A DNA stretch of 64,000 nt, taken from assembly GCA_030386875.1 (NCBI GenBank), contig CM059578.1:24723009-24787008 (forward strand), in the 5' to 3' direction. The position numbers and the translations under genes were made by a program. Shown one piece after another: positions 1-64,000 of the stretch. The DNA is from Morinoia aosen (lineage: Eukaryota; Arthropoda; Malacostraca; Amphipoda; Talitridae). The first letter of the stretch is position 1. The number at the start of each line of letters is the position of its first letter. The notes under the pieces were generated by a model. The model made no database searches, was not told where the DNA came from, and saw only the letters and a program-made list of their open reading frames with translations.

Positions 1-169
1 TTCACCAAATGAATAACCAGGTTTTACTTTTACTACAAGAAACGTGAATCTAACGTTCTCTCAACACTGATGTTCAGAAGCCACATCAGGGCGCTAGCAG
101 AAGACGCAAAATTACTTTCCCAAGTATGCAATATCATCACCAGCTATTGTACATGAACATTATGATGGA

Positions 170-279
170 CGTTAAACTAAATAATAAAAATATTAGCGCT
201 TATTTTACAACCTCCTGTTCCTTCTATCTCATATGCTTACAGTTGCTTTCGGTAACAGAGGATTCATGAACGATTTTAA
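170..279. repeat. Dispersed repeat, copy 1
   Basis: This roughly 110-bp stretch matches 5704-5815 in the same orientation, with shared runs such as ttaaactaaataataaaa and cctgttccttctat. Both copies lie in non-coding parts of the monooxygenase gene. No terminal repeats or coding potential are visible, so its class is unknown. Confidence 0.6.
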
Positions 280-302
280 TTAGAATAGGAAGCGCAAATT
301 TT

Positions 303-768
303 CCACAGGACTTCCATCACCCACAAGGTTTCCAAAGGACTTTCATCACCCTCCAAGTTTCCAAAGGACTTCCATCACCCTCAAAGTTTCCAAAGGACTT
401 CCATAACCCACAAAGTTTCCAAAAACTTCCATCACCCTCAAAGTTTCCAAAGGACTTCTATCATCGATAAATTTTCCAGAAGACTTCCATCCCCCTCGAA
501 GTTTCCAGAAGACTTCCATTACCCACAAAGTTTCAAAAAGACTTTCATCACCCATAAAGTTCCACAGGACTTGCATCACCCTCAAAGTATACAAAGGACT
601 TCCATCACCCACAAAGTTCCACAGGACTTCCATCACCCACAAAGTTTCCAATGGACTTCCATCACCCACATAGTTTCCAAAGGACTTCCACCACCCTCAA
701 AGTTTCCAATGGACTTCCATCACCCACAAAGTTTCCAAAGGACTTCCATCACCCCCACCCTGCAATAT
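303..768. repeat. 29-bp minisatellite (about 16 units)
   Basis: Tandem units of the type aaagtttccaaaggacttcc followed by atcaccctc or atcacccac, about 29 bp each, with point differences and small indels. It lies in the intron that follows exon 7 of the minus-strand monooxygenase gene and begins about 60 bp from the donor site. A degenerate unit continues to within a few bases of that donor. Open frames through it on both strands are products of the repeat and are not genes. Confidence 0.9.
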
Positions 769-829
769 CGTCACTCATGAAAATTGGATGTGTAAAGTTT
801 CCAAATGACTACCATCACCCACAACTCAC

Positions 830-1005
830 CCAAATAATGAGCATGCAAGAAGACCATGAAGACTTTGACCCCGCTGGGTGGCAGAGCGTCCCTGGTGCAG
901 TGCTCGGAGCAGTGTCCCGCAGTCACCCAGGCGGGTACCCGCGGCGGGATCGTCAGGCCGAAGTTGATGGCGTGACCGATCCCAAAATTTCCGGCTTCGT
1001 TTGGT
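830..1005 (-). CDS. Exon 7 of DBH/MOXD-like monooxygenase (CuM half)
   Basis: Encodes about 58 residues starting after a tag acceptor and ending before a gtgagt donor (bases 829-824). It contains LTIPP, a C-x3-C pair (GHCSEHC) and, near the end, LHAH. In this family the H-x-H pair binds the catalytic CuM copper. The exon starts with one base that completes the Arg codon split by exon 6 and ends in phase 1, so the next exon lies beyond the left edge. The acceptor choice is fixed by phase and by the continuity YTDELR-PNEAGNFGIG. Confidence 0.88.
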
Positions 1006-4000
1006 CTATTTCGTCCATTATACGAAATCAAACAAAGATAATGGTCAGTTTTGTCAACAAAACGGAACCAAACATCGATAATTTAATACATGGATATATG
1101 GTCAGGCCGAAGTTGATGGCATGACCAATCCCGAAATTGCCGGCTTCGTTTGGTCTGCTTCGTCAACAATACATATCTAAACAAAGATAATTTCATACAT
1201 GAACATATATAAATGGTTTACCTTTCGCCAATTCGAATTATAAATAAGAGTGCGAAGAAACACGTCTCTTCCATTAACACGTGTTTCTTTGCGCTTATAT
1301 TTATAATTTAATACGTTTGTGGAAGGCTATAAAAAGGGAAAAGAATCATGTGGCGTGTATCACCAGTCGTGGATAGTCTAACATGTTTCGTAAAAAGATG
1401 CGCTCTGGGAAATAAAGGCTTACAACCGTGAGTTCTCAAATCCATTATTTTTCACGAAGTACAGTAAGTGTAGCATAACTTTTTTTCTAGGTACTACGTT
1501 GTTTTTACTTCAATTTTTTTGCCATTCTCTCCCAAAGCATGAGAATTTTTTCGCATCTGAACATGAAGGAAGTATTCAACATGTGGGAATTATTAGCAAT
1601 TGTTTCTACTATCAAGACCCTTGCTAAATATTTCTACGTTGTAACATTAATATGTAAAAACATCAACTGAGTGAAAATATTTAAGCGGCTTGAGAGATAC
1701 GACAGGAGCGACATCACCTATGTACACATTTATACATGTACACCCCAATATACATGTACACCCCAATTCTTCTCGGGGATGAACATCCGGTTGAGAATCA
1801 AGGAATCGGCATTGAAGGCTCTATTCCTTAATTTCCTGAATTCTCAGTCTTCCGGATATAACAATTTGCATGTGATGCAAATCAGAAAGAGAAATTATAC
1901 ACTCGTATTAAAAAACTGAATCAAAAACCAAAAGAATGCAATCGATTTAAAAGAAGAGAGAAATAATATGTTAACAAAGAGGGACCGATATAATAAGAGA
2001 CTGAGGGACTGATACAATAAGAAAGGAATTGAGGGACTTATATATTAAGAAAGAAAGAAACTGAGGAACTGATAGAATAAGAAAAAGGCTGAGAGACTCA
2101 TAATGATAAGAAAAAGACCGAGGGACTGATATAATAAGAAAGAGACTGAGGGACTGATTTGATAAGAAGGCGACTTAGGGACTGTTATAATAAGAAAGTG
2201 ACTGACACAATAAGACATAAAACAAGTTGCGTCTCGTTTAACGCACCTCGATCGCTCGTATGCACCAAGACGCACCTGAGCTCGTCTGTATAATAAATGT
2301 CCATCCCCCAAGCCACAGACACGTCTTGCTTCAGGTGCGGGTTGTCGTAGTGGGTCTGGAAAAGAATATAATCCGCCCCTCCGTGCCTCTCCCCCAGTGG
2401 CACCCCTACATTGGTTGGCAGTAGTTCTCCCTGGTGATGAGAATTGAAGAGCAACATTAGCATTTGTGTTATTAAAATTTTCTATCATTCACAATGGAGT
2501 TTTCACTCACTCTTCTCTCGCTCGTCGGCAATGAACGTGCTTTGTGATAAATTTTCAAGCTATAGCGCCCCCTGGTGACGAGAATAGTAGAGAAGCATTG
2601 GCAGTATTTCATTACAATTGTCATCATTTATACTGGAACTCGTACTGAATCATTTATACTGAAGACGTCATGCTGCACTTTTCACTCAGCCTTCTCTCCC
2701 TACTCGGCAATGAACGTGCTTTGCGATCAATTTTCAACCCATGGAATTTCAGTTCAAGCACGCTAATTTCAACAGAATTTCCCAATTATTTTAAGCTTAA
2801 CCCGACATATCTCATGTATCTTCTACATCACAAATAACACTGAGGTAACCATGAGTTATTCTGTAAGGCAAAGGCCTACAGACTGAATTCCTTAAACTGA
2901 AAAGGTATTCGTTTGCGCTCAACTCAACATACCATCGTTCGGCTTAACTAAAAGATATATCAGTGTTTGTTTCTCAGAAACACTTTTGGAAAGTAACTCT
3001 TCAAACCATACCATGAATCTGTGAACAACTATTCTTATTTACCACTGTTTGTACGATAACTGTAATTAATTTTAATTCCCGAGTTTAATATCAAATGGAT
3101 CACCTGACAATTTTTTTTTCGGCAACTAAGCTCAGCCAATTTTCACACTCGCACATGAGTCTATCCGATACAACCGCGTCATCACTTAAACATTTTCTCG
3201 CAACCCCACAAACCTCGCTTCCAACAACCCAGTTGATGAAGAAAGTTTCGCAAAAGTTGAAATCGTCCGGCATGCCAGGAGTGTAGCATTCATACCCGGG
3301 CTGTCCGACGTACTTCTCATACACCTCCGCCGCGGTCTGCCCGGAGTGAGAGCCGGCACACTCGAACGACACTGAGTGATGCAGGAACTCTCGGGCATTT
3401 TGTCCGTATTCCATGCTGAACTGAGGGGAGATGCAAGGCTGATGAAAATTGCGCATACTTTTAAAGACTGCATTGCGTGAACCTTGGGGATAAGAAAAAG
3501 TATTATGGTATGTTGGATAACGTTTACTTTTCTTTCATGTTAGCCAGTGGTGAGTTTTTCGCGTGCTTTCTACGTTGGCTAAGATTCAAACACCTTTATT
3601 TGCTTATTTTTTGCAAATTTTCTCTGTATTGTCATGGAAATAATGTTAATGGAATTTAGAAAGCTAAAATTAAAGTGACTTAAGGTTATACAGCAGAGGA
3701 GAAGGCATTATACGTGAAAGAAGCGATGCTTCAACAGCATTCAAAAGAGTATTCAAAAAACATCGTTGACTAGATGGACCATCGAATACAAGTTCACAAT
3801 ATTTGCTGTACGAGAACGATTTCATTCGGTTCCTCAACACCATCAAGAACACAAACGTTGAAGTCGTTATTTGCGTAACGAATGGCTCATAATTATTCCT
3901 GAACTTAGTATGATTTAACGGAAAGTTAGTCTTTGAAGCAAGCACCATTCTCGGCGACTGATTCCGCTCTGGAGTCAGATTTCGAACAGCTTACGTCATA

Positions 4001-7000
4001 GTAGCAGCTCAGCTGGCAAATCAAGTTTTTTTAGGTCAACTTAGAACTAATGCAGCGAGTTGAACTGCTTGAACGACGTAAATTGCTTGAAATAGTTCCC
4101 TTGGTCTGAAGAGATATGATTTTATTGCTTAGTAGCGGTATACTAAAGCTGTATTTCAAAATTTCGTCTAGTACTAGCACAAATATAGGAAATATTGCTA
4201 TCGCATCACGAGGGAGGATAAAAACAGCGCTGGGATTTGCGCAGGGCAAAATTTATGCGAGTAAGTGGAGACTCCAGAATTGTGAATGTCAAAATTTCGA
4301 TTAGGGTTGCAAATGAACGTCCCATGAGATCCCTTCATCATCAAAAAAAACACCACGGCCCTCAGCTGGGTATCAATCAGATTGAACATTGATTTAAACA
4401 ATTTAAATAATTTATTTTTGCAAGCAATACATAGGTAGAATCTTTACTTAGAGCTATTATAGTGAAAAGATTGAGATAAAACTATTTGCTGGCCCGTCTA
4501 AGTTCATTGACTTCTATGGTATCCTATGGAAACCTTGTTCTCGTTAACTATTCCGTTTATTGAAGGACACTAAACTTGAACTTTCACTAGACGTACCGGA
4601 AAAATTTTTGGCGCAACAGGATGAAAAAAAGTCTCAATCTGTTTTATTCTTAAGATATCAATGTAAGCGATAACTTCGAACTCAGAAATAGATTTAGGAT
4701 AAGTTTTATTTCCGCGCAATATAATTTTGAGCCATCGAATATAGAAAACCTAGTTATTTCTCAACAGCTAGCTTTCTCAAGTTACATAAATAAGAAAGGA
4801 CATCCGAGACTCTTTTAGAATGCTCCGCAAGAGTTTTGCTTACAGATCTCAGAAGGCCTGTAGTTCCAAGCCTTAATTCCATTGATGTGGAAACTGTATT
4901 ATACTAACGGCTTTTTTATGGTAAGAGAGTTTGAACTTGCTTCTCTTGTTTGTTAAATGATTTTGATGGGCGGTTTGAGAGGATACAAATTGTTTAAGAT
5001 CGTTATTTCTCTCACCGTTCAAGGTTTTATACTTTAAATTACTCAGGGAAAACTGATTGAAATTTGAGAGCTCAAGTATTTCTAAATATTTGAATAATCA
5101 TTTTGTACAGGCATTGTCCGATCAATTTTTTCGCTCTGTTTTTATTTTATATTTTATTTATTATTCGCAGAGTTAGTAGTACACTCGTACAGTTAGAGTC
5201 AGTTCTCTCGGCCAACACTCGATTTTGAGTTCAACTCTAAAGTATTCCAGCAGAAATAGATTTCTCAATCATGAAAATACGAATCTTTCTTTTTGCTCAT
5301 AGTGAGCTGTCAGGCTAATCAACGAGGCGTTTATTTTTAATAAATGATGGAAAGATTGTTGGTATAAACGTTTAATACTAACGCCAAAGATGCTGAAGTG
5401 TAGCAAGCACTGATAAAATAGGTTTTCAACTGATCGTTAGATTAATATTTTTTCTCTATTGTCCTTTTTTAAACGAATACGATAGAATGGCTATCAATTT
5501 ATTGTTGATATGTTTCGTCCTGCGTCATCAGTCATCAGCGTAAGATTCGTTTTTATTGAAGTTAAGAACTGATAGTCTTTTATCTTATCTACATGAAACC
5601 CAATGAATACTCCACTTTTTGAGGTTTAAATTGCAAATAAACATAAGTAGAACATTAGACAAAATGATAAAAAAATTTAGATTGTAAATAAACATAAGTA
5701 GAACATTAAACTAAATAATAAAAGATTTTAGCGCTAATTTCAGAACCTGCTGTTCCTTCTATCCGCTATGGGATCAATTACTGTTGGCAACAAAGGATTC
5801 ATCTCCGATTTTCTTTACAGCGATCATTGCCGCGAGAAATTGGATTAGAACTCATCCCGAACTCGTTCAACACGTCCTTTGAGTTGTTTCAGGCAGGGTT
5901 CAAGCGCGTGACAGCTTTAGCAAAAGCAGAATTCGAACCTGCTATTTTTTACGAAAGACTTCAATTCCTATTCAAGATAAATCATGACGCAATGAAAGCA
6001 GAGTATTCAGAACAGCGGAATTTAATTTATAACATCTACCTACAGAAGAACTTGAATCGTGATTACAAGCTATTGGGAGGCTAAATCGGGCTAAAACTCA
6101 CCCCAATGTACTGATGCTTTTTGTCCATAGGCGGAATTTTCTCGATATGACACCAATAGAAAGTTTTCTTGTCGTTAGGCAGAGCAGTCTCGAGGGAAAC
6201 CCGCCAAGTTTCGTAATTTTCTGATGTCGGTGCGGGCTTGTGGAACGGGAGCAGAGCCAAGGCAAATCTGAGAAGTTTTGCTGTGTAACGTTGTGAGCGA
6301 CTCACTATGTTAACATGATGTCTCCACAAATATAAAAGGGATGTCAGAGGCATAGAGTTACACGGAAAGAACAAAACCCCAGTCCTGGAAATACCTAATT
6401 TTCAGCTCTTGAGAATACAAACAGTAGCATTTTTCATAACTAACTAGTACCTGAATTATAGCTGAAAACAGGGACATAGTCCGCTACTAACATATTAGTA
6501 ACAGACTCTGCTACCGTGACTGAAAGAATACGCAAAAGAGAGCTATAATAAAAAGCGGTCAAATACTATCTAGTGAGTGGAGAAAATTTCTAAAACATGT
6601 AACAAACTACATTTTAAAAGAACTTAAACAAAGATACGTATTAGTAACGGATTATGCTACTGTGACTGAAATTGCAATGCAATTTCAAAAATTTTGGCAA
6701 ATACACTAATTGTTGTCATCGATTCAAACGAAGGGCAGCAAACGGTTGTACTAGAAATAAGCAACGCTCGCCCTTGAAGAAAGAAGGAAATGCTTATATT
6801 TCCTCACCAGTTGCTCTAGGCTTACAGGCCAGCATATGCCAAAAAAAGAAAAACGTATTACTAGCATGCGTATATCTAAAGGGATTTGTATATGCAACAT
6901 ATCAGCTTTTAATAGACAGCACCTTGAGCTGAATTTAGTTTGGGGAAAACATTACAATCTATCCCCTATTTGATTATTTCTCCGTAGAGATACATAATCA

Positions 7001-10000
7001 CGAAAAATTCTTCGTGAACATGCCGTGCGGCTCTATTTCGCATGCAAATTAAGTTTAGAGCATGATTGTTGTACACATTTACAGTATAAGGATTTATATA
7101 GTGTGCCTGGGGAATATTAGCAGCGAAGGACTCCCAGTCCTAACTGAAAACATTTTATAAAGCCTTTCAATCGAGAATTTCCCAACACAATCAAACTTTG
7201 CTTCTTAACTTTCAGTCACGTAGCCTTTCTTAAGTTCACGTGTAGGCCTAATTTGGTTCTTAATTTGCTTTCAATTAGCTTATGCAAGCTTCTTCCAATG
7301 ATTATATCCAGGTCTTACTAAATTCACTCTTAGCCTTTAAGTGCGGCACACTCACCTGATCTGATTTAACTCTTACTTACCTTCTACTCTTAACTCAACT
7401 AACCTATCTCATGTCAGGCCTAATTTAGCTCTTACTTAGCTCTCAAGTCCAGCACATTTATCTGATCTGATTTAACTCTATCCTACCATTTACTCTTAAC
7501 CGAACTAACCTACTCATGTCAGGCCTAATTTAGTTCTTACTTAGCTCTCAAGTCCAACACATTTATCTGATCTGATTTAACTCTATCCTACCATTTACTC
7601 TTAACCGAACTAACCTACTCATGTCAGGCCTAATTTAGCTCTTTCTTAGCCCTCAAGTCCGGCACATTTATCTGATCTGATTTAACTCTATCCTACCATT
7701 TACTCTTAACCGAACTAACCTACTCATGTCAGGCCTAATTTAGCTCTTACTTAGCTCTCAAGACCGACACATTTATCTGATCTGATTTAACTCTATCCTA
7801 CCATTTACTCTTAACCAACTAACCTACCTCATGTCAGGCTTAATTTCTCTCAAGTGCGGCGCATTTATCTGATCAGATTTAACACTTACTCTAACCTACT
7901 ACCGCCAAGTTTCGTAATCTTCTGATGTCGGTGCTGGCTTGTGGAACGGGAGCAGAGCCAAGGTAAATCTGAGAAGTTCTGCTGTGTAGCGTTGTGAGCG
8001 ACTCACTATGTTAACATAATGTCTCTTCAAATATAAAAGAGAGTCAGACGCAAAACTCAACTAACCTATCACACTATATTTAGCTCTCACTTAGCTCCTC
8101 GGTAACGTCCGTGGTACGGGGGAGACCTTCCGGATGGGTCAGCTTCTCCCCAAGCGTAAATGAATCGCGTAGTTTCGTTCTGAAAATAACGAGAACCATA
8201 GGACATGAGTATACTGCGTATGAATATAAAAGTTTGCCTTTTTCTTATCCGAATTATAAATAAAAGTCTTAGGAAACAAGTCTTTAATGTGATCATTATC
8301 TTATCTAGCGTGCTTCGGCATGTACATACATGTGGCTGACACATGCTCTGAGCAACCCGACCTATATATATATCCATGAAATGAAATCACCGATGCCTTT
8401 CAGTTCATTGGAATTGTGAGGGTGATAACCGTCAAAAATTTTGATACTCTAGAACATCCTTACTCTTGCCGCAGTCGACAGACCTGTATCCGTTGTCAGT
8501 GAATGTCTCCATGAAACAATTGAGCTAAAGCTTGTGCCCATTTATTCGATCTGAGGGTAATTTTAATATGAAATGTAGAACGTAAAATATCCTACGAACT
8601 CTAGGACCTCGACTATTTTGTGCCTATTACCTCATCGTAATTTAGTTGCAAGATCTTTTTTCTAGCCTTCATTGCTTGAATATCTTGTGTCTCATGCAAG
8701 ATCCGCCAGATCCCCTTCAAAGTTCGGCAGCCTCATGTCTTGCGAGATCCGTCAGATCCCTTTCACAGTACGGCAGCCTCGTGTCTGTTGCAGGATCTGT
8801 TAGATCCCCTTCACTGTCAGGATACCTCGAGTCAGAGACGATCCTTCTAATTCCTTTACGTAGAGCCCGGTATAATCTGAGTGACGGGATATAACTTATC
8901 CTTGAAGGTCATCCTCGGGTGCGCTTTCTGAGCTGCAGGAACTTTGAGTTTATCGCGGTCACCAAGGTGTGACGAACTGTGCCTTTCTAGGCAATCTCTG
9001 GGCCTTCTCACTTAATTCATACTAAGTTGTATTTTCTTTATATTTCTATTTTTTCTTTTGGTTAAGTTTATACGTATGTGTGATTTTTGAGTCTCCTATC
9101 TTGATGAAAATTATGAAATTAAAACTTCCAGGGGTTGCCACTTTTCCCGAGTGTCACTAACGTTTGTCTTGAACATGTAACTTAGTGTCGAATCAATGAG
9201 CTTATAGAGCATGGAAAATGGTGACAATTGTCCGTTAATCACCATCATCAGAAGCAACTAATTTTAACCGAGTAGGTGTAAAGTGTAAACTCCCAATAAT
9301 GCCATTCGTATACTAAGTTATGAAGTTACTTCAACACAAAACCTCGCATAGCCCCCGACACGCTCACCGTGAGAGGGAAGTCCTGGTGGTCACAGGTGTT
9401 GACGGCCCTCCTGAGGGTGACGACCGTGTGGGTGTCGTTCTCGCTCGCCGCCACCGCTACCCAGTCGCCGTGGTCGTCGATGGGCGGGTTGCTGTGGCCT
9501 TCTCCGTGGCGGTCCTGCACGTACAGGCGGCCGTCCTTCACCCACGCGGTAACTGCGGACAATAAAAACGAGTTCACTCATAATTCAATCATAATTCGTA
9601 ACCCAAATTCTGAGTACGCTGTGACTGCGGAAGATTACAATGAATTCCCTAATATACTTGACTGCACAGCCCAAAATCAGAGCCCTACCTCATTGCTTTA
9701 TTCATTAGAGAATTAAGAGTACAAAATTTAACGGATCCAGGTACAACTTGGCTCTTCACTCTCGAACTGAATTTATAGTTTTGCTTGTAAGCTCAGTTAA
9801 AGAAAAGTGAGGTATTGCTTAATTGCAAATGGTATAACTCGAAAATAATTTTCCAAGAGTTGTTTTTTGAAAGTTTAAACCGAATAATTTGTGCTCAGGC
9901 AGTGACATTGCGTTTATACACCTTGTACTTATACTATCAAAAGTCAATTAAAAATACTTTCAGGAAAATGGGAATTCATGTGTAAAAGAATGGGTAAAAC

Positions 10001-13000
10001 TATCAAAAATACTTTCAGGAGAATAGAAATTCAGTTCCTACACTAATAGAAAAGCAACGAATTTTCCTACACTATTTGAATCAAGCATCAGAATATACAT
10101 GAGCGATGGAGCTACCCATACCTTCCTACACATAAGCTCATTTTACATTTTTTATAGATGCGTGTAAATCATCGAGCCTGGCTGACTTACGAGCCGATGC
10201 TTACGACCATGTCTTAATAAACTCAATCCCTCTTGTCATCTTAACTGCTTCCTTGTTCTATCCTCAATGAATATAAATCATTGAAAAGTTATTCTTCGTG
10301 TTTTCTGCTTAGACCTCTACAGTACACAGACTTTTCATTTTACGCTGTTGCGTCTAAAATAGACAATAACATGTGATACAACGATGCACAGATGCGTAAT
10401 TTAAGTGTAAATAAGGATACAGAAGACGAGAATTACTAATTAGAAGAGGCAATTTTAACATTTTAGTTGGTTGTGAAGAAAATAACTCTTTGCCCAAAAT
10501 CAAAAAACAACTTCAGACCAGAGACCTCATCTGACCTAAAAATCTCAGTACCTCAAAATAAATGAGCTTTCACCTTGTGAAAAAAATTGAATGTCTGGAA
10601 ATTAGAATTGGTTTGATAAAACAGCAAGTTTGATTTTAAACTCGGTCCGCCTACTTGCCATGGTTTTACTTAACTTTACTTTTTTTTATTCTTTCCAATT
10701 ACAGCCTCTTAACATTCCGATACTCTGACTTTTTAAAGAACGCATAATTTGTTCAAAGACCAGAAAGACGTATTCTATTTAAGCAGTTTTCTTTGATGCG
10801 CATTCGTTCGCCCTCAACACAACGCACACCGTCACTGTTTTGTTACTGATGTCTTGGACTTTAAATTCTGTTTTTGAGGTAGAAATGCTTTTGTCCCTTT
10901 TATTTTTTCTCCGTGGTATAACAAAAACTGTTCAGTTGAAATCTACAAGAGCCTTTAATGCGTCTACCACTTCTTGGAACGCTGAGAAATACTTAACGGC
11001 CGGCAATCGTATCCGTCCAGTCCATGAAATGAAGGAACACCGCATTCTGAGATATACTTTGAGGGTATCTGCAGCACTGAGCATTGTTTGAATCCGACGT
11101 GTTTACTTAGAGTTGTATTTTAAACAGAATTGGTTCTTTTGTAACAGAAACTACAAATTAGTACTTGTATGATATTTCTTCTAGAAAACTCCGAATGGTA
11201 TAGTAATTTATACGGTGAGCAAATGATGGAAATTATTATGATGTTACTTTATTCATAATTGTAATATTTGGCTTGACAAATGTGTTAAAGAAAGATCAAT
11301 CAATAAATTAGTCCTGAACATAATGGTTATGCCTTGATACCATACATAATCCTATTTACTGGTGTGTATAATTTTGGTCACCATAGTTTTTACTACCGTA
11401 CAATGATTATAACTATTGAAGGAGGTGAGGTATAGTAATTTGTAGGGTTCAGAGAAAATTTCATCGTGTTGGCATTTTCTGTTCGTAGAAGCTTCTTCCT
11501 CACCACATTGATTATGTAATGGGGAAGAATGCCATTGTGTCGAATGATAAAAATTATTATTATCAATGAGGGCGAAACGTTCCAAATATTTACGTTCCTT
11601 GACTTTCTTAAATGAGAAAATGATCTCATTAAAGACGAGTTCCTTGCACTTATATTTTTAATTCAACTTTGCAACAGGCACTATATATACCTATTATTAG
11701 CACTGTTCTATATTTTATACCGCAATGAGGGACAGTTCTCTCACCGATGTCAGCGCCGTCCATGGCGCCGTTGCTGCTGATGCCGAAGCCTATCCAGCCG
11801 AGCGTCTGAGCCTCTATTGTGAACGTCACTTCCTGAAAGAAAAACAAGCCAGACAGTCAAACTCGTTAACAAAGTTATGAATCTTCTAACGCATCAAATT
11901 AGTTGAAATTTTTATGTTTACCTATGCTAAAAAAGCAAACTGGAGCGTATATATTTTGTGAGTATTTTTATATGTTTACCTATGAGCTAGAAGAACAAAC
12001 TGAAGCGTATATATTTTGTGAGTATTTTTATATGTTTACCTATGCTAGAAGAACAAACTGAAGCGTTTATATATTTTGTGAGTATTTTTATATGTTTACC
12101 TATGCTAGAAGAACAAACTGAAGCGTATTTATTTTGTGAGTATTTTTATATGTTTACCTATGCTAGAAGAACAAACTGAACAAACCGTCTTTCGGAGTAG
12201 AAAAACCCTCCATGAAATGCAATTAAATGCCTGTTCCAATTCCATTTCCTTCTTTAAAATAGTATTACTTCTATCAGTACTTTTCACTTTTGTATTTTTT
12301 GCACTTCCTTTTCTAGTCTTGATTAAATTTTGAGCGTGATATATTCAATGCAGCTATTCCATTACCTCACATATATATATATATATATATATATAAGACA
12401 TTTTTTAGAACGTTTTTACGTTCAAATAAAAAAAATCGTACTAATTCGTTCAGATTGGGCTTTTAAATAATTAATTCTAATTAAATATTATTGTCAAAAT
12501 ATAATTTGTCTTCTGCTTCTCTGGAAATTTGTTTAGCATTCACAAGCTCTCACTTATCATATTATTGAAGAAGGTTGCGACGAACTACAAAATATGCTAA
12601 CTAAAGCAAACTCCTCGTAAATTAGCAAAGAAAATTTACGAGGAGTTTGCTTTAGTTAGCATATTTTGTAGTTCGTCGCAACCTTCTTCAATAATATGAT
12701 AAGTGAGAGCTTGTGAATGCTAAACAAATTTCCAGAGAAGCAGAAGACAAATTATATTTTGACAATAATATTTAATTAGAATTAATTATTTAAAAGCCCA
12801 ATCTGAACGAATTAGTACGATTTTTTTTATTTGAACGTAAAAACGTTCTAAAAAATTTCTTACCGACGACACTGGTAAGAGAAAAATTACTTTAAATGCA
12901 TTTTTACACGTACATTTTACTTTGCTGAACTGATTAGACGTTTTCTGGTTTTTATTCTGACTGAAAACTCAAAACGATTGAATGAGTAGCACTGTAGGGA

Positions 13001-13428
13001 CTCGAACACCTCACTCACTTGCTTATCAAGATCAGGTGTCCAACTCAACATCATGATACCATCAGGGTCTAAAGAAGTGCTTAACCGAGTAGATGTTTTC
13101 TGATTTTTCTTATGATTGAAAAATTATCGAGTGAGTAGCACTGCAATGACTCGATCACCTCACTCACTTGCTTATCAAGATCAGGGGTCCAACTCAACAT
13201 CATTACTCCGTCGGGATCAAGAGAGGTGCGGTGTGTGTGCTGGAGTGGGGCGGTCACATCGAGCTGGGAGAATGAGACATCGTAATTCGATGGACTGCCC
13301 ACACTGTCTTCTGAGTCGTCACTGCCATGATGATGGTCTCCGTGGTCGTGATTTTCATGAGCGCTTGATGAGAGGATCTTCGAAAACAGTGCTATGTAAA
13401 TGAAGATCTCACTCCGCAATTTACCCAT
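830..13428 (-). CDS. DBH/MOXD-like copper monooxygenase gene, seven exons visible, 3' part off window
   Basis: The gene encodes a secreted type II copper, ascorbate-dependent monooxygenase of the dopamine beta-hydroxylase / tyramine beta-hydroxylase / MOXD1 family. These enzymes hydroxylate a carbon of a phenethylamine-like or unknown substrate in the secretory pathway. The exons, in transcription order, are 13428-13168, 11832-11745, 9552-9368, about 6339-6102, 3420-3214, 2430-2276 and 1005-830. All have GT-AG borders, and reading phases agree at every join except exon 3 to 4, where the acceptor is unresolved. Domain order is signal peptide, His-rich stretch, DOMON (exons 1-3), Cu2 monooxygenase N-domain (exons 4-6) and the start of the C-domain (exon 7). 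The copper ligands HH (exon 5), HYD (exon 6) and HxH (exon 7) are intact; the Met ligand and the C-terminus are outside. MOXD-like is my preferred call over tyramine beta-hydroxylase because of the N-terminal signal peptide, but the distinction needs the missing end. Exons are clearly more GC-rich than the introns. Confidence 0.88.
1101..1154 (-). pseudogene. Partial copy of exon 7 with its acceptor
   Basis: The first 18 codons of exon 7 (PNEAGNFGIGHAINFGLT) are repeated here just upstream in transcription sense, with a cag acceptor in place of tag. Compared with the true exon there are five base differences (gga/ggc, ttt/ttc, atc/att, cac/cat, acg/acc), all silent. The similarity continues into the flanking intron (cgtc, acaaagataat) to about 1215, so this is a tandem duplication of about 150 bp with its breakpoint inside the exon. 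The copy ends without a donor and is not a full exon. Confidence 0.8.
1236..1308. mobile_element. Hairpin repeat, MITE-like
   Basis: Arms of 30 bp (1236-1265 and 1279-1308) form an imperfect inverted repeat, aattataaataagagtgcg against its complement, with a 13-bp loop. One-arm relatives of the same sequence occur near 8251, 33047 and, inverted, 11664. This supports a dispersed non-autonomous element. Confidence 0.6.
1309..1978. other. Intron, no feature seen
   Basis: AT-rich intron between exons 6 and 7. I see only a short direct repeat of tacatgtacaccccaat near 1733-1768. No coding or RNA signal. Confidence 0.5.
1979..2210. repeat. 28-bp minisatellite (about 8-9 units)
   Basis: Units of the type gagggactgatataataaga plus aagagact, varying from 24 to 32 bp. 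It sits in the intron after exon 6, about 65 bp beyond the donor. Confidence 0.85.
2276..2430 (-). CDS. Exon 6 of DBH/MOXD-like monooxygenase
   Basis: Encodes GELLPTNVGVPLG, then FQTHYDNPHL and YYTDELR. THYDNP is a hallmark of the Cu2 monooxygenase N-domain, and its His is the third CuH ligand in the family. The acceptor is tcatcaccag before GGA. The donor is gtgcgt after ctcag, at base 2275. Length 155 takes phase 0 to phase 2, which matches exons 5 and 7. Open frames that extend past either end are intronic. Confidence 0.9.
2431..2745. repeat. Duplicated acceptor-side intron segment
   Basis: The sequence just upstream of exon 6, including its acceptor (ctggtgatgagaat), occurs again from about 2566 (cctggtgacgagaat). 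The block containing ttctct and cggcaatgaacgtgcttt appears at about 2511-2560 and 2690-2745. Together this is a diverged tandem duplication of about 140-175 bp that doubles the splice acceptor region. Confidence 0.7.
2746..3213. other. Intron, no feature seen
   Basis: AT-rich intron between exons 5 and 6 with no recognisable element. Confidence 0.5.
3214..3420 (-). CDS. Exon 5 of DBH/MOXD-like monooxygenase (CuH site)
   Basis: Sixty-nine codons, phase 0 at both ends, from a ctcag acceptor to a gag|gtttgt donor. The peptide starts FSMEYGQNAREFLHHSVSFE and ends CETFFINWVVGSE. The HH pair corresponds to the two adjacent CuH ligands of the family. The C-x-T-x(4)-W run before the next exon is also typical of it. 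Cysteine residues (FEC, YEC, FCET) fit the conserved disulfides. Canonical enzymes usually have HHM here, so HHS is a local change next to the ligands. Confidence 0.9.
3421..5703. other. Long intron, no gene seen
   Basis: AT-rich, about 2.3 kb between exons 4 and 5. Short open frames on both strands lack codon bias, domains or splice signals. Nothing else is recognised. Confidence 0.5.
5704..5815. repeat. Dispersed repeat, copy 2
   Basis: Partner of 170-279, same orientation. Immediately upstream, about 5650-5715, the phrase aataaacataagtagaacatta is itself duplicated. Confidence 0.6.
5827..6084 (+). other. 85-codon open frame of doubtful status
   Basis: The frame opens just after a good acceptor-like tract (gattttctttacag, ending at 5820) and its first Met-like codon is not ATG. 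The peptide has a plausible globular composition, with runs such as FELFQAGFKRVTALAKAE. I do not recognise it. It lies antisense in the intron following exon 4 of the monooxygenase gene. It could be an exon of a nested plus-strand gene, a relic, or chance. Confidence 0.2.
6102..6339 (-). CDS. Exon 4 of DBH/MOXD-like monooxygenase, 5' border uncertain
   Basis: The 3' part is secure: PNDKKTFYWCHIEKIP is the family's N-domain entry motif (dT-x-YWC-x(4)-KLP type), followed by HQYIG and a gtgag donor at 6101. Phase 0 joins cleanly to exon 5. The 5' border is open. A phase-0 acceptor exists only at 6237 (cacaag before CCC), which would give 45 codons. The residues upstream (SLLYLW, then QRYTAKLLRFALALLPF) fit the segment that homologs carry between the DOMON domain and this motif, so the exon probably reaches about 6339 or is preceded by another small exon. 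Confidence 0.75.
6340..7209. other. Intron, little content
   Basis: AT-rich. A phrase of about 35 bp ending in gctactgtgactgaaa occurs near 6489-6525 and 6637-6672. No gene seen. Confidence 0.5.
7210..7900. repeat. 105-bp tandem repeat (5-6 units)
   Basis: Units contain atttatctgatctgatttaa, ccatttactcttaacc and catgtcaggcctaattta. The phrase atttatctga recurs at about 7456, 7561, 7666 and 7771, a spacing of 105 bp. Outer units are more diverged. It lies in the intron between exons 3 and 4. Confidence 0.9.
7903..8050 (-). pseudogene. Partial copy of exon 4 with upstream sequence
   Basis: About 150 bp matches 6203-6360 at high identity. In the exon frame it stays open from the VNIVSRSQRY segment to YETWR and then meets a stop, so the YWC motif is absent. 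Differences include four replacements (H/Y, K/E, A/T, N/D) and a few silent changes. It lies about 1.7 kb upstream of the true exon in transcription sense, directly next to the 105-bp repeat array. Confidence 0.75.
8226..8330 (+). repeat. Dispersed repeat (AATTATAAATAAAAG family)
   Basis: Shares gaattataaataaaagt and tttaatgtgatcattatctta with copies at 33045-33175 and, inverted, 11566-11664. Related to the hairpin at 1236-1308. Confidence 0.6.
8699..8845. repeat. 47-bp tandem repeat (3 units)
   Basis: Units start with gatcc-x-caGATCCC and contain cggcagcctc-tgtct. Starts are near 8701, 8747 and 8795. Confidence 0.7.
8846..9367. other. Intron, no feature seen
   Basis: Non-coding sequence of the long intron between exons 3 and 4. 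Nothing is recognised. Confidence 0.4.
9368..9552 (-). CDS. Exon 3 of DBH/MOXD-like monooxygenase (DOMON, C-terminal part)
   Basis: From a ccgcag acceptor (exon starts at 9552) to an acg|gtgagc donor. Joined to exon 2 it reads ADIVTAWVKDGRLYVQDRH, then IDDHGDW, DTHTVV and RAVNTCD. All are signature positions of the DOMON domain in DBH-like proteins (W-V-x-DG, DRH, CD). Two bases complete the split Val codon, and 183 bases then give a phase-0 end. GC content is far above the intron background. Confidence 0.92.
9553..11565. other. Intron, no gene seen
   Basis: AT-rich. A phrase with atcaaaaatactttcaggaa is duplicated near 9940-9965 and 9995-10022. No other feature supported. Confidence 0.5.
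11566..11664 (-). repeat. Dispersed repeat (AATTATAAATAAAAG family), inverted copy
   Basis: The reverse complement reads ataagtgcaaggaac, tttaatgagatcatt and tggaacgtttc. It matches 33045-33175 over about 100 bp. Confidence 0.65.
11745..11832 (-). CDS. Exon 2 of DBH/MOXD-like monooxygenase (DOMON, middle)
   Basis: Eighty-eight bases from a ctttcag acceptor to a g|gtgaga donor. It encodes EVTFTIEAQTLGWIGFGIS and then NGAMDGADI. The G-W-x-G-F-G-x-S and M-x-GADI motifs are diagnostic of DOMON domains. Phase 0 in and phase 1 out both agree with the neighbours. Confidence 0.93.
11910..12185. repeat. 59-bp tandem repeat (about 5 units)
   Basis: Units contain tatgtttacctatgctagaa, gaacaaactgaagcg and tattttgtgagtattttta. 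Starts of cctatg are near 11921, 11979, 12039, 12099 and 12157. Located in intron 1. Confidence 0.9.
12371..12395. repeat. (AT)n microsatellite
   Basis: About 12 uninterrupted AT units, five bases before the long inverted repeat. It occurs on one side only. Confidence 0.9.
12401..12855. repeat. Long inverted repeat, 223-bp arms, 9-base loop
   Basis: Arms are 12401-12623 and 12633-12855 with a spacer agcaaagaa. Base by base I found no mismatch between the arms. It lies in intron 1 of the monooxygenase gene and, if transcribed, would fold into a perfect 223-bp double strand. No transposase, terminal motif or flanking target duplication is evident. It could be a foldback element, a recent inverted duplication, or a palindromic assembly or library artefact. 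Confidence 0.95.
12935..13089 (-). pseudogene. Partial copy of exon 1 with its donor
   Basis: A tandem duplication with a period of about 155 bp. Bases 13019-13078 encode TSLDPDGIMMLSWTPDLDKQ, which differs from exon 1 by one Val/Ile change, while seven other codons differ silently. The gtgagt donor is intact. The similarity continues into the intron (gagtagcactg). There is no in-frame acceptor that would make it a clean additional exon. Confidence 0.85.
13168..13428 (-). CDS. Exon 1 of DBH/MOXD-like monooxygenase (signal peptide, His-rich stretch, start of DOMON)
   Basis: Starts at ATG 13428 and ends caa|gtgagt, 87 codons in phase 0. Residues 1-23 form a signal peptide (basic start, then IFIYIALFSKILSSSA). 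HENHDHGDHHHG follows, then an acidic DDSEDS stretch, and then the first DOMON strands ending SWTPDLDKQ. The join to EVTFTIEAQ in exon 2 is seamless. The His-rich run could bind metal, but this is inference. It is the only ATG that gives a signal peptide in this frame. Confidence 0.9.
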
Positions 13429-16400
13429 GATTGAATGAGTTCACAATATAGACTTTACTTTCGTTTTTCTTGCTTTTTCAATTACTTTGTTTCTTCTCCG
13501 TATTTTTGCTTCCTATTTTACTCGTTGTTTTTTTCTTATGACTTTTTGGTACCTACAATTGTAGAAAAATTAAACGTTTATACAGCAACTCAACACCTGT
13601 TAAAAACAATGTTTTGGGACTGAATTTGTGTATCGAATACAAATATTAATTTATTCACAGAAAAAGAAAAGACAAAAAGGTTGTTCAAAGTCATTGTGAT
13701 TCTCATTCACATCCGTAATTTTTTATGGGTATTTTGAACATTAAATGGCTTAATTAGAAGGATGAACCACCACATTCTATTCTCATTCACCCTCTCAATA
13801 TCGAAATATTACTCAGTTCATTTTTCTGATTTCTGAGTTCTGACCTTTCAGTACAGGTACTTGAAAGGAAAATTTAGCAAAAAAATTTAATGTCAAATAC
13901 TTTAAAAACTATAAACAATCCTCACTCGTGGTTGCCCTCGAGTAAATTTTTGAGACACACTGTATATTTAATATACGAAAATTAAATTTTTTACCTTCAC
14001 TCATACGTTTCCAGCTCACCAGCATAATGAAATTAAATAATTTGAATTAACTGCCAACAATAATCGTATAGATTAGTTTCTCTTGCCCATCAATTTCCTC
14101 GACGAAAGAATAAGAGACGTACCTGCCTTAATTTTGAATTGAAAACAAAATAATATCGAATTACACTCAGCTCGTGAAAAACGCAACCTTTTTAAAAATG
14201 TTTTAGTTGATAAATTATGGAAACTACATAGTAGACTGAATTAAGTTTGGGTAAACGTAGTTTATTCTAAAGTTTCATTGTATCAATGTTCATCTTTCAA
14301 AATGACCTCCGTTTTCAAATTTTTAACAAAAAACTACAGGCAACAATATGACAATAGCATGTATGTCTCCATATTCTTGAATTCACAAAATCGAAAAATG
14401 TTACTCCATTAACGCAGTTTGTCGTGCACCTCTAAGAAACATTTTTCACGTCGTGCGTGATGTAATAAGGAATATTTCCAATTGCCTTGAATTCCGGGAT
14501 AATAAAATACCCTTGCAGTTCAGAACATTGTTTCAAGAAGAGGCAGAACTCAGCCACTTAACCTTCAACTTGCCATGCAACAGCAAAAGATATCCAAGTG
14601 GCTTTAAATTCGAGTAGCATTGTTGAGACGACAGCCGCAGATCGTACGAAGTCTACGGAAATTACTACCCGGTTTCGTGCGCGAGTAACCCAATCTGTTT
14701 GCTACAAATCGTGTTCATTTCAATTTTTAGCCGTAGGAAAGAGATAGTCCACTCTCTTGTATCAACTGGCAGGTAAGCAGACGTCTGATAACAGAGCTAG
14801 CAGTTTTCCACAAATCCCTGACTTCAGAGATGATAAGACAAAATATACGCTCGAATTCACTTACGCTATCTTGTAATGACGCGAATTCAAATAACATGAT
14901 GCATTGAAAATAATAATATCTCAATATTACATTTAAATCTAATCCGTTATTCCAGACCCGATCGCAAATAAGACAATTTTTGATTATTTTGTTAATGACG
15001 TATCACCCTCTATCACGATCACATTTTGTCTCAACATGAAGCTGCTGCTGTTCTTCACAGAAGCTACGGTTCAGCAGGCTTCGCCTGAACTAGACATCAG
15101 ATGGACGACACAACCCCTGGGAAGGTCCAGAGGTCTGTCAGTGCATCACACTTCTTGATATTGTACTGCTGACCATTCGTGAGCAGAATTCATTACCAAC
15201 CAAGGTAAACTCAAATGTTGTGTTGAAAATTGTTTACAACTTTGTCTGATATAACCGAAGGTTAACGTCTAGCTGTACGGCCGTGTCAACCCATTGTAGT
15301 CTCAAGGTTTAAAACGGTGACATTCTTCTCGCTGTTGATGTCATATTAAGGAGGTATTTAACTTACTAGCTCAATGTACAAATACTATCTATATGTACAA
15401 ATACTAGGAACGTTTTTCTACGTTTTTAAGCAACGTATGGGTTTAAATAAAATAAGATCGTTGCTAGACGCAATATTATCTATAAAATTGTTTCATTTAT
15501 ACATAATGATTATACGTACTCCTGTTTTGCAAATGGAATCAACCTTTTATGACTATACTCCGGCGCTTATTGAGCGTCAACATCCACATGATTTAATCTC
15601 CATACTCCATTAGAGTTTTATTAAATAGAAACTCCCTTATTTCTTTTTAATTCTGTTCAAATTAAACGTAGTGCCAGAGGTTCCCTGTAACGGTCAAAGC
15701 TCTAAGTTACTCCACAGTTCGTTTATGCAATGAAACAAGGCAGCGGTTTGACTTCAACCGAAATATCGATTTTACTCCCAGTGGATCTTAAAGAAGGAAG
15801 AGAAATCTTATGAAAATACATAGCCAACTTTAACGCAAATTCTGAAGTAACCTTGTAAAACCTCCACCAATCATTACAGGAATGGAACAATAACAGTGAA
15901 GTGAACGTGAAAAAACTGAAAAATTCTTACTCGAATGTTAGTTAGTTGAAAACTTAGTCAGAATTGAGAGCATATTATAGATAAATAATTATCGTATTAG
16001 AAAACCTTAAAAACACAGTTTATGATCCAGCAACTTTCAACTTCTACCTCACTGTTCTTGTATAATAGAAAATTCACTGCAAAATATAATTTTGGACTTG
16101 AAATGCAGTCGAGGGCCAACTTGGCGCTGAAGATACCACTCTTTAGCGCTCACAAAAAATTGTGCACTCGAGCCCATCTTTTAATTCTGAAACATTTTAT
16201 TCAAAAACCTGTTCTAAAAATACATTAACCTGAATACGAAAAACCTTTCACAATTGAAAAGTATATGTGTTCTTTTATGGTATACACTCTCCAAAGGAAA
16301 AGGAAATTATTTTTGAAATTCAACAGCTTAAACACGAATGGTTTAGTGAAGTTCTTTGAAATTTCACGTGAACTACATGTCTTAAATTATTTTATTCATT

Positions 16401-17202
16401 CTTGAGGTAGACCGCTCATGTCAGAGTGGCGCAGCTTAAATAAAACTTGCTGTGATCTATACTTTCGAATGTCTTTCTTAATTCATGGAAAATCAAGAAG
16501 ACCAGATTTTCCTCATTAATATTATAATAAAGAAATCGTAGATGATTTAGAATGGCCTGAATTGTTGATTTCTGAGTCGAAAAAATAAATTACGGTAACA
16601 GAACTGAAGAACTTAGCAAAGGGATCCATTCTGGAGTTGTCTAAAACAAATTACTTGTCAAAACGAAATGAATAACACTGTAGATAAGAGTATATTTTGC
16701 GTAAACTCTGTTTTTTAAAAATCTTACTAAATCTCGACAGCGCAGAAATTTACCTATAGTTCTTGATGCAAATTTTGTCATTGCTGTTAAAGTCACTCAA
16801 GTAATTTATTTTAATTCGTGAAGATTTCAGAAGGAAATAATTCATTTATAATATAGGTAACAATAAATGTAATTAGATGATCTACGTATCTGAAAACGCT
16901 AATGATGATCAACAATGACTTTAAAATGATCAACAACATGATGAAATGCAAATGAAATATTTCCCAAAATAAAATGCTCTACATTCTCAACTCTACATTT
17001 TACTACATTTACACGCACGTGGAACCTTAAATATGTTCACAGACGCCACCACTGAAGATATGTTTATATGCAAAGCAGGAAGACGTGAACGCTTGATGTG
17101 TTATCCCTAATGGAGATAAAAAAGTTCTCCTTTTTCACCGTTTCAGAATAGCATTGATCGTAGACGACGGTATTTTTTTGGGGGTTGGAAACAACCCAAC
17201 TC
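13429..17202. other. Gene-free AT-rich region
   Basis: Upstream of the monooxygenase start codon. Its promoter must lie here, but I cannot place it. Only short random open frames are seen, with no repeats of note. Confidence 0.5.
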
Positions 17203-17395
17203 TGTGTTATTGAATCCCCCTCATTATTTCACCATCATCCTTTTAATACTCCCTCAACTCAGTTGTGTTTTTGAACCCCCCTCATTATTTCACCATCATC
17301 CTTTTAATACTCCCTCAACTCAGTTGTGTTTTTGAACCCCTCTCATTATTTCACCATCATCCTTTTAAGACTCCCTTAAACACTGGGTAATTTTA
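17203..17395. repeat. 61-bp tandem repeat (3 units)
   Basis: Units contain tcattatttcaccatcatcc, ttttaatactccctcaactc and gtgtttttgaa. Starts are at 17221, 17282 and 17343. Confidence 0.9.
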
Positions 17396-17530
17396 AACTG
17401 TTTTGGTTAACAGAATGGAAATTTTTCGCTTGTATGTACTATATTCAAGGTAAAATAATTTCTTACGACGGAAAATTTCGTAAGGACTATGGTTAGGAGA
17501 ACATTGCCCTCAATCATTTCTTTTCGACTA

Positions 17531-17693
17531 GTGACATGGGTATTACAAGACTCATGTGTGTGTGTATCATCTAATGTATTAATTTTAAGATATTTAAAAA
17601 CCAATGATTGTAATATTGTACAATCTCTATTGGAAGTAAAGTTTTTTTCTTTCTTTCTTTCTTTCTTTCTTTCTTTCGTTCTTTCGTTCTTGC
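17531..17693 (+). mobile_element. (CTTT)-tailed retroposon 3' end
   Basis: Shares gacatgggtattac, actcatg-gtgtgtatca, a gatatttaaaaaccaa-like phrase and tattggaa-taaa followed by a CTTT run with 54440-54575. Shorter matches to the last part occur near 43318, 57284 and 59285. The conserved end, AATAAA-like signal and simple tail suggest the 3' end of a LINE or SINE family. No coding part is present. Confidence 0.65.
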
Positions 17694-18689
17694 AGTTTTA
17701 GTTTTGAATTGATTTCTTCTGATTTTAGTTAGTGCAAATTTGCATAGGGTACCAGCTAGCTTTTTATTTTGCAATCATGAAGGAGAATAACCTCTTGTTT
17801 TTATAATGTTGAAAGAGTCATTTGTACTGACATCGTATTTCGGGTTGACGTAGCCCCAATAGCATTTTGTTAAAAGTTTTCACTCTCAGTTTTATTTTTA
17901 ACTGAGCCATGTATCATTTATACCTTAATATTACGAGTTTCAATAAGTTATATTTAATTGTATTAAATTACAATGCGTGTGTTGTTGCTTTACTGCTCTT
18001 GTATTAGCATTTGTGTATTCTTTCTAACCCACAATCTGGTGCACTCGAAAATTACTCGTTCTGATGCCCCATCACAGACGCAGCGCATGACTCAGAATCT
18101 TTGATCCAGAAAAATATTGGCTGCAACGCTCATTCGAGTTTTGTCTGGTTGGTTTGCAAAAATATGCGAGCGATTTTTAGAACACAAGCGCGATCTCTAA
18201 AAAATTAAGAAGACTAACGCAAAATATTGCCACGATGAACTTTCCTTCTAAAACACTTCAAAAAACAATGTTTCCTTCAGAAACATTGAACCGTGTCCAC
18301 GCATTTAAACTTAAGATGTTTGTTCGTAACGGTTACTTGGTACATTTTAGACCGTAAGGTACAAACAATTATTTATTACAATTACTGAAACTTGAAATAA
18401 AGAGACAAAACTTGTAACGGATGTGCACTAATTATGGCTTCTATATTAAAGCATTTTAAAAGCCAGTTTTGTTCTATTTACACTCCACGTATTACCATTG
18501 TTAGAAAGGTATTGTTTTTTCGGTTATATTCTAGAGCGACAATAACTTTATTTCAGGATACCCTACTTTACAAGAGGTAATATCTCTACAGGAACACAGA
18601 AAACCTGTCTCTGGCGAACTGATACGCACACTCTACTGTGCACTCTACAACCGAGGCTTGACAAAAAACACAATCGCTGTGGCTCTGAA
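17694..18689. other. Gene-free AT-rich region
   Basis: No feature recognised. Confidence 0.4.
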
Positions 18690-18711
18690 TAGGTTAGGTT
18701 AGGTTAGGTTA
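18690..18711. repeat. Short TTAGG-type tandem stretch
   Basis: Four aggtt units in a row at the 3' end of the minus-strand SINE. TTAGG is the arthropod telomere repeat. Four units in an interstitial place are not evidence of a telomere. Confidence 0.75.
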
Positions 18712-18992
18712 ACATCGGCCTCGTTGGGATGCTTTAATTCCAATCAAGCCTGATACATATGATCATAGCATTGGTTTTTCAAATGTCTTATAACTAACCC
18801 TATATATAGGACACCATGACGGTTCCCCCGTAAAGCCGGTACCCATTTCCGACACCTGGGTTGAGTGGGGTATTGCGCTTGAGCTTTCCCTTATACCCAA
18901 CGGGGAAAATCTCCGCGCCAGCGCCGGGATACGAACCCGCGACTCCAACATACGAGCCCGATCCCTTAACCACTGTACCACGGAGAGCACGA
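18712..18992 (-). mobile_element. tRNA-derived SINE
   Basis: Reading the minus strand, a tRNA-like head carries an A box (tggtacagtgg, 18980-18970) and a B box (ggttcgtatcc, 18938-18928). A body follows that matches 57945-58127: caataccccactc, caggtgtc-gaaatgggta, ttagttataa-acatttgaaa and tgtatcaggcttgaa-like. The 3' end abuts the TTAGG-type stretch. The open frames in it are not genes. Confidence 0.85.
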
Positions 18993-20289
18993 ATAAGGCT
19001 TTTAATGGAAAATTATGATTCGAAAGCCCAGATGAAAACGATTTTCATTTGGGGAAATACTACTTATTGAGACAGACTTAACATTGTGTAAATTGCAGGC
19101 AAAGAAACGTTTGGAAATTAGTGCAATCAAAAAATGCATTCACGAGAATCACGATTAACTATCATGACTGAATAGTTTGCGTGATCAAGCAAAAATAAAA
19201 GCAGCTGCGGGCAAAATTTTCGATGATTAAAAAAACAGAAAAATTGTTGATTTAAATCCCTATATCGTCGTCGCGGAAAACAATTAACCAGGAAGCACGA
19301 TGGTCATCATATACCTGCAGTGTGTGATGATCATCGTTGATATAAAACTCACGGGATTATCATAAACATCGAATTATTAGTTCAATATAATTTATACATC
19401 ATCATTGTGTATAAGATGATACTAAAAAGAAAAAATACTTCTGAACTTCAAAACTAAGACTTGAATTCGGTTTGTTACGAATAACAAAAATGTAAGTTAG
19501 TGTAGCGTGGATATGAAGCGTAGACAGAAAAACAGGAACACTGGAAAAATGTACATAATAAAAGATGATATGACCTACACACGATAACTGCATTATTTAG
19601 TAGATTAGTTCAGATATGATGAAATAATAGTGAGCTCGTCAAGAACGGTTCATTCAACCGTTTCTTTTCATCGATTTCCCACCTAAGTTGCTTATCGGGA
19701 CTTTTAAAAAGTTTATTTGCTGTGCAGCCTATTCCACAAAAAAGATACTTGGAGGTAATATTACACTTATAATTTGAACACTGAACACTGAACTGAACAT
19801 TCACAAAAATTAGAACATTATCTTCATGTCGAAAGCACAAAAAAATAGAGCGTTTGAAAATGACTACTATTGTCAGAAAAAAATGAAATAAAAATGTTTC
19901 AAATAAAGCCAAGATATGTCAGTACCAAAGCTTTATATGAGGAATGAGTTTTAAAATTTAACAGAGCGAGCAACGAAGGTTAATGATTTTGTATGAATAT
20001 TATAATGTAGAACGTCACCGACAGGAAAAAAATAACCCAGTAAATAATTTGTTCGTTACAACTTATGAATTATAAATATAAACTTCTCTAATGTAAATAA
20101 TTATTCCGTACTGTTTATATAGTTTACTGGAGAAACATTATTCATGTATTGTTAATTGAAAGACCTTACTGGTCACCGGCATTGAGAAAAACTAACAGAT
20201 TTAAGCACCTGCGTCCCATAATGAGGGCAGAGTTCAATGTCCACTCATGATGATCAAGTAAGTCAAGCTAGCTTCAATTTTACGTTGTT
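18993..20289. other. Gene-free AT-rich region
   Basis: No feature recognised. Open frames are AT-rich and lack domains. Confidence 0.4.
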
Positions 20290-20945
20290 TGTGAACTGAT
20301 GTAGGGAATGATGATACAGCGCTAGTGCTCTCAACTCGATGTTAAACCTCTCTTTAATAAAACCCTAAGTATTGATTAAGTTGTTCATATGGTCAAATGT
20401 TTAAATGAGTGCTCTTCCTGTTTGGAACTTGAATATTTTGCAGAAATATAAAGACTATAAAGTAGGGTGTTGTGCTACAGCGCTAGTGCTCTTAACTCGA
20501 TGTGAAACCTCTCTTTTTTCAATAAAACCCTAAGTATTGATTAAGTTGCTCTTATGATTAAATGTTAAAATGGGTGCTCTTCCTGTTTGGAACTTGAATA
20601 TTTTGCAGAAATATAAAGACTATAAAGTAGGGTGTTGTACTACAGCGCTAGTGCTCTTAACTCGATGTGAAACCTCTCTTTTTTCAATAAAATCCTAAGT
20701 ATTGATTATGTTGTTAATATAGTCAAATGTTAAAATGAGTGCTCTTCTTGTTCGGAGCTTAAATATTTATCAGAAATATATAGACTACAAAGTAGGGAAC
20801 GGTACTCCAGCGCAAGTGCTCTCAATGTGAAACTTCTCTGTACTAAAAACCTAAGTATTGATTAAGTTGTAAACTTGGCTGGTAAAATGTAAAATGTAAA
20901 TGCTTCCGTCCTGTTTGGGGCTCAAATATTTAGAAAAAATAAATT
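20290..20945. repeat. 164-bp tandem repeat (4 units)
   Basis: Units contain cagcgctagtgctctt, aaccctaagtattgattaag, tgttaaaatg-gtgctcttcc and agaaatataaagactataaa. The phrase gctag or gcaag falls at 20321, 20483, 20647 and 20812. The last unit is the most diverged. Confidence 0.92.
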
Positions 20946-22227
20946 GTTCATTAGACCTCGCTGCTTATTAGTCAGCAAAGAAGTAGCGTTGCCCAGCCTC
21001 GGCTGTGAAGGGCATTGAAGGAAGCATTTGAGTTTTAAATCTGAAATATGCACCGTTACAGAACATAATTATTCAAGATTTTGGAATTTTCAAGCCGGTA
21101 AAGCACTTTAGATCCCCCTCGGCCAAACCAATATTCCATGTTGTCCGTCTGCTGAAAAAGGTTGGGGATTTAAATAAATTAATTTTTGTCTTGTGTGGAA
21201 CCGCAAAAATACAAACTTGTAGCAGACTCAGCTCCACATAATTTAAAAAACCTTTAATAAGCTATTAGAGTAGCAGAAGTTCTTAATTAGTTTCTGTGGA
21301 ATAACACCTGATCTGATAAGATCTTTCTAGTCTTCTACCTCAGCAGGAGACTTTCTAGGGACATCGTCTGAGATTTTATGACGCCCATAAAAATGGTATC
21401 CCATAACACGTTATCGTCTTGACAGTTGCTTTTCATTCTCGCAATTAATTACATTCTCCTAGAAATAGAAGCTTCTCTGGCACTGTGTTATGTGCAGTAT
21501 TGTCTGCCGGTAAACTGACGCATTGTATCTATGTCAGCTGACAAGTATGTGGGTTTTTTAGCGAAAAATTTTACATTGGTTTTCAATTTGCATGCTCTGG
21601 TAATTTAGAATTCCTCGGCCCATAAAATTTGGCTCGTATTTTAAAAGTTCGTTCGAATGCTACTTATGGTGTTAGTAAATTAAAGAAAACTTCGGAACAG
21701 TGCAAAGTTATTTTCTTTTCTGTCCAGAAGTATGATCTAACACAATACAGGTTCGATGTATAACTTTGCGAAGGAATTCAAAAATATTTTTTCCTCTTTG
21801 CGGCAAGCTTTGCTTTAACGTTTTTACCTGGAATACATTCCATACTGTTAATCTTATTTGAAAATCGTAGCATGGTCACAAAGACAAGCAATATTGTCGT
21901 CACTTTCTTAAAAACAAAATCTCTCTACCATGCAAATTAATCGTGGAAGAAAAACGAACCCATTAAGAAAATAATTCTCTTACAATTGCTGGCAGATGTG
22001 GGTAACAATCTCATGAAAATAGATTTTTATTCTTCTGCTGGTTGAATCTTAGCCAATTTCAAAATTATCATTATGAACCCTGGCTCATTTGAGATCCATG
22101 TGTGGTGTTACCGCATGAAACCGGTACTAGACGGTTCCAACATCACTCCTGTACATCAGTAGACAACCAGAGACGTCAATAGCGATACACACCTGCTTAT
22201 TTTTTTAGAATCTGATATCCTACACTG
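20946..22227. other. Gene-free region
   Basis: No coding or RNA feature recognised. Confidence 0.4.
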
Positions 22228-22365
22228 ATACCATGAAAAAAAATCGAGGTTGTAACTCCACCCGATGCCAAATTTGAATATTCCAAGCGGTGTATACCAT
22301 GAAAAAAATTCATGTAATCACTCCACCCGAAAAATTTGTTTTATCAAAGCGGTGCCAAATAAAAT
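22228..22365. repeat. About 70-bp direct duplication
   Basis: The phrases ataccatgaaaaaaa, aactccacccga and aagcggtg occur twice in the same order. Confidence 0.7.
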
Positions 22366-23714
22366 GCATAATTTTGCCACCATGAATGTAAAGTAGAATT
22401 GAATAGAAACGAGCTGAGTGACTTAATCTCAGGTGCCTATCCAAGTCATGTGCTATATAAGGCACCTATCACGGGCAGGCATTAGAAGAGGAGTAGCAGG
22501 AAAATATTAGCGATCTCGTTCTCGGTAATTAATTTTCACTCGCGAGCGTACGTTCGCTGTTATATTATGAAACGATGAAGCAGCCGTTTCACAGGAGTGT
22601 GACTTTATTATATGAATTTTCACTGCACTCAATCAGGAAGTTAAGAGCAGTTTGAAAACGCGTTTTCTACCCTTCGTTGACCGGTAAAGACTTAAGACTA
22701 TGGGAAAAGACTTCAACACTGGAATTGTAAATACATCATGTATAAACTCACACTTTTCAGACAAAGACTATAAATTAAGCACATGGTAATTTTTTTTATG
22801 TATCCCTGCAATCTCGGTCAACTTGTGGAGATGGAGAATTTCCAACCCAGGGTTGAACTAGACGATTCTGTGTATCGGTAACTGGTTCCGGCTTCTAGCA
22901 ATTTCAGCTAGAAAGGAATTTAGGAATAAGGTTGTCCTATAATTTTTTCTTATTAATTTTTGACTGTTATTGATAGTTGACCGTTATTGCTGATTGAGAC
23001 ATTGTCCTTGGAGCCAAAGACTTTTTTTGGGTTAATATCATCGAATTTATTCAGATAGTGTTGGCTTCGATTAATTGACTCCGCAAGCGTCTTTGTTCAA
23101 GGAAAATGAATTCAAGCCATTGAAACGTAAATAAAAACTCAAAGCAAACGCTTGAGTACCGTGAACATACTATGATTTACAAAGCTTGATCGGTTCGATC
23201 AGATATTCAAATTAATGGTCTACACTCACAACTGATAATTCATCCCTTCTCTTGTAATTTCCTCTGGTGTAGGAACACCCGGCAATAACTGGATCGTTAG
23301 CCCGGCATGAACATTCATCAATACAATTAATCCCTCACAGACCAAATTTTCTTGAAAAATTTTACCGCATCTATCATTAACTCCAGACGGAACTCCGTTC
23401 CGTATCCGTCCGATAGCTAAACAGATGATTATGCCTCTCCAGCTGCCTTTCCTTTGCGGCTTTTGTGTTTATTTGTGGCGGTCACGCGCGTCATTTGCAT
23501 GTTTCTCGGACTTCAAATAACAGCTCTCGCGCTGGGTCTAATAATCGAGGCCTTCTTAATCAGCTAATTTCCATTGCTAAGCTTAGGGCTAAAAGCTTTC
23601 CGGTGAGGTAACGTTCATATGCAGTCAGTAATTGCCATTCACTCGTTTGTCCACAGAATATCGTGTCCTTACTCTGCCATCACTGCACCTTTTTAAGGGA
23701 ATAAATTTACGAAG
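22366..23714. other. Gene-free region upstream of gene A
   Basis: No feature recognised before the candidate promoter. Confidence 0.4.
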
Positions 23715-23760
23715 TATTTATACCAAGCACGACAAAAGCCAAGTTTAGTTCGTTCTCAGT
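23715..23760 (+). promoter_or_regulatory. Candidate core promoter of gene A
   Basis: A tatttata box at 23715 and a TCAGT initiator-like motif at 23756 lie 300 bp before the gene A start codon. The spacing, about 43 bp, is longer than usual, so the start site may differ. Confidence 0.35.
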
Positions 23761-24060
23761 GCCTTGAAGAGAAGCTCAACTCTCAGTTGGTGACCGTAAA
23801 CCTATGTTTGAAACTCTTCAAACGGTTTTTCGACTCAAAGGCAAAGAAAGCTTTTTCTACGAATAGCGTGCAAATTATATTTTTGTGCTTTAGAAAATGA
23901 TACCATTTATTTTAGCTATGAATCTACTTGCACTGTTATAAAAGTGAAAAATTGCACACCCTCTTTTTGTTAACGGAAAAAACATAAAAGTAAAGTGAAA
24001 AAGTGAAATTTAACTATCAAAAGACAGTTTCCCCAAAAGAAACTTCCGAGAACGTGAATC

Positions 24061-24837
24061 ATGCTCAAAAATTTTTTCTCACTTCTGACCATCGCTATGG
24101 TGACAGCGCCAGCTGTGCCTCAACCATCAGGGTATCATAATTACAACTACCAAGTCCACCCGGGCAAACAATCAAGAGACCCACCGCAATACAAACACCC
24201 TTTTACGTTCCCACGAGATGAAACTCTAGGATGCGCAGCTTGCGCAGGTGAGTGCGACGTACCAGATGAATTCTGCAACTGCGTCAGGCAAAACCCCTGT
24301 TTCGAGAAGAAATATTCCGCTCAAAGTTCTTACGTAGAGCACTCTCACAACGAATTAATTATTGAACCAGGACACGACCTCGAGCAAGATTGCACCATTC
24401 CATGTTATGGAGTGAATGATTTCGGTGTTTGTGCCCCAATCCTACATTGCAACGAGGAGTCTGTTCCTATTCATGGAAATATTAACGTTTTGGTCCCACA
24501 TCGTGTGGGCCAGTTCCCAGGATCGCCTGATGTTCCATTTGTTCTACCACCGCCTCTTGCTCACAGACCAGCAGCAGCTCCAGTTCAAGTTCAAGTTTCA
24601 GCAGCTCTTGAAAGTCATCCTGAAGTAGAGCCCGTAGTGTCTGTCGCACTCCCTTGGACCTCGGCCGGAAACAACGAAAATATTAATAACTTCCAACATC
24701 TCGGGAGCAAGTTATGGGATGGCCAAAAGTACATCAACAATAAGCCAACTCACGTGTATTACAGTGGGGCTCATCAAACAGCCCCACAATTGGTGTTAGC
24801 TTCTTTTTTCTTTATATGTGCATATCATCTTATATAG
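24061..24837 (+). CDS. Gene A: secreted or GPI-anchored cysteine-motif protein, 258 aa
   Basis: Unrecognised single-exon frame. A signal peptide spans about residues 1-20 (FFSLLTIAMVTAPAV). Cysteines 58, 61, 65, 72, 74 and 80 give C-x2-C-x3-C-x6-C-x-C-x5-C, the same spacing as the C-terminal modules of genes B and C. A second set, 111, 115, 124 and 130 (C-x3-C-x8-C-x5-C), has exactly the spacing of the last part of the first set with one cysteine missing, so it looks like an internal repeat. A Pro/Val/Ala-rich linker follows (about 150-200). The last 16 residues (QLVLASFFFICAYHLI) are hydrophobic after a small-residue stretch, as in a GPI-anchor signal or a terminal membrane segment. There is no collagen-like or furin segment. 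Function unknown. Confidence 0.8.
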   Translation: MLKNFFSLLTIAMVTAPAVPQPSGYHNYNYQVHPGKQSRDPPQYKHPFTFPRDETLGCAACAGECDVPDEFCNCVRQNPCFEKKYSAQSSYVEHSHNELIIEPGHDLEQDCTIPCYGVNDFGVCAPILHCNEESVPIHGNINVLVPHRVGQFPGSPDVPFVLPPPLAHRPAAAPVQVQVSAALESHPEVEPVVSVALPWTSAGNNENINNFQHLGSKLWDGQKYINNKPTHVYYSGAHQTAPQLVLASFFFICAYHLI

Positions 24838-26061
24838 AACCTTATTCAATTCTAAATTCCGTTGTTTGTTATTTCGAAAAAGTTTGGTTATTTTAACTAT
24901 CGTTTCATAGCATATAAGTTTTTATACATAAGCGTCGATCGTGGCACTTTTATGACTGATTTCCTTCATTGGCACTCCTAAAAAGTTTGCATCATTTCCA
25001 AAATTGGTGACTGGTTCTAGGAATGTAACTCATTCGTATGTAAATACCTAATTGAGTTTGTGATGCTGTTCATCGAAACTTGATTTTTTCATGTGTCAAT
25101 TTTACCTACGGTTGATCGACAATTCTTTTCATTACAATCATTATATCAGAATGTTATATTCTCAGTAAACGTTATTTCATATTTTGTACAATAATTCACC
25201 CTCACGATTGCTAGTGTGCTAGGACACAGGGTGATGATCCATATCGGTTAAAATCATGTTACGATCACAATTTTGCCTTGAATTGCTCTATGTACCAAAT
25301 TGTTTCCACTTTCGGTCGACCCACACGACAGTGCAGCATCAAACATCAGCGTATTCTGCTACTTCCTTCTCTCACATCTGTCAATCAAATGCAACAGCCT
25401 CTTTTTGCACTTCCGAGGCGTCTTGCTTTCGCCCCATTATTGTATAGCGATTAAGAAACTAGTCTACTGTATACCTTGTCAGCTCGGAATAAAGACTGAT
25501 ACCTGTTTAGTACTTGTATATAACCTAAATTGACCGCAGCTTTGAACTTTGATTGATGCACGTAGAAAATTGCTGGAGGTTGAAGAATAATACGTTATGA
25601 ATATTTCGCCCGAGTAGCTTTATTTAAGCAAGTAAAATCTTGGAAAAGAAAGTAATGGCTGGTCCCAAATCACCGGCTAGCCGACCACACCTGATAGCAA
25701 ATATTCACAAGTCGTGTCTATCGTAACTCATATTACTTGGTTTTGAGCAGCCCTGACAATGTTAGTCAGATTCTTCATTGGAAGAGCGCTGAAACATGCA
25801 CACAGATTTTTTAAGAAAACCTACAATTCTCCGATGTTAAAGGGATAAGAACCCGCATCGATTCAGTAAATTAAATTTTTGGTTCGGGGTATGAAGCGCG
25901 TGCGTTTATGTACGCGCATGTGGTGGACAAAATCAACTAGCAATGACAAAGTGACCGAAACTCTCGTGTTTAACCCACAACGCGCAAATTTACGTAGCCA
26001 AGCCCTGAGTTTGCAGGCCTTACCCTACCAAGATGTTCTCCTTTCAAGTATGCAAAATTAA
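24838..26061. other. 3' flank of gene A, otherwise gene-free
   Basis: A possible polyadenylation signal (aataaa) lies at about 25489. No other feature is recognised. Confidence 0.4.
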
Positions 26062-26255
26062 TTAAAGGTACACGGAATTATGTAGGTGTGCAAAGTCATT
26101 AAGGTGTGCGGAATTATTTGGGTACGCGAAATCATTTAGGTACACTTAATTATTTAGATGCGCAGAATGAATACCATTCTAGGGATGCAGAATTATTTGC
26201 AGATGCAGAATAGTTTAGGTCTGCAGGATACATATTGTTTGAGGTGCGTAGAATT
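26062..26255. repeat. Degenerate repeat of about 20-24 bp
   Basis: Repeated phrases of the type aggtacac-gaattatttagg and aggtgtgcggaattattt, about eight poorly conserved units. Confidence 0.6.
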
Positions 26256-28670
26256 TAATAAGCCCTTTGACAAGCTGCACAAGCACAAAGTTTTAAAATT
26301 ACGTTCCCATAAACGAGGATGACTTTGCAGTCAATACAGACAGGTCACAGGGTAAAAATCAAATCCATTTCATTCAAAACAAATAATAATTGTGTTCAGT
26401 GTGATGTGTGAAGTCTCTGGCAGCGGTGTAAAAAGCAAAAACATTTCATTCAAAATTTAGTAGTTACTTTTTTTTCAGTGGGATGTATTAAATCTATGAC
26501 AGCGATTTTTAGCTCAATGATGAACAAAGTTTAATTAGGCACTAAAATTTCCTGTCAAATTATGCAAGGCGTTGTGTAAGATACGTAATGGTACGCTTGA
26601 GACAGTCGCATTTCCGCCAATAAAGGGCGTCATTGCTTCTTGCTCATTATTTCATTGGAGAAGCTAAATAAGTTTAAACGTCCAATTGATGGTGATGCTG
26701 TCGTTCGTCATCAAGGCTATGACAATATTCCTCTTAATAAACACTTTTTTCCTCTTCTGTGTGCGTTCTTAGTTTTCCCTGTGGCAGATAGATGAACAGA
26801 TGAAACTGAAACTCGATGAAGTTAAATATTGTTTCAATTTAAACAATGTTTTTTACTACATTTGCTCGCGAACTTAAACGAACAGATTCAGCCATTTAGA
26901 AGTCACGTCTGATTATATCGAAATAGGTCTTAATGAAAGAAACCTCATTCCTCGAAAAATTACCGTGAGCGGTTTTGATGCTAACTATTTATCTGATTGA
27001 CCTTATATCTTACGCGTAAGGCATGTACGTGATACGTGTGCGTAAATTCAAGAGATTTCGTGATCAGGAATCCGAATATTTGAAACTGCTAACTTTTCGT
27101 CAACTTAAAGCAGGCAGCTAACCAAGAGCAGTCACAAATTTTTTATTGACGAAATAACAACGAAATTCACATTTTGTTTAAGGATTTTCTGAAACATCGC
27201 AAAAATTTTAGATTGGAACATTTTTCTCAAATACTGATATTTACTAATGAGTTCGGTGCTTCTTAGAAGCTTACTGCTTAATCTGAGCTAAAAATACATA
27301 TTTTAAAAGCTACCCTGAATGCATGCTAGTGGATATGGAAAGTGAATTTAAATTTCTAATTATTTTTGTGGTGAATATTTTAAAATATTTCCAGAACATA
27401 AATATACTAGGCCAAAAATTACAAAATGAATAATATTTTTATTATACTAACGCATCCTTCTCCTCCTCGGCCTCTCAAGCATGATGTAGTTCTCAGAAAT
27501 GCTTTCATTCTTCAACAATCATTACATGGAAAATTCATAATTGCTTAAAATATTGGTCAAAAATTATTGGTCAAGTATTTCAAAAAATATGAACAGTGAA
27601 AAGCGAGATACGAGCCAAGTGTATCAGGTACTGCCTGCATTACCGCAAAATGATTAAGAGCATGTTTGTAGTAACAACAGTTGAATTAACCGTGTGTATC
27701 CCCAGCCTTTGACTAAAATAAGTCATTTTTACCCAACTGTTCGAGAGCACAAATGTTCCATAAACATTTACATGTTTTCATCGCAAAATGCTTTTTGCAA
27801 ATAATACAAAGTTGATGAACAATTATGGAAGATTCGTTAGATTGCTTGCATCAACAACGTTCTTCATTATATCAGATTCGCTTCAATAAAATTATTTTGT
27901 ATCGCAGCACCGTTTGCTCTAAAATATTTTATACTTATAACGACACTAAGCTAATAGCCATTTATGTGTCTTTTGATTTGATAATGATATGATCAGTCTT
28001 CAATAATCAACATTTCAATTGTTTTTATTAATTAACATAAAAGCGAGTTTCGCCCACATAAACAGATAGATGTAATTCTGCGGCCTTGACCGATTTCATT
28101 CTCAATTTTAATTGCCTTGTCTCGCTCTTCCTCAAGAACAAATTCATGCACCGTCGTTATGGTGAATTTGTAGAGAAATTTCGTGGAAATCGGGAGAGCG
28201 CTCATGGTTATTACCGGGAAACAATTTTTGATGCAGAAAATCCAATGAGTACTAGGCTACACTCGTAAGTTCTGTGTATTCCTTGAAGATAGAGGTTCTC
28301 AACCAGGGGTAAGTTTACCCCTAGGGGGTAAAAATTTTATAATAAAACACAGCGGGTAAAAAATTGAAGTACCTGATAATTTAAAAAATAATTCAATCAT
28401 ATTTAATTTTGTAAAATGTGAGAAAGAGAATGCAAAGAATGTGTGGGCGTGAGCTTTACATGGGAATAAGGGGTAAATAGAGAAATACATAAGCCGAGGG
28501 GGTCAGTGATGGAGGAAAGGTTGATAATGGCTGCTTGAAGAAATCAGACATTGTGGCGCATCGCAGTGCGACAACATGGCTGTCCTTGCTCCTGCCTACA
28601 CCGACCAAACAAAGTCTCCTTTGTGCTAGGTAATGAACTCAGTAATAATAATGATTGAGCGATCTATTTG
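26256..28670. other. Gene-free AT-rich region
   Basis: No feature recognised. Confidence 0.4.
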
Positions 28671-28945
28671 TTTGTTTGCATTGTAATAATATTTTTATAC
28701 TTTTTTGTAAAGTTTGTATGCATTGTAATAATATTTTTATGCACTGCTATAATGTTTGTATGCATTGTAATAATATTTTTATGCACTGGTATAATGTTTG
28801 TATGCACTGTAAGAATGTATTTGTGCTCCGTAATTATGTTTATATACACTGGAATAATATTTATATGCTCTGTAATGATGTTTGAATCCTCCGTAATTAT
28901 GTTTGTCTGCTCTATAATAATGTTTGCAGCCACTGGAATATGGCA
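28671..28945. repeat. 21-bp tandem repeat (about 13 units)
   Basis: Units of the type tttgtatgcattgtaataat plus g or a, alternating with tttttatgcactgctataat. Because 21 is a multiple of 3, several frames on both strands stay open and look like repetitive peptides (MHCNNIF type). There is no signal peptide or flanking gene structure, so I treat it as non-coding. Confidence 0.85.
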
Positions 28946-29487
28946 GCGCCAAGTTCGTATACACGAGTTTTGGTCTAATTCGATTTTTTCAGTAGAAGGA
29001 CTTCCAGCGACAACCAGTTATAGACAGTTTAAGGAAACTAAAAATTCAATTATTTGAAAGATAACCGGCCTTAACATTTCTTAGAGCAAATTTCATAACT
29101 AGATAGGAAAAAGCAAATTCAGTTTTTTCAGCAAAAGAATCCGTCTGGCTGTCAACTTGTCAATATGTCAACCCTACTATCTGTTAACCTGACTTAGGCT
29201 TATATGGCTTAGTATTTCATTTTCACAGGTTCTAGATATGAATAAACATGGATTAATTTGCCCAAACAGGAAGTCAGAAGAATGTAGGCAATGCCTCCTG
29301 TATCTAGAGATGGGAAGTACTGATATAGATCGTGTGCAATGAATAAGTCCGTCTCTTCTCCAATGCCAAGAGCATTGCTCTACTTGTGCCGCCTCGTTAG
29401 TAGCACCATTAACCTTCAGTTCGCTCTTGTCTGAGATAGATGAACTATTCAGTTCTCTCATGTCTGAGATAAATAAACTGAAGACGC
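28946..29487. other. Upstream region of gene B
   Basis: No feature recognised before the core promoter. A repeated phrase, tctcatgtctgagata with a near copy 40 bp earlier, lies near 29425-29472. Confidence 0.4.
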
Positions 29488-29522
29488 TATAAAATTCAGA
29501 GATCTTGCTTCGTAGTAGCAGT
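29488..29522 (+). promoter_or_regulatory. Core promoter of gene B (TATA box and initiator)
   Basis: TATAAAA at 29488 is followed, 32 bp later, by an initiator-like GCAGT (candidate +1 at A 29520). The stretch from the box through attc-gagatcttgct and beyond +1 to ctctgcgacc is conserved at gene C (39802-39840), with the same 32-bp spacing. This conservation makes it far more credible than a TATA box alone. Confidence 0.7.
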
Positions 29523-29800
29523 AGCTCTGCGACCACCGACCGAACTGTGACAGCAATCTTAGAAGCTCCTGAGGCTTGTGCGTTGGTTATGGCTAGAAAA
29601 AGCTTTAAACCTTAACGACTCTAACTCCTTTGACTTGTTAGCTGCAACTATAACGATATAACAATCGGAAACTCTCTAACATCAATGACTCAGCCTCCAC
29701 TTCTTAACGATATAGCAATTGAAACCTCTTACCTGTGAATAAAAGCTATTTCAACGCCTGTGAAGTGTCATCGTTTCTCATTAATTGAACAACGTGAAAA

Positions 29801-31669
29801 ATGCACGCCAAAACATTATTCTTTTACGGAATGCTTCTATTTCTAAGCTTTGTTTCCATGGAGGCTGGTGCGAACAGCCAACAACGAATCTTCTTACCAC
29901 TTGGTTCATCCGCTTCTGGAATCATAAAATTAACACCAGGAGTTTCGACAAATGAAGTGGACTTGAGAGAAAAGGAGAATTCTTTGCTTCCTTCAGGAAA
30001 TACGGTTTCGACGTCGACTAAACACAGATCCCGCCGTAGCTACAGAGGGATGCCAGGCCCCCCTGGACCCCCTGGACCCCCTGGACCCGATGGATCCCCG
30101 GGACATCGTGGATTATCTGGATCTCATTGGTCTCCTGGACCCCAAGGATACCACGGACACCCTGGACCCCAAGGATCCCACGGATCTACTGGTTCCCTTG
30201 GCTACCCTGGGGCCCGAGGATCTTCAGGACCTCAAGGATCTCCCGGACGCCAAGGATCTCCTGGATCTCCTGGACACCGTGGGCCTTCTGGACGCCAAGG
30301 ATCCTATGGACCTCAAGGATCTTCCGGACACCAAGGATCTCATGGATTCCCTGGACCTCGAGGATCTCCTGGGCCTCAAGGATCTCCTGGGCCCCAAGGA
30401 TCTCAAGGATCTCCTGGACCTCAAGGATCTCATGGATCCCCTGGTCCTCAAGGATCTCCTGGACGTCAAGGATCTCATGGATCTCCTGGACTTCAAGGAT
30501 CTCCTGGACCTCAAGGATCTCCTGGACGTCAAGGATCTCCTGGACCTCAAGGATCTCCTGGACCTCAAGGATCTCCCGGACGCCAAGGATCTCATGGATC
30601 CCCTGGTCCTCAAGGATCTCCTGGACGTCAAGGATCTCATGGATCCCCTGGACTTCATGGATCTCCTGGACCTCAAGGATCTCCTGGACGTCAAGGATCT
30701 TCTGGACCTCAAGGATCTCCTGGACCTCAAGGATCTCATGGACCTCAAGGATCCCATGGACCTCAAGGATCTCCCGGACGCCAAGGATCTCATGGATCCC
30801 CTGGTCCTCAAGGATCTCCTGGACGTCAAGGATCTCATGGATCCCCTGGACTTCAAGGATCTCCTGGACCTCAAGGATCCCATGGACCTCAGGGATCCCA
30901 TGGACCACAAGGATCCCCTGGACCTCAAGGATCCCATGGACCTCAAGGATCTCCTGGACCTCGTGGATCCGCTGGGTCCAACGGATCACCTGGACCCCAA
31001 GGAACTCATGGATATCCGGGATCTCCTGGATCCCCTGGACCCCAAGGATCCCACGGACCCCAAGGATCCTCTGGACTCCAAGGATCCCGTGAATCCATTG
31101 GATATGGTGGGTCCTCCGGTCCCAGTGGATCCCCTGGACCCGAAGAATATCATGAACCCTCTGTTGCCTTAGGACCCAAGGGAACATCCGTATCTCTTGA
31201 ATCCTCTGGATTCTCTAGAACCCGCGTATCTCCTGGATTTTCTGGACCCCTAGAATCCCCTTGGTCACATGGATCTTCCTACGAATCTTCTGGACCCCAA
31301 GAATTCCACGGATTTTCTGAAACTCAAGTACCTCCTGGGGCTCATGGATCTAATAGACACGCGGGGTCTCCTGTACGCATTGGATCCAATGGATACCGTG
31401 GACCCTATGGAGGGATCCATGAATCCCGAGGGTCTTCAGAATCCCGTGGATACGTAGAACCACACGGATCCTTTGGCTCCTATTCAGGCCACGGAACACA
31501 AGTCGGGCCGGCAGGAACAGTTGTGGATTCGAACACGTGCGGAGCGTGTACGAAGACATGCTTCAAGAGAGACTACAATTGCGACTGTCGACTTGACTTC
31601 GAGTGCGTCAGGAAACGACGTCAGCGAAGGCGCAGGAGGCTGCAGCGGCTGAGGCAGAGATTATTGTGA
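29801..31669 (+). CDS. Gene B: secreted collagen-like protein with propeptide and cysteine-basic tail, 622 aa
   Basis: Unrecognised. Residues 1-24 are a signal peptide ([20 protein letters not shown]). The propeptide carries LTPGVS (44-49) and ends at KHRSRR|S (76-79), a furin-type site. From Gly 83 to about 440 it is a Gly-X-Y core, mostly GSP, GPQ, GRQ and GSH triplets coded by 9- and 18-bp units. From about 440 to 570 the triplet rhythm decays, with Gly replaced mainly by Glu, Val, Arg or Trp, all one base away from Gly codons. The C-terminus has C-x2-C-x3-C-x6-C-x-C-x5-C (from Cys 580), then an Arg-rich tail (KRRQRRRRR and more). Proline in GPP is sparse. The six-frame openness of the core is caused by the repeat. 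A structural secretory product such as silk, adhesive or matrix is inferred, not shown. Confidence 0.88.
30050..31090 (+). repeat. Collagen-coding tandem repeat of gene B
   Basis: Units of 9 and 18 bp such as cctcaaggatctcctgga, arranged in larger blocks of about 81-150 bp (for example, [15 protein letters not shown] blocks recur from about 30540 and 30770). This suggests growth by unequal exchange. Confidence 0.92.
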
Positions 31670-32509
31670 ATGTGTGGTCGGATCTTCTTCATTTGTTGAG
31701 AATGAGAATCATTTTTGAAGTCTGGTAAAATGTGCAGGTTTTATGGACTTGACAGAAGCGGCGAGTTGGAATACTAGGACCAGAGCGAGTTAGAGATTTT
31801 TGTGCTTGCGTAAGGATTTGAGTAGATCATCAAGTTGCAAACTTATCAAGTTTCATACTAATAGTTTTTATACGGATTTTCGCTATTTATTTTACTGTAG
31901 GGAATCATTTCATAGATTTTATTAATTTTATCTTAAAAATTTTCTAGATTTATCTTTTTTTTATATTTTACATGAGGATTCCTCAAAAACACGATCTTCA
32001 TTGCTCAAAAGTTACTGGTACATTCACCATTTTTTGGTAGTTCTAGAAAATCTCAAGATGACAGAAAAGTTTTAAAACAGTTTCGCCAACTAAACTTATG
32101 TAAAATCCCCTTTGAAGTCACCCAAAAGAACAACTAATTATTAGTTGACAACTCATTTTTTAGTTCAACGAGTAACGCGTATTGCGATAACGATGTTGGG
32201 TTGAAAAAATAGTAAGGATGATGAAGGGAATAAATTGTTCTAGACTTGGTTCTGGAATCATATTGTACGAACTAACTCTTTTGGCGTATATTTTTTATCA
32301 GTTACAGCTCATGTAATTCTTATTGCACTTTAACATCCGTTCAACATCTGGAAACAATGTGCGGAAACATAAAACCCGTCGAGGCGAAAAGAACAAAGAA
32401 GAACGGGCTATTTCAAGTAAATAAATACTAAGAATGCAGAACGCCGTCTTTTCAAAAGTGTCTTATCATAAAAATCATCAGGAAGTAACATAAAAATAGC
32501 GGGTATCAT
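31670..32509. other. 3' flank of gene B
   Basis: AT-rich probable 3' UTR and intergenic DNA. An aataaa lies at about 32229. Nothing else is seen. Confidence 0.4.
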
Positions 32510-32915
32510 ATCATTGATGGCACAGACGATTGTGAGAAAAATGTTTAATGTATTTCCTTAGTTCAGTTACTAAGTCTGAGAAAAACGTTAAATGTATTTC
32601 CTTAGTTCAGTTATTAAGTTAGAGCCATGTCATTGATGGCACAGACGATTGTGAGAAAAACGTTAAATGAGTTTCCTTAGTTCAGTTATTAAGTCTGAGA
32701 AAAACGTTAAATGTATTTCCTTAGTTCAGTTACTAAGTCTGAGAAAAACGTTAAATGTATTTCCTTAGTTCAGTTATTAAGTTAGAGCCATGTCATAAAT
32801 GGCACAGACGATTGTGAGAAAAACGTTAAATGTATTTCCTTAGTTCAGTTATTAAGTCTGAGAAAAACGTTAAATGTATTTCCTTAGTTCAGTTATTAAG
32901 TCTGAGAAGGCTCAC
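32510..32915. repeat. 44-bp tandem repeat with a second interspersed unit
   Basis: Units of gagaaaaacgttaaatgtat plus ttccttagttcagttattaa and gtct, interrupted three times by a block with gccatgtcattgatggcaca and gacgattg. This is a higher-order array. Confidence 0.92.
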
Positions 32916-33044
32916 TCACGCTGGTGAGAAAAAAGAACATAGTGACATGGTGACCGGCTAGCCTTGGATGGCAGTGTCCTCTTACTTAGACACATGAGCT
33001 TCTGAGGTAGCCGTTGATGTTGCTGAAAGCATCATAAGAGGAGG

Positions 33045-33175
33045 TAAGGGAATTATAAATAAAAGTGCAAAGAACCCCGTTTTAATGAGATCATTATCTT
33101 ATTTATGAAAGTCAATGAATAAAAATAGTTGGAACGTTTCAACCTCCTTGCTCATTATCAACCTGAAAACGAATT
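33045..33175 (+). repeat. Dispersed repeat (AATTATAAATAAAAG family), longest copy
   Basis: Contains gaattataaataaaagtgca, tttaatgagatcattatctt and tggaacgtttcaacctcctt. Matches 8226-8330 and, inverted, 11566-11664. The last phrase is also echoed near 43270 (gacgtttcaacgatgtctca). Confidence 0.65.
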
Positions 33176-34990
33176 GAGAAAAACTAGTCCAATATCATAT
33201 ATAAATCAAAATGTATCAATCATGGGACAAGGCAAGGCCAATCATTTATATAAATCCATGGAAGTAAATGAATTTACGTGTACATCAAACTGAGTGGGTG
33301 GCTACTCGAAAATTTGAAAAATAGCTTTTGGAGCATAAATGTTAGCTAGTACCTGGTAACGATCTCGGAGAACCTACTTTACCGCACCTACAAATTTATT
33401 GAATTTACTACTTAAATAATGTTAGAATAATTGTTCTCGTGAGACAGAAGTGAAAAATGAATGTCACACAAGGCTGGCAAGAACATTTTACATCAGGAAT
33501 AGAACAATGTAATAAACGTTCACGGAAAGCAGCCACGATCTAAATGCTATTAACCATATATTTGGGATTTATTTGCAGTCTAATACTCACAAATTGTGTA
33601 CCGTCAGGTGGTTGTAGTCGTCAAAATCCGTGAAGATATTTAAGAATTAAATGGAGAATTCATTTGATCTTTTAAATCGATAATCGCTGGCCCATTTGAG
33701 AGGAAGAGATGATGAACAGACAACCCTAAATTTCAGCAAATGTTGAAACCGTTCAAGATTGAAAAATTTGCCAATCAACTAGAAGTTTCAGGGCACCTTT
33801 CGGTTAACGTTTCTCGTCTGCCTTTTATATTTGGAATATCTACAGTCATGTACGCATGAGCTTAACTATGACCATATGATGAAAAGATGTCTAAGGTAAA
33901 TATTTGCTAGTAGATAATAATACAGCACTTTAAGTAAAGATGAAGATTATTGACTTATCAATTCTTCCCTAACTCATGTATGTATTTACATAATTCGTAC
34001 TAGCTTTTGATCACACCACGTAAAAAACTTTGGATCGGAAATTCGGCAATGAGAGTAATGAGAAAAAGTATTTTGTATTTGCTTTTCAGCATGTATGGCA
34101 GCGTACAGTTATTGTTAAGCTCACAGAATGACGTATTATTTTGGTCATGTGTTCTTTCATAGAAGGAGGAAACCTCCTTCTGCATAAAAATTGGACCCAC
34201 AGTAAGGCATTTGTTATTGACGGAGCTTTTTGCCTAATGTCGGATGAACGGGTGCCTAAAGTCGCTGAACTTATTCGGGCCCACAGGTAGCTATACTCAA
34301 ATTTGACCATTGTACTAGACTAAAGAAACAATCTACTTCTGTATAGCTTGTGGTACATAAATTGTTTGAAAAGAATTGTTTAAACGGTACCTCACTACGG
34401 CACCATTTCTCTGGTGTAGTTTAGAGTTCGTTCTAGTGAGTGAAAGGAATTGTACGATATTTTTAATTCGCTGAATGATGGATAAAAAAGAAATACGGTG
34501 CATATTAGGCTTTATGAGTGGGGGACTTCTTGAATTGTAGTTCAGTTGAGTTTTACTAGAAAAAGGGTTGCATTATTGCTCTTCTTGAATTCATTTATGC
34601 ACAATCTATAACTACAGTTTTATGACAGCTATTCTGTACAGTGAATATCAAGTTAGCTATGATAGTATCATGAACATGCTTCAATTAGAACTGTTGCTTC
34701 TTTTCGTATAAAATAATAACCTATTTTCGATAATGATTTTTATTACAATAATGATCAATTTTCGATATTGATATCCCGGTCGAAAAGTTACTTATAACTC
34801 TAGCTGGGGTCCAACAAACGTTTGTTTGTGTTTCTGTACCTGCAAGTTATCGAATACTTTAAAAGCGCTTTCATCGCTCCTTCGTTAGTACAGATCCCAG
34901 CACTCTTTAATGACCTCGACAAGCAACGCACGTGTGTGATTAAGCACATGATTGCAATTCAGTGTACGAAGAGAGTTATTAAATCTCGAT
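33176..34990. other. Gene-free AT-rich region
   Basis: No feature recognised. Confidence 0.4.
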
Positions 34991-35040
34991 TACGGCTTCG
35001 GTACGCATCACCACAACAAACAGAATGAATGTATAAAGGA
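34991..35040. repeat. Short dispersed repeat, pair with 38058-38108
   Basis: Both copies contain acggcttcggtacgcat and acaaacagaatgaatgtat. Looser similarity extends on both sides. Class unknown. Confidence 0.55.
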
Positions 35041-35154
35041 GGTAACCGAAACAAACATTAAACTATGCTTACCTTCTTCTATTTTTATTCTATTTTTACT
35101 CAGGGTATGAGGGGAACTCAATTGCGCCCCGGCACTCCTGTCTATAAACAAGCT

Positions 35155-35290
35155 AGGATTCAATCTATACTATAATAAGAGCCGCGTCCGTCCGTCCGTC
35201 TGCCTGTCCGAAGCCAGCCTGCAGTGTGAGATGAGCGTATCTGTGATACAAGCTCCAGCCCTATATATTGTGACGGGCCGTGTTCACGCG
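35155..35290 (+). mobile_element. Possible Helitron-like 5' end
   Basis: The phrase tctatactataataagagcc followed by gtccgtccgtccgtctg resembles the 5' ends of insect Helitrons (TC start, ctatact-ataa, then GTCCGTCC-type repeats). I could not place a CTRR 3' end with its hairpin, so this is a weak call. Confidence 0.35.
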
Positions 35291-38057
35291 GCCTCATCAA
35301 CTCTCGAGAGATTGTATTTTTTAATTTCTTACGGCCTTTCTCTCATTTCGCCCTCTTTTTTATTTCAAATAAAGGGGGGTGGACTAGTGATAAATACAAA
35401 CTAGGTTGGTTATCGTGGCGATGCTGATAAACGTGATGCTTTCTGCTGCTGTTGAAGTTATCTGATGAATTTTTCTAATGAGCGAAAATTTTGCTAGCTG
35501 TTTTCTTCCCTCAGAAGTACGTATAACACACGCACCAAAAACTGAGCAAATTGAGATAAATTCATTAATCTAATAAGAAGAGCGCATATAGTCTGGGAAA
35601 AAACTGTGCTACAGTTTCTCCCTGAATCCAGTGAACGCTCCTAGCTGAGTTGAGTGCAGTTTTATTTTAAATATAATAGAAATTTTCATTTCTTGTGGGA
35701 TAATTTCACTACTCACGGCGTAGTTTAGTAGTAAAGCAAATTTAGGAAGGTCACGGTGTAGTGAAACGTTAAATAGGCGTAAATTTTATAAACTTTAACT
35801 TTTCTAAACATGTGTTCGATGATCATGATTGACGTTAGACTGGGTTCACTTCAATCAAAGCATAATAAAAATTCCTGATATTAATCTATAAATTGATTAG
35901 CAGAAGATAACTGTAAAAACTGTGCAAGCTGAATTAAAGGTAAACAAAAACGAACGTGGAACCGTTGTTTTACTCAAAATTTGAATCCTGTAGCCGAAGT
36001 CTCCAACTAAATAATAGATCGTGAAAAGGCATAATAGCACGCATTTATAAATTGCCCACTTTTCACCGTATCGACTGAAAAATTACTCCTAACTTCTTTT
36101 ACTTTCGTAGTAACCGATATTATATTCATGAATGCCTTTCGTTTTAGTAATATATATTCCTAAGCATTTATCGTTTTTCTTTTACCCTTTCGATGAAGAA
36201 TATTAATTTAGGAGAATACCGCTACAATAACGGAGGTGAAGCTTTTTGCTCGCCATTGCTAGTGGGGCGATTTGTATCTTATACGGAGTTAGTAGACCAT
36301 TAGGGCTAACTGCAGTAGCAGTCAGTTGTTTGGAGACAATTGACAAAAACAAGGACTAACTTGCGCGAAAACATCACCAGTATAAAAAAATTATTTCAAC
36401 ATTTACTAGCGAAGTCTGCAGGAAACCAGCAAGTTGTGGAGAGGCAAAGACGAGTAGAAATACAAGCTGAGAATTCTACTCTGAAAAAATATGGCATCCA
36501 TCGTATAAGGACGCAAAAAAAAAACAATTTTATTTGATAATTTAGTCTTTTCACTCCATGGCAGAAATTTATGCCGGTATTACGGAGATCTCGCAGTAAA
36601 AGTTAACTCTGTTAACTTTAACTAAAAGTTTGTGCCATTAGATTAATTCTAGCTGAGATTCTCACTCCAGGTTTAAATTGCACTTGGAGCGGCTCCAATG
36701 GGACTTGGTGTTTTTTTTAAGTCGTCTGAAAAAATTGCAGCTTTATTTCTGAAATATTTGTTTAACAATACTCTTCAAGGAACAAATCTTTTAAATGAAA
36801 AACGTTTCTGCAGCTCAATATAGCATGGAAGATATGGAGAACGCGTGTGTTCCATTGCTTTACATCCTCCAATCTTTCTATCAATGCATTACAAATGTTT
36901 AACTTGACAGCCTTTACAGGGCAGAACGATTAATGTAAGCCAGAAATTTATTTATCTTAATTCAAATCAATGCTGCTCCTAATTCAAATCAATGCAGCTC
37001 ACCGTTTGGCTGATGCTGAGATTGAAGGTGCTCACTAATGATTAGTAACACGCATGCTTAAAAACTAACTTTAAATGATCGATAACGAAACTTATCATTC
37101 CAGAAAAATCCAAGACATTATTCAAGCAGCCCTGGAGCTTAAGTGAATTCACTGAAGTCTCACTCTAAAAATTGAAACCAAAATAACACAAGCTATTAAC
37201 TCGTTCACTGCGCTTCCGCGGCTGTTATTATTGTTGGCTTAGTTAGGTTTAAGTAGCAGAATAGGAAAATCGACTTTACTGCTTCAATAAAGTTTTATTC
37301 TTCATAATAAATGTAAAAAATGAAATTACGCCATAACATTTTACCTCGTACGGTAAAAGTTATTCTTCGAAAAAGTCGTGAAACGTAGAAAAAATGTCAT
37401 CCATTTATACCGTAACATAAATGGGTAATTTACATGTCGGTTCACATGTGGCCTAATACGCAGGGAACGTGTTAATAACCATCTTTCAGTCGAAATGGGT
37501 TGAAGGAATGTTGGATCCAGTAAGAATATCAATAAACACAATGGCAGGTATGGAACCTTGCACAGTACAGGCATGCTTCAGGAACAAGGTGCTGTATACT
37601 TGTTTCTGAAATTGTAGCTAAAGTTCTGTCTCCTTGAGTCTCATATAGCTGTGAACTATTTAATTGAATTGTTATTACCCAATAACATAATTCTCTGATA
37701 ACATTCATAGAAATTCCCTCCTGTCGTACGAAAAAGATAGGCGAGTGTCTCGCACCAAGTGTGACGTAAACACCTCACGTATCAGGGTGACGTATCGCAA
37801 CGTAAACACCTCATCTATAATATTCAAGAAACGTAATCAGCTGAAAAAAGCTATATAATAAAGCAACTAGTGGTTTCAATCCTTAGAGCAATGCTCATAT
37901 TTGAGGAAAAAAATTGTTCTACTAAGTTGTATAAAAAATCTTGCTTTTTATTAAAGCTTGAGCACCATCTGTCGTACCTTTACATGTCTTTTTCAACCCC
38001 AAAGGCTTCACATAGCTGCTTGGTAATTAATCATTGTGAAAGTTTTCATTTATCAAA
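35291..38057. other. Gene-free AT-rich region
   Basis: No feature recognised except a short duplicated phrase, aattcaaatcaatgc, near 36959-36996. Confidence 0.4.
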
Positions 38058-38108
38058 TTTCGACAACGGCTTCGGTACGCATTCCTAAGACAAACAGAAT
38101 GAATGTAT
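38058..38108. repeat. Short dispersed repeat, pair with 34991-35040
   Basis: Same shared phrases as the partner copy. Orientation is the same. Confidence 0.55.
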
Positions 38109-39801
38109 GAATCAAATTCCTGACATGAAAATTGAAGTTCTTATTTTCTTCTATTTACATTCAATTGCTGGTGGTGAATTTCTCAGCTTTCAAAATGATA
38201 AATTTACCAAGTGTTTTTAGAGCTCAGGATTTTTTCGCGAACCCCTCGTCGCTGCATAAGGAGTAACGGAATTCCTGTGTATGGCATGCATACTTCAATC
38301 GTGGAAATACCATGAATGGTAGTTCCTGAACCACTTCCCCTATTATTGTTTGATTCTCTGACCAAATTTACTCACATACTATTACACAATTTTCCCATTA
38401 AGACTGCGAAGCTCTGTCTGTGTTGTTTTATTTCATGTATAGCATAACAGAACAGCATCCCTGAAAGCACTTTCTGCATTCAGAAACAGTTTGCTTTGGA
38501 GACCATGAATTCTCAGATCCCATGGACGATTTGTATAATATTCAGTGGTTTTTCTATTATCATTCCCAAGCAATGAGCAATTTTCTTCGGTTCCCTAAAT
38601 TCTTGCATCTCAAAACACTAAGAAAATTGTGCAAATATAGACATGGAAGAATTATGAAAAGTTGCTTTGAGAACGCCGCAACTATAACATGTTGAAATAG
38701 TTTATTCTTGACCAAGCTGCAACACATGCATGAAACCCCTTTTTAAATGTTTAATGATTTCGATTCAAGTCCTGTCTTATCATTGAATAGTATTACGCTG
38801 CAAATGATTTTTGAGTGAAATAAATTCTGACTCATATAAAGATTTGGCAAGTGGTCAATTAAGAAACGTTTTTTACAGCAACATTCAGTATCATAAAATT
38901 TTTTGATAACGAGAAGGGAACGAGTTTCACAAGCTTAAAAAGAAACAATTTCATTTTAAGACACGCACTAATATTTCAAACATTAAACTCCATTATCTTA
39001 ATCTTTCTAAGCCAAAATTTCCATGGAGCTCCTTTCTTAAAGGAAAATTTCGAAGAATTTGGGGATACTGCAATAAATTCTTGCTGGGAAATGTTTTCTT
39101 CATCAGAAAGTCACGTCAGTACGAGAATTACTTCACATCCGCTTCGGTTTCAGCTAAAGCAAAAAAAAAACATGGGTGCCTCGCTGCCTGACGCAGCTTA
39201 GCTGCGCTTAATTGTATCCATCTTGCAACAGACCGTCGTTCATGACAGAACAAAGCCTTCCTTGTGCTCCAGGATTAGCCTGATGGCTTCGCTTGTTTGC
39301 TAAATTCACAAGCTAATGCCGAAAACGGCTGCGGTCCAAAAATCTGAACGCTTTTTCATCGCGTGCATATTTGCTTTTGCCAACACTTGTGACCACTTCT
39401 AATTTCAAATCAAAGATGGAAGCTACAGAATAAACTTTTAAATAGGAAAACTGACCCCAACCCCAACACTTCAAAAATTACAAATCCTTATTAAAAAAAC
39501 AAATCTTTATATACTGTTTAAAATAATAGGCTCGCTTTCTGTAAGCCAAAACGAAAAATGTCAGAAAGATTTACCGTAAATGGAAATACTGAGAATCGCA
39601 ACTTCCTCCGGAAATCTTCATAAAAATAGACGCAGCAACATCTTGTCGAATGAAATCAGCATTCACACTACAGCTGCAGCTCGTATGCTATAAACACGTC
39701 ACAAGCCCGGTTCCTAGAGAAACGCTCAACTTGAGTCGCTTTATTACCAACCTTAATAACCACCGGCACGCTCTCGCATGAGACGACGCAGCTGAAGGTA
39801 T
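38109..39801. other. Gene-free region upstream of gene C
   Basis: No feature recognised before the core promoter. Confidence 0.4.
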
Positions 39802-39836
39802 TATATAATTCGGAGATCTTGCTCTGTACCAACAGT
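39802..39836 (+). promoter_or_regulatory. Core promoter of gene C (TATA box and initiator)
   Basis: TATATAA at 39802 and an ACAGT initiator-like motif with candidate +1 at A 39834, 32 bp after the box start, as at gene B. The intervening attcggagatcttgct and downstream cctgcaacc match gene B (attcagagatcttgct, ctctgcgacc). Confidence 0.7.
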
Positions 39837-40076
39837 CGCCCTGCAACCGCTGAATAGTGAGTGCAGTTTTATGAGCACCTGAAACTCGTGTTTCATACTT
39901 GACGAGGTGCAACTTCAAAACTCAGCTTCTCTAACATTTTGAACTTGGTGAGCAGCTTAACTCACTGAATTTTGAAAACTGCTAAAAGCTGCAGTTTTCA
40001 ATATCTTTTTGGTTGAAAAGAAAGACTGTTCTCAAAGCAATTTGTTACAGTGTTTCTTTTGCCGCAGACTTCGAAA

Positions 40077-40550
40077 ATGTTTCCTAACATATTGCACCTC
40101 TGTGGAATAGTCGCAGTGTTGTGTTGCGTGTCCTCAGATGTTCATGCAAATGTCAAACCACGCCCTCCGGTTGGCCCAGCCGCTTCTGCTGCAATGATGA
40201 CGTTAATGACACCCAGAGTGGCTACGGATGTAGTTGATCCGATAGAAACGGAAAATTCTTTGTTTCCATCGTCGGAGAACTTGGTTCTTACACCGAGTAA
40301 GAACAGATTCCGCCGTAGCTACCGTGGACTTCCAGGACCTCCTGGTCTACCTGGAAGGCCAAGCTATTACTCAGGCCACGGATCACAAGTCGGACCGGAA
40401 GGAATAGTTGGGGACTCGAACATGTGCAGGGCGTGCACGGAGGCATGCTACAAGAGAGACAACAATTGCGACTGTCGACTTGACTTCGAGTGTATCATGA
40501 AACAGCGTCAGCGCAGGCGGAGGAGGCAACGACTTGCTCAGCGTTTGTGA
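40077..40550 (+). CDS. Gene C: short family member with furin site and cysteine-basic tail, 157 aa
   Basis: Paralog of gene B without the long core. I start at ATG 40077, because the frame opens earlier only at a non-ATG codon and because tttcttttgccgcag just before it looks like an acceptor of a 5' UTR intron. Residues 1-24 are a signal peptide (ILHLCGIVAVLCCVSS). The propeptide is followed by NRFRR|SYRGLPGPPGLPG (furin-type site at 77-80), only about four Gly-X-Y triplets, YYSGHGSQVGP-G as in gene B, and DSNMC. The six-cysteine module starts at Cys 117 (117, 120, 124, 131, 133, 139), and an Arg-rich tail ends the protein. It may approximate the ancestral core-less form. Function unknown. 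Confidence 0.87.
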   Translation: MFPNILHLCGIVAVLCCVSSDVHANVKPRPPVGPAASAAMMTLMTPRVATDVVDPIETENSLFPSSENLVLTPSKNRFRRSYRGLPGPPGLPGRPSYYSGHGSQVGPEGIVGDSNMCRACTEACYKRDNNCDCRLDFECIMKQRQRRRRRQRLAQRL

Positions 40551-41954
40551 TGAAAGAAATGCGGGATGGATTCTTCCTCTTCTGATGATTAGGTGGCCAT
40601 TTTTGCTGGATGGTGAATTCGTAGCATTTATGAGCACGATAGAGAGCCATGGGAGATAAAAAGAGATATTGCCGACTGCGAAAGAAGTTTAAATTCAGTT
40701 TATTATATACCCGTGCTCGATTTAATCTATTGTTCGCGAATTTTACCTTCTTTATCTCCCTGAGTTCTGTAGACCAAATTACAGGACGGGGGAAAGATTT
40801 TTTACTAGATATTATAAATTTTTAGAAGTATTCCATATGCATAAGTCTTCTAGTTCATATGTGTTTAGTTTTAATAACCTTCATATTAATCTTTAACGGA
40901 TACTGATCAATAGAATTTGTCTTTCGTCATGTTTATGAAAAAATCGCCCTTCCTTGATCGAGAAGTTAGTGCTGCCATTTTACATCTGTCAGGCGGAATA
41001 AACAAAAACAAATAAATTCAAAACAGTTATTTTAGAAGAGCTAATTAATTCTTGAAATCTCCCCATTAACATCTAAGAAGTGTGCTTCAATTTCCGTACT
41101 TGAAAAACTTACAAGTTTAGTATCAAGTTCAGCTTTCTATAAGGAGCACGCATAACTGGACCGTACACAGATCGTGGAGTTGATGCACGTGTCATGAAGT
41201 GAATAACTAGTGTTAGACTTGAAAGTTATTATTTAATATTCAAATGAGTGCTGTCCATGAAATCAATTGTGCAATTATGAGTTGAAATTGAGCCTTTGTA
41301 TAAAATATGGTTACGATGGGTTAAAATCTGCAGACTCTTGACAGTTTCTTGACTGAGCATAATTTAAATTTGCAACAGAATTTCTTGCTTCGAACTCACG
41401 TTCATTGAAACTGTGCTCAATTTTCGAGAATAAAAGCAGACTAATTATGTTTAAATCAACTCATGCAACAACAACACACGCTAATTTCTATTGCATTTAC
41501 GAACGTTTAATGTTTGAACGTTTAATGTTTGAGTTATTGTTTGTTTGCTATACCATCACATGGAATTTCGATATTTTCTCCCGTGAATAAAATTGCAAAC
41601 ATTATACGTCACTAATGTTGCATCAATCAAAGGATGTGCGGGATACGATAACCAATTGTGTAAATAAGGAACCTGATTTATAAGTTTAAGCAAATTATAA
41701 ATTAAATAATATAGTGAGTGAAGTGAATTGCTGCAATACCTTTCCTAATCCAATCGTTTGTTATTATTGATTAAAATAAAGTGTTTGAAGATAAAAGATT
41801 GTTTTTTCCTTCTACATTAATGCTTCTCGTTTCCGTCCGCTACGTGGTTGGGGATTTACGTCCATGAATCGCCAAGCCGGTGTGAAGAAACCAACATTAC
41901 ATCTGCTCTTGTCCATCGTTCTGCTCACTTACTGGTATCAAAATCTACCTGGCC
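40551..41954. other. 3' flank of gene C, otherwise gene-free
   Basis: AT-rich. An aataaa lies at about 40996 and another nearby at 41010. No further feature. Confidence 0.4.
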
Positions 41955-42215
41955 AGAAATAGGTAGACAATAAAAAACAATCTTTTCGCAGAAATAGATA
42001 CGTTGAAAAATAATTCTTTGGCTGAAATAGATGAACGTTAAAAAAAAATTTTACCAGAAATAGATACACATTAAAAACAATTTTTGGCAGAAATAGATAC
42101 ACAATAAAAACATTTTTTTTGGCAGAAATAGATAAACATTGGCAAACAATTTTTTGGCAGAAACAGATAAATATTCAAAAACAATTTTTTACCAGAAATA
42201 GATAAACATTAAAGA
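41955..42215. repeat. Degenerate 36-40-bp tandem repeat (about 7 units)
   Basis: Units contain gcagaaatagatacacatta and aaaacaattttttg, variable in length. Confidence 0.8.
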
Positions 42216-43317
42216 ACACGTTATTGGTTTGCCAGCGTTATAAACTGAAATGATTCATGACCCAAAAATGTTGAGCACGGTTCTCCAGTCCTATGACTGG
42301 GCCAGTACGTACGTCCTGGAACTTATCGCACAAGGCAACAAGAGCACACCGTCACTGTCGTGTTGGTTCCTAGACTACACAGGATTGTATGCAACCACGA
42401 GAACGTATTGTTAGCTCATTTTCGTTAAATCTTAACAACAATCAAAAAAGTACAAATGAATTCACGTCACGCAGCCAGGATTAAAGACTCCACTCAAACA
42501 TCAGACGCGTTACATGCAACGGCCTTGGTAGAAGACGACTGTAAACTAACGCTCGAGCTTAGGAGCAGCCCTGTTAGCATGAGAACGGTCGATCAGAAGA
42601 CTCTGTAGTTCGTTGAGCTTGATTCTCATATCCTTATCTTATCCCAAGTGGCCCACCACTTGACGGCTCTGTTACTCGAAGTGTTCTCCTTGAGGTAATG
42701 CTGTAATGCGAGGGTACATTCATCAGGGAATCCAATCTCATAGGATTTACCATTGCTAATGATTCACTAACTTACAAAATTCTCCTACTATCGATTTACT
42801 TGTGCGTACACTTATAATTTTGATCAAGTAATTCGTCCATCCATTCATTTCGCATCAACCTTTGCATACATTATCACTACTGTCTACTCCAGTTTATTCA
42901 TCCATGCGTCCACTCTGCATTCATCCTTGTTAACACTACATATATAATAGATCTCCAATTTCTGCTGGAATTTCTCAGTATTAATTATTTAACTAATTTC
43001 TTGTGCATTCACTTTACCATACAATAAAAAATAATTTAAAAATAATTTAAAATTATAATTTTTCCCACACACTGAAAAGTAATTCATTAATTTATCGTCT
43101 CTCTTATCTTGGCTCCACTAATAATGATTCGAAAATTACCTTCGGAAGTAACCTTGAACAAAGTAAAAATGAAAACGATCAACTTTACTAAGCTTGTTTA
43201 TTTGATCAACTGAGAAAAACAATCCGTGTTTCGTGATCATATTAAGAGTAAACATTTATGAGTCCAAAATGCTGACGTTTCAACGATGTCTCATCTGGAC
43301 GTGGGCATAAGTTAATG
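42216..43317. other. Gene-free region
   Basis: No feature recognised. Confidence 0.4.
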
Positions 43318-43420
43318 TTAAGGTATTTTAGTAACCAATGTTTCAACATTTCATGTTTGAACTTTATTGGAAAGAAACTGTTTTCGTTTTTTTTCTTTCT
43401 TTCTTTCTTTCATTGTTTTT
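43318..43420 (+). mobile_element. (CTTT)-tailed retroposon end, degraded
   Basis: Contains ttagtaaccaatg, tattggaaagaaactgtttt and a TTTC run, like the end of 17531-17693. Confidence 0.5.
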
Positions 43421-44884
43421 TTTCAGCTTCATACTGCATTTTATTAAATTACTCGTTTAGTTACACTTATTTTGCTCAACATTCTTCCACTAATCTAGGT
43501 CTTCTTCCAATATATATTAGGGTTGGTCTTTAGGCCTGCATTTACTCTCATCGTCCTGTGCTTTTCAGTATAATCGATGGCCCACAACAATGGAGTCTCT
43601 GGCGTACTCGAAGATAAGTTTTTGTTGCGCTTGAGATACTCTTCCTTTGTACGAGGACTGATTGCAACGTTTATCCATCAGAAATTGACTGTCGAGGACA
43701 AAAGACTCTGAAAAAAAAAGCAATTTTTATTATTAATTTCCTTATATAAGCCTCCATGCCTCACATGACTTCTTCAGCAGTGATGCGCAGTAATATAGTT
43801 TTCAGACCAAGATTTCTGTGTTGAGAGTTGTTTTACTAAAGAAATTAGTCTTATGGCGCAAGTTTTCGTTGAGTAATCTATGCAGTTCACTCGTCAACTT
43901 ACGATCCGCATGCTGCACGAATTGACACTGCCAAATAAGGTATTTAGAATTTATTTTTAAGCAGTTATCTCCTTGAGCTCAATTCACTCGTATGGAAGTC
44001 AACGTATTTGGCTGGCCACCAACTGGCCTTAATGTTGATGCATATTTTTCCTGTTAAGGTGACTCAATGCATCACTTAGTTTAATAATGAACTGTTGGGT
44101 TGAAAGTAGACTGGCTGTTACTGTCAGTTGCATTCGTGAAGACGGTCAGCATAAATTAGCTCAGAGCGAAAATATTATTTACTTTTTGAAATAGAGGGAG
44201 GGAGCAAATAAGGCTGCAGTACGTAATGTATTGACCTTATCAGTGTATTATTCCAGTGATCAGTGTGTTGTCATGTTTCACGTATGTTCCCGAACCATTT
44301 ATTTGTGACAGGTTAATATAATTCAACGCAATCCATGAAACGAACTTTCAATCTTAAATTTTAATCCGAAACAAATTCCCCACGTTGTGGAGATTGCACT
44401 CATATCGCCAGGGTGAACATTTACGAACCTCACAGGGTCTGCCACACTCGGAAGTCTCTGCATCTGAGCATCGGAGATACACTTTTAATTAAACATTATT
44501 TCCGATACACAATAGGCGCTAATGGATCACGTCCGAGGGTAAAATTTCTGTAGTCAAACCTTTGCGGGGCTTTGTCCTCAATAGTGACGAAACAGCTGCT
44601 TTACTTGATGTTCCAATTGATAAACACATCATTAGCGCTACTTTTTGGCCGATCAATATCACGTTGTTTTTCTTCTGACCGATCAATAACTCATCACTTC
44701 TGTCAAAAAATGTGGCCGCTATTCACACTCTTAGTTCTAAATACGCGACCAGCGTGTGAGTCCTAGGACAACTTTGTTAACAGTGTAAAGGAGAGGTATT
44801 TTTGAGTTAATGAAGCTTTCCATTTTGCTAAAAATGGATGAGGATTTTCTGAGCAGCACTAGAGGTCAGTCAAGACAGCAGCGC
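43421..44884. other. Gene-free region
   Basis: No feature recognised. Confidence 0.4.
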
Positions 44885-44919
44885 AGGCATCATCCCTGCG
44901 TGCAGCAGGGATGATGCCT
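44885..44919. repeat. Perfect 15-bp hairpin
   Basis: aggcatcatccctgc and its exact complement, separated by gtgca. It stands alone, with no T-run after it and no relatives in the window. Confidence 0.8.
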
Positions 44920-47630
44920 GAAATATATTACGAAATGTATTACGAGAATTAACTAGTGCTGAAATCGGAGGAAAACCTCACGCTACCTTAATACATCATA
45001 TAATGTCATCCACACAAAAAAGTAGAATAATCTATTCCTAGAAAAATGCTTAGTTGGCCGAATGATCCGAATTGTTCATTCCATGCTATATAAATGAATG
45101 ATCTCGTTTTTACTTTTATGATTGTGCAGAATTTCTATGTGATAGCACACGTGGTTACATAAACTGAAATATAAAAATACCATAAAATCGATCAATCAAT
45201 GTTAACTCAAAATAATTTTTCTCCACTCTCAGGGAGCTCATGATGTTTTGTGTTTTTTTTTATAACTTTGAAAACTTTCCTATCTTGACCGTCTCAATCA
45301 CACAGCGAGTTTAGTAAGTGCAGTGTGGAATGCACAGTGATTTAAATTGTATTGTTTTTCAGGAATAATGATTGAAAGAAAGAATGCATGTATCAAATCT
45401 TACCTAACAAATTATTTGTGCAATTAATTATACAAAATATAAAACTAACGAATTAAAGTGCAAAACTATTAAATTAAAACGATTAAACGATTTTATAATT
45501 TTAACACTGTCTACATATACTCACCAGTACCGATACCCAATTCGACATACAAGTTAATATTGCGATCATAAACCGTTACCGCTGCTCGCCAACTCAGATA
45601 AAGATGTTGGTTTGGTAACATCTGATTCAGTGTTTCAACAGTATACTATTGTGATTCAACTTTCCTGTCACAGATAAACGCACTAATATATTGCTAGCTG
45701 CATACGTATGAGCATTATACGCGTCTTGAGAAGCATTCATCCAAGGTCCATCAGTGCTTGAATGTCATCAAGCAGAACTAGAACAACGAGGTCGTTGTTC
45801 TAAGAAAACTGCCGAGATCTAGATCCGGGCTCTTGACACGCTTGACTTCAACCTTATACAAGCTTTTGTAAGGAAGGGTACGAAAATAATCTTGAAGAAT
45901 AGCTTAGCTCGCTAACACGTGTGAGTGAATTGTTCTACTTTTGAAGTTATTGGCTCACACCATTAAATTTACAAAAACGTAGACGATAGCGAGCGTAATT
46001 ATATCTACCAACTATTTTCCATTATTGTAACTCGTCTTAGACATTTCAGATGAGCGTTAAGTTTTAATATAATGAGGAAAAAGTAATGCATTCATCTTTT
46101 CATATTCGCGAGTTCTTGTAGAAGATCGTGTGATCATATGAATGTTCTAATGAATTGTAGGAATAAAATATGACAGTGTGGTTTCAAGCTAAGCCCCACA
46201 GGAAGAAAATCCGCAGTAACTGCGAGCCGCAATAATCGCACAGTCAAGCAGTGATTAATTTGTAACTCTTCCTTCAAGTCTTGCGTATTCAAGTGCTAAT
46301 TTTTCGTTTGACTTTAAATTTTCTTATCCAGTTTTCTATTAGGTAAGATGTCGGGCTTCAATGTCGCCATGAATAACTGGACATATGTAGATATAAAATA
46401 TTATACATATATCACAGCTTTGGTAAGCATGATCGATACTTTCTTCGGTCGTGTGGTTTCAATTATAATTGAATATCGTTGCAACAATGGATGGCAATCA
46501 AACCCTAGACGGCAACAAAATGTATTTGCGATGATGAAAACAGATTTTCTACACGGATTTGCTATACGTATTGCTGAAAAACCTTAACGATCTAAATACT
46601 TTGAAAGCTGGTAAATACTTCAGTTACTAATATAAGACAGAGAAATTCGCCACAGAATTTTTTACCTCCGTGTTCAGGTGTCGTCATTGTCGAAGAGATG
46701 TAACAATGACTTTAACGAATCATTCTGAATAACATAATTCTCTCTGACGAGCTGGAGACAATAGCAAAGAGCGACTTTGAATTTGATTAACACGTTAACA
46801 GCGGAGGCTTAAACTGAAGTTCAATTTTCAACTCAAATGAGAGTTAATTTTAAAAACCAATTTTTAAAATAACGAATATGAAAAAATCATGCCATTTTAA
46901 AGAATGTACACATTAAAGTGAAGTATTACAATTAATGACGCACATATGCGTCAGCTACACCCAGCAATAGACCACCAGACGTACACGTGCGTCAAGCGGC
47001 AGCGAGGTGTTAAGAAAGTGTTAGCTGTTGTAGCACAATTAGAAAATTCTAATTTATGATCATGAGCGAGAAAATTGTTTTGAAGCACACCGATGATGAG
47101 ATGAGGACTTCGTTTCGAAAAATAAAGATCTTCACTCTTCTTGCCTGGTCGACCTCCGATGTCGTTCCAGAAAATATATATTTGAAAATGTCGCGCATTG
47201 GTCGGGAATGGAGAGTTTAAAAATAAATACTTCCGTGTAGACGCTGGTTTTCCACTTCTGCTGAGCAACTACTTTTCCTGTAGAGCGATGTGCTGAGTAA
47301 AACTTGATCTTACTTGATTTCACTCATTAAGATCATATTAATTCTCAATATGATGTCTTCGAACAGGTGACGCGTGTCTCGTATGAAACCCTGAAGGCTA
47401 ATCACAGCTGTTGGCGAACCCCTCCACTGTTAAACTTCACAGAAAGCAGCGCATTGGCAATTAAATGTAATTATTATATCATCTCGTCACAGCTTCCAAA
47501 CTCAGACGCAATCTTCTCTAAAAACGAAGTGCTCCTAATACGAATATTGAAAATATACTTTATTCGATCTTCCGGACAGCCAAAGTAGGTCATTCAATCA
47601 TCTGAGAAAAAAATTGCATTAAATACGTTG
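44920..47630. other. Gene-free AT-rich region
   Basis: A 79-codon frame at 46348-46587 and others here lack homology, codon bias and splice context. I do not call a gene. Confidence 0.4.
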
Positions 47631-47639
47631 TATGAAACC

Positions 47640-47730
47640 TATTGTCAAGTTCCGGTCAGGTTCAGAGCGCTCGAAGCACGCACAGCCGCCAACGTAAATT
47701 TGAGTCTCGGACCACCGATTGAGGCACCGG
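47640..47730 (-). pseudogene. Decayed C-terminal cysteine module of gene D
   Basis: Past the stop that ends the D extension, the same frame reads SVVRDSNLRWRLC, which lines up with [15 protein letters not shown] in gene B and IVGDSNMCRACTEAC in gene C. Around 47655-47685 the next frame gives GGCACFERSE, echoing the C-FKRD part. The cysteine spacing is lost and the Arg-rich tail is absent. This is a probable relic; the alignment was made by eye. Confidence 0.5.
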
Positions 47731-48387
47731 TTATATTGAGTTGTCTTGTTCGTAGCTTCCAAATTGATGCCCGTAGCCTCCACTGGAATTTTCTTCATAT
47801 CCTCCGTAAAAACCTTGATCGAAGCCCTCGCGAGATCCTGGGCTGGTACCACCCGGTGAATTTTGTTCGTAGCCTGCCTGAAGACGACGGCCATTGCTAC
47901 CATAGAGGGCTGGACGGCGACTACCATGAAAACTTTGTTCGTTGCCACGAACGAAGTGAACGTTCTCTTCTCTCGAATTTTGCCCGTAATTTTCGTGAGA
48001 ATTTTGTTCGTTTTCTACTTGAGAATTTTCCTCGAAGTCGTCATCTGAATTTTGATTGTATTGTTTGTCCGAACTTTGTTCATGGCCTCCATTGGGTCGG
48101 AAGTCTTCGACGGAGCCTCGCCCATAGCCTTCGTAGAGTCCTAATCGGTAGCCTTTAGAAGCGATTCGTCCTGGTAATCTATCAAAATTTTGTTCGTTAT
48201 CACTATAAGAGCCTTGCCAATTCGCTACGAAGTAGCTTTGTTCGTGGCCCACAAATGAGCCTGGTCTAAATTTTCCGGGATGATTTCCCCTATCCACGTC
48301 GCGTTCAGAACTCTTATGAGAGGGAATTTTCTCAGTGGAATTTTCTCTGTAGCTTTCATTCCAATTTGGTTCGAAGGTTGAATTCAA
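47731..48387 (-). pseudogene. Frameshifted continuation of gene D
   Basis: In a different frame from the main reading frame of D. It begins where the octapeptide array stops and keeps the same style of sequence (NWNESYREN, HEQSYFVANWQGSYS, QNSDDDFEENSQ, ending GSYEQDNSI and a stop). Its low-complexity Asn/Glu/Ser/Gly/Tyr composition and final GSY match the pre-cysteine part of gene B. This shows that it was once joined to D. A one-base insertion or two-base deletion near 48385-48395 would explain the break; a short intron or a sequencing error is also possible. There is no obvious good donor at the break. Confidence 0.65.
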
Positions 48388-50024
48388 TTTGATCCATAGG
48401 TTTCATTCAAATCTTGTCCGTAGGTTTCATTCAAATCTTGTCCGTAGGTTTCATTCAAATCTTGTCCGTAGGTTTCATTCAAATCTTGTCCGTAGGTTTC
48501 ATTCAAATCTTGTCCGTAGGTTTCATTCAAATCTTGTCCGTAGGTTTCATTCAAATCTTGTCCGTAGGTTTCATTCAAATCTTGTCCGTAGGTTTCATTC
48601 AAATCTTGTCCGTAGGTTTCATTCAAATCTTGTCCGTAGTTTTCATTCAAATCTTGTCCGTACGTTTCATTCAAATCTCGTCCGTAGGTTTCATTCAAAT
48701 CTTGTCCGTAGGTTTCATTCAAATCTTGTCCGTAGGTTTCATTCAAATCTCGTCCGTAGGTTTCATTCAAATCTTGTCCGTAGGTTTCATTCAAATTTTG
48801 ATCGTACGTTCCATTCAAATTTTGTTCGTAGCTTACAGGTGAATTTGACCTGTAGCTTTCATTGAAATATCCTCCATGAATTCCATCAATGTTTTCGCCA
48901 CGACTTTCGGTCAAATTTTGAGCATAGCTTTCATTCAGATTATGCTCAAACCCATCATCGGTGCTCACTCTGTAGTACCAACTGCTACCTCTTCCGTCTC
49001 GCATATGGTTTTCAAAACTTCGGGGAGAATTATAGGAATTTTGTCCGCTGCCTTCCATGAAGTCACTTTCGTTGTCGCCATGAGGGCTACTTCCACTGCC
49101 TTCTTCTGAGCTGCGTTCGTTGCTGCGATCTGAACCATCTCCGCTCCCTTCATCTGGGTCGTTTTCTTTGCTTTCATCCGGGTCATTTTCTATGCTTTCA
49201 TCTGGGCCACTTCCATTTCTTTCATCTGGGCCATTTTCTATGCTCTCATCTGGGCCATTTTCTCTGCTTTCATCTGGGCCATTTTCTCTGCTTTCATCTG
49301 GGTCATTTTCTCTGCTTTCATCTGGGTCATTTTCTATGCTTTCATCTGGGCCATTTTCTGTGCTTCCATCTGGGCCATTTTCTGTGCTTCCATCTGGGTC
49401 ATTTTGGTTGATTTCATCTGAACCATTTTCTATGCTTCCATCTGGACCATCTTCTTTGCTCTCATCTGAGCCACCTTCATTACTTTCATCTGGGCCATTT
49501 TCTTTGCTTATATCTGAACCAAGTTCGTTTCGTTCATCTGAGCTAATTTCATTAGTTTCATCTGAGGTAATAATCGTATTTTCATTGAAGCTATTTACTC
49601 TATTTCTACGCAAGTCGCGGTGATTTCTCCTCTTTAATCCATATTCGTTACTTTCATCTGATCCACTTTCGTCGCTCTCATCCGATCCACTTTCGTCACT
49701 TTCGTCACTCCCATGTGAGACTCGGGAGTGTCTTCTAGAAGTTCCTGCATATCGTAACGCACGATTGCTACGACGGAATCTTTTTCCATCTGAAACATCA
49801 CTCAGCTCTTCAAGGCTTATTGGGCGATTATGAACGCTTACCCCCGGCACAAATTTCAATGCATTCGACTGTGAATTTGCAATCTCTTCTGAAGAAACTT
49901 CGCCCCATGTTGCCTCTTGGCCGAGAATTGGACTTTGAGGAACTGTTGCATGGTCACTTGCTACTTCTTCGGCGAGCCAGCAGTACTGTAGCACCATCAA
50001 TGAGAATATTCTTACTAGCGTCAT
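48384..50024 (-). CDS. Gene D: secreted family member with acidic and N-glycosylation octapeptide arrays, 546 aa
   Basis: Opposite strand to A-C. ATG at 50024. The signal peptide (LVRIFSLMVLQYCWLAEEVAS) is followed by a propeptide with FVPGVS (58-63) and KRFRR|SNRALRYAG, the furin-type site at 82-85. The RFRRS core is identical to gene C. The mature part starts with Ser/Asp/Glu (SDESDESG), then an octapeptide array ENGPDESR (about 180-290, 24-bp units) and a linker. It ends with about 18 units of YGQDLNET, nearly all with an N-x-T sequon. The frame stops inside the array end (YGSN-stop), while homologous sequence continues in another frame (47731-48387). So D is either truncated, a recent pseudogene, or broken by an assembly error. 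Function unknown; a glycosylated acidic secretion is inferred. Confidence 0.82.
   Translation of the reverse strand: MTLVRIFSLMVLQYCWLAEEVASDHATVPQSPILGQEATWGEVSSEEIANSQSNALKFVPGVSVHNRPISLEELSDVSDGKRFRRSNRALRYAGTSRRHSRVSHGSDESDESGSDESDESGSDESNEYGLKRRNHRDLRRNRVNSFNENTIITSDETNEISSDERNELGSDISKENGPDESNEGGSDESKEDGPDGSIENGSDEINQNDPDGSTENGPDGSTENGPDESIENDPDESRENDPDESRENGPDESRENGPDESIENGPDERNGSGPDESIENDPDESKENDPDEGSGDGSDRSNERSSEEGSGSSPHGDNESDFMEGSGQNSYNSPRSFENHMRDGRGSSWYYRVSTDDGFEHNLNESYAQNLTESRGENIDGIHGGYFNESYRSNSPVSYEQNLNGTYDQNLNETYGQDLNETYGRDLNETYGQDLNETYGQDLNETYGRDLNETYGQDLNENYGQDLNETYGQDLNETYGQDLNETYGQDLNETYGQDLNETYGQDLNETYGQDLNETYGQDLNETYGQDLNETYGQDLNETYGSN
48398..48835 (-). repeat. 24-bp array coding YGQDLNET
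   Basis: About 18 direct units; on the plus strand taggtttcattcaaatcttg plus tccg. Most are identical. Variants (cgtccg, tttgatcg, agttttc) gather at the 5' end of the coding strand, so the last ten or so units are the youngest. Confidence 0.95.
49140..49565 (-). repeat. 24-bp array coding ENGPDESR-type octapeptides
   Basis: About 17 diverged units; on the plus strand gctttcatctgggccatttt plus ctat or ctct. Same unit length as the other array of gene D but unrelated sequence. Confidence 0.9.
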
Positions 50025-50309
50025 AGTTTTTTTCTAGTTCAATGGTCGGTCTGAAATTTGCAGCACCTTTATTGCGAAAAATGGACTAGAAAATCTTTCT
50101 CGCTAATGAAATGTTCACTCATTCACGTATTCCGTCGTAGCTATTAAAGATCGTCGCTCAACATGGGTTTTTGAATTGAGGATGCTTTCATCTTCAGGCG
50201 TTCATTGAAGACAGACGCAGTTGAGCAGCACTGGGTCACTTGATGCTGAGGCTGCTTGATCGCTAATGCAGAGGTGATCCAACACCATGCTCTACACTGG
50301 CTTGGTGAC
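50025..50309. other. 5' flank of gene D
   Basis: The promoter must lie here or beyond, but I found no TATA/initiator arrangement like those of genes B and C. Confidence 0.4.
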
Positions 50310-51140
50310 GATGCCGAGGGCGCCTCTTCAGATGAATACCGAGTATTGCGTCGTATGTGCTGTTATTTCCCTTGAGACTTGGGACGTCCCCAATATGGGG
50401 AGCCACCTCCAAAAGGGATGCGTATTGCCTCGTGGACCCTGATATTTTCCTAATGAACAGGACAGTCAATGTTGAAACGCTCTTATAAACATCTTAAGTT
50501 TTAGGCGCTCTTATTTCCCTCGAGACTAAGGATGTTCCTATTATTGGAAGCCGCTTCCAAAAGGGATGCGTATTGCGTCGTATACCGTGATAGTTTCCTA
50601 GTAACCAGGACTACAGTCAATGTTGAAACGCTCATGTAAACACAGTTTTGAGACGCATACGCTTTTATTTTTATTCAACGTTCATATTATTGGAAGCCGC
50701 GTCAAAAAGGGTTGCGTATTGCGTCGTTCAGCCTGATATTTTTCTAATGACTAGGGCTACAGTTAATATTGAGAAGCTCATGTGGTAGAATAAACAAAGT
50801 TTTGAGTCGTGTGCACAGCTATTTTCGAGGCTCAGCACTTCACCAGCTTCACATTGCTCGTACGAAAGAAATATAAACAATGAGTATTAAGTTGCATGCT
50901 TAATGTGTTATTTGTGACTATGGACTCCAGTCAAATTAAGGAGATTTGATCAGAATAATCAAAATATGAGTATTTTAGTCTTGCACGTATGAGCTGGGAT
51001 TTTCCTCCTCGATCAGGGCGCCAACCAAAATTGGAAGCCTTGTTCGAAAGGATGAACTCTGAGTATTGTATCATATACCTTATTAGTTTCCTCCATTATT
51101 AGGACTTGAGCTAGATTAGTCCTCATTTGGAAACAGAAAT
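50310..51140. repeat. About 150-165-bp tandem repeat (3 units and one outlier)
   Basis: Units contain ggaagccgcttccaaaaggg, atgcgtattgcgtcgtat, tttcctaatga and agtcaatgttgaaacgctca. Starts are near 50395, 50545 and 50690. A more diverged unit lies at about 51030-51140. Confidence 0.85.
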
Positions 51141-52620
51141 GCAGCTTCTGACAGTAGTCCCACTCGACATCCCTAGTCATAAACTAGTAGAATGTCGACT
51201 AGTAGAACGTGTATGGACTCGTCAAGTAGAGACCAAGGGTTTCTTCTCAACTGAATTAAGTTAGCATTGTGGGCTGACGATAATGAAACGGTGAGTGTAC
51301 TTCTGCTCCTGTATAGTAATGTAATCAAATACAATATATTTATATCTACAAGCATACAATATGTTATACTTTCCCTATTTCTTTGAATTGAATTACAGAT
51401 GTAGTTAGCCTACCACATTTTTTATAAAAAGTACATGCAAAATCTAAACCATTTTGGTCATGTGGGATGAATGAATGTAGTCCTTCAACCGATAAGCTCA
51501 TCAATAAAAGGTTTGAACAATCTGCACACTCAAGATATACCGTCAAAAGTGTTCATTGAATATTTTCTGAAATACTACGGATTAATTTTCTTTAAAAATG
51601 TACTGCACTCCTCGTAGAATTAAGTGACCTTCTTTAGAAGAGTAACGGCGTTTAGCTGTAATGACTGTATTTTCTATGCTATGCCTGAGATTACTTTTCA
51701 ATTCAGATGGTTGCTGTAAAATTATATAATCACTCAACATGTCATGGCATAAACAATTTTAACTACTGATTTTTATGGTGTTTAAGTATTATCACTCCAT
51801 GGAAAGTAATAGTTATAATCGTCTACATTGCGGGCTTTCACTCGAAAGTGCGTGTTTATTTTTATTGATCTAAAAAATTACTCAGAGTTAGCTTCATGGG
51901 ACCATAACATAGTATATTTTAATTCTTCAAATTATTAAATGCTGTGTGAGACTTCTATGTTTCATATATTATGGTTTGTTATTATACCGTCAACTCCGTG
52001 ATCACCTGATACCGAAGTCTAGAAACGCGATCGTCCACATGCAAATCGATTGCAGATTCTACGAATAAAATGCAGTTAGTTATGAGTTTACTAATCAGAA
52101 TTTTAGTAATCTATTTCGTGGCAACACACTACGTTACGTTCCTGCGTCTTTGCTGGAAAAGTGAGGTGCACTCTGTCTCCAGATGAACATTCTGAAAGCC
52201 GACAAGGGACTGTGGGAAAAGTAAAACATTTCCATAGAAATACACGTTTATGAAGCCGATACATCAGCTGCTGAGTCGAAAGTAAAGAATGATGACGAAA
52301 AATACTTTCAGGATAATGAAATTTCAAATCATTTTTATAGATGCTACAATGAACGCTCTGCGACAAACCTCGCATGAAATACAATATCTGCATAACTTTC
52401 AGAAATAATCTGATGATAGGGTCGAGTACTGGTAGGTCTCTAGAGTATATCGAAGCAGAACTACAATCAATTCACAACATCGAACGCATAACTTACAATT
52501 CACTAATAGAACTGTAGCATAATATTACATTTATATAAAACCTCATCATGCTTCTACGAGAACGGGAAGAACAAACAATGTACAGTTTGGGAAGACCGAT
52601 GAGTTGACTGCTACATCGGA
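51141..52620. other. Gene-free AT-rich region
   Basis: No feature recognised. Confidence 0.4.
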
Positions 52621-52730
52621 GCCCAGTCAAACTTTTTTGCCGGAGCATGCATGTTTTTCGCCGCCTAAGCGATTTAATTACTTGGGTGGCGAAAAACACC
52701 CATGCAGGCGGTGAAAAAGTTAAACTGGGA
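52621..52730. mobile_element. Imperfect hairpin, MITE-like
   Basis: Arms of about 45 bp (52621-52665 and 52686-52730), cccagt-aaactttttt at one end against agttaaactggg at the other, and tgtttttcgcc against ggcgaaaaaca inside. A loop of about 20 bases separates them. No other copy is seen in the window. Confidence 0.6.
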
Positions 52731-54395
52731 GCTCATCAACGATGAAGCGGACGATGAACTGGTCTATTTCGAACATCATCACCTCGTTTCAGTTATTTTG
52801 CAGTGACGTCACAAACTCAAAATGGCTGTTTGTAAGCCACTGATGAAGACAATCAAGATGGCTCGAGAATATCGCCTGTTAACTTTTGTTGCTTCACGTT
52901 ACCGCCTCTGTCGTTCGCGATCAGGACAGGACAACCTAGGGCGTTTTCTTTGGCGTCATAACTTGAGCGCCCTCTAATCATCAGTCATAATCTGTAAAAA
53001 AAAAAACATACATGCATTGAATAAAATCACAACAAATTCACAAAATTGCTCTTCAGGGAATCAAATTAGTTCTTTAAAATGATTTTATAGTTTTTCTTTG
53101 TTATTGTCTTTATGGCATATTCTACTAGGTATTTCACAAATTTTATATTGGGCTCTGCATACTACGATGAGTTTCAGTTACCAGGAATTATCTTCAATTT
53201 TATGCGTTCTAAATTATTTTTAACTTCTGTACATTCCAATGTGCCATCAAATATATTTCCATTATTTTCTACTCTTTCACACGCTTTCAGGTATTCAACA
53301 TTTTTATAATTAGTGTATTTTAATACTCTGTTCTTTCCCGACACAGAATTTTCATTGTATGTTCAACAGCTCACGGTTCAGATTTTGAACTGATGTGAAT
53401 ATCGGTCGTCCTTAACATGCTTTGCGGTCAGAGATTGTGCGTAACTTGATCACCGAAGTGCTTCCCACAAGCAAACAAAGACGCCTTTGTTACAGTCGCT
53501 TTCGGGTCATGATGTCCCGAGTGACAGGGTACAGTAGGATCTGACGGTGACCTAATATTTAAATAATGCGTTTTTACTCACTTTAAAGTGTAATTAGAAC
53601 TGACAGAGTAGAGATGTTTATAACAATCACATCCGTAAGGTGAACAATGGGATTGAAAGCCATGAGCAGGCAAAGAAACAATTTAATTTAGACCCAATTG
53701 CTTGCCTGTAACCGTATTTGAAAACCGTGGTATTTTAGTTGATTATATTATCAGTTAATTGAATTTCTCTACAAGTACGGCCAAATCAATTATGGTCAAT
53801 TTTGTATCTTCACACTGCTTTTAGCGATCGCATATTTTCCTCACTCAATAACGACATCTTTGCTGCGAGTGAAATCTAGCGCGAAAAGTGTGATTTTCTT
53901 AGTATCGTAATTTGAATCCCCTTCGTAATCGGAATTCCTTAATATCGACCTGAAATTCCTAATATCGTCACCCAGTTGTTGTAAACCTTATAGATTCGCC
54001 TGCAGACTAAATTAATTAAGACTCATTGTCTTAAACGTACGGTCTTTCATGAATTGCCATGCGCTGAATATGATTTTTGCGATGTGAATTTTCAAATTCA
54101 GAGTTCAAGTTACTTCAACGAGATTACTTTATACTTCTAAGTACGTAATGATGTTTTGCAATTTTGAGTTATGGAACCAATAAAAGAAAAAAATAATATT
54201 ATAAGCAGTCAGAATCAACACCACCTGTTTAGAACCTATCTTGAGCATAACAGCTAGCCATATCACATAGTCATCATGAACACAATTATTATATCTGGTT
54301 ACAAACTGAGCGTCTTCTGTCTTACTGCCTAATTTAAAAGCTTGTCGATCACTGCAGCAGATATCAGGAAATTGTTTTGATAAGAACTTGGGTAT
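52731..54395. other. Gene-free region
   Basis: No feature recognised. Confidence 0.4.
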
Positions 54396-54575
54396 TACGA
54401 TATGGGTTTACGACATGGGTATTACAGTATGAATATTCCGACATGGGTATTACGATACTCATGCGTGTGTATCAACTAAGGATCCTTACTTTACGATATT
54501 TTAAAAACCAAGGTTGAGCGTTTTGTATCATCATTATTGGAAATAAACTGTTTTTCTTTTCTTTCTTTTCTTCTC
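54396..54575 (+). mobile_element. (CTTT)-tailed retroposon 3' end, second full copy
   Basis: Matches 17531-17693 from gacatgggtattac to ggaaataaactgtttttctt. The phrase acatgggtattac is repeated three times just before it. Confidence 0.65.
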
Positions 54576-55235
54576 GGTTGAGATGACAAGTGTGGTCGCA
54601 GACGAGTGTACGCGCCACGTGCGTAGGTGGCCCACAAGGTTGGCTGTGGGATGGGCACGCTAATCCATCGCACGGCCTCAGTTCTGGACTTCCAGCTAAA
54701 GCAGGAAGGTTGAGTGGAACAGCTGGTCTTACTTGAAATCTAAGCATATGCTCTTCAAATTCGATCTATTTGAGTAATAAGTTACGTTCGTACTCTCTCT
54801 GAACCGAGTACACGTGCATGATTTTTCACTTGAAAATTAGCCTCTAAATCTAATGTAGCGAGGAAATGATTTGCAATTGGTTTGTTCCCAAATATGTACT
54901 CCTAGCACAAATCTACTGAGTGAATTGTGTGAATAAAAATTTTCAACAAATACTAAACTGTGCATTGTCAGTTCAAATTTGAAAATTCCTCTATGTCTGT
55001 TAATCATTTCGTTCATTACCTTATAACGACCAAGATTATTAATTAAGCAGTTATGTTGTCTTTCAGTGCGATATCGAATGAAAGTTTCACCCATGTGATT
55101 TATTGCTTCCAGTGATAGTAGAACGAAATTCAACTCATTAAAAATTGAGATCAATAACAGTGTAGCAACTTTTTGTGGAAAAACTTTCCCCATCCCCACC
55201 AAAGAAAAAGCGAAACCGTGCTGAAATCCATCAAT
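54576..55235. other. Unassigned, with a GC-richer block
   Basis: Bases 54580-54720 are noticeably GC-rich and directly follow the retroposon tail. They contain gtggcccacaaggttggctg. A minus frame through them shows no domain. The rest is AT-rich. Confidence 0.4.
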
Positions 55236-55475
55236 ATGGAGAGCAATTCCAGATGGAGAGTAACTGCTGGGATCATCATCACATTGTTATGCATCGGCAT
55301 AGTATCATACGCAGTTTTGCGAGCCCTGACCATCGCCCCAAGAACGTATCCTGCCGAGCTGGAGGTCCCCTACTGCCACGACCCGGACACCAAGATCATT
55401 TTAACTCCAAATGAGCGACCCAGCGGAGCTTACTTGCAAGCTCTGGACACCGGGTGCCACCAGCCCGAGGAATGA
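55236..55475 (+). CDS. Small single-pass membrane protein or terminal exon, 79 aa
   Basis: Frame from ATG 55236. Residues 1-9 are polar (MESNSRWRV), about 10-31 form one membrane segment (AGIIITLLCIGIVSYAVL), then LTIAPRTYPAELEVPYCHDP and a tail with two cysteines in total (47 and 74), ending CHQPEE. Codon use is GC-rich at third positions, unlike the flanks and like the monooxygenase exons, which is the main evidence that it is coding. Only six bases separate a catccccaccaaag acceptor-like sequence from a further upstream in-frame stretch, so it may be the last exon of a longer gene. I do not recognise the family. Confidence 0.55.
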   Translation: MESNSRWRVTAGIIITLLCIGIVSYAVLRALTIAPRTYPAELEVPYCHDPDTKIILTPNERPSGAYLQALDTGCHQPEE

Positions 55476-55476
55476 T

Positions 55477-55560
55477 GATGCTGATGATGATGATTATTAT
55501 TATTATAATTATTATTATTATTATTATTATGATTGTAATGATTATTGTTATGGTTATGAT
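55477..55560. repeat. GAT/TAT trinucleotide repeat
   Basis: gatgatgatgat running into attattattattattatt, immediately after the stop codon of the 55236 frame. Confidence 0.9.
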
Positions 55561-57077
55561 AGGCAATTGAATTTAAGCAATTATTATGGCCTAAGCTACT
55601 AAACTTATGCTACTAAACTTGTTTTGCCCCACAACTTTCAAATTTTACAAGTTAGGGCTTTAATAATTTTTCTAGTATGAGACTGAGGTTTTTATATTTA
55701 ATAAAATTATCTATTTTTGGCTAAAAAACATCCACGAAAATAAAAAGCACGACTTTCAAGTCTTCTTCAAGTCTTCTCTTGCACTCGTAAGATCATGATC
55801 GTACAATATTACCTCAGCAAAGTTTTGATATCAAACAATGAAGTTCAATTGCCTAAGCTCAAAACAGACCAGAACTTTGTCAGCTTTGGAATCAAACCTC
55901 TCTTTCGATTTTCAAATGAAACTCGTTCTAGTTGTATGTTTAATCCGAAATAAATACCCGTCATGGTATAAACGGCATTTTGCACTTTCTACCTTGATCT
56001 GACAACTCTACAGGGCAATTAAGTATGGATCCTGATTTTTTGAAAATTCAGTCATTTATAAAAAGGAAAGTGTAGATTAACCGTAATACTATTCCAAGCG
56101 ATACGACTGCACAGTTTTACAACGCCAAATACAAAAAAAAGTTCAGGGATTCTTGAGTATTTTTTTAAAATCAAACAAAATTTTGATTTCCAAAATCTTC
56201 GCTTAAAAGCTTAGGTTTATGAATAATTTGAATGGCTTTTCTAGTTTACGAGGGGTTTCTTAATATTCTCGACATATCACCCTCAACATAATTTAGTTTT
56301 TACTCCATTTTTTCTTACTTTATGTTTTAAATTATTTTACGATGTATATCTTGCTACAATGTCACCCTTGTCACTGAGATAATCACTTGTGGATACATGA
56401 TCAAGAGCTGACCTCAATGTCTGGGTACCATAATTTTCATCCTAATACATGTGAGTACTTTTTGTAAAGATGTCCTAGTGATTCTAACTTTTTCACTGTT
56501 CATAAAATTCTAACATGTTTCTCGTGGAATTTTTCCTTCAGCCTTTCGAGGCGAATGTTTTTTCAATTTTCGGTCAACAAAAAATGTGAGCAGGAAAAAT
56601 ATGAGCATATTCAATAGGCAAGTTTTTGAGGTAGTTACTTGCTATGTTTTGATGTGTATGCACTATGCACGAAAAATTAGTTTCAACTTTCAGCCATGTC
56701 GTCTTTTCAGTTTTAAATACGCGGTTATTTACGTCCATCCCTGTATACTTTCTATATTATTTTTTGAAATCGCTAAAGCCAAAGCTTATGTGACATTGTA
56801 AGTTGAAAGTGTCAAAAAAAGTTTCACTATACGAGTATTGCGTCAGTGTGCTTAAAATTTCATTACAACACGTATTTATATGCGCTGCTGAACTTAGACT
56901 AACTTAATCATGGTAATCCATTTTTATGTTTTTTTCAATCTTTGTACAAGCTTTGACGTGAGCTGTTATGACGCCCATGTACGTTTAGTGATTAAGGATT
57001 TTTACATTCAGGTACATAAAAAACCAATGCTGTTTTTATATATGTTTTGTGGGAGAGAAACTAGTTTTCTTTCTTTT
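55561..57077. other. Gene-free AT-rich region
   Basis: An aataaaat at about 55698 could be the polyadenylation signal of the 55236 frame. No other feature. Confidence 0.4.
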
Positions 57078-57262
57078 GTCTATTAGTACGCCCTCGTATG
57101 GTTTATCTTCTTGTACACCTCGTATAGTTTGTCTATTAGTACACCTCGTATAATTTGTCTATTAGTACACCTCGTATGGTTTGTCTATTAGTAGACCACG
57201 TATAGTTTGTCTATTAGTAGACCACGTATAGTTTATCTATTAGTACTCCTCGTATGGTACGT
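57078..57262. repeat. 26-bp tandem repeat (7 units)
   Basis: Units of tttgtctattagtacacctc plus gtatag, with cacctc and gaccac variants. Confidence 0.92.
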
Positions 57263-57283
57263 TTGTCTAAGGACGTCTTATAT

Positions 57284-57370
57284 GAAGAAATTTTTAAAAG
57301 CCAATATGTTGTCATGTATCTCATGGGCCAACCTTTTGGAAAGAAACGATTTTTCTTTCTTCATTTTCTT
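57284..57370 (+). mobile_element. (CTTT)-tailed retroposon end, degraded
   Basis: Contains tttttaaaagccaat and cttttggaaagaaacgattt followed by TTCTTTC runs, similar to the ends at 17531-17693 and 43318-43420. Confidence 0.4.
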
Positions 57371-57944
57371 CTTTCTGTTAACGGATCGTGTACTGGACAA
57401 TATTTGGTTGTCTACTCGTTTTTCACGGGAGTGTTTATTTCCGGTACTTAAAATCAAGATTAAAAATTAGCTTCAGGAAATTTTATTTCATTTATGAGAA
57501 AATACAGAAAAATGTTCGATCATGAGTTCATTCACCAAACTGATTTACGGAGTTTCAAATGATGATTAATGAAAAATTAATTCCTTGACTGAAGATTCCC
57601 ACCACCTAAGGGTTTCCCACAACTGGCTCAAAAATAAACTTCATATGCCCATAAATTTTATGCTGTATTTATTGAGAAAATTTGCAGACTAATACAACTA
57701 TGGAAAATATAATTACGGGGAAATGAGTCAAGATTTCCACATATTAGAGTATGTTGCAGTTTTCCCCTAAAATTTTCTTTATTTCTGCCCACAATAGAGA
57801 GGAAACTCCAATATTATTCACGAGTCGGTTCTATCACACATGAACGTTGTTTTTTTTATAAGAAGAATGTTTGAATTTCTCAGTTTGAGCTCTAAGCATG
57901 AAATTTTTCTCGTTCTTTCGTTTCCAAGCACAATACCCCAAAAT
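57371..57944. other. Gene-free AT-rich region
   Basis: No feature recognised. Confidence 0.4.
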
Positions 57945-58127
57945 TCCAAGCACAATACCCCACTCTACCCAGGTGTCTGAAATGGGTAACGGTTTTGACC
58001 GGGGGGAAGCGTCATGGCGTCCTGGCGTTAGTTATAAGGCATTTGAAAATCCAATGTACAAGGTGATATGTATCAGGCTTGAAATTGGAAATAAAGCATC
58101 CGTAGATGCCTTCATTATTATTATTCA
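57945..58127 (+). mobile_element. SINE body, 5' truncated copy
   Basis: Matches the body of the SINE at 18712-18992 (caataccccactctaccc, caggtgtctgaaatgggtaa, ttagttataaggcatttgaa, tgtatcaggcttgaa, aaagcatcc) but lacks the tRNA-like head. It ends in an (ATT)n tail. Confidence 0.8.
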
Positions 58128-58465
58128 TATCTGTACCCAACTACATAGGTTTTTATAATCAGACTGAGCAGGTCTTGTCTCGATGATAGCGCAGTCTACG
58201 CCCTTCAAGGCATTCCTACTTCAGTGTCTCAACGTTTTTCTCGTCATATCTCATGAGTGATTTTTTTCTGAGAGCAAACTAAGAAAGTACATTTTTACTG
58301 GTGTTCTCTCGGTTGTGAATATTAAAATACTTATAGTATTTTTATGAACTATACATGATAGCTGTTATATTTAGATGTCTTTCAGATTTGAACTTTATGT
58401 ACCAATTTTTTTTTTGTACCTGCACTGGGCCAGCATTGCTGTCGTTGGGCTTCGGTCACCTCTTG
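58128..58465. other. SINE-head fragment and unassigned sequence
   Basis: Bases 58181-58200 (cgatgatagcgcagtctacg) resemble the A-box part of the tRNA-like head at 58466. No other feature. Confidence 0.4.
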
Positions 58466-58540
58466 GGGTGATCGATAGCGCAGTCGATAGCGTGCCGGCG
58501 CGGTAATTTATAGTCCTGAGTTCGAGTCTCGGAGCTCCTT
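58466..58540 (+). mobile_element. tRNA-like SINE head
   Basis: A box tagcgcagtcg (58476-58486) and B box gagttcgagtc (58518-58528), with about 32 bp between them. The arms do not close into a good acceptor stem, so this is a tRNA-derived retroposon head and not a tRNA gene. It differs from the head at 18712-18992, so there are at least two SINE families. Confidence 0.7.
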
Positions 58541-58837
58541 GTGTAAATTTTTTAGAAGTCTGATGTTTTTTATTCGTACCAAAAAATATTTGAGAGCAAA
58601 TTCATCATGCATTTTTTGTACAAGCATCAATGAAAATGAAATGTTTTACCTTTCCAACTTTATTCGGATTTCTCAGGCAGCTGATTTTTTCCTTTTATGT
58701 CCTAAGCACGCGATCAGTTAGATTTCCTGTTATTTCGTCCTTGTCAATACTTTCACATAACAGCAAAATAGCGAAGCTCATTTGTCAGCGTATAAAGTTG
58801 AGATCGTGTCCTTAAAGACGGTTGCCGTCAATTTCTT
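58541..58837. other. Unassigned sequence
   Basis: May hold the body of the SINE at 58466. No second copy is available in the window to confirm. Confidence 0.3.
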
Positions 58838-59021
58838 AAGCGGCCCATAGACGATCAATTTTCTTGTCAATATAATTGACAATGATGAATATTGACAATT
58901 TAATTGATCGTCTGTGGGCTTGATTGACGACCGTCATTTAATTGACTTAGTGGGTAAAAAATTTCATCAATATATTGAGTCAATGATATTGACAATTAAA
59001 TTGATCGTCTATGGGCCGCTT
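58838..59021. mobile_element. MITE with GC-capped terminal inverted repeats
   Basis: The ends are aagcggcccatagacgatca and its inverse (tgatcgtctatgggccgctt), about 184 bp in total. Inside, near 58903-58922, a third terminal-like motif (tgatcgtctgtgggctt) makes the left 85 bp a smaller palindrome. The interior repeats aattgac and tcaat motifs. No clear target duplication. Confidence 0.75.
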
Positions 59022-59284
59022 TCGTCTTTGTTCAATGCTCTGAGTCTAGTATGTTCAAGCCACGTCAGAACTGGGGAAAGTAACTAAGAGATTACAGTTT
59101 TTCTCCCATCATTTTGTTCCATTAACACGACTATTATGAGGCCCATCTTTTAATATATATCAATTAATAATTGCTTGCTGAAACACATTTCAAAATCCAA
59201 TGTTCTTGTCGTTGTTTTTCTCTTATTATTTGGTTCCATTGATATGTCTATTATGATAACTATCTTCACATTTGCATCAACTAA

Positions 59285-59392
59285 AGATTATATGTTTAAA
59301 AACTATTTACAATCCAACGTTGTATTACATTATTTGTAACATCGTTATTTGGAATAAATCGTATTTCTTTTTTTTTTTTCTTTCATTTCTTG
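59285..59392 (+). mobile_element. (CTTT)-tailed retroposon end, degraded
   Basis: Contains tgtttaaaaact, tatttggaataaatcgtatt and a T-rich CTTTC tail, like the ends near 17.5 and 54.4 kb. About 130 bp earlier a similar attgcttgctgaaac-tcaaaatccaatgtt phrase suggests a second fragment. Confidence 0.45.
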
Positions 59393-60700
59393 GATTCAAC
59401 CACCAGTCAGTTGATTAATCTACAAGCTGTGAAGCAGTATTCTTATTTGAGCCAGCTGTCGGTGTGGGCTAATTATATATCATCAAGGTATTAGCAAGCG
59501 TTGGCTAGAAGTTTACAATTCCATGTCTGCGAGCCAAGATGACCCCCACATCATTGCTCTGCTTTTTCGAGACTTTGACTTTCATGATTGAAAAAATTGG
59601 TATACACAGTCTAAGTTTTTGACTGTCGTCTGAGGTTTTAGCCTTTCAAGTATCTTCCGCACAAGGCGGCTAAAATTGTAGATGGAAAGGCAGAAAAGTT
59701 AGACTGGGTAAAATACGATCATAAGCGCACAGTGAAGTGGTTTCATGTATTCTGAGTAAGTAAGTAGTTTGTTTGAATTGCCACTTCGTCAAAAAATTAA
59801 AAGCGATGAAAAATCAAAGGATAATAACCATGTATACTAAGAAAATGTTTCGGAATTCCTCTCAACTACCAGTTCAAAAACTAAAATCATTATGTCTCTA
59901 AAATAAAAGACCACACTACAGAGAATGGCAGACATTAATAGATAAAATGAAAACCAAAAACAAAAGTGCATCAAATGAAAAATTAAAATTAAGCGGGTAA
60001 AAAAAGAGGTTGTTATTTACTATTTCCGATGGATATGAACTGTCCGTATTGTTTAAGTTGGTTTTTCGCTCAGAAATGTGTGATGACTCTTGAATCCTTG
60101 GGTCATGGGTCAAAGAGGAGCTGAAAATTATGCAATCGGTATGAGTACATTGTATTTTTTCAGAAAAATAGCGCACTGGAGAATTGGACGAGTGTGCTAG
60201 GTGCGGAAGCGTGTACTCCGATGCTCTGACCCTATGACAAAAATTTCGTGGGGTCATGCATTCGGCAATGTACACCGCACCCAACTGTACGAGGAAACCA
60301 GAGAGGTTAGCAAAGTTTCCTTGTACCTGGAAAAGAAGACACCTCTAAGCTATTCATTGTTGCATGAACAATTTCCTTGTTTTCTTGCTGGTTTTGAGGA
60401 AAAAATGAGAAAATGATATGAGACAGTGAATTAGGTGCTTTTTAAGTCGCTCTGATGAGGGAAGGAAAGCGCATTAAGCAACATTTTTGCGTTAAATAAT
60501 TTTATAATCATAATAATCAAAATAAAATTATATTTAGAGATTGACAGAACAACTAATAACAAGCTATTAGTGGAGAAAAATTCATCGCGCGGATTCGCTA
60601 TTTATTTGTAGTGTAGTAACCCACAAAGAAAATTTATCGCCAATTTGCACAAAATTTTGCAATTGAGCTCACCACTAATTAGAGTTTTTACGCAGATTTA
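59393..60700. other. Gene-free AT-rich region
   Basis: The longest open frame (59916-60284, minus) has no signal peptide, domain or codon bias. No gene called. Confidence 0.4.
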
Positions 60701-61560
60701 CATTCATTTTATTACTTGCGGCGGGCGAACTTTGTAGGTTGCGAGAACACACTAAAAATAGTACCCGTGAAAAAATCATACCTGGCTCCAACATCGAAAT
60801 GCTGGTCGCCGAAAGGTGGAGCCTCGAGTATTATAAAAATTCACCCCCTAATTCGCGCAAAACCACACTTCCCGAGGTCCCAGCGCTTTCAAACTTGGTG
60901 AGCGTGTACAAGGGAAAATTCTAAGACATACGGACCCCTTTCCAGGCCCCAAGACCCCATAGGAGACCCCCGAGAACTCGAAAACTGACCGAAAATAGGG
61001 TCATTTCAAACATGAGGAATTTTTTGAATGCGCCGTCGGAGGAGCTGACTTGGTGGGAACTGATAGAGAAAATGTCGGGCTTTAAGACGGTGTGATCGTT
61101 ACTTCGAAAAGTATTCGGGAAAATGTTCAATGAATGAAAAACTTTTGGGTAAAAAAACGGCCGTTTTTCAAGTGTGACTTTGGCTGCCAGTTGCGGCGTT
61201 TTCGATGGGCTTTCGCCTTCCAGAATTGGATAGAATGTAGATTGGAGTTTTTTCTAAAATCTATCAAATGTATGAAGCGACAAGTGCGATACTTTTCTCA
61301 AAATGAGCGATTTAAAAATAGTCCTTTTTGTCTGAAAATTCACTTAAACCAAAGACATTGGAGAACGCTTCGTTTTACAGGCAAAGTTGTTGAACACTTT
61401 TTGCTCGTTTTTTCACGCTACATACAAAATAGTTTTTGTGGAACGATCGCATCAACCGTTCCATATATATATGGAAAAAACATGTTTTTCACGTCATTTC
61501 GACTTTTATTACCCCTCTCACGCCCCCTGCTTTACCCCTGAGGGCTTTTAAGTACTCTGT
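60701..61560. other. Compositionally distinct block, unassigned
   Basis: GC-richer than its flanks, especially 60780-61000 (caccccctaattcgcgc, cagcgctttcaaacttggtg, ccccaagaccccatagg). Frames up to 135 codons occur (61134-61541, plus), with no recognised domain. It may be an unclassified transposon. Confidence 0.35.
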
Positions 61561-62644
61561 AGTGATGCGTCTCGAGGACATCTTTCTATAATGATACCTG
61601 TCACAAAGTCGTAGCTTTTCTATTTTTTGAGATAAATGGAAAAAACATCGAAAGAAATTTCCCCTGGACGCGAAATGTGCCAGTGAAAAGGTCTTTCAAT
61701 CTCCGTAGATTAATGACACGGATTATTTCTTGTTTTGCATTGAAGTCTCCACATCAAGATCATGGGTGACTGCGATGACGTGGCCTAAGCTTGCTTGAGT
61801 TGTGAGGGCTGTATAAGGATCTTGAACATCATGACGCTTATGTTTTCATGTTTGTCGAGTTTGATCCCATATATTTCGAGTGATTGATAAAGTTCAAAGT
61901 TTCAACCAATTTTTGACCGTTTGAGGCTGTGTTGCAAATTTTTCATAGGTCTACAGTGTTGTTAAAGTTATTATAAATATATTTTGACGTGGAACTCAAT
62001 ACTCGAACTCGGTTCTTTCGCTTATAGATTCGCACAAGTTGCAGTCATGACTAGTAAATAATCCTTTTCAAGTGTTTAAACTGGTTTTACATGGAAATTT
62101 ATAGAGAACAAATGTGTTTAAAATATTTCATTCACCTTAAGGTAGTATTATTTTAATTCTAACAAGTTTTGCAATGGAGAATAAATGATGGTTACGCGTT
62201 TTATTTTCGCTGCTTGAAGGTCCATGAATTGCAGACACACATTTTCACAGGTATGGCGACTTTGAATTGCAATATAGTAATGAGGTTTAGTATTTGAGAC
62301 TTAAATTTTCAGCTTCTTATAAGAATTGTATTATAATTATCCAGTTGAAGTAATATAAATTGATATAAATCGCAAATCAAACGTTGCGTAAAGGCGTAAA
62401 TATTGCTCTTGATGCGTTTTTTACCAGAAATGATGCTCATTCGTTCGAGGTGCTCATTTCAGTTCGACTTTATTTATTTTTTATGACGTATTATATGTTG
62501 TCCTCTCTCTCCATCACGTTACAAATCACAAGTTCAATCTAGTGTTTTACCTTAAGGTGTCAGCATAATCGACCTTACTTCGTAGTATGAGTTAAATTAT
62601 GCAAAGCGAGTAGTTTTCGACGCCCAAAATTCCGCATCTACTGT
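61561..62644. other. Gene-free AT-rich region
   Basis: No feature recognised. Confidence 0.4.
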
Positions 62645-63130
62645 GTTGGTGTTCTTGAGAGCAATTTTATAGCAAACCGATACTATTTCGACATTGCGAA
62701 TTGTGTCATCGCAAAAGGAGGCGTATTCGTAAAAGTTGGTAAATGAACGATAATTCGAAGGTAATACACTTGAAATCAGTCATCTCTTTTGAGATGTAGC
62801 GGTTAAATTATTTTCGTTCGATACGGCTATTTGTGCGTATTTGTGTAATATGAGCCCAAATATGCAAATTGAGTATTTTGAGATGAAAAGAATTCAAGAA
62901 ATACGGACTTGGGCTTATTGAGAGCAATTTTCTTCGAGCCCTTTATTATTTCGACATCAAAATTTCCGTCCAATGATATTCATTGATGACAAAAACAAAG
63001 CGCATTCGTGAATTTTTTGTAATTGCAAATAAATTCCAAGATATTGAATTTCGAATTCTTCATTTGTGGAGATGTAAGAATTTAATTGTTCAAATACGGC
63101 ATATATATTTTTTTTGCCGACTTGTGTTGT
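62645..63130. repeat. Diverged tandem duplication, period about 270 bp
   Basis: The phrase ttgagagcaatttt, then tatttcgacat, cattcgt and an aattcgaag-like stretch occur in the same order from about 62651 and from about 62918. A gagatgta and cgatacggc / caaatacggc stretch is also shared. Old, two copies. Confidence 0.55.
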
Positions 63131-64000
63131 GATTGCAATGGGTTATTTAGACGTTAGAAATTTGAAATTGGAAGAAATCTTAGGTCAAGCACTTGCCTTT
63201 CAATTGCGTAAAGAAAAAAAGCTCGTTGAGGAATGAATCTGTCGTGACTGAGGGTCAAACTCAATGAACATGGTTCCTGTCGGCATATACATGCTTCCAT
63301 TGAGCGAGGCATTTTCTAAGAAGGGTAGTTTAAGTGAATACATGTCTCCTTAATTTTTGTAGGATTGGAAAAGGAAATTGAAGGATGTTTAGGACCAGGG
63401 ACTCGTTGATTGTACACGAAGAATTCAATCCCCTATAATAATAATAATAATACAAAGTCCTCGTTTGAAAGCCTCAAAATCACTATCTTGGCATGCGTAT
63501 GTTCCAGTAAATCCTCGTTAAAGTGGGTATAGAATATTTAGGGTCGCCAAAAGAGTGTTAAAATGTAATGAATGTGTGTCTCTGATGTCGACTAAATTTG
63601 TAGAGGTTATGCGTGTTTGAAGTGTGATATTTATTAAATGTGAAATGCTATAAGTTAAATATTTGTGAACATATGTATACGATCGTTCTGAATAAGCCTT
63701 AGTATTTCGGAAATGTAAATACTCTGCAAATTTTTATATGCGGTTTAATTCATGAAGTTTCAAGATATTGAGAGACTTAATTTTGTACTAAAATGAAGTG
63801 CCATTGAAGATGTGTTGTTTGGTGTGTGAATGAAATTATCGTTGTGAATACATGTGAAGTATGGTTGTTGGTAAAATTTCACGTTTTCTTAGTTTGTCCA
63901 ACAGAAAACGTTTAGGAAAATTTTTGTAACTTATACTCCTTCATATGAATGAGTTTGGGTAAATATATACATATATGAGTGGAATATTTTTAAACAAACT
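63131..64000. other. Gene-free right edge
   Basis: AT-rich with a short (ATA)n run near 63437. No feature recognised. Confidence 0.4.

Follow-up and report, generated by a model that had tools for sequence, protein, structure and literature searches.

Minicollagens, the proteins of the cnidarian nematocyst capsule, are described (PMC4863159) as having a signal peptide, a cleaved propeptide, a Gly-X-Y stretch and a C-terminal six-cysteine domain able to trimerise. Both ends of these proteins carry the cysteine pattern CX3CX3CX3CX3CC and are flanked by polyproline, and the triplets number 12-16 (same source). Orchestin (PMC3335408) is a secreted acidic calcium-storage phosphoprotein of a talitrid amphipod. 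Here, we analysed 64,000 nucleotides of the talitrid amphipod Morinoia aosen (hereafter the window; GCA_030386875.1, contig CM059578.1, positions 24,723,009 to 24,787,008), which carry a cluster of four genes, A to D. Two of these, B and C, are like minicollagens, as described there, in the signal, the propeptide, the Gly-X-Y triplets and the C-terminal six-cysteine domain. They differ in the cysteine spacing (C-x2-C-x3-C-x6-C-x-C-x5-C), in having this domain at the C-terminus only, in an Arg-rich tail and in a triplet number that runs from 4 to 106, and the minicollagen pattern as given there does not occur in the modules of the present family. The composition of D fits an acidic phosphoprotein, which is a likeness to Orchestin, as described in its source, by composition alone; B and C are basic, whereas Orchestin is acidic.

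The gene cluster and its copies

A, B, C and D are all single-frame open reading frames with a hydrophobic N-terminus, as scored on a crude scale that 12 ORFs in the window pass. The cluster occurs three times on one chromosome (C23), in a segmental duplication of more than 60 kb, and an Rfam search of the window gave no match.

1..60713, no strand: A-B-C-D cluster block, three copies on C23, left end not reached in the window

The three copies could be an assembly artefact and the reading frame of D in the window a sequencing error, as the high identity over long stretches and the position of the D frame difference inside a repeat might suggest. However, the copies lie 1.7-4.5 Mb apart and one is inverted, the match of the window copy to both others ends at about 60.7 kb in the listed alignments while copies 2 and 3 still match beyond this point, and the divergence between copies is uneven, from 1% to 18%. 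We regard this explanation as highly improbable, although a sequencing error may account for the D frame alone.

Genes B and C

29488..29580, + strand: B promoter block with TATA box, common to C (p 0.0005, 2,000 shuffles)
29801..31669, + strand: gene B, collagen-like preproprotein of 622 aa, single-frame ORF (Pfam Collagen, E 4.1e-56)
29801..30037, + strand: B signal and propeptide through R-x-R-R (residues 1-79), from the propeptide alignment; site present in three copies
30137..31090, + strand: B unbroken run of 106 Gly-X-Y triplets (residues 113-430), by triplet count
31538..31606, + strand: B six-cysteine module (residues 580-602), from spacing and profile test
31607..31666, + strand: B Arg-rich tail, net +12 by charge count
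39802..39890, + strand: C promoter block with TATA box, common to B (same comparison)
40077..40550, + strand: gene C, preproprotein of 157 aa with four Gly-X-Y triplets, single-frame ORF
40077..40316, + strand: C signal and propeptide through R-x-R-R (residues 1-80), from the propeptide alignment; site present in three copies
40425..40493, + strand: C six-cysteine module (residues 117-139), from spacing and profile test; model pLDDT 87
40494..40547, + strand: C Arg-rich tail, net +9 by charge count

The propeptides of B and C align beyond shuffled sequences (p 0.0005), and the TATA promoter block common to both genes spans 93 bp. The R-x-R-R motif ends at residue 79 in B, 80 in C and 85 in D, and these positions are the same in each gene's three genomic copies. 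The mature proteins carry net charges of +22 (B) and +8 (C), and the module and tail of B are unchanged at the amino acid level across the three copies, which are young (75 codons, dN 0). A sequence-only reading of this DNA had proposed that B and C end in the same cysteine module and Arg-rich tail, both of which we found in each protein, and that their cores are unrelated. The latter did not hold, as C has four Gly-X-Y triplets directly after the cleavage site, B has its run of 106, and the Trinorchestia relative described below also has a short collagen stretch. Judged from the sequences, the cores thus differ in length rather than having been exchanged for unrelated ones, and B and C are true paralogs, with related propeptides, R-x-R-R site, collagen core, module, Arg-rich tail and promoter block.

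Relatives in other amphipods

Protein-database searches were carried out with a C/C5 profile (C5 being a further gene of the genome, see below), with gene A and with the C4 gene. The profile found FHG87_012680 of the sand-hopper Trinorchestia longiramus, a homolog of C (E 1.7e-21) with the same layout as B and C, and its propeptide aligns beyond shuffles with those of B (p 0.0005) and C (p 0.002). Homology of B, C and this protein over the N-terminus and the module is therefore shown at the level of sequence comparison. Homologs of the C4 gene are FHG87_002991 in T. longiramus and LOC108668453 in Hyalella azteca. All three proteins are uncharacterised and lack functional annotation, and their names are absent from the open-access papers searched. 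No paper on A-D or on the module proteins was found in the open-access literature, that on amphipod silk and tegumental glands included, subscription literature being outside the scope.

The cysteine module across the genome

Besides the six-cysteine spacing, a four-cysteine form of the module occurs in the genome. As the mark of the family we took the spacing C-x3-C-x7/8-C-x5-C in a secreted protein, with Cys1 and Cys4 optional, and this was found in the A, B, C, C5, C4 and C10 genes. Nine distinct genes on several chromosomes carry the module, the smallest encoding precursors of 70-76 aa; as the genome searches scored only the best candidates, further members may have been missed. The family is thus wider than first proposed, extending by search to other chromosomes and other amphipod genera.

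With a four-cysteine profile and the cysteines held fixed, the modules of B, C, C5 and the Trinorchestia protein scored above all 2,000 shuffles each (p 0.0005). The module of the 70-aa C10 peptide was also similar beyond its cysteines (p 0.0005), while modules 1 and 2 of C4 were unsupported (p 0.063 and 0.65). Since the C4 and C10 genes came from a search chain begun with C5, some selection is built into the test with this profile as a whole. The links of this chain are weak (C5 to C4, E 0.11; C4 to C10, 0.023; C10 to the small C10 gene, 0.17, with 0.0038 in the reverse search), and the 30-residue C module as the sole genome query finds only C, B and C5 (seven matches). The segment past the last cysteine has a charge of +12 in B, +9 in C, +9 in C5 and +4 and +3 in the C10 peptides, and neither the C4 protein nor the 302-aa C10 protein has an Arg-rich tail. 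The N-terminus of C5 showed no similarity to the B/C/Trinorchestia profile (p 0.92), and the module and basic tail are all that C5 has in common with B and C.

Several genome matches were set aside: two to C5 that contain a stop (L045, L046), three 57-aa frames with E 3-5 (L012-L014), three others (L050, L052, L053), the P0001 matches at C6, C24 and C23:20.4 Mb (E 1.2-10) and one at C14:74.4 Mb (E 6). In Pfam, the C4 and C10 proteins and their relatives had weak matches, none of which reached the cut-off; these were set aside as well.

Gene A bears the module as well:

24061..24837, + strand: gene A, 258 aa, single-frame ORF with a six-cysteine module, a four-cysteine module and a hydrophobic C-terminus
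24232..24300, + strand: A six-cysteine module, from spacing; p 0.017 beyond cysteines
24391..24450, + strand: A four-cysteine module (without Cys1 and Cys4), from spacing only

The proposal that A carries the cysteine module is borne out, as the six-cysteine spacing of B and C is present and none of 200,000 random cysteine placements gave the same. For its second module, similarity beyond the cysteines was not supported (p 0.42, four-cysteine profile). A is 99-100% identical to both other copies, the protein-database search returned no homolog among 559 candidates, and its hydrophobic C-terminus may be a GPI signal, which it resembles.

Predicted structure of the module

AlphaFold models the C module as a hairpin followed by a helix bearing Arg residues (pLDDT 87), and the module is accordingly predicted to be a hairpin with a basic helix after it. 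The models of C4 modules 1 and 3 have the same order of elements, while that of module 2 has no hairpin, in a C4 structure that is poor overall (pLDDT 50). Searches of Pfam, NCBIfam, the PDB and a fold search gave no significant match to the module; PDB sequence matches to 3iir (E 0.39), 6ei6 (E 0.51) and 6w5v (E 0.24) were set aside as weak. TIL-type inhibitors were the top-ranked Foldseek names (the insect metalloproteinase inhibitor IMPI in four and bee AMCI in one of ten rows), and a TIL fold was rejected, with no significant fold or profile match.

Gene D

48384..50024, - strand: window version of gene D, 546 aa, single-frame ORF; family membership unsupported
49149-49564, - strand: D acidic S-x-E octads, from the repeat reading
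48349-48831, - strand: D N-glycosylation octads, after the S-x-E octads, from the repeat reading
47731..48380 (start approximate), - strand: D tail, out of frame in the window, in frame in both other copies, from copy comparison

D is truncated in the window, where a frame difference in the last octads cuts off about 200 C-terminal residues that are in frame in both other copies. The protein is acidic (mature charge -90 / -82), and copy 3 has 31 S-x-E motifs, against a mean of 10 and a maximum of 21 in 5,000 shuffles. No cysteine was found in mature D in any of the three copies, and so D lacks the module; its promoter has no similarity to those of B and C (B-D 0.77, C-D 0.73).

B, C and D had been read as sharing a signal peptide, propeptide and furin-type site. 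The hydrophobic N-termini and the R-x-R-R sites stand, while kinship of the D propeptide was not confirmed: in the comparison set in advance, the D N-terminus matched the B/C/Trinorchestia profile no better than shuffles (p 0.26 for window D, 0.42 for copy-3 D; residues 1-22 and the furin site were left in place in the 5,000 shuffles of each). Pairwise values (propeptide only / with furin site) were mixed: B-D 0.0035 / 0.016 for window D and 0.09 / 0.16 for copy-3 D, C-D 0.13 / 0.64 and 0.075 / 1.0, and Trinorchestia-D 0.58 / 0.60 and 0.19 / 0.34. On these results, D cannot count as a proven paralog of B and C. Its Pfam matches were set aside, including HemN_C (E 9e-06, just above the cut-off), since no stretch of this low-complexity protein passes alone. 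Of the general layout first proposed, conserved ends around interchangeable middles, what remains is a C-terminal module behind very different middles, without D, the C5 propeptide or a swap of the B and C cores.

Discussion

Our preferred reading, in which we place somewhat less than even confidence, is that B, C, C5 and the small C10 genes form one amphipod family of secreted preproproteins, marked by a disulfide module some 25 residues long that in most cases has a basic tail after it, and that these cationic tips bind polyanions, either singly or on collagen rods. A furin-like protease would cut off the propeptide at R-x-R-R, and the module would lock three B chains together and start the triple helix. 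B would then be a rod with three cationic tips; in C, C5 and the C10 peptides the tip would stand alone. Its partners, in a secretion or in the extracellular matrix, could be acidic or phosphorylated proteins, D for example, as well as mucins, glycosaminoglycans or the surfaces of microbes. As to the setting, we can only guess: a structural or adhesive secretion is possible though less likely than not, host defence a less likely candidate, and a calcium-storage or cuticle matrix less likely still.

Other roles can be drawn from the same data. The whole cluster, D included, could encode one two-component polyelectrolyte glue, silk or egg coat, with B and C as the polycation and D as a phosphorylated and glycosylated polyanion. 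The opposite charges of B/C and D, the S-x-E count of D copy 3 and the close linkage retained in three copies would be in keeping with this. However, linkage among the copies is inherited from the duplication, and D lacks the module, promoter similarity to B and C, and supported N-terminal homology; we consider this scheme rather unlikely as a whole, although D is a possible acidic partner of B and C from outside the supported family. The small basic disulfide peptides with their 70-76 aa precursors, the Arg-rich tails and the tandem, multi-copy genes could also point to host defence, where the small members would be cationic disulfide antimicrobial peptides and B a defence collagen displaying them multivalently. 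On the other hand, no known antimicrobial family was matched in Pfam or NCBIfam, the charge of the C10 peptides reaches only +2 and +4, and the unchanged module and tail of B give no sign of an arms race, albeit in young copies, so that we find this role unlikely. It is more doubtful still that D, and perhaps B and C, are part of the matrix in which moulting amphipods store calcium, or of their cuticle matrix. D is acidic and rich in S-x-E, and a talitrid phosphoprotein of calcium storage is known (Orchestin, PMC3335408), but acidic composition is weak evidence.

Returning to the family of cationic tips, we tentatively propose, as one possibility among others, that a domain so far found in amphipods only has two uses, one as a small cationic disulfide peptide and the other at the end of a collagen rod, and would thus be a crustacean analogue of minicollagens with an independent origin. 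The number of disulfides would change in steps, and as Cys1 and Cys4 are present or absent together, a Cys1-Cys4 bond is predicted. Within a single genome, the same C-terminal module is found in proteins of graded size, from precursors of 70-76 residues up to a collagen-like protein of 622 residues, which allows direct study of how a collagen fusion grows. Should B/C and D turn out to act together in one secretion as partners of opposite charge, a coacervate or mineral matrix of crustaceans could be studied with them as testable models.

The triplicated cluster and its genes

Four single-frame open reading frames (ORFs) sit where the sequence-only reading had placed the window genes A to D:

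24061-24837, plus strand: A, ORF of 258 aa
29801-31669, plus strand: B, ORF of 622 aa
40077-40550, plus strand: C, ORF of 157 aa
48384-50024, minus strand: D, ORF of 546 aa

Searches of the genome (1.99 Gb, 29 contigs) with C, A and the D N-terminus as queries found this cluster three times on contig C23: in the window (24,723,009-24,787,008), at 26.46-26.49 Mb (copy 2) and, inverted, at 29.27-29.29 Mb (copy 3). Among the long alignments listed, identity between copies is mostly 91-99%, but 82-88% around D and 84-92% for the window vs copy 3 past 57 kb; compared with the other copies, window A is 99-100% and window C 96-97% identical. The R-x-R-R site ends at residues 79 (B), 80 (C) and 85 (D), as had been read, and is constant across all copies. 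A ends in a hydrophobic stretch resembling a GPI-anchor signal (24781-24834, plus strand), so A may be membrane-bound, in contrast to the secreted B and C.

Other features lie in or beside the cluster:

3100-13440, minus strand: exons, next to the cluster and within the triplicated block, encoding a DBH/MOXD-like copper type II monooxygenase that has a DOMON domain; DOMON match at 9326-9577 (E 1.4e-13), Cu2_monooxygen match at 3100-3531 (E 8e-05, below the cut-off)
11909-12180: tandemly repeated unit of about 60 bp, occurring fewer times in the window than in copies 2 and 3
55236-55475, plus strand: ORF of 79 aa with a membrane-like stretch at its N-terminus and no Pfam match, perhaps the opening exon of a further gene

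B and C are paralogs

By their sequences, B and C are paralogs. Their propeptide alignment beats 2,000 of 2,000 shuffles, and upstream they have in common a 93-bp block starting with a TATA box (p 0.0005); the remaining nine pairs of upstream regions among A, B, C, D and the module gene on contig C5 showed no similarity (lowest p 0.17). Synonymous divergence is lower in the C-terminal 71 codons compared (dS 0.59) than in the N-terminal 84 (dS about 2.0, close to saturation; Fisher p 0.003 on rounded raw counts), which suggests that the 3′ end was exchanged or converted later. The cores, earlier called unrelated, do differ in length, yet both are Gly-X-Y, with a 106-triplet run in B and four triplets in C.

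A wider family of cysteine modules

The cysteine module occurs in nine distinct genes, A, B and C included. The others are:

C5, 36.600 Mb: 147 aa, R-x-R-R at residue 86, Arg-rich tail
C4, 86.935 Mb: 362 aa, three four-Cys modules
C4, 86.972 Mb: tandem relative of the former (85%), known as a genome match
C10, 8.411 Mb: 302 aa, module at the extreme end
C10, 58.445 Mb: 76 aa
C10, 58.438 Mb: 70 aa, counted from the Met judged likelier

The two small C10 products comprise barely more than a signal, a short pro-region with a basic site, the module and a basic tail. The C5 gene has the module and tail in common with B and C, and its propeptide showed no similarity to theirs; a partial retroelement-like open frame (L033:1-2552, minus strand) lies about 2.4 kb from it. 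The Arg-rich tail is absent from some members (the C4 gene, the 302-aa C10 protein).

Nine modules, when aligned, have just four invariant cysteines (C-x3-C-x8-C-x5-C, x7 in one row). Cys1 and Cys4 of the six-Cys form are jointly present in four rows and jointly absent in five, from which we infer a Cys1-Cys4 disulfide. The single genome matches linking one module gene to the next are weak (E 0.005-0.17), and the 30-residue C module alone as genome query found C, B and C5 only. We scored modules against 2,000 shuffles each, cysteines fixed, with a four-Cys profile trained on five modules (C4 module 3 from three species, two from C10); this test is not blind, since it was a chain starting at C5 that led to the four-Cys genes. 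The C, B, C5 and Trinorchestia modules each scored above 2,000 of 2,000 shuffles, as did the 70-aa C10 peptide, which lies outside the training set but was also reached through that chain. For A, p was 0.017 with module 1; module 2 (p 0.42) found no support beyond its cysteines, nor did C4 modules 1 (p 0.063) and 2 (p 0.65) stand out. The evidence for these last three is cysteine spacing, joined by topology in the case of C4 module 1.

When a profile made from the three copies of C and from the C5 gene was run against the protein database, one of 210 candidates matched: FHG87_012680, from the talitrid sand-hopper Trinorchestia longiramus (E 1.7e-21; 39% identity to C). This protein carries LTPRVS, RLRRSYPG and the module, along with a short stretch of collagen type and an Arg-rich tail. 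With the C4 gene as query, E was 1 or lower for just two of 2,416 candidates, relatives from T. longiramus (55%) and Hyalella azteca (41%). These relatives make a talitroid amphipod the probable host of the window. As the three protein searches need shared short words, the restriction to amphipods is as seen and no proven limit.

D stands apart

D had been grouped with B and C as one family with exchanged cores, a grouping that we do not retain: against the N-terminal profile of B, C and Trinorchestia the D N-terminus scored no better than random (p 0.26 and 0.42), the outcome that the sequence-only reading had itself named as counting against the family. Pairwise tests were mixed; the best, B against window D (p 0.0035), rose to 0.09 with the copy-3 ortholog, and C and D match over 25 nt at the cleavage site (84%, E 0.046). 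D may have a distant link to B and C, which is not claimed here. Mature D is acidic (charge -90 in the window, -82 in copy 3) and lacks cysteines. It contains 28-31 S-x-E sites, putative targets of a secretory kinase, and 15-23 N-x-S/T sites.

Around D (46089-52977), the alignments listed put the identity of the window to copies 2 and 3 at 82-93%, and from 52974 on it is 99% identical to copy 2. Binned at 500 bp between 46.5 and 50.5 kb, its identity to them is 0.79-0.94, vs 0.97-1.0 between copies 2 and 3; the window D N-terminus is 78-80% identical to theirs. Across D, dS is 0.26 and dN 0.14 for the window vs copy 2, and 0.03 and 0.01 for copy 2 vs copy 3. This region has had an uneven history, possibly through gene conversion or an old variant around D. 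Window D loses its frame close to the end of the octads, whereas in copies 2 and 3 (662 and 690 aa) it reads through into a tail that is still present in the window in a different frame; in this tail, dN (0.07-0.09) is below dS (0.19).

A possible assembly mechanism

We propose that a furin-like protease would cut off the propeptide and that disulfides would form within the module, which would lock three B chains that zip into a rod, while the basic tails would attach to polyanions. A single tip would be provided by each of C, C5 and the small C10 peptides, and D, which is oppositely charged, is a possible partner. Orchestin (PMC3335408) offers a possible lead that bears on D alone. As far as sequence goes, the setting may be a gland secretion, defence or a calcium matrix.
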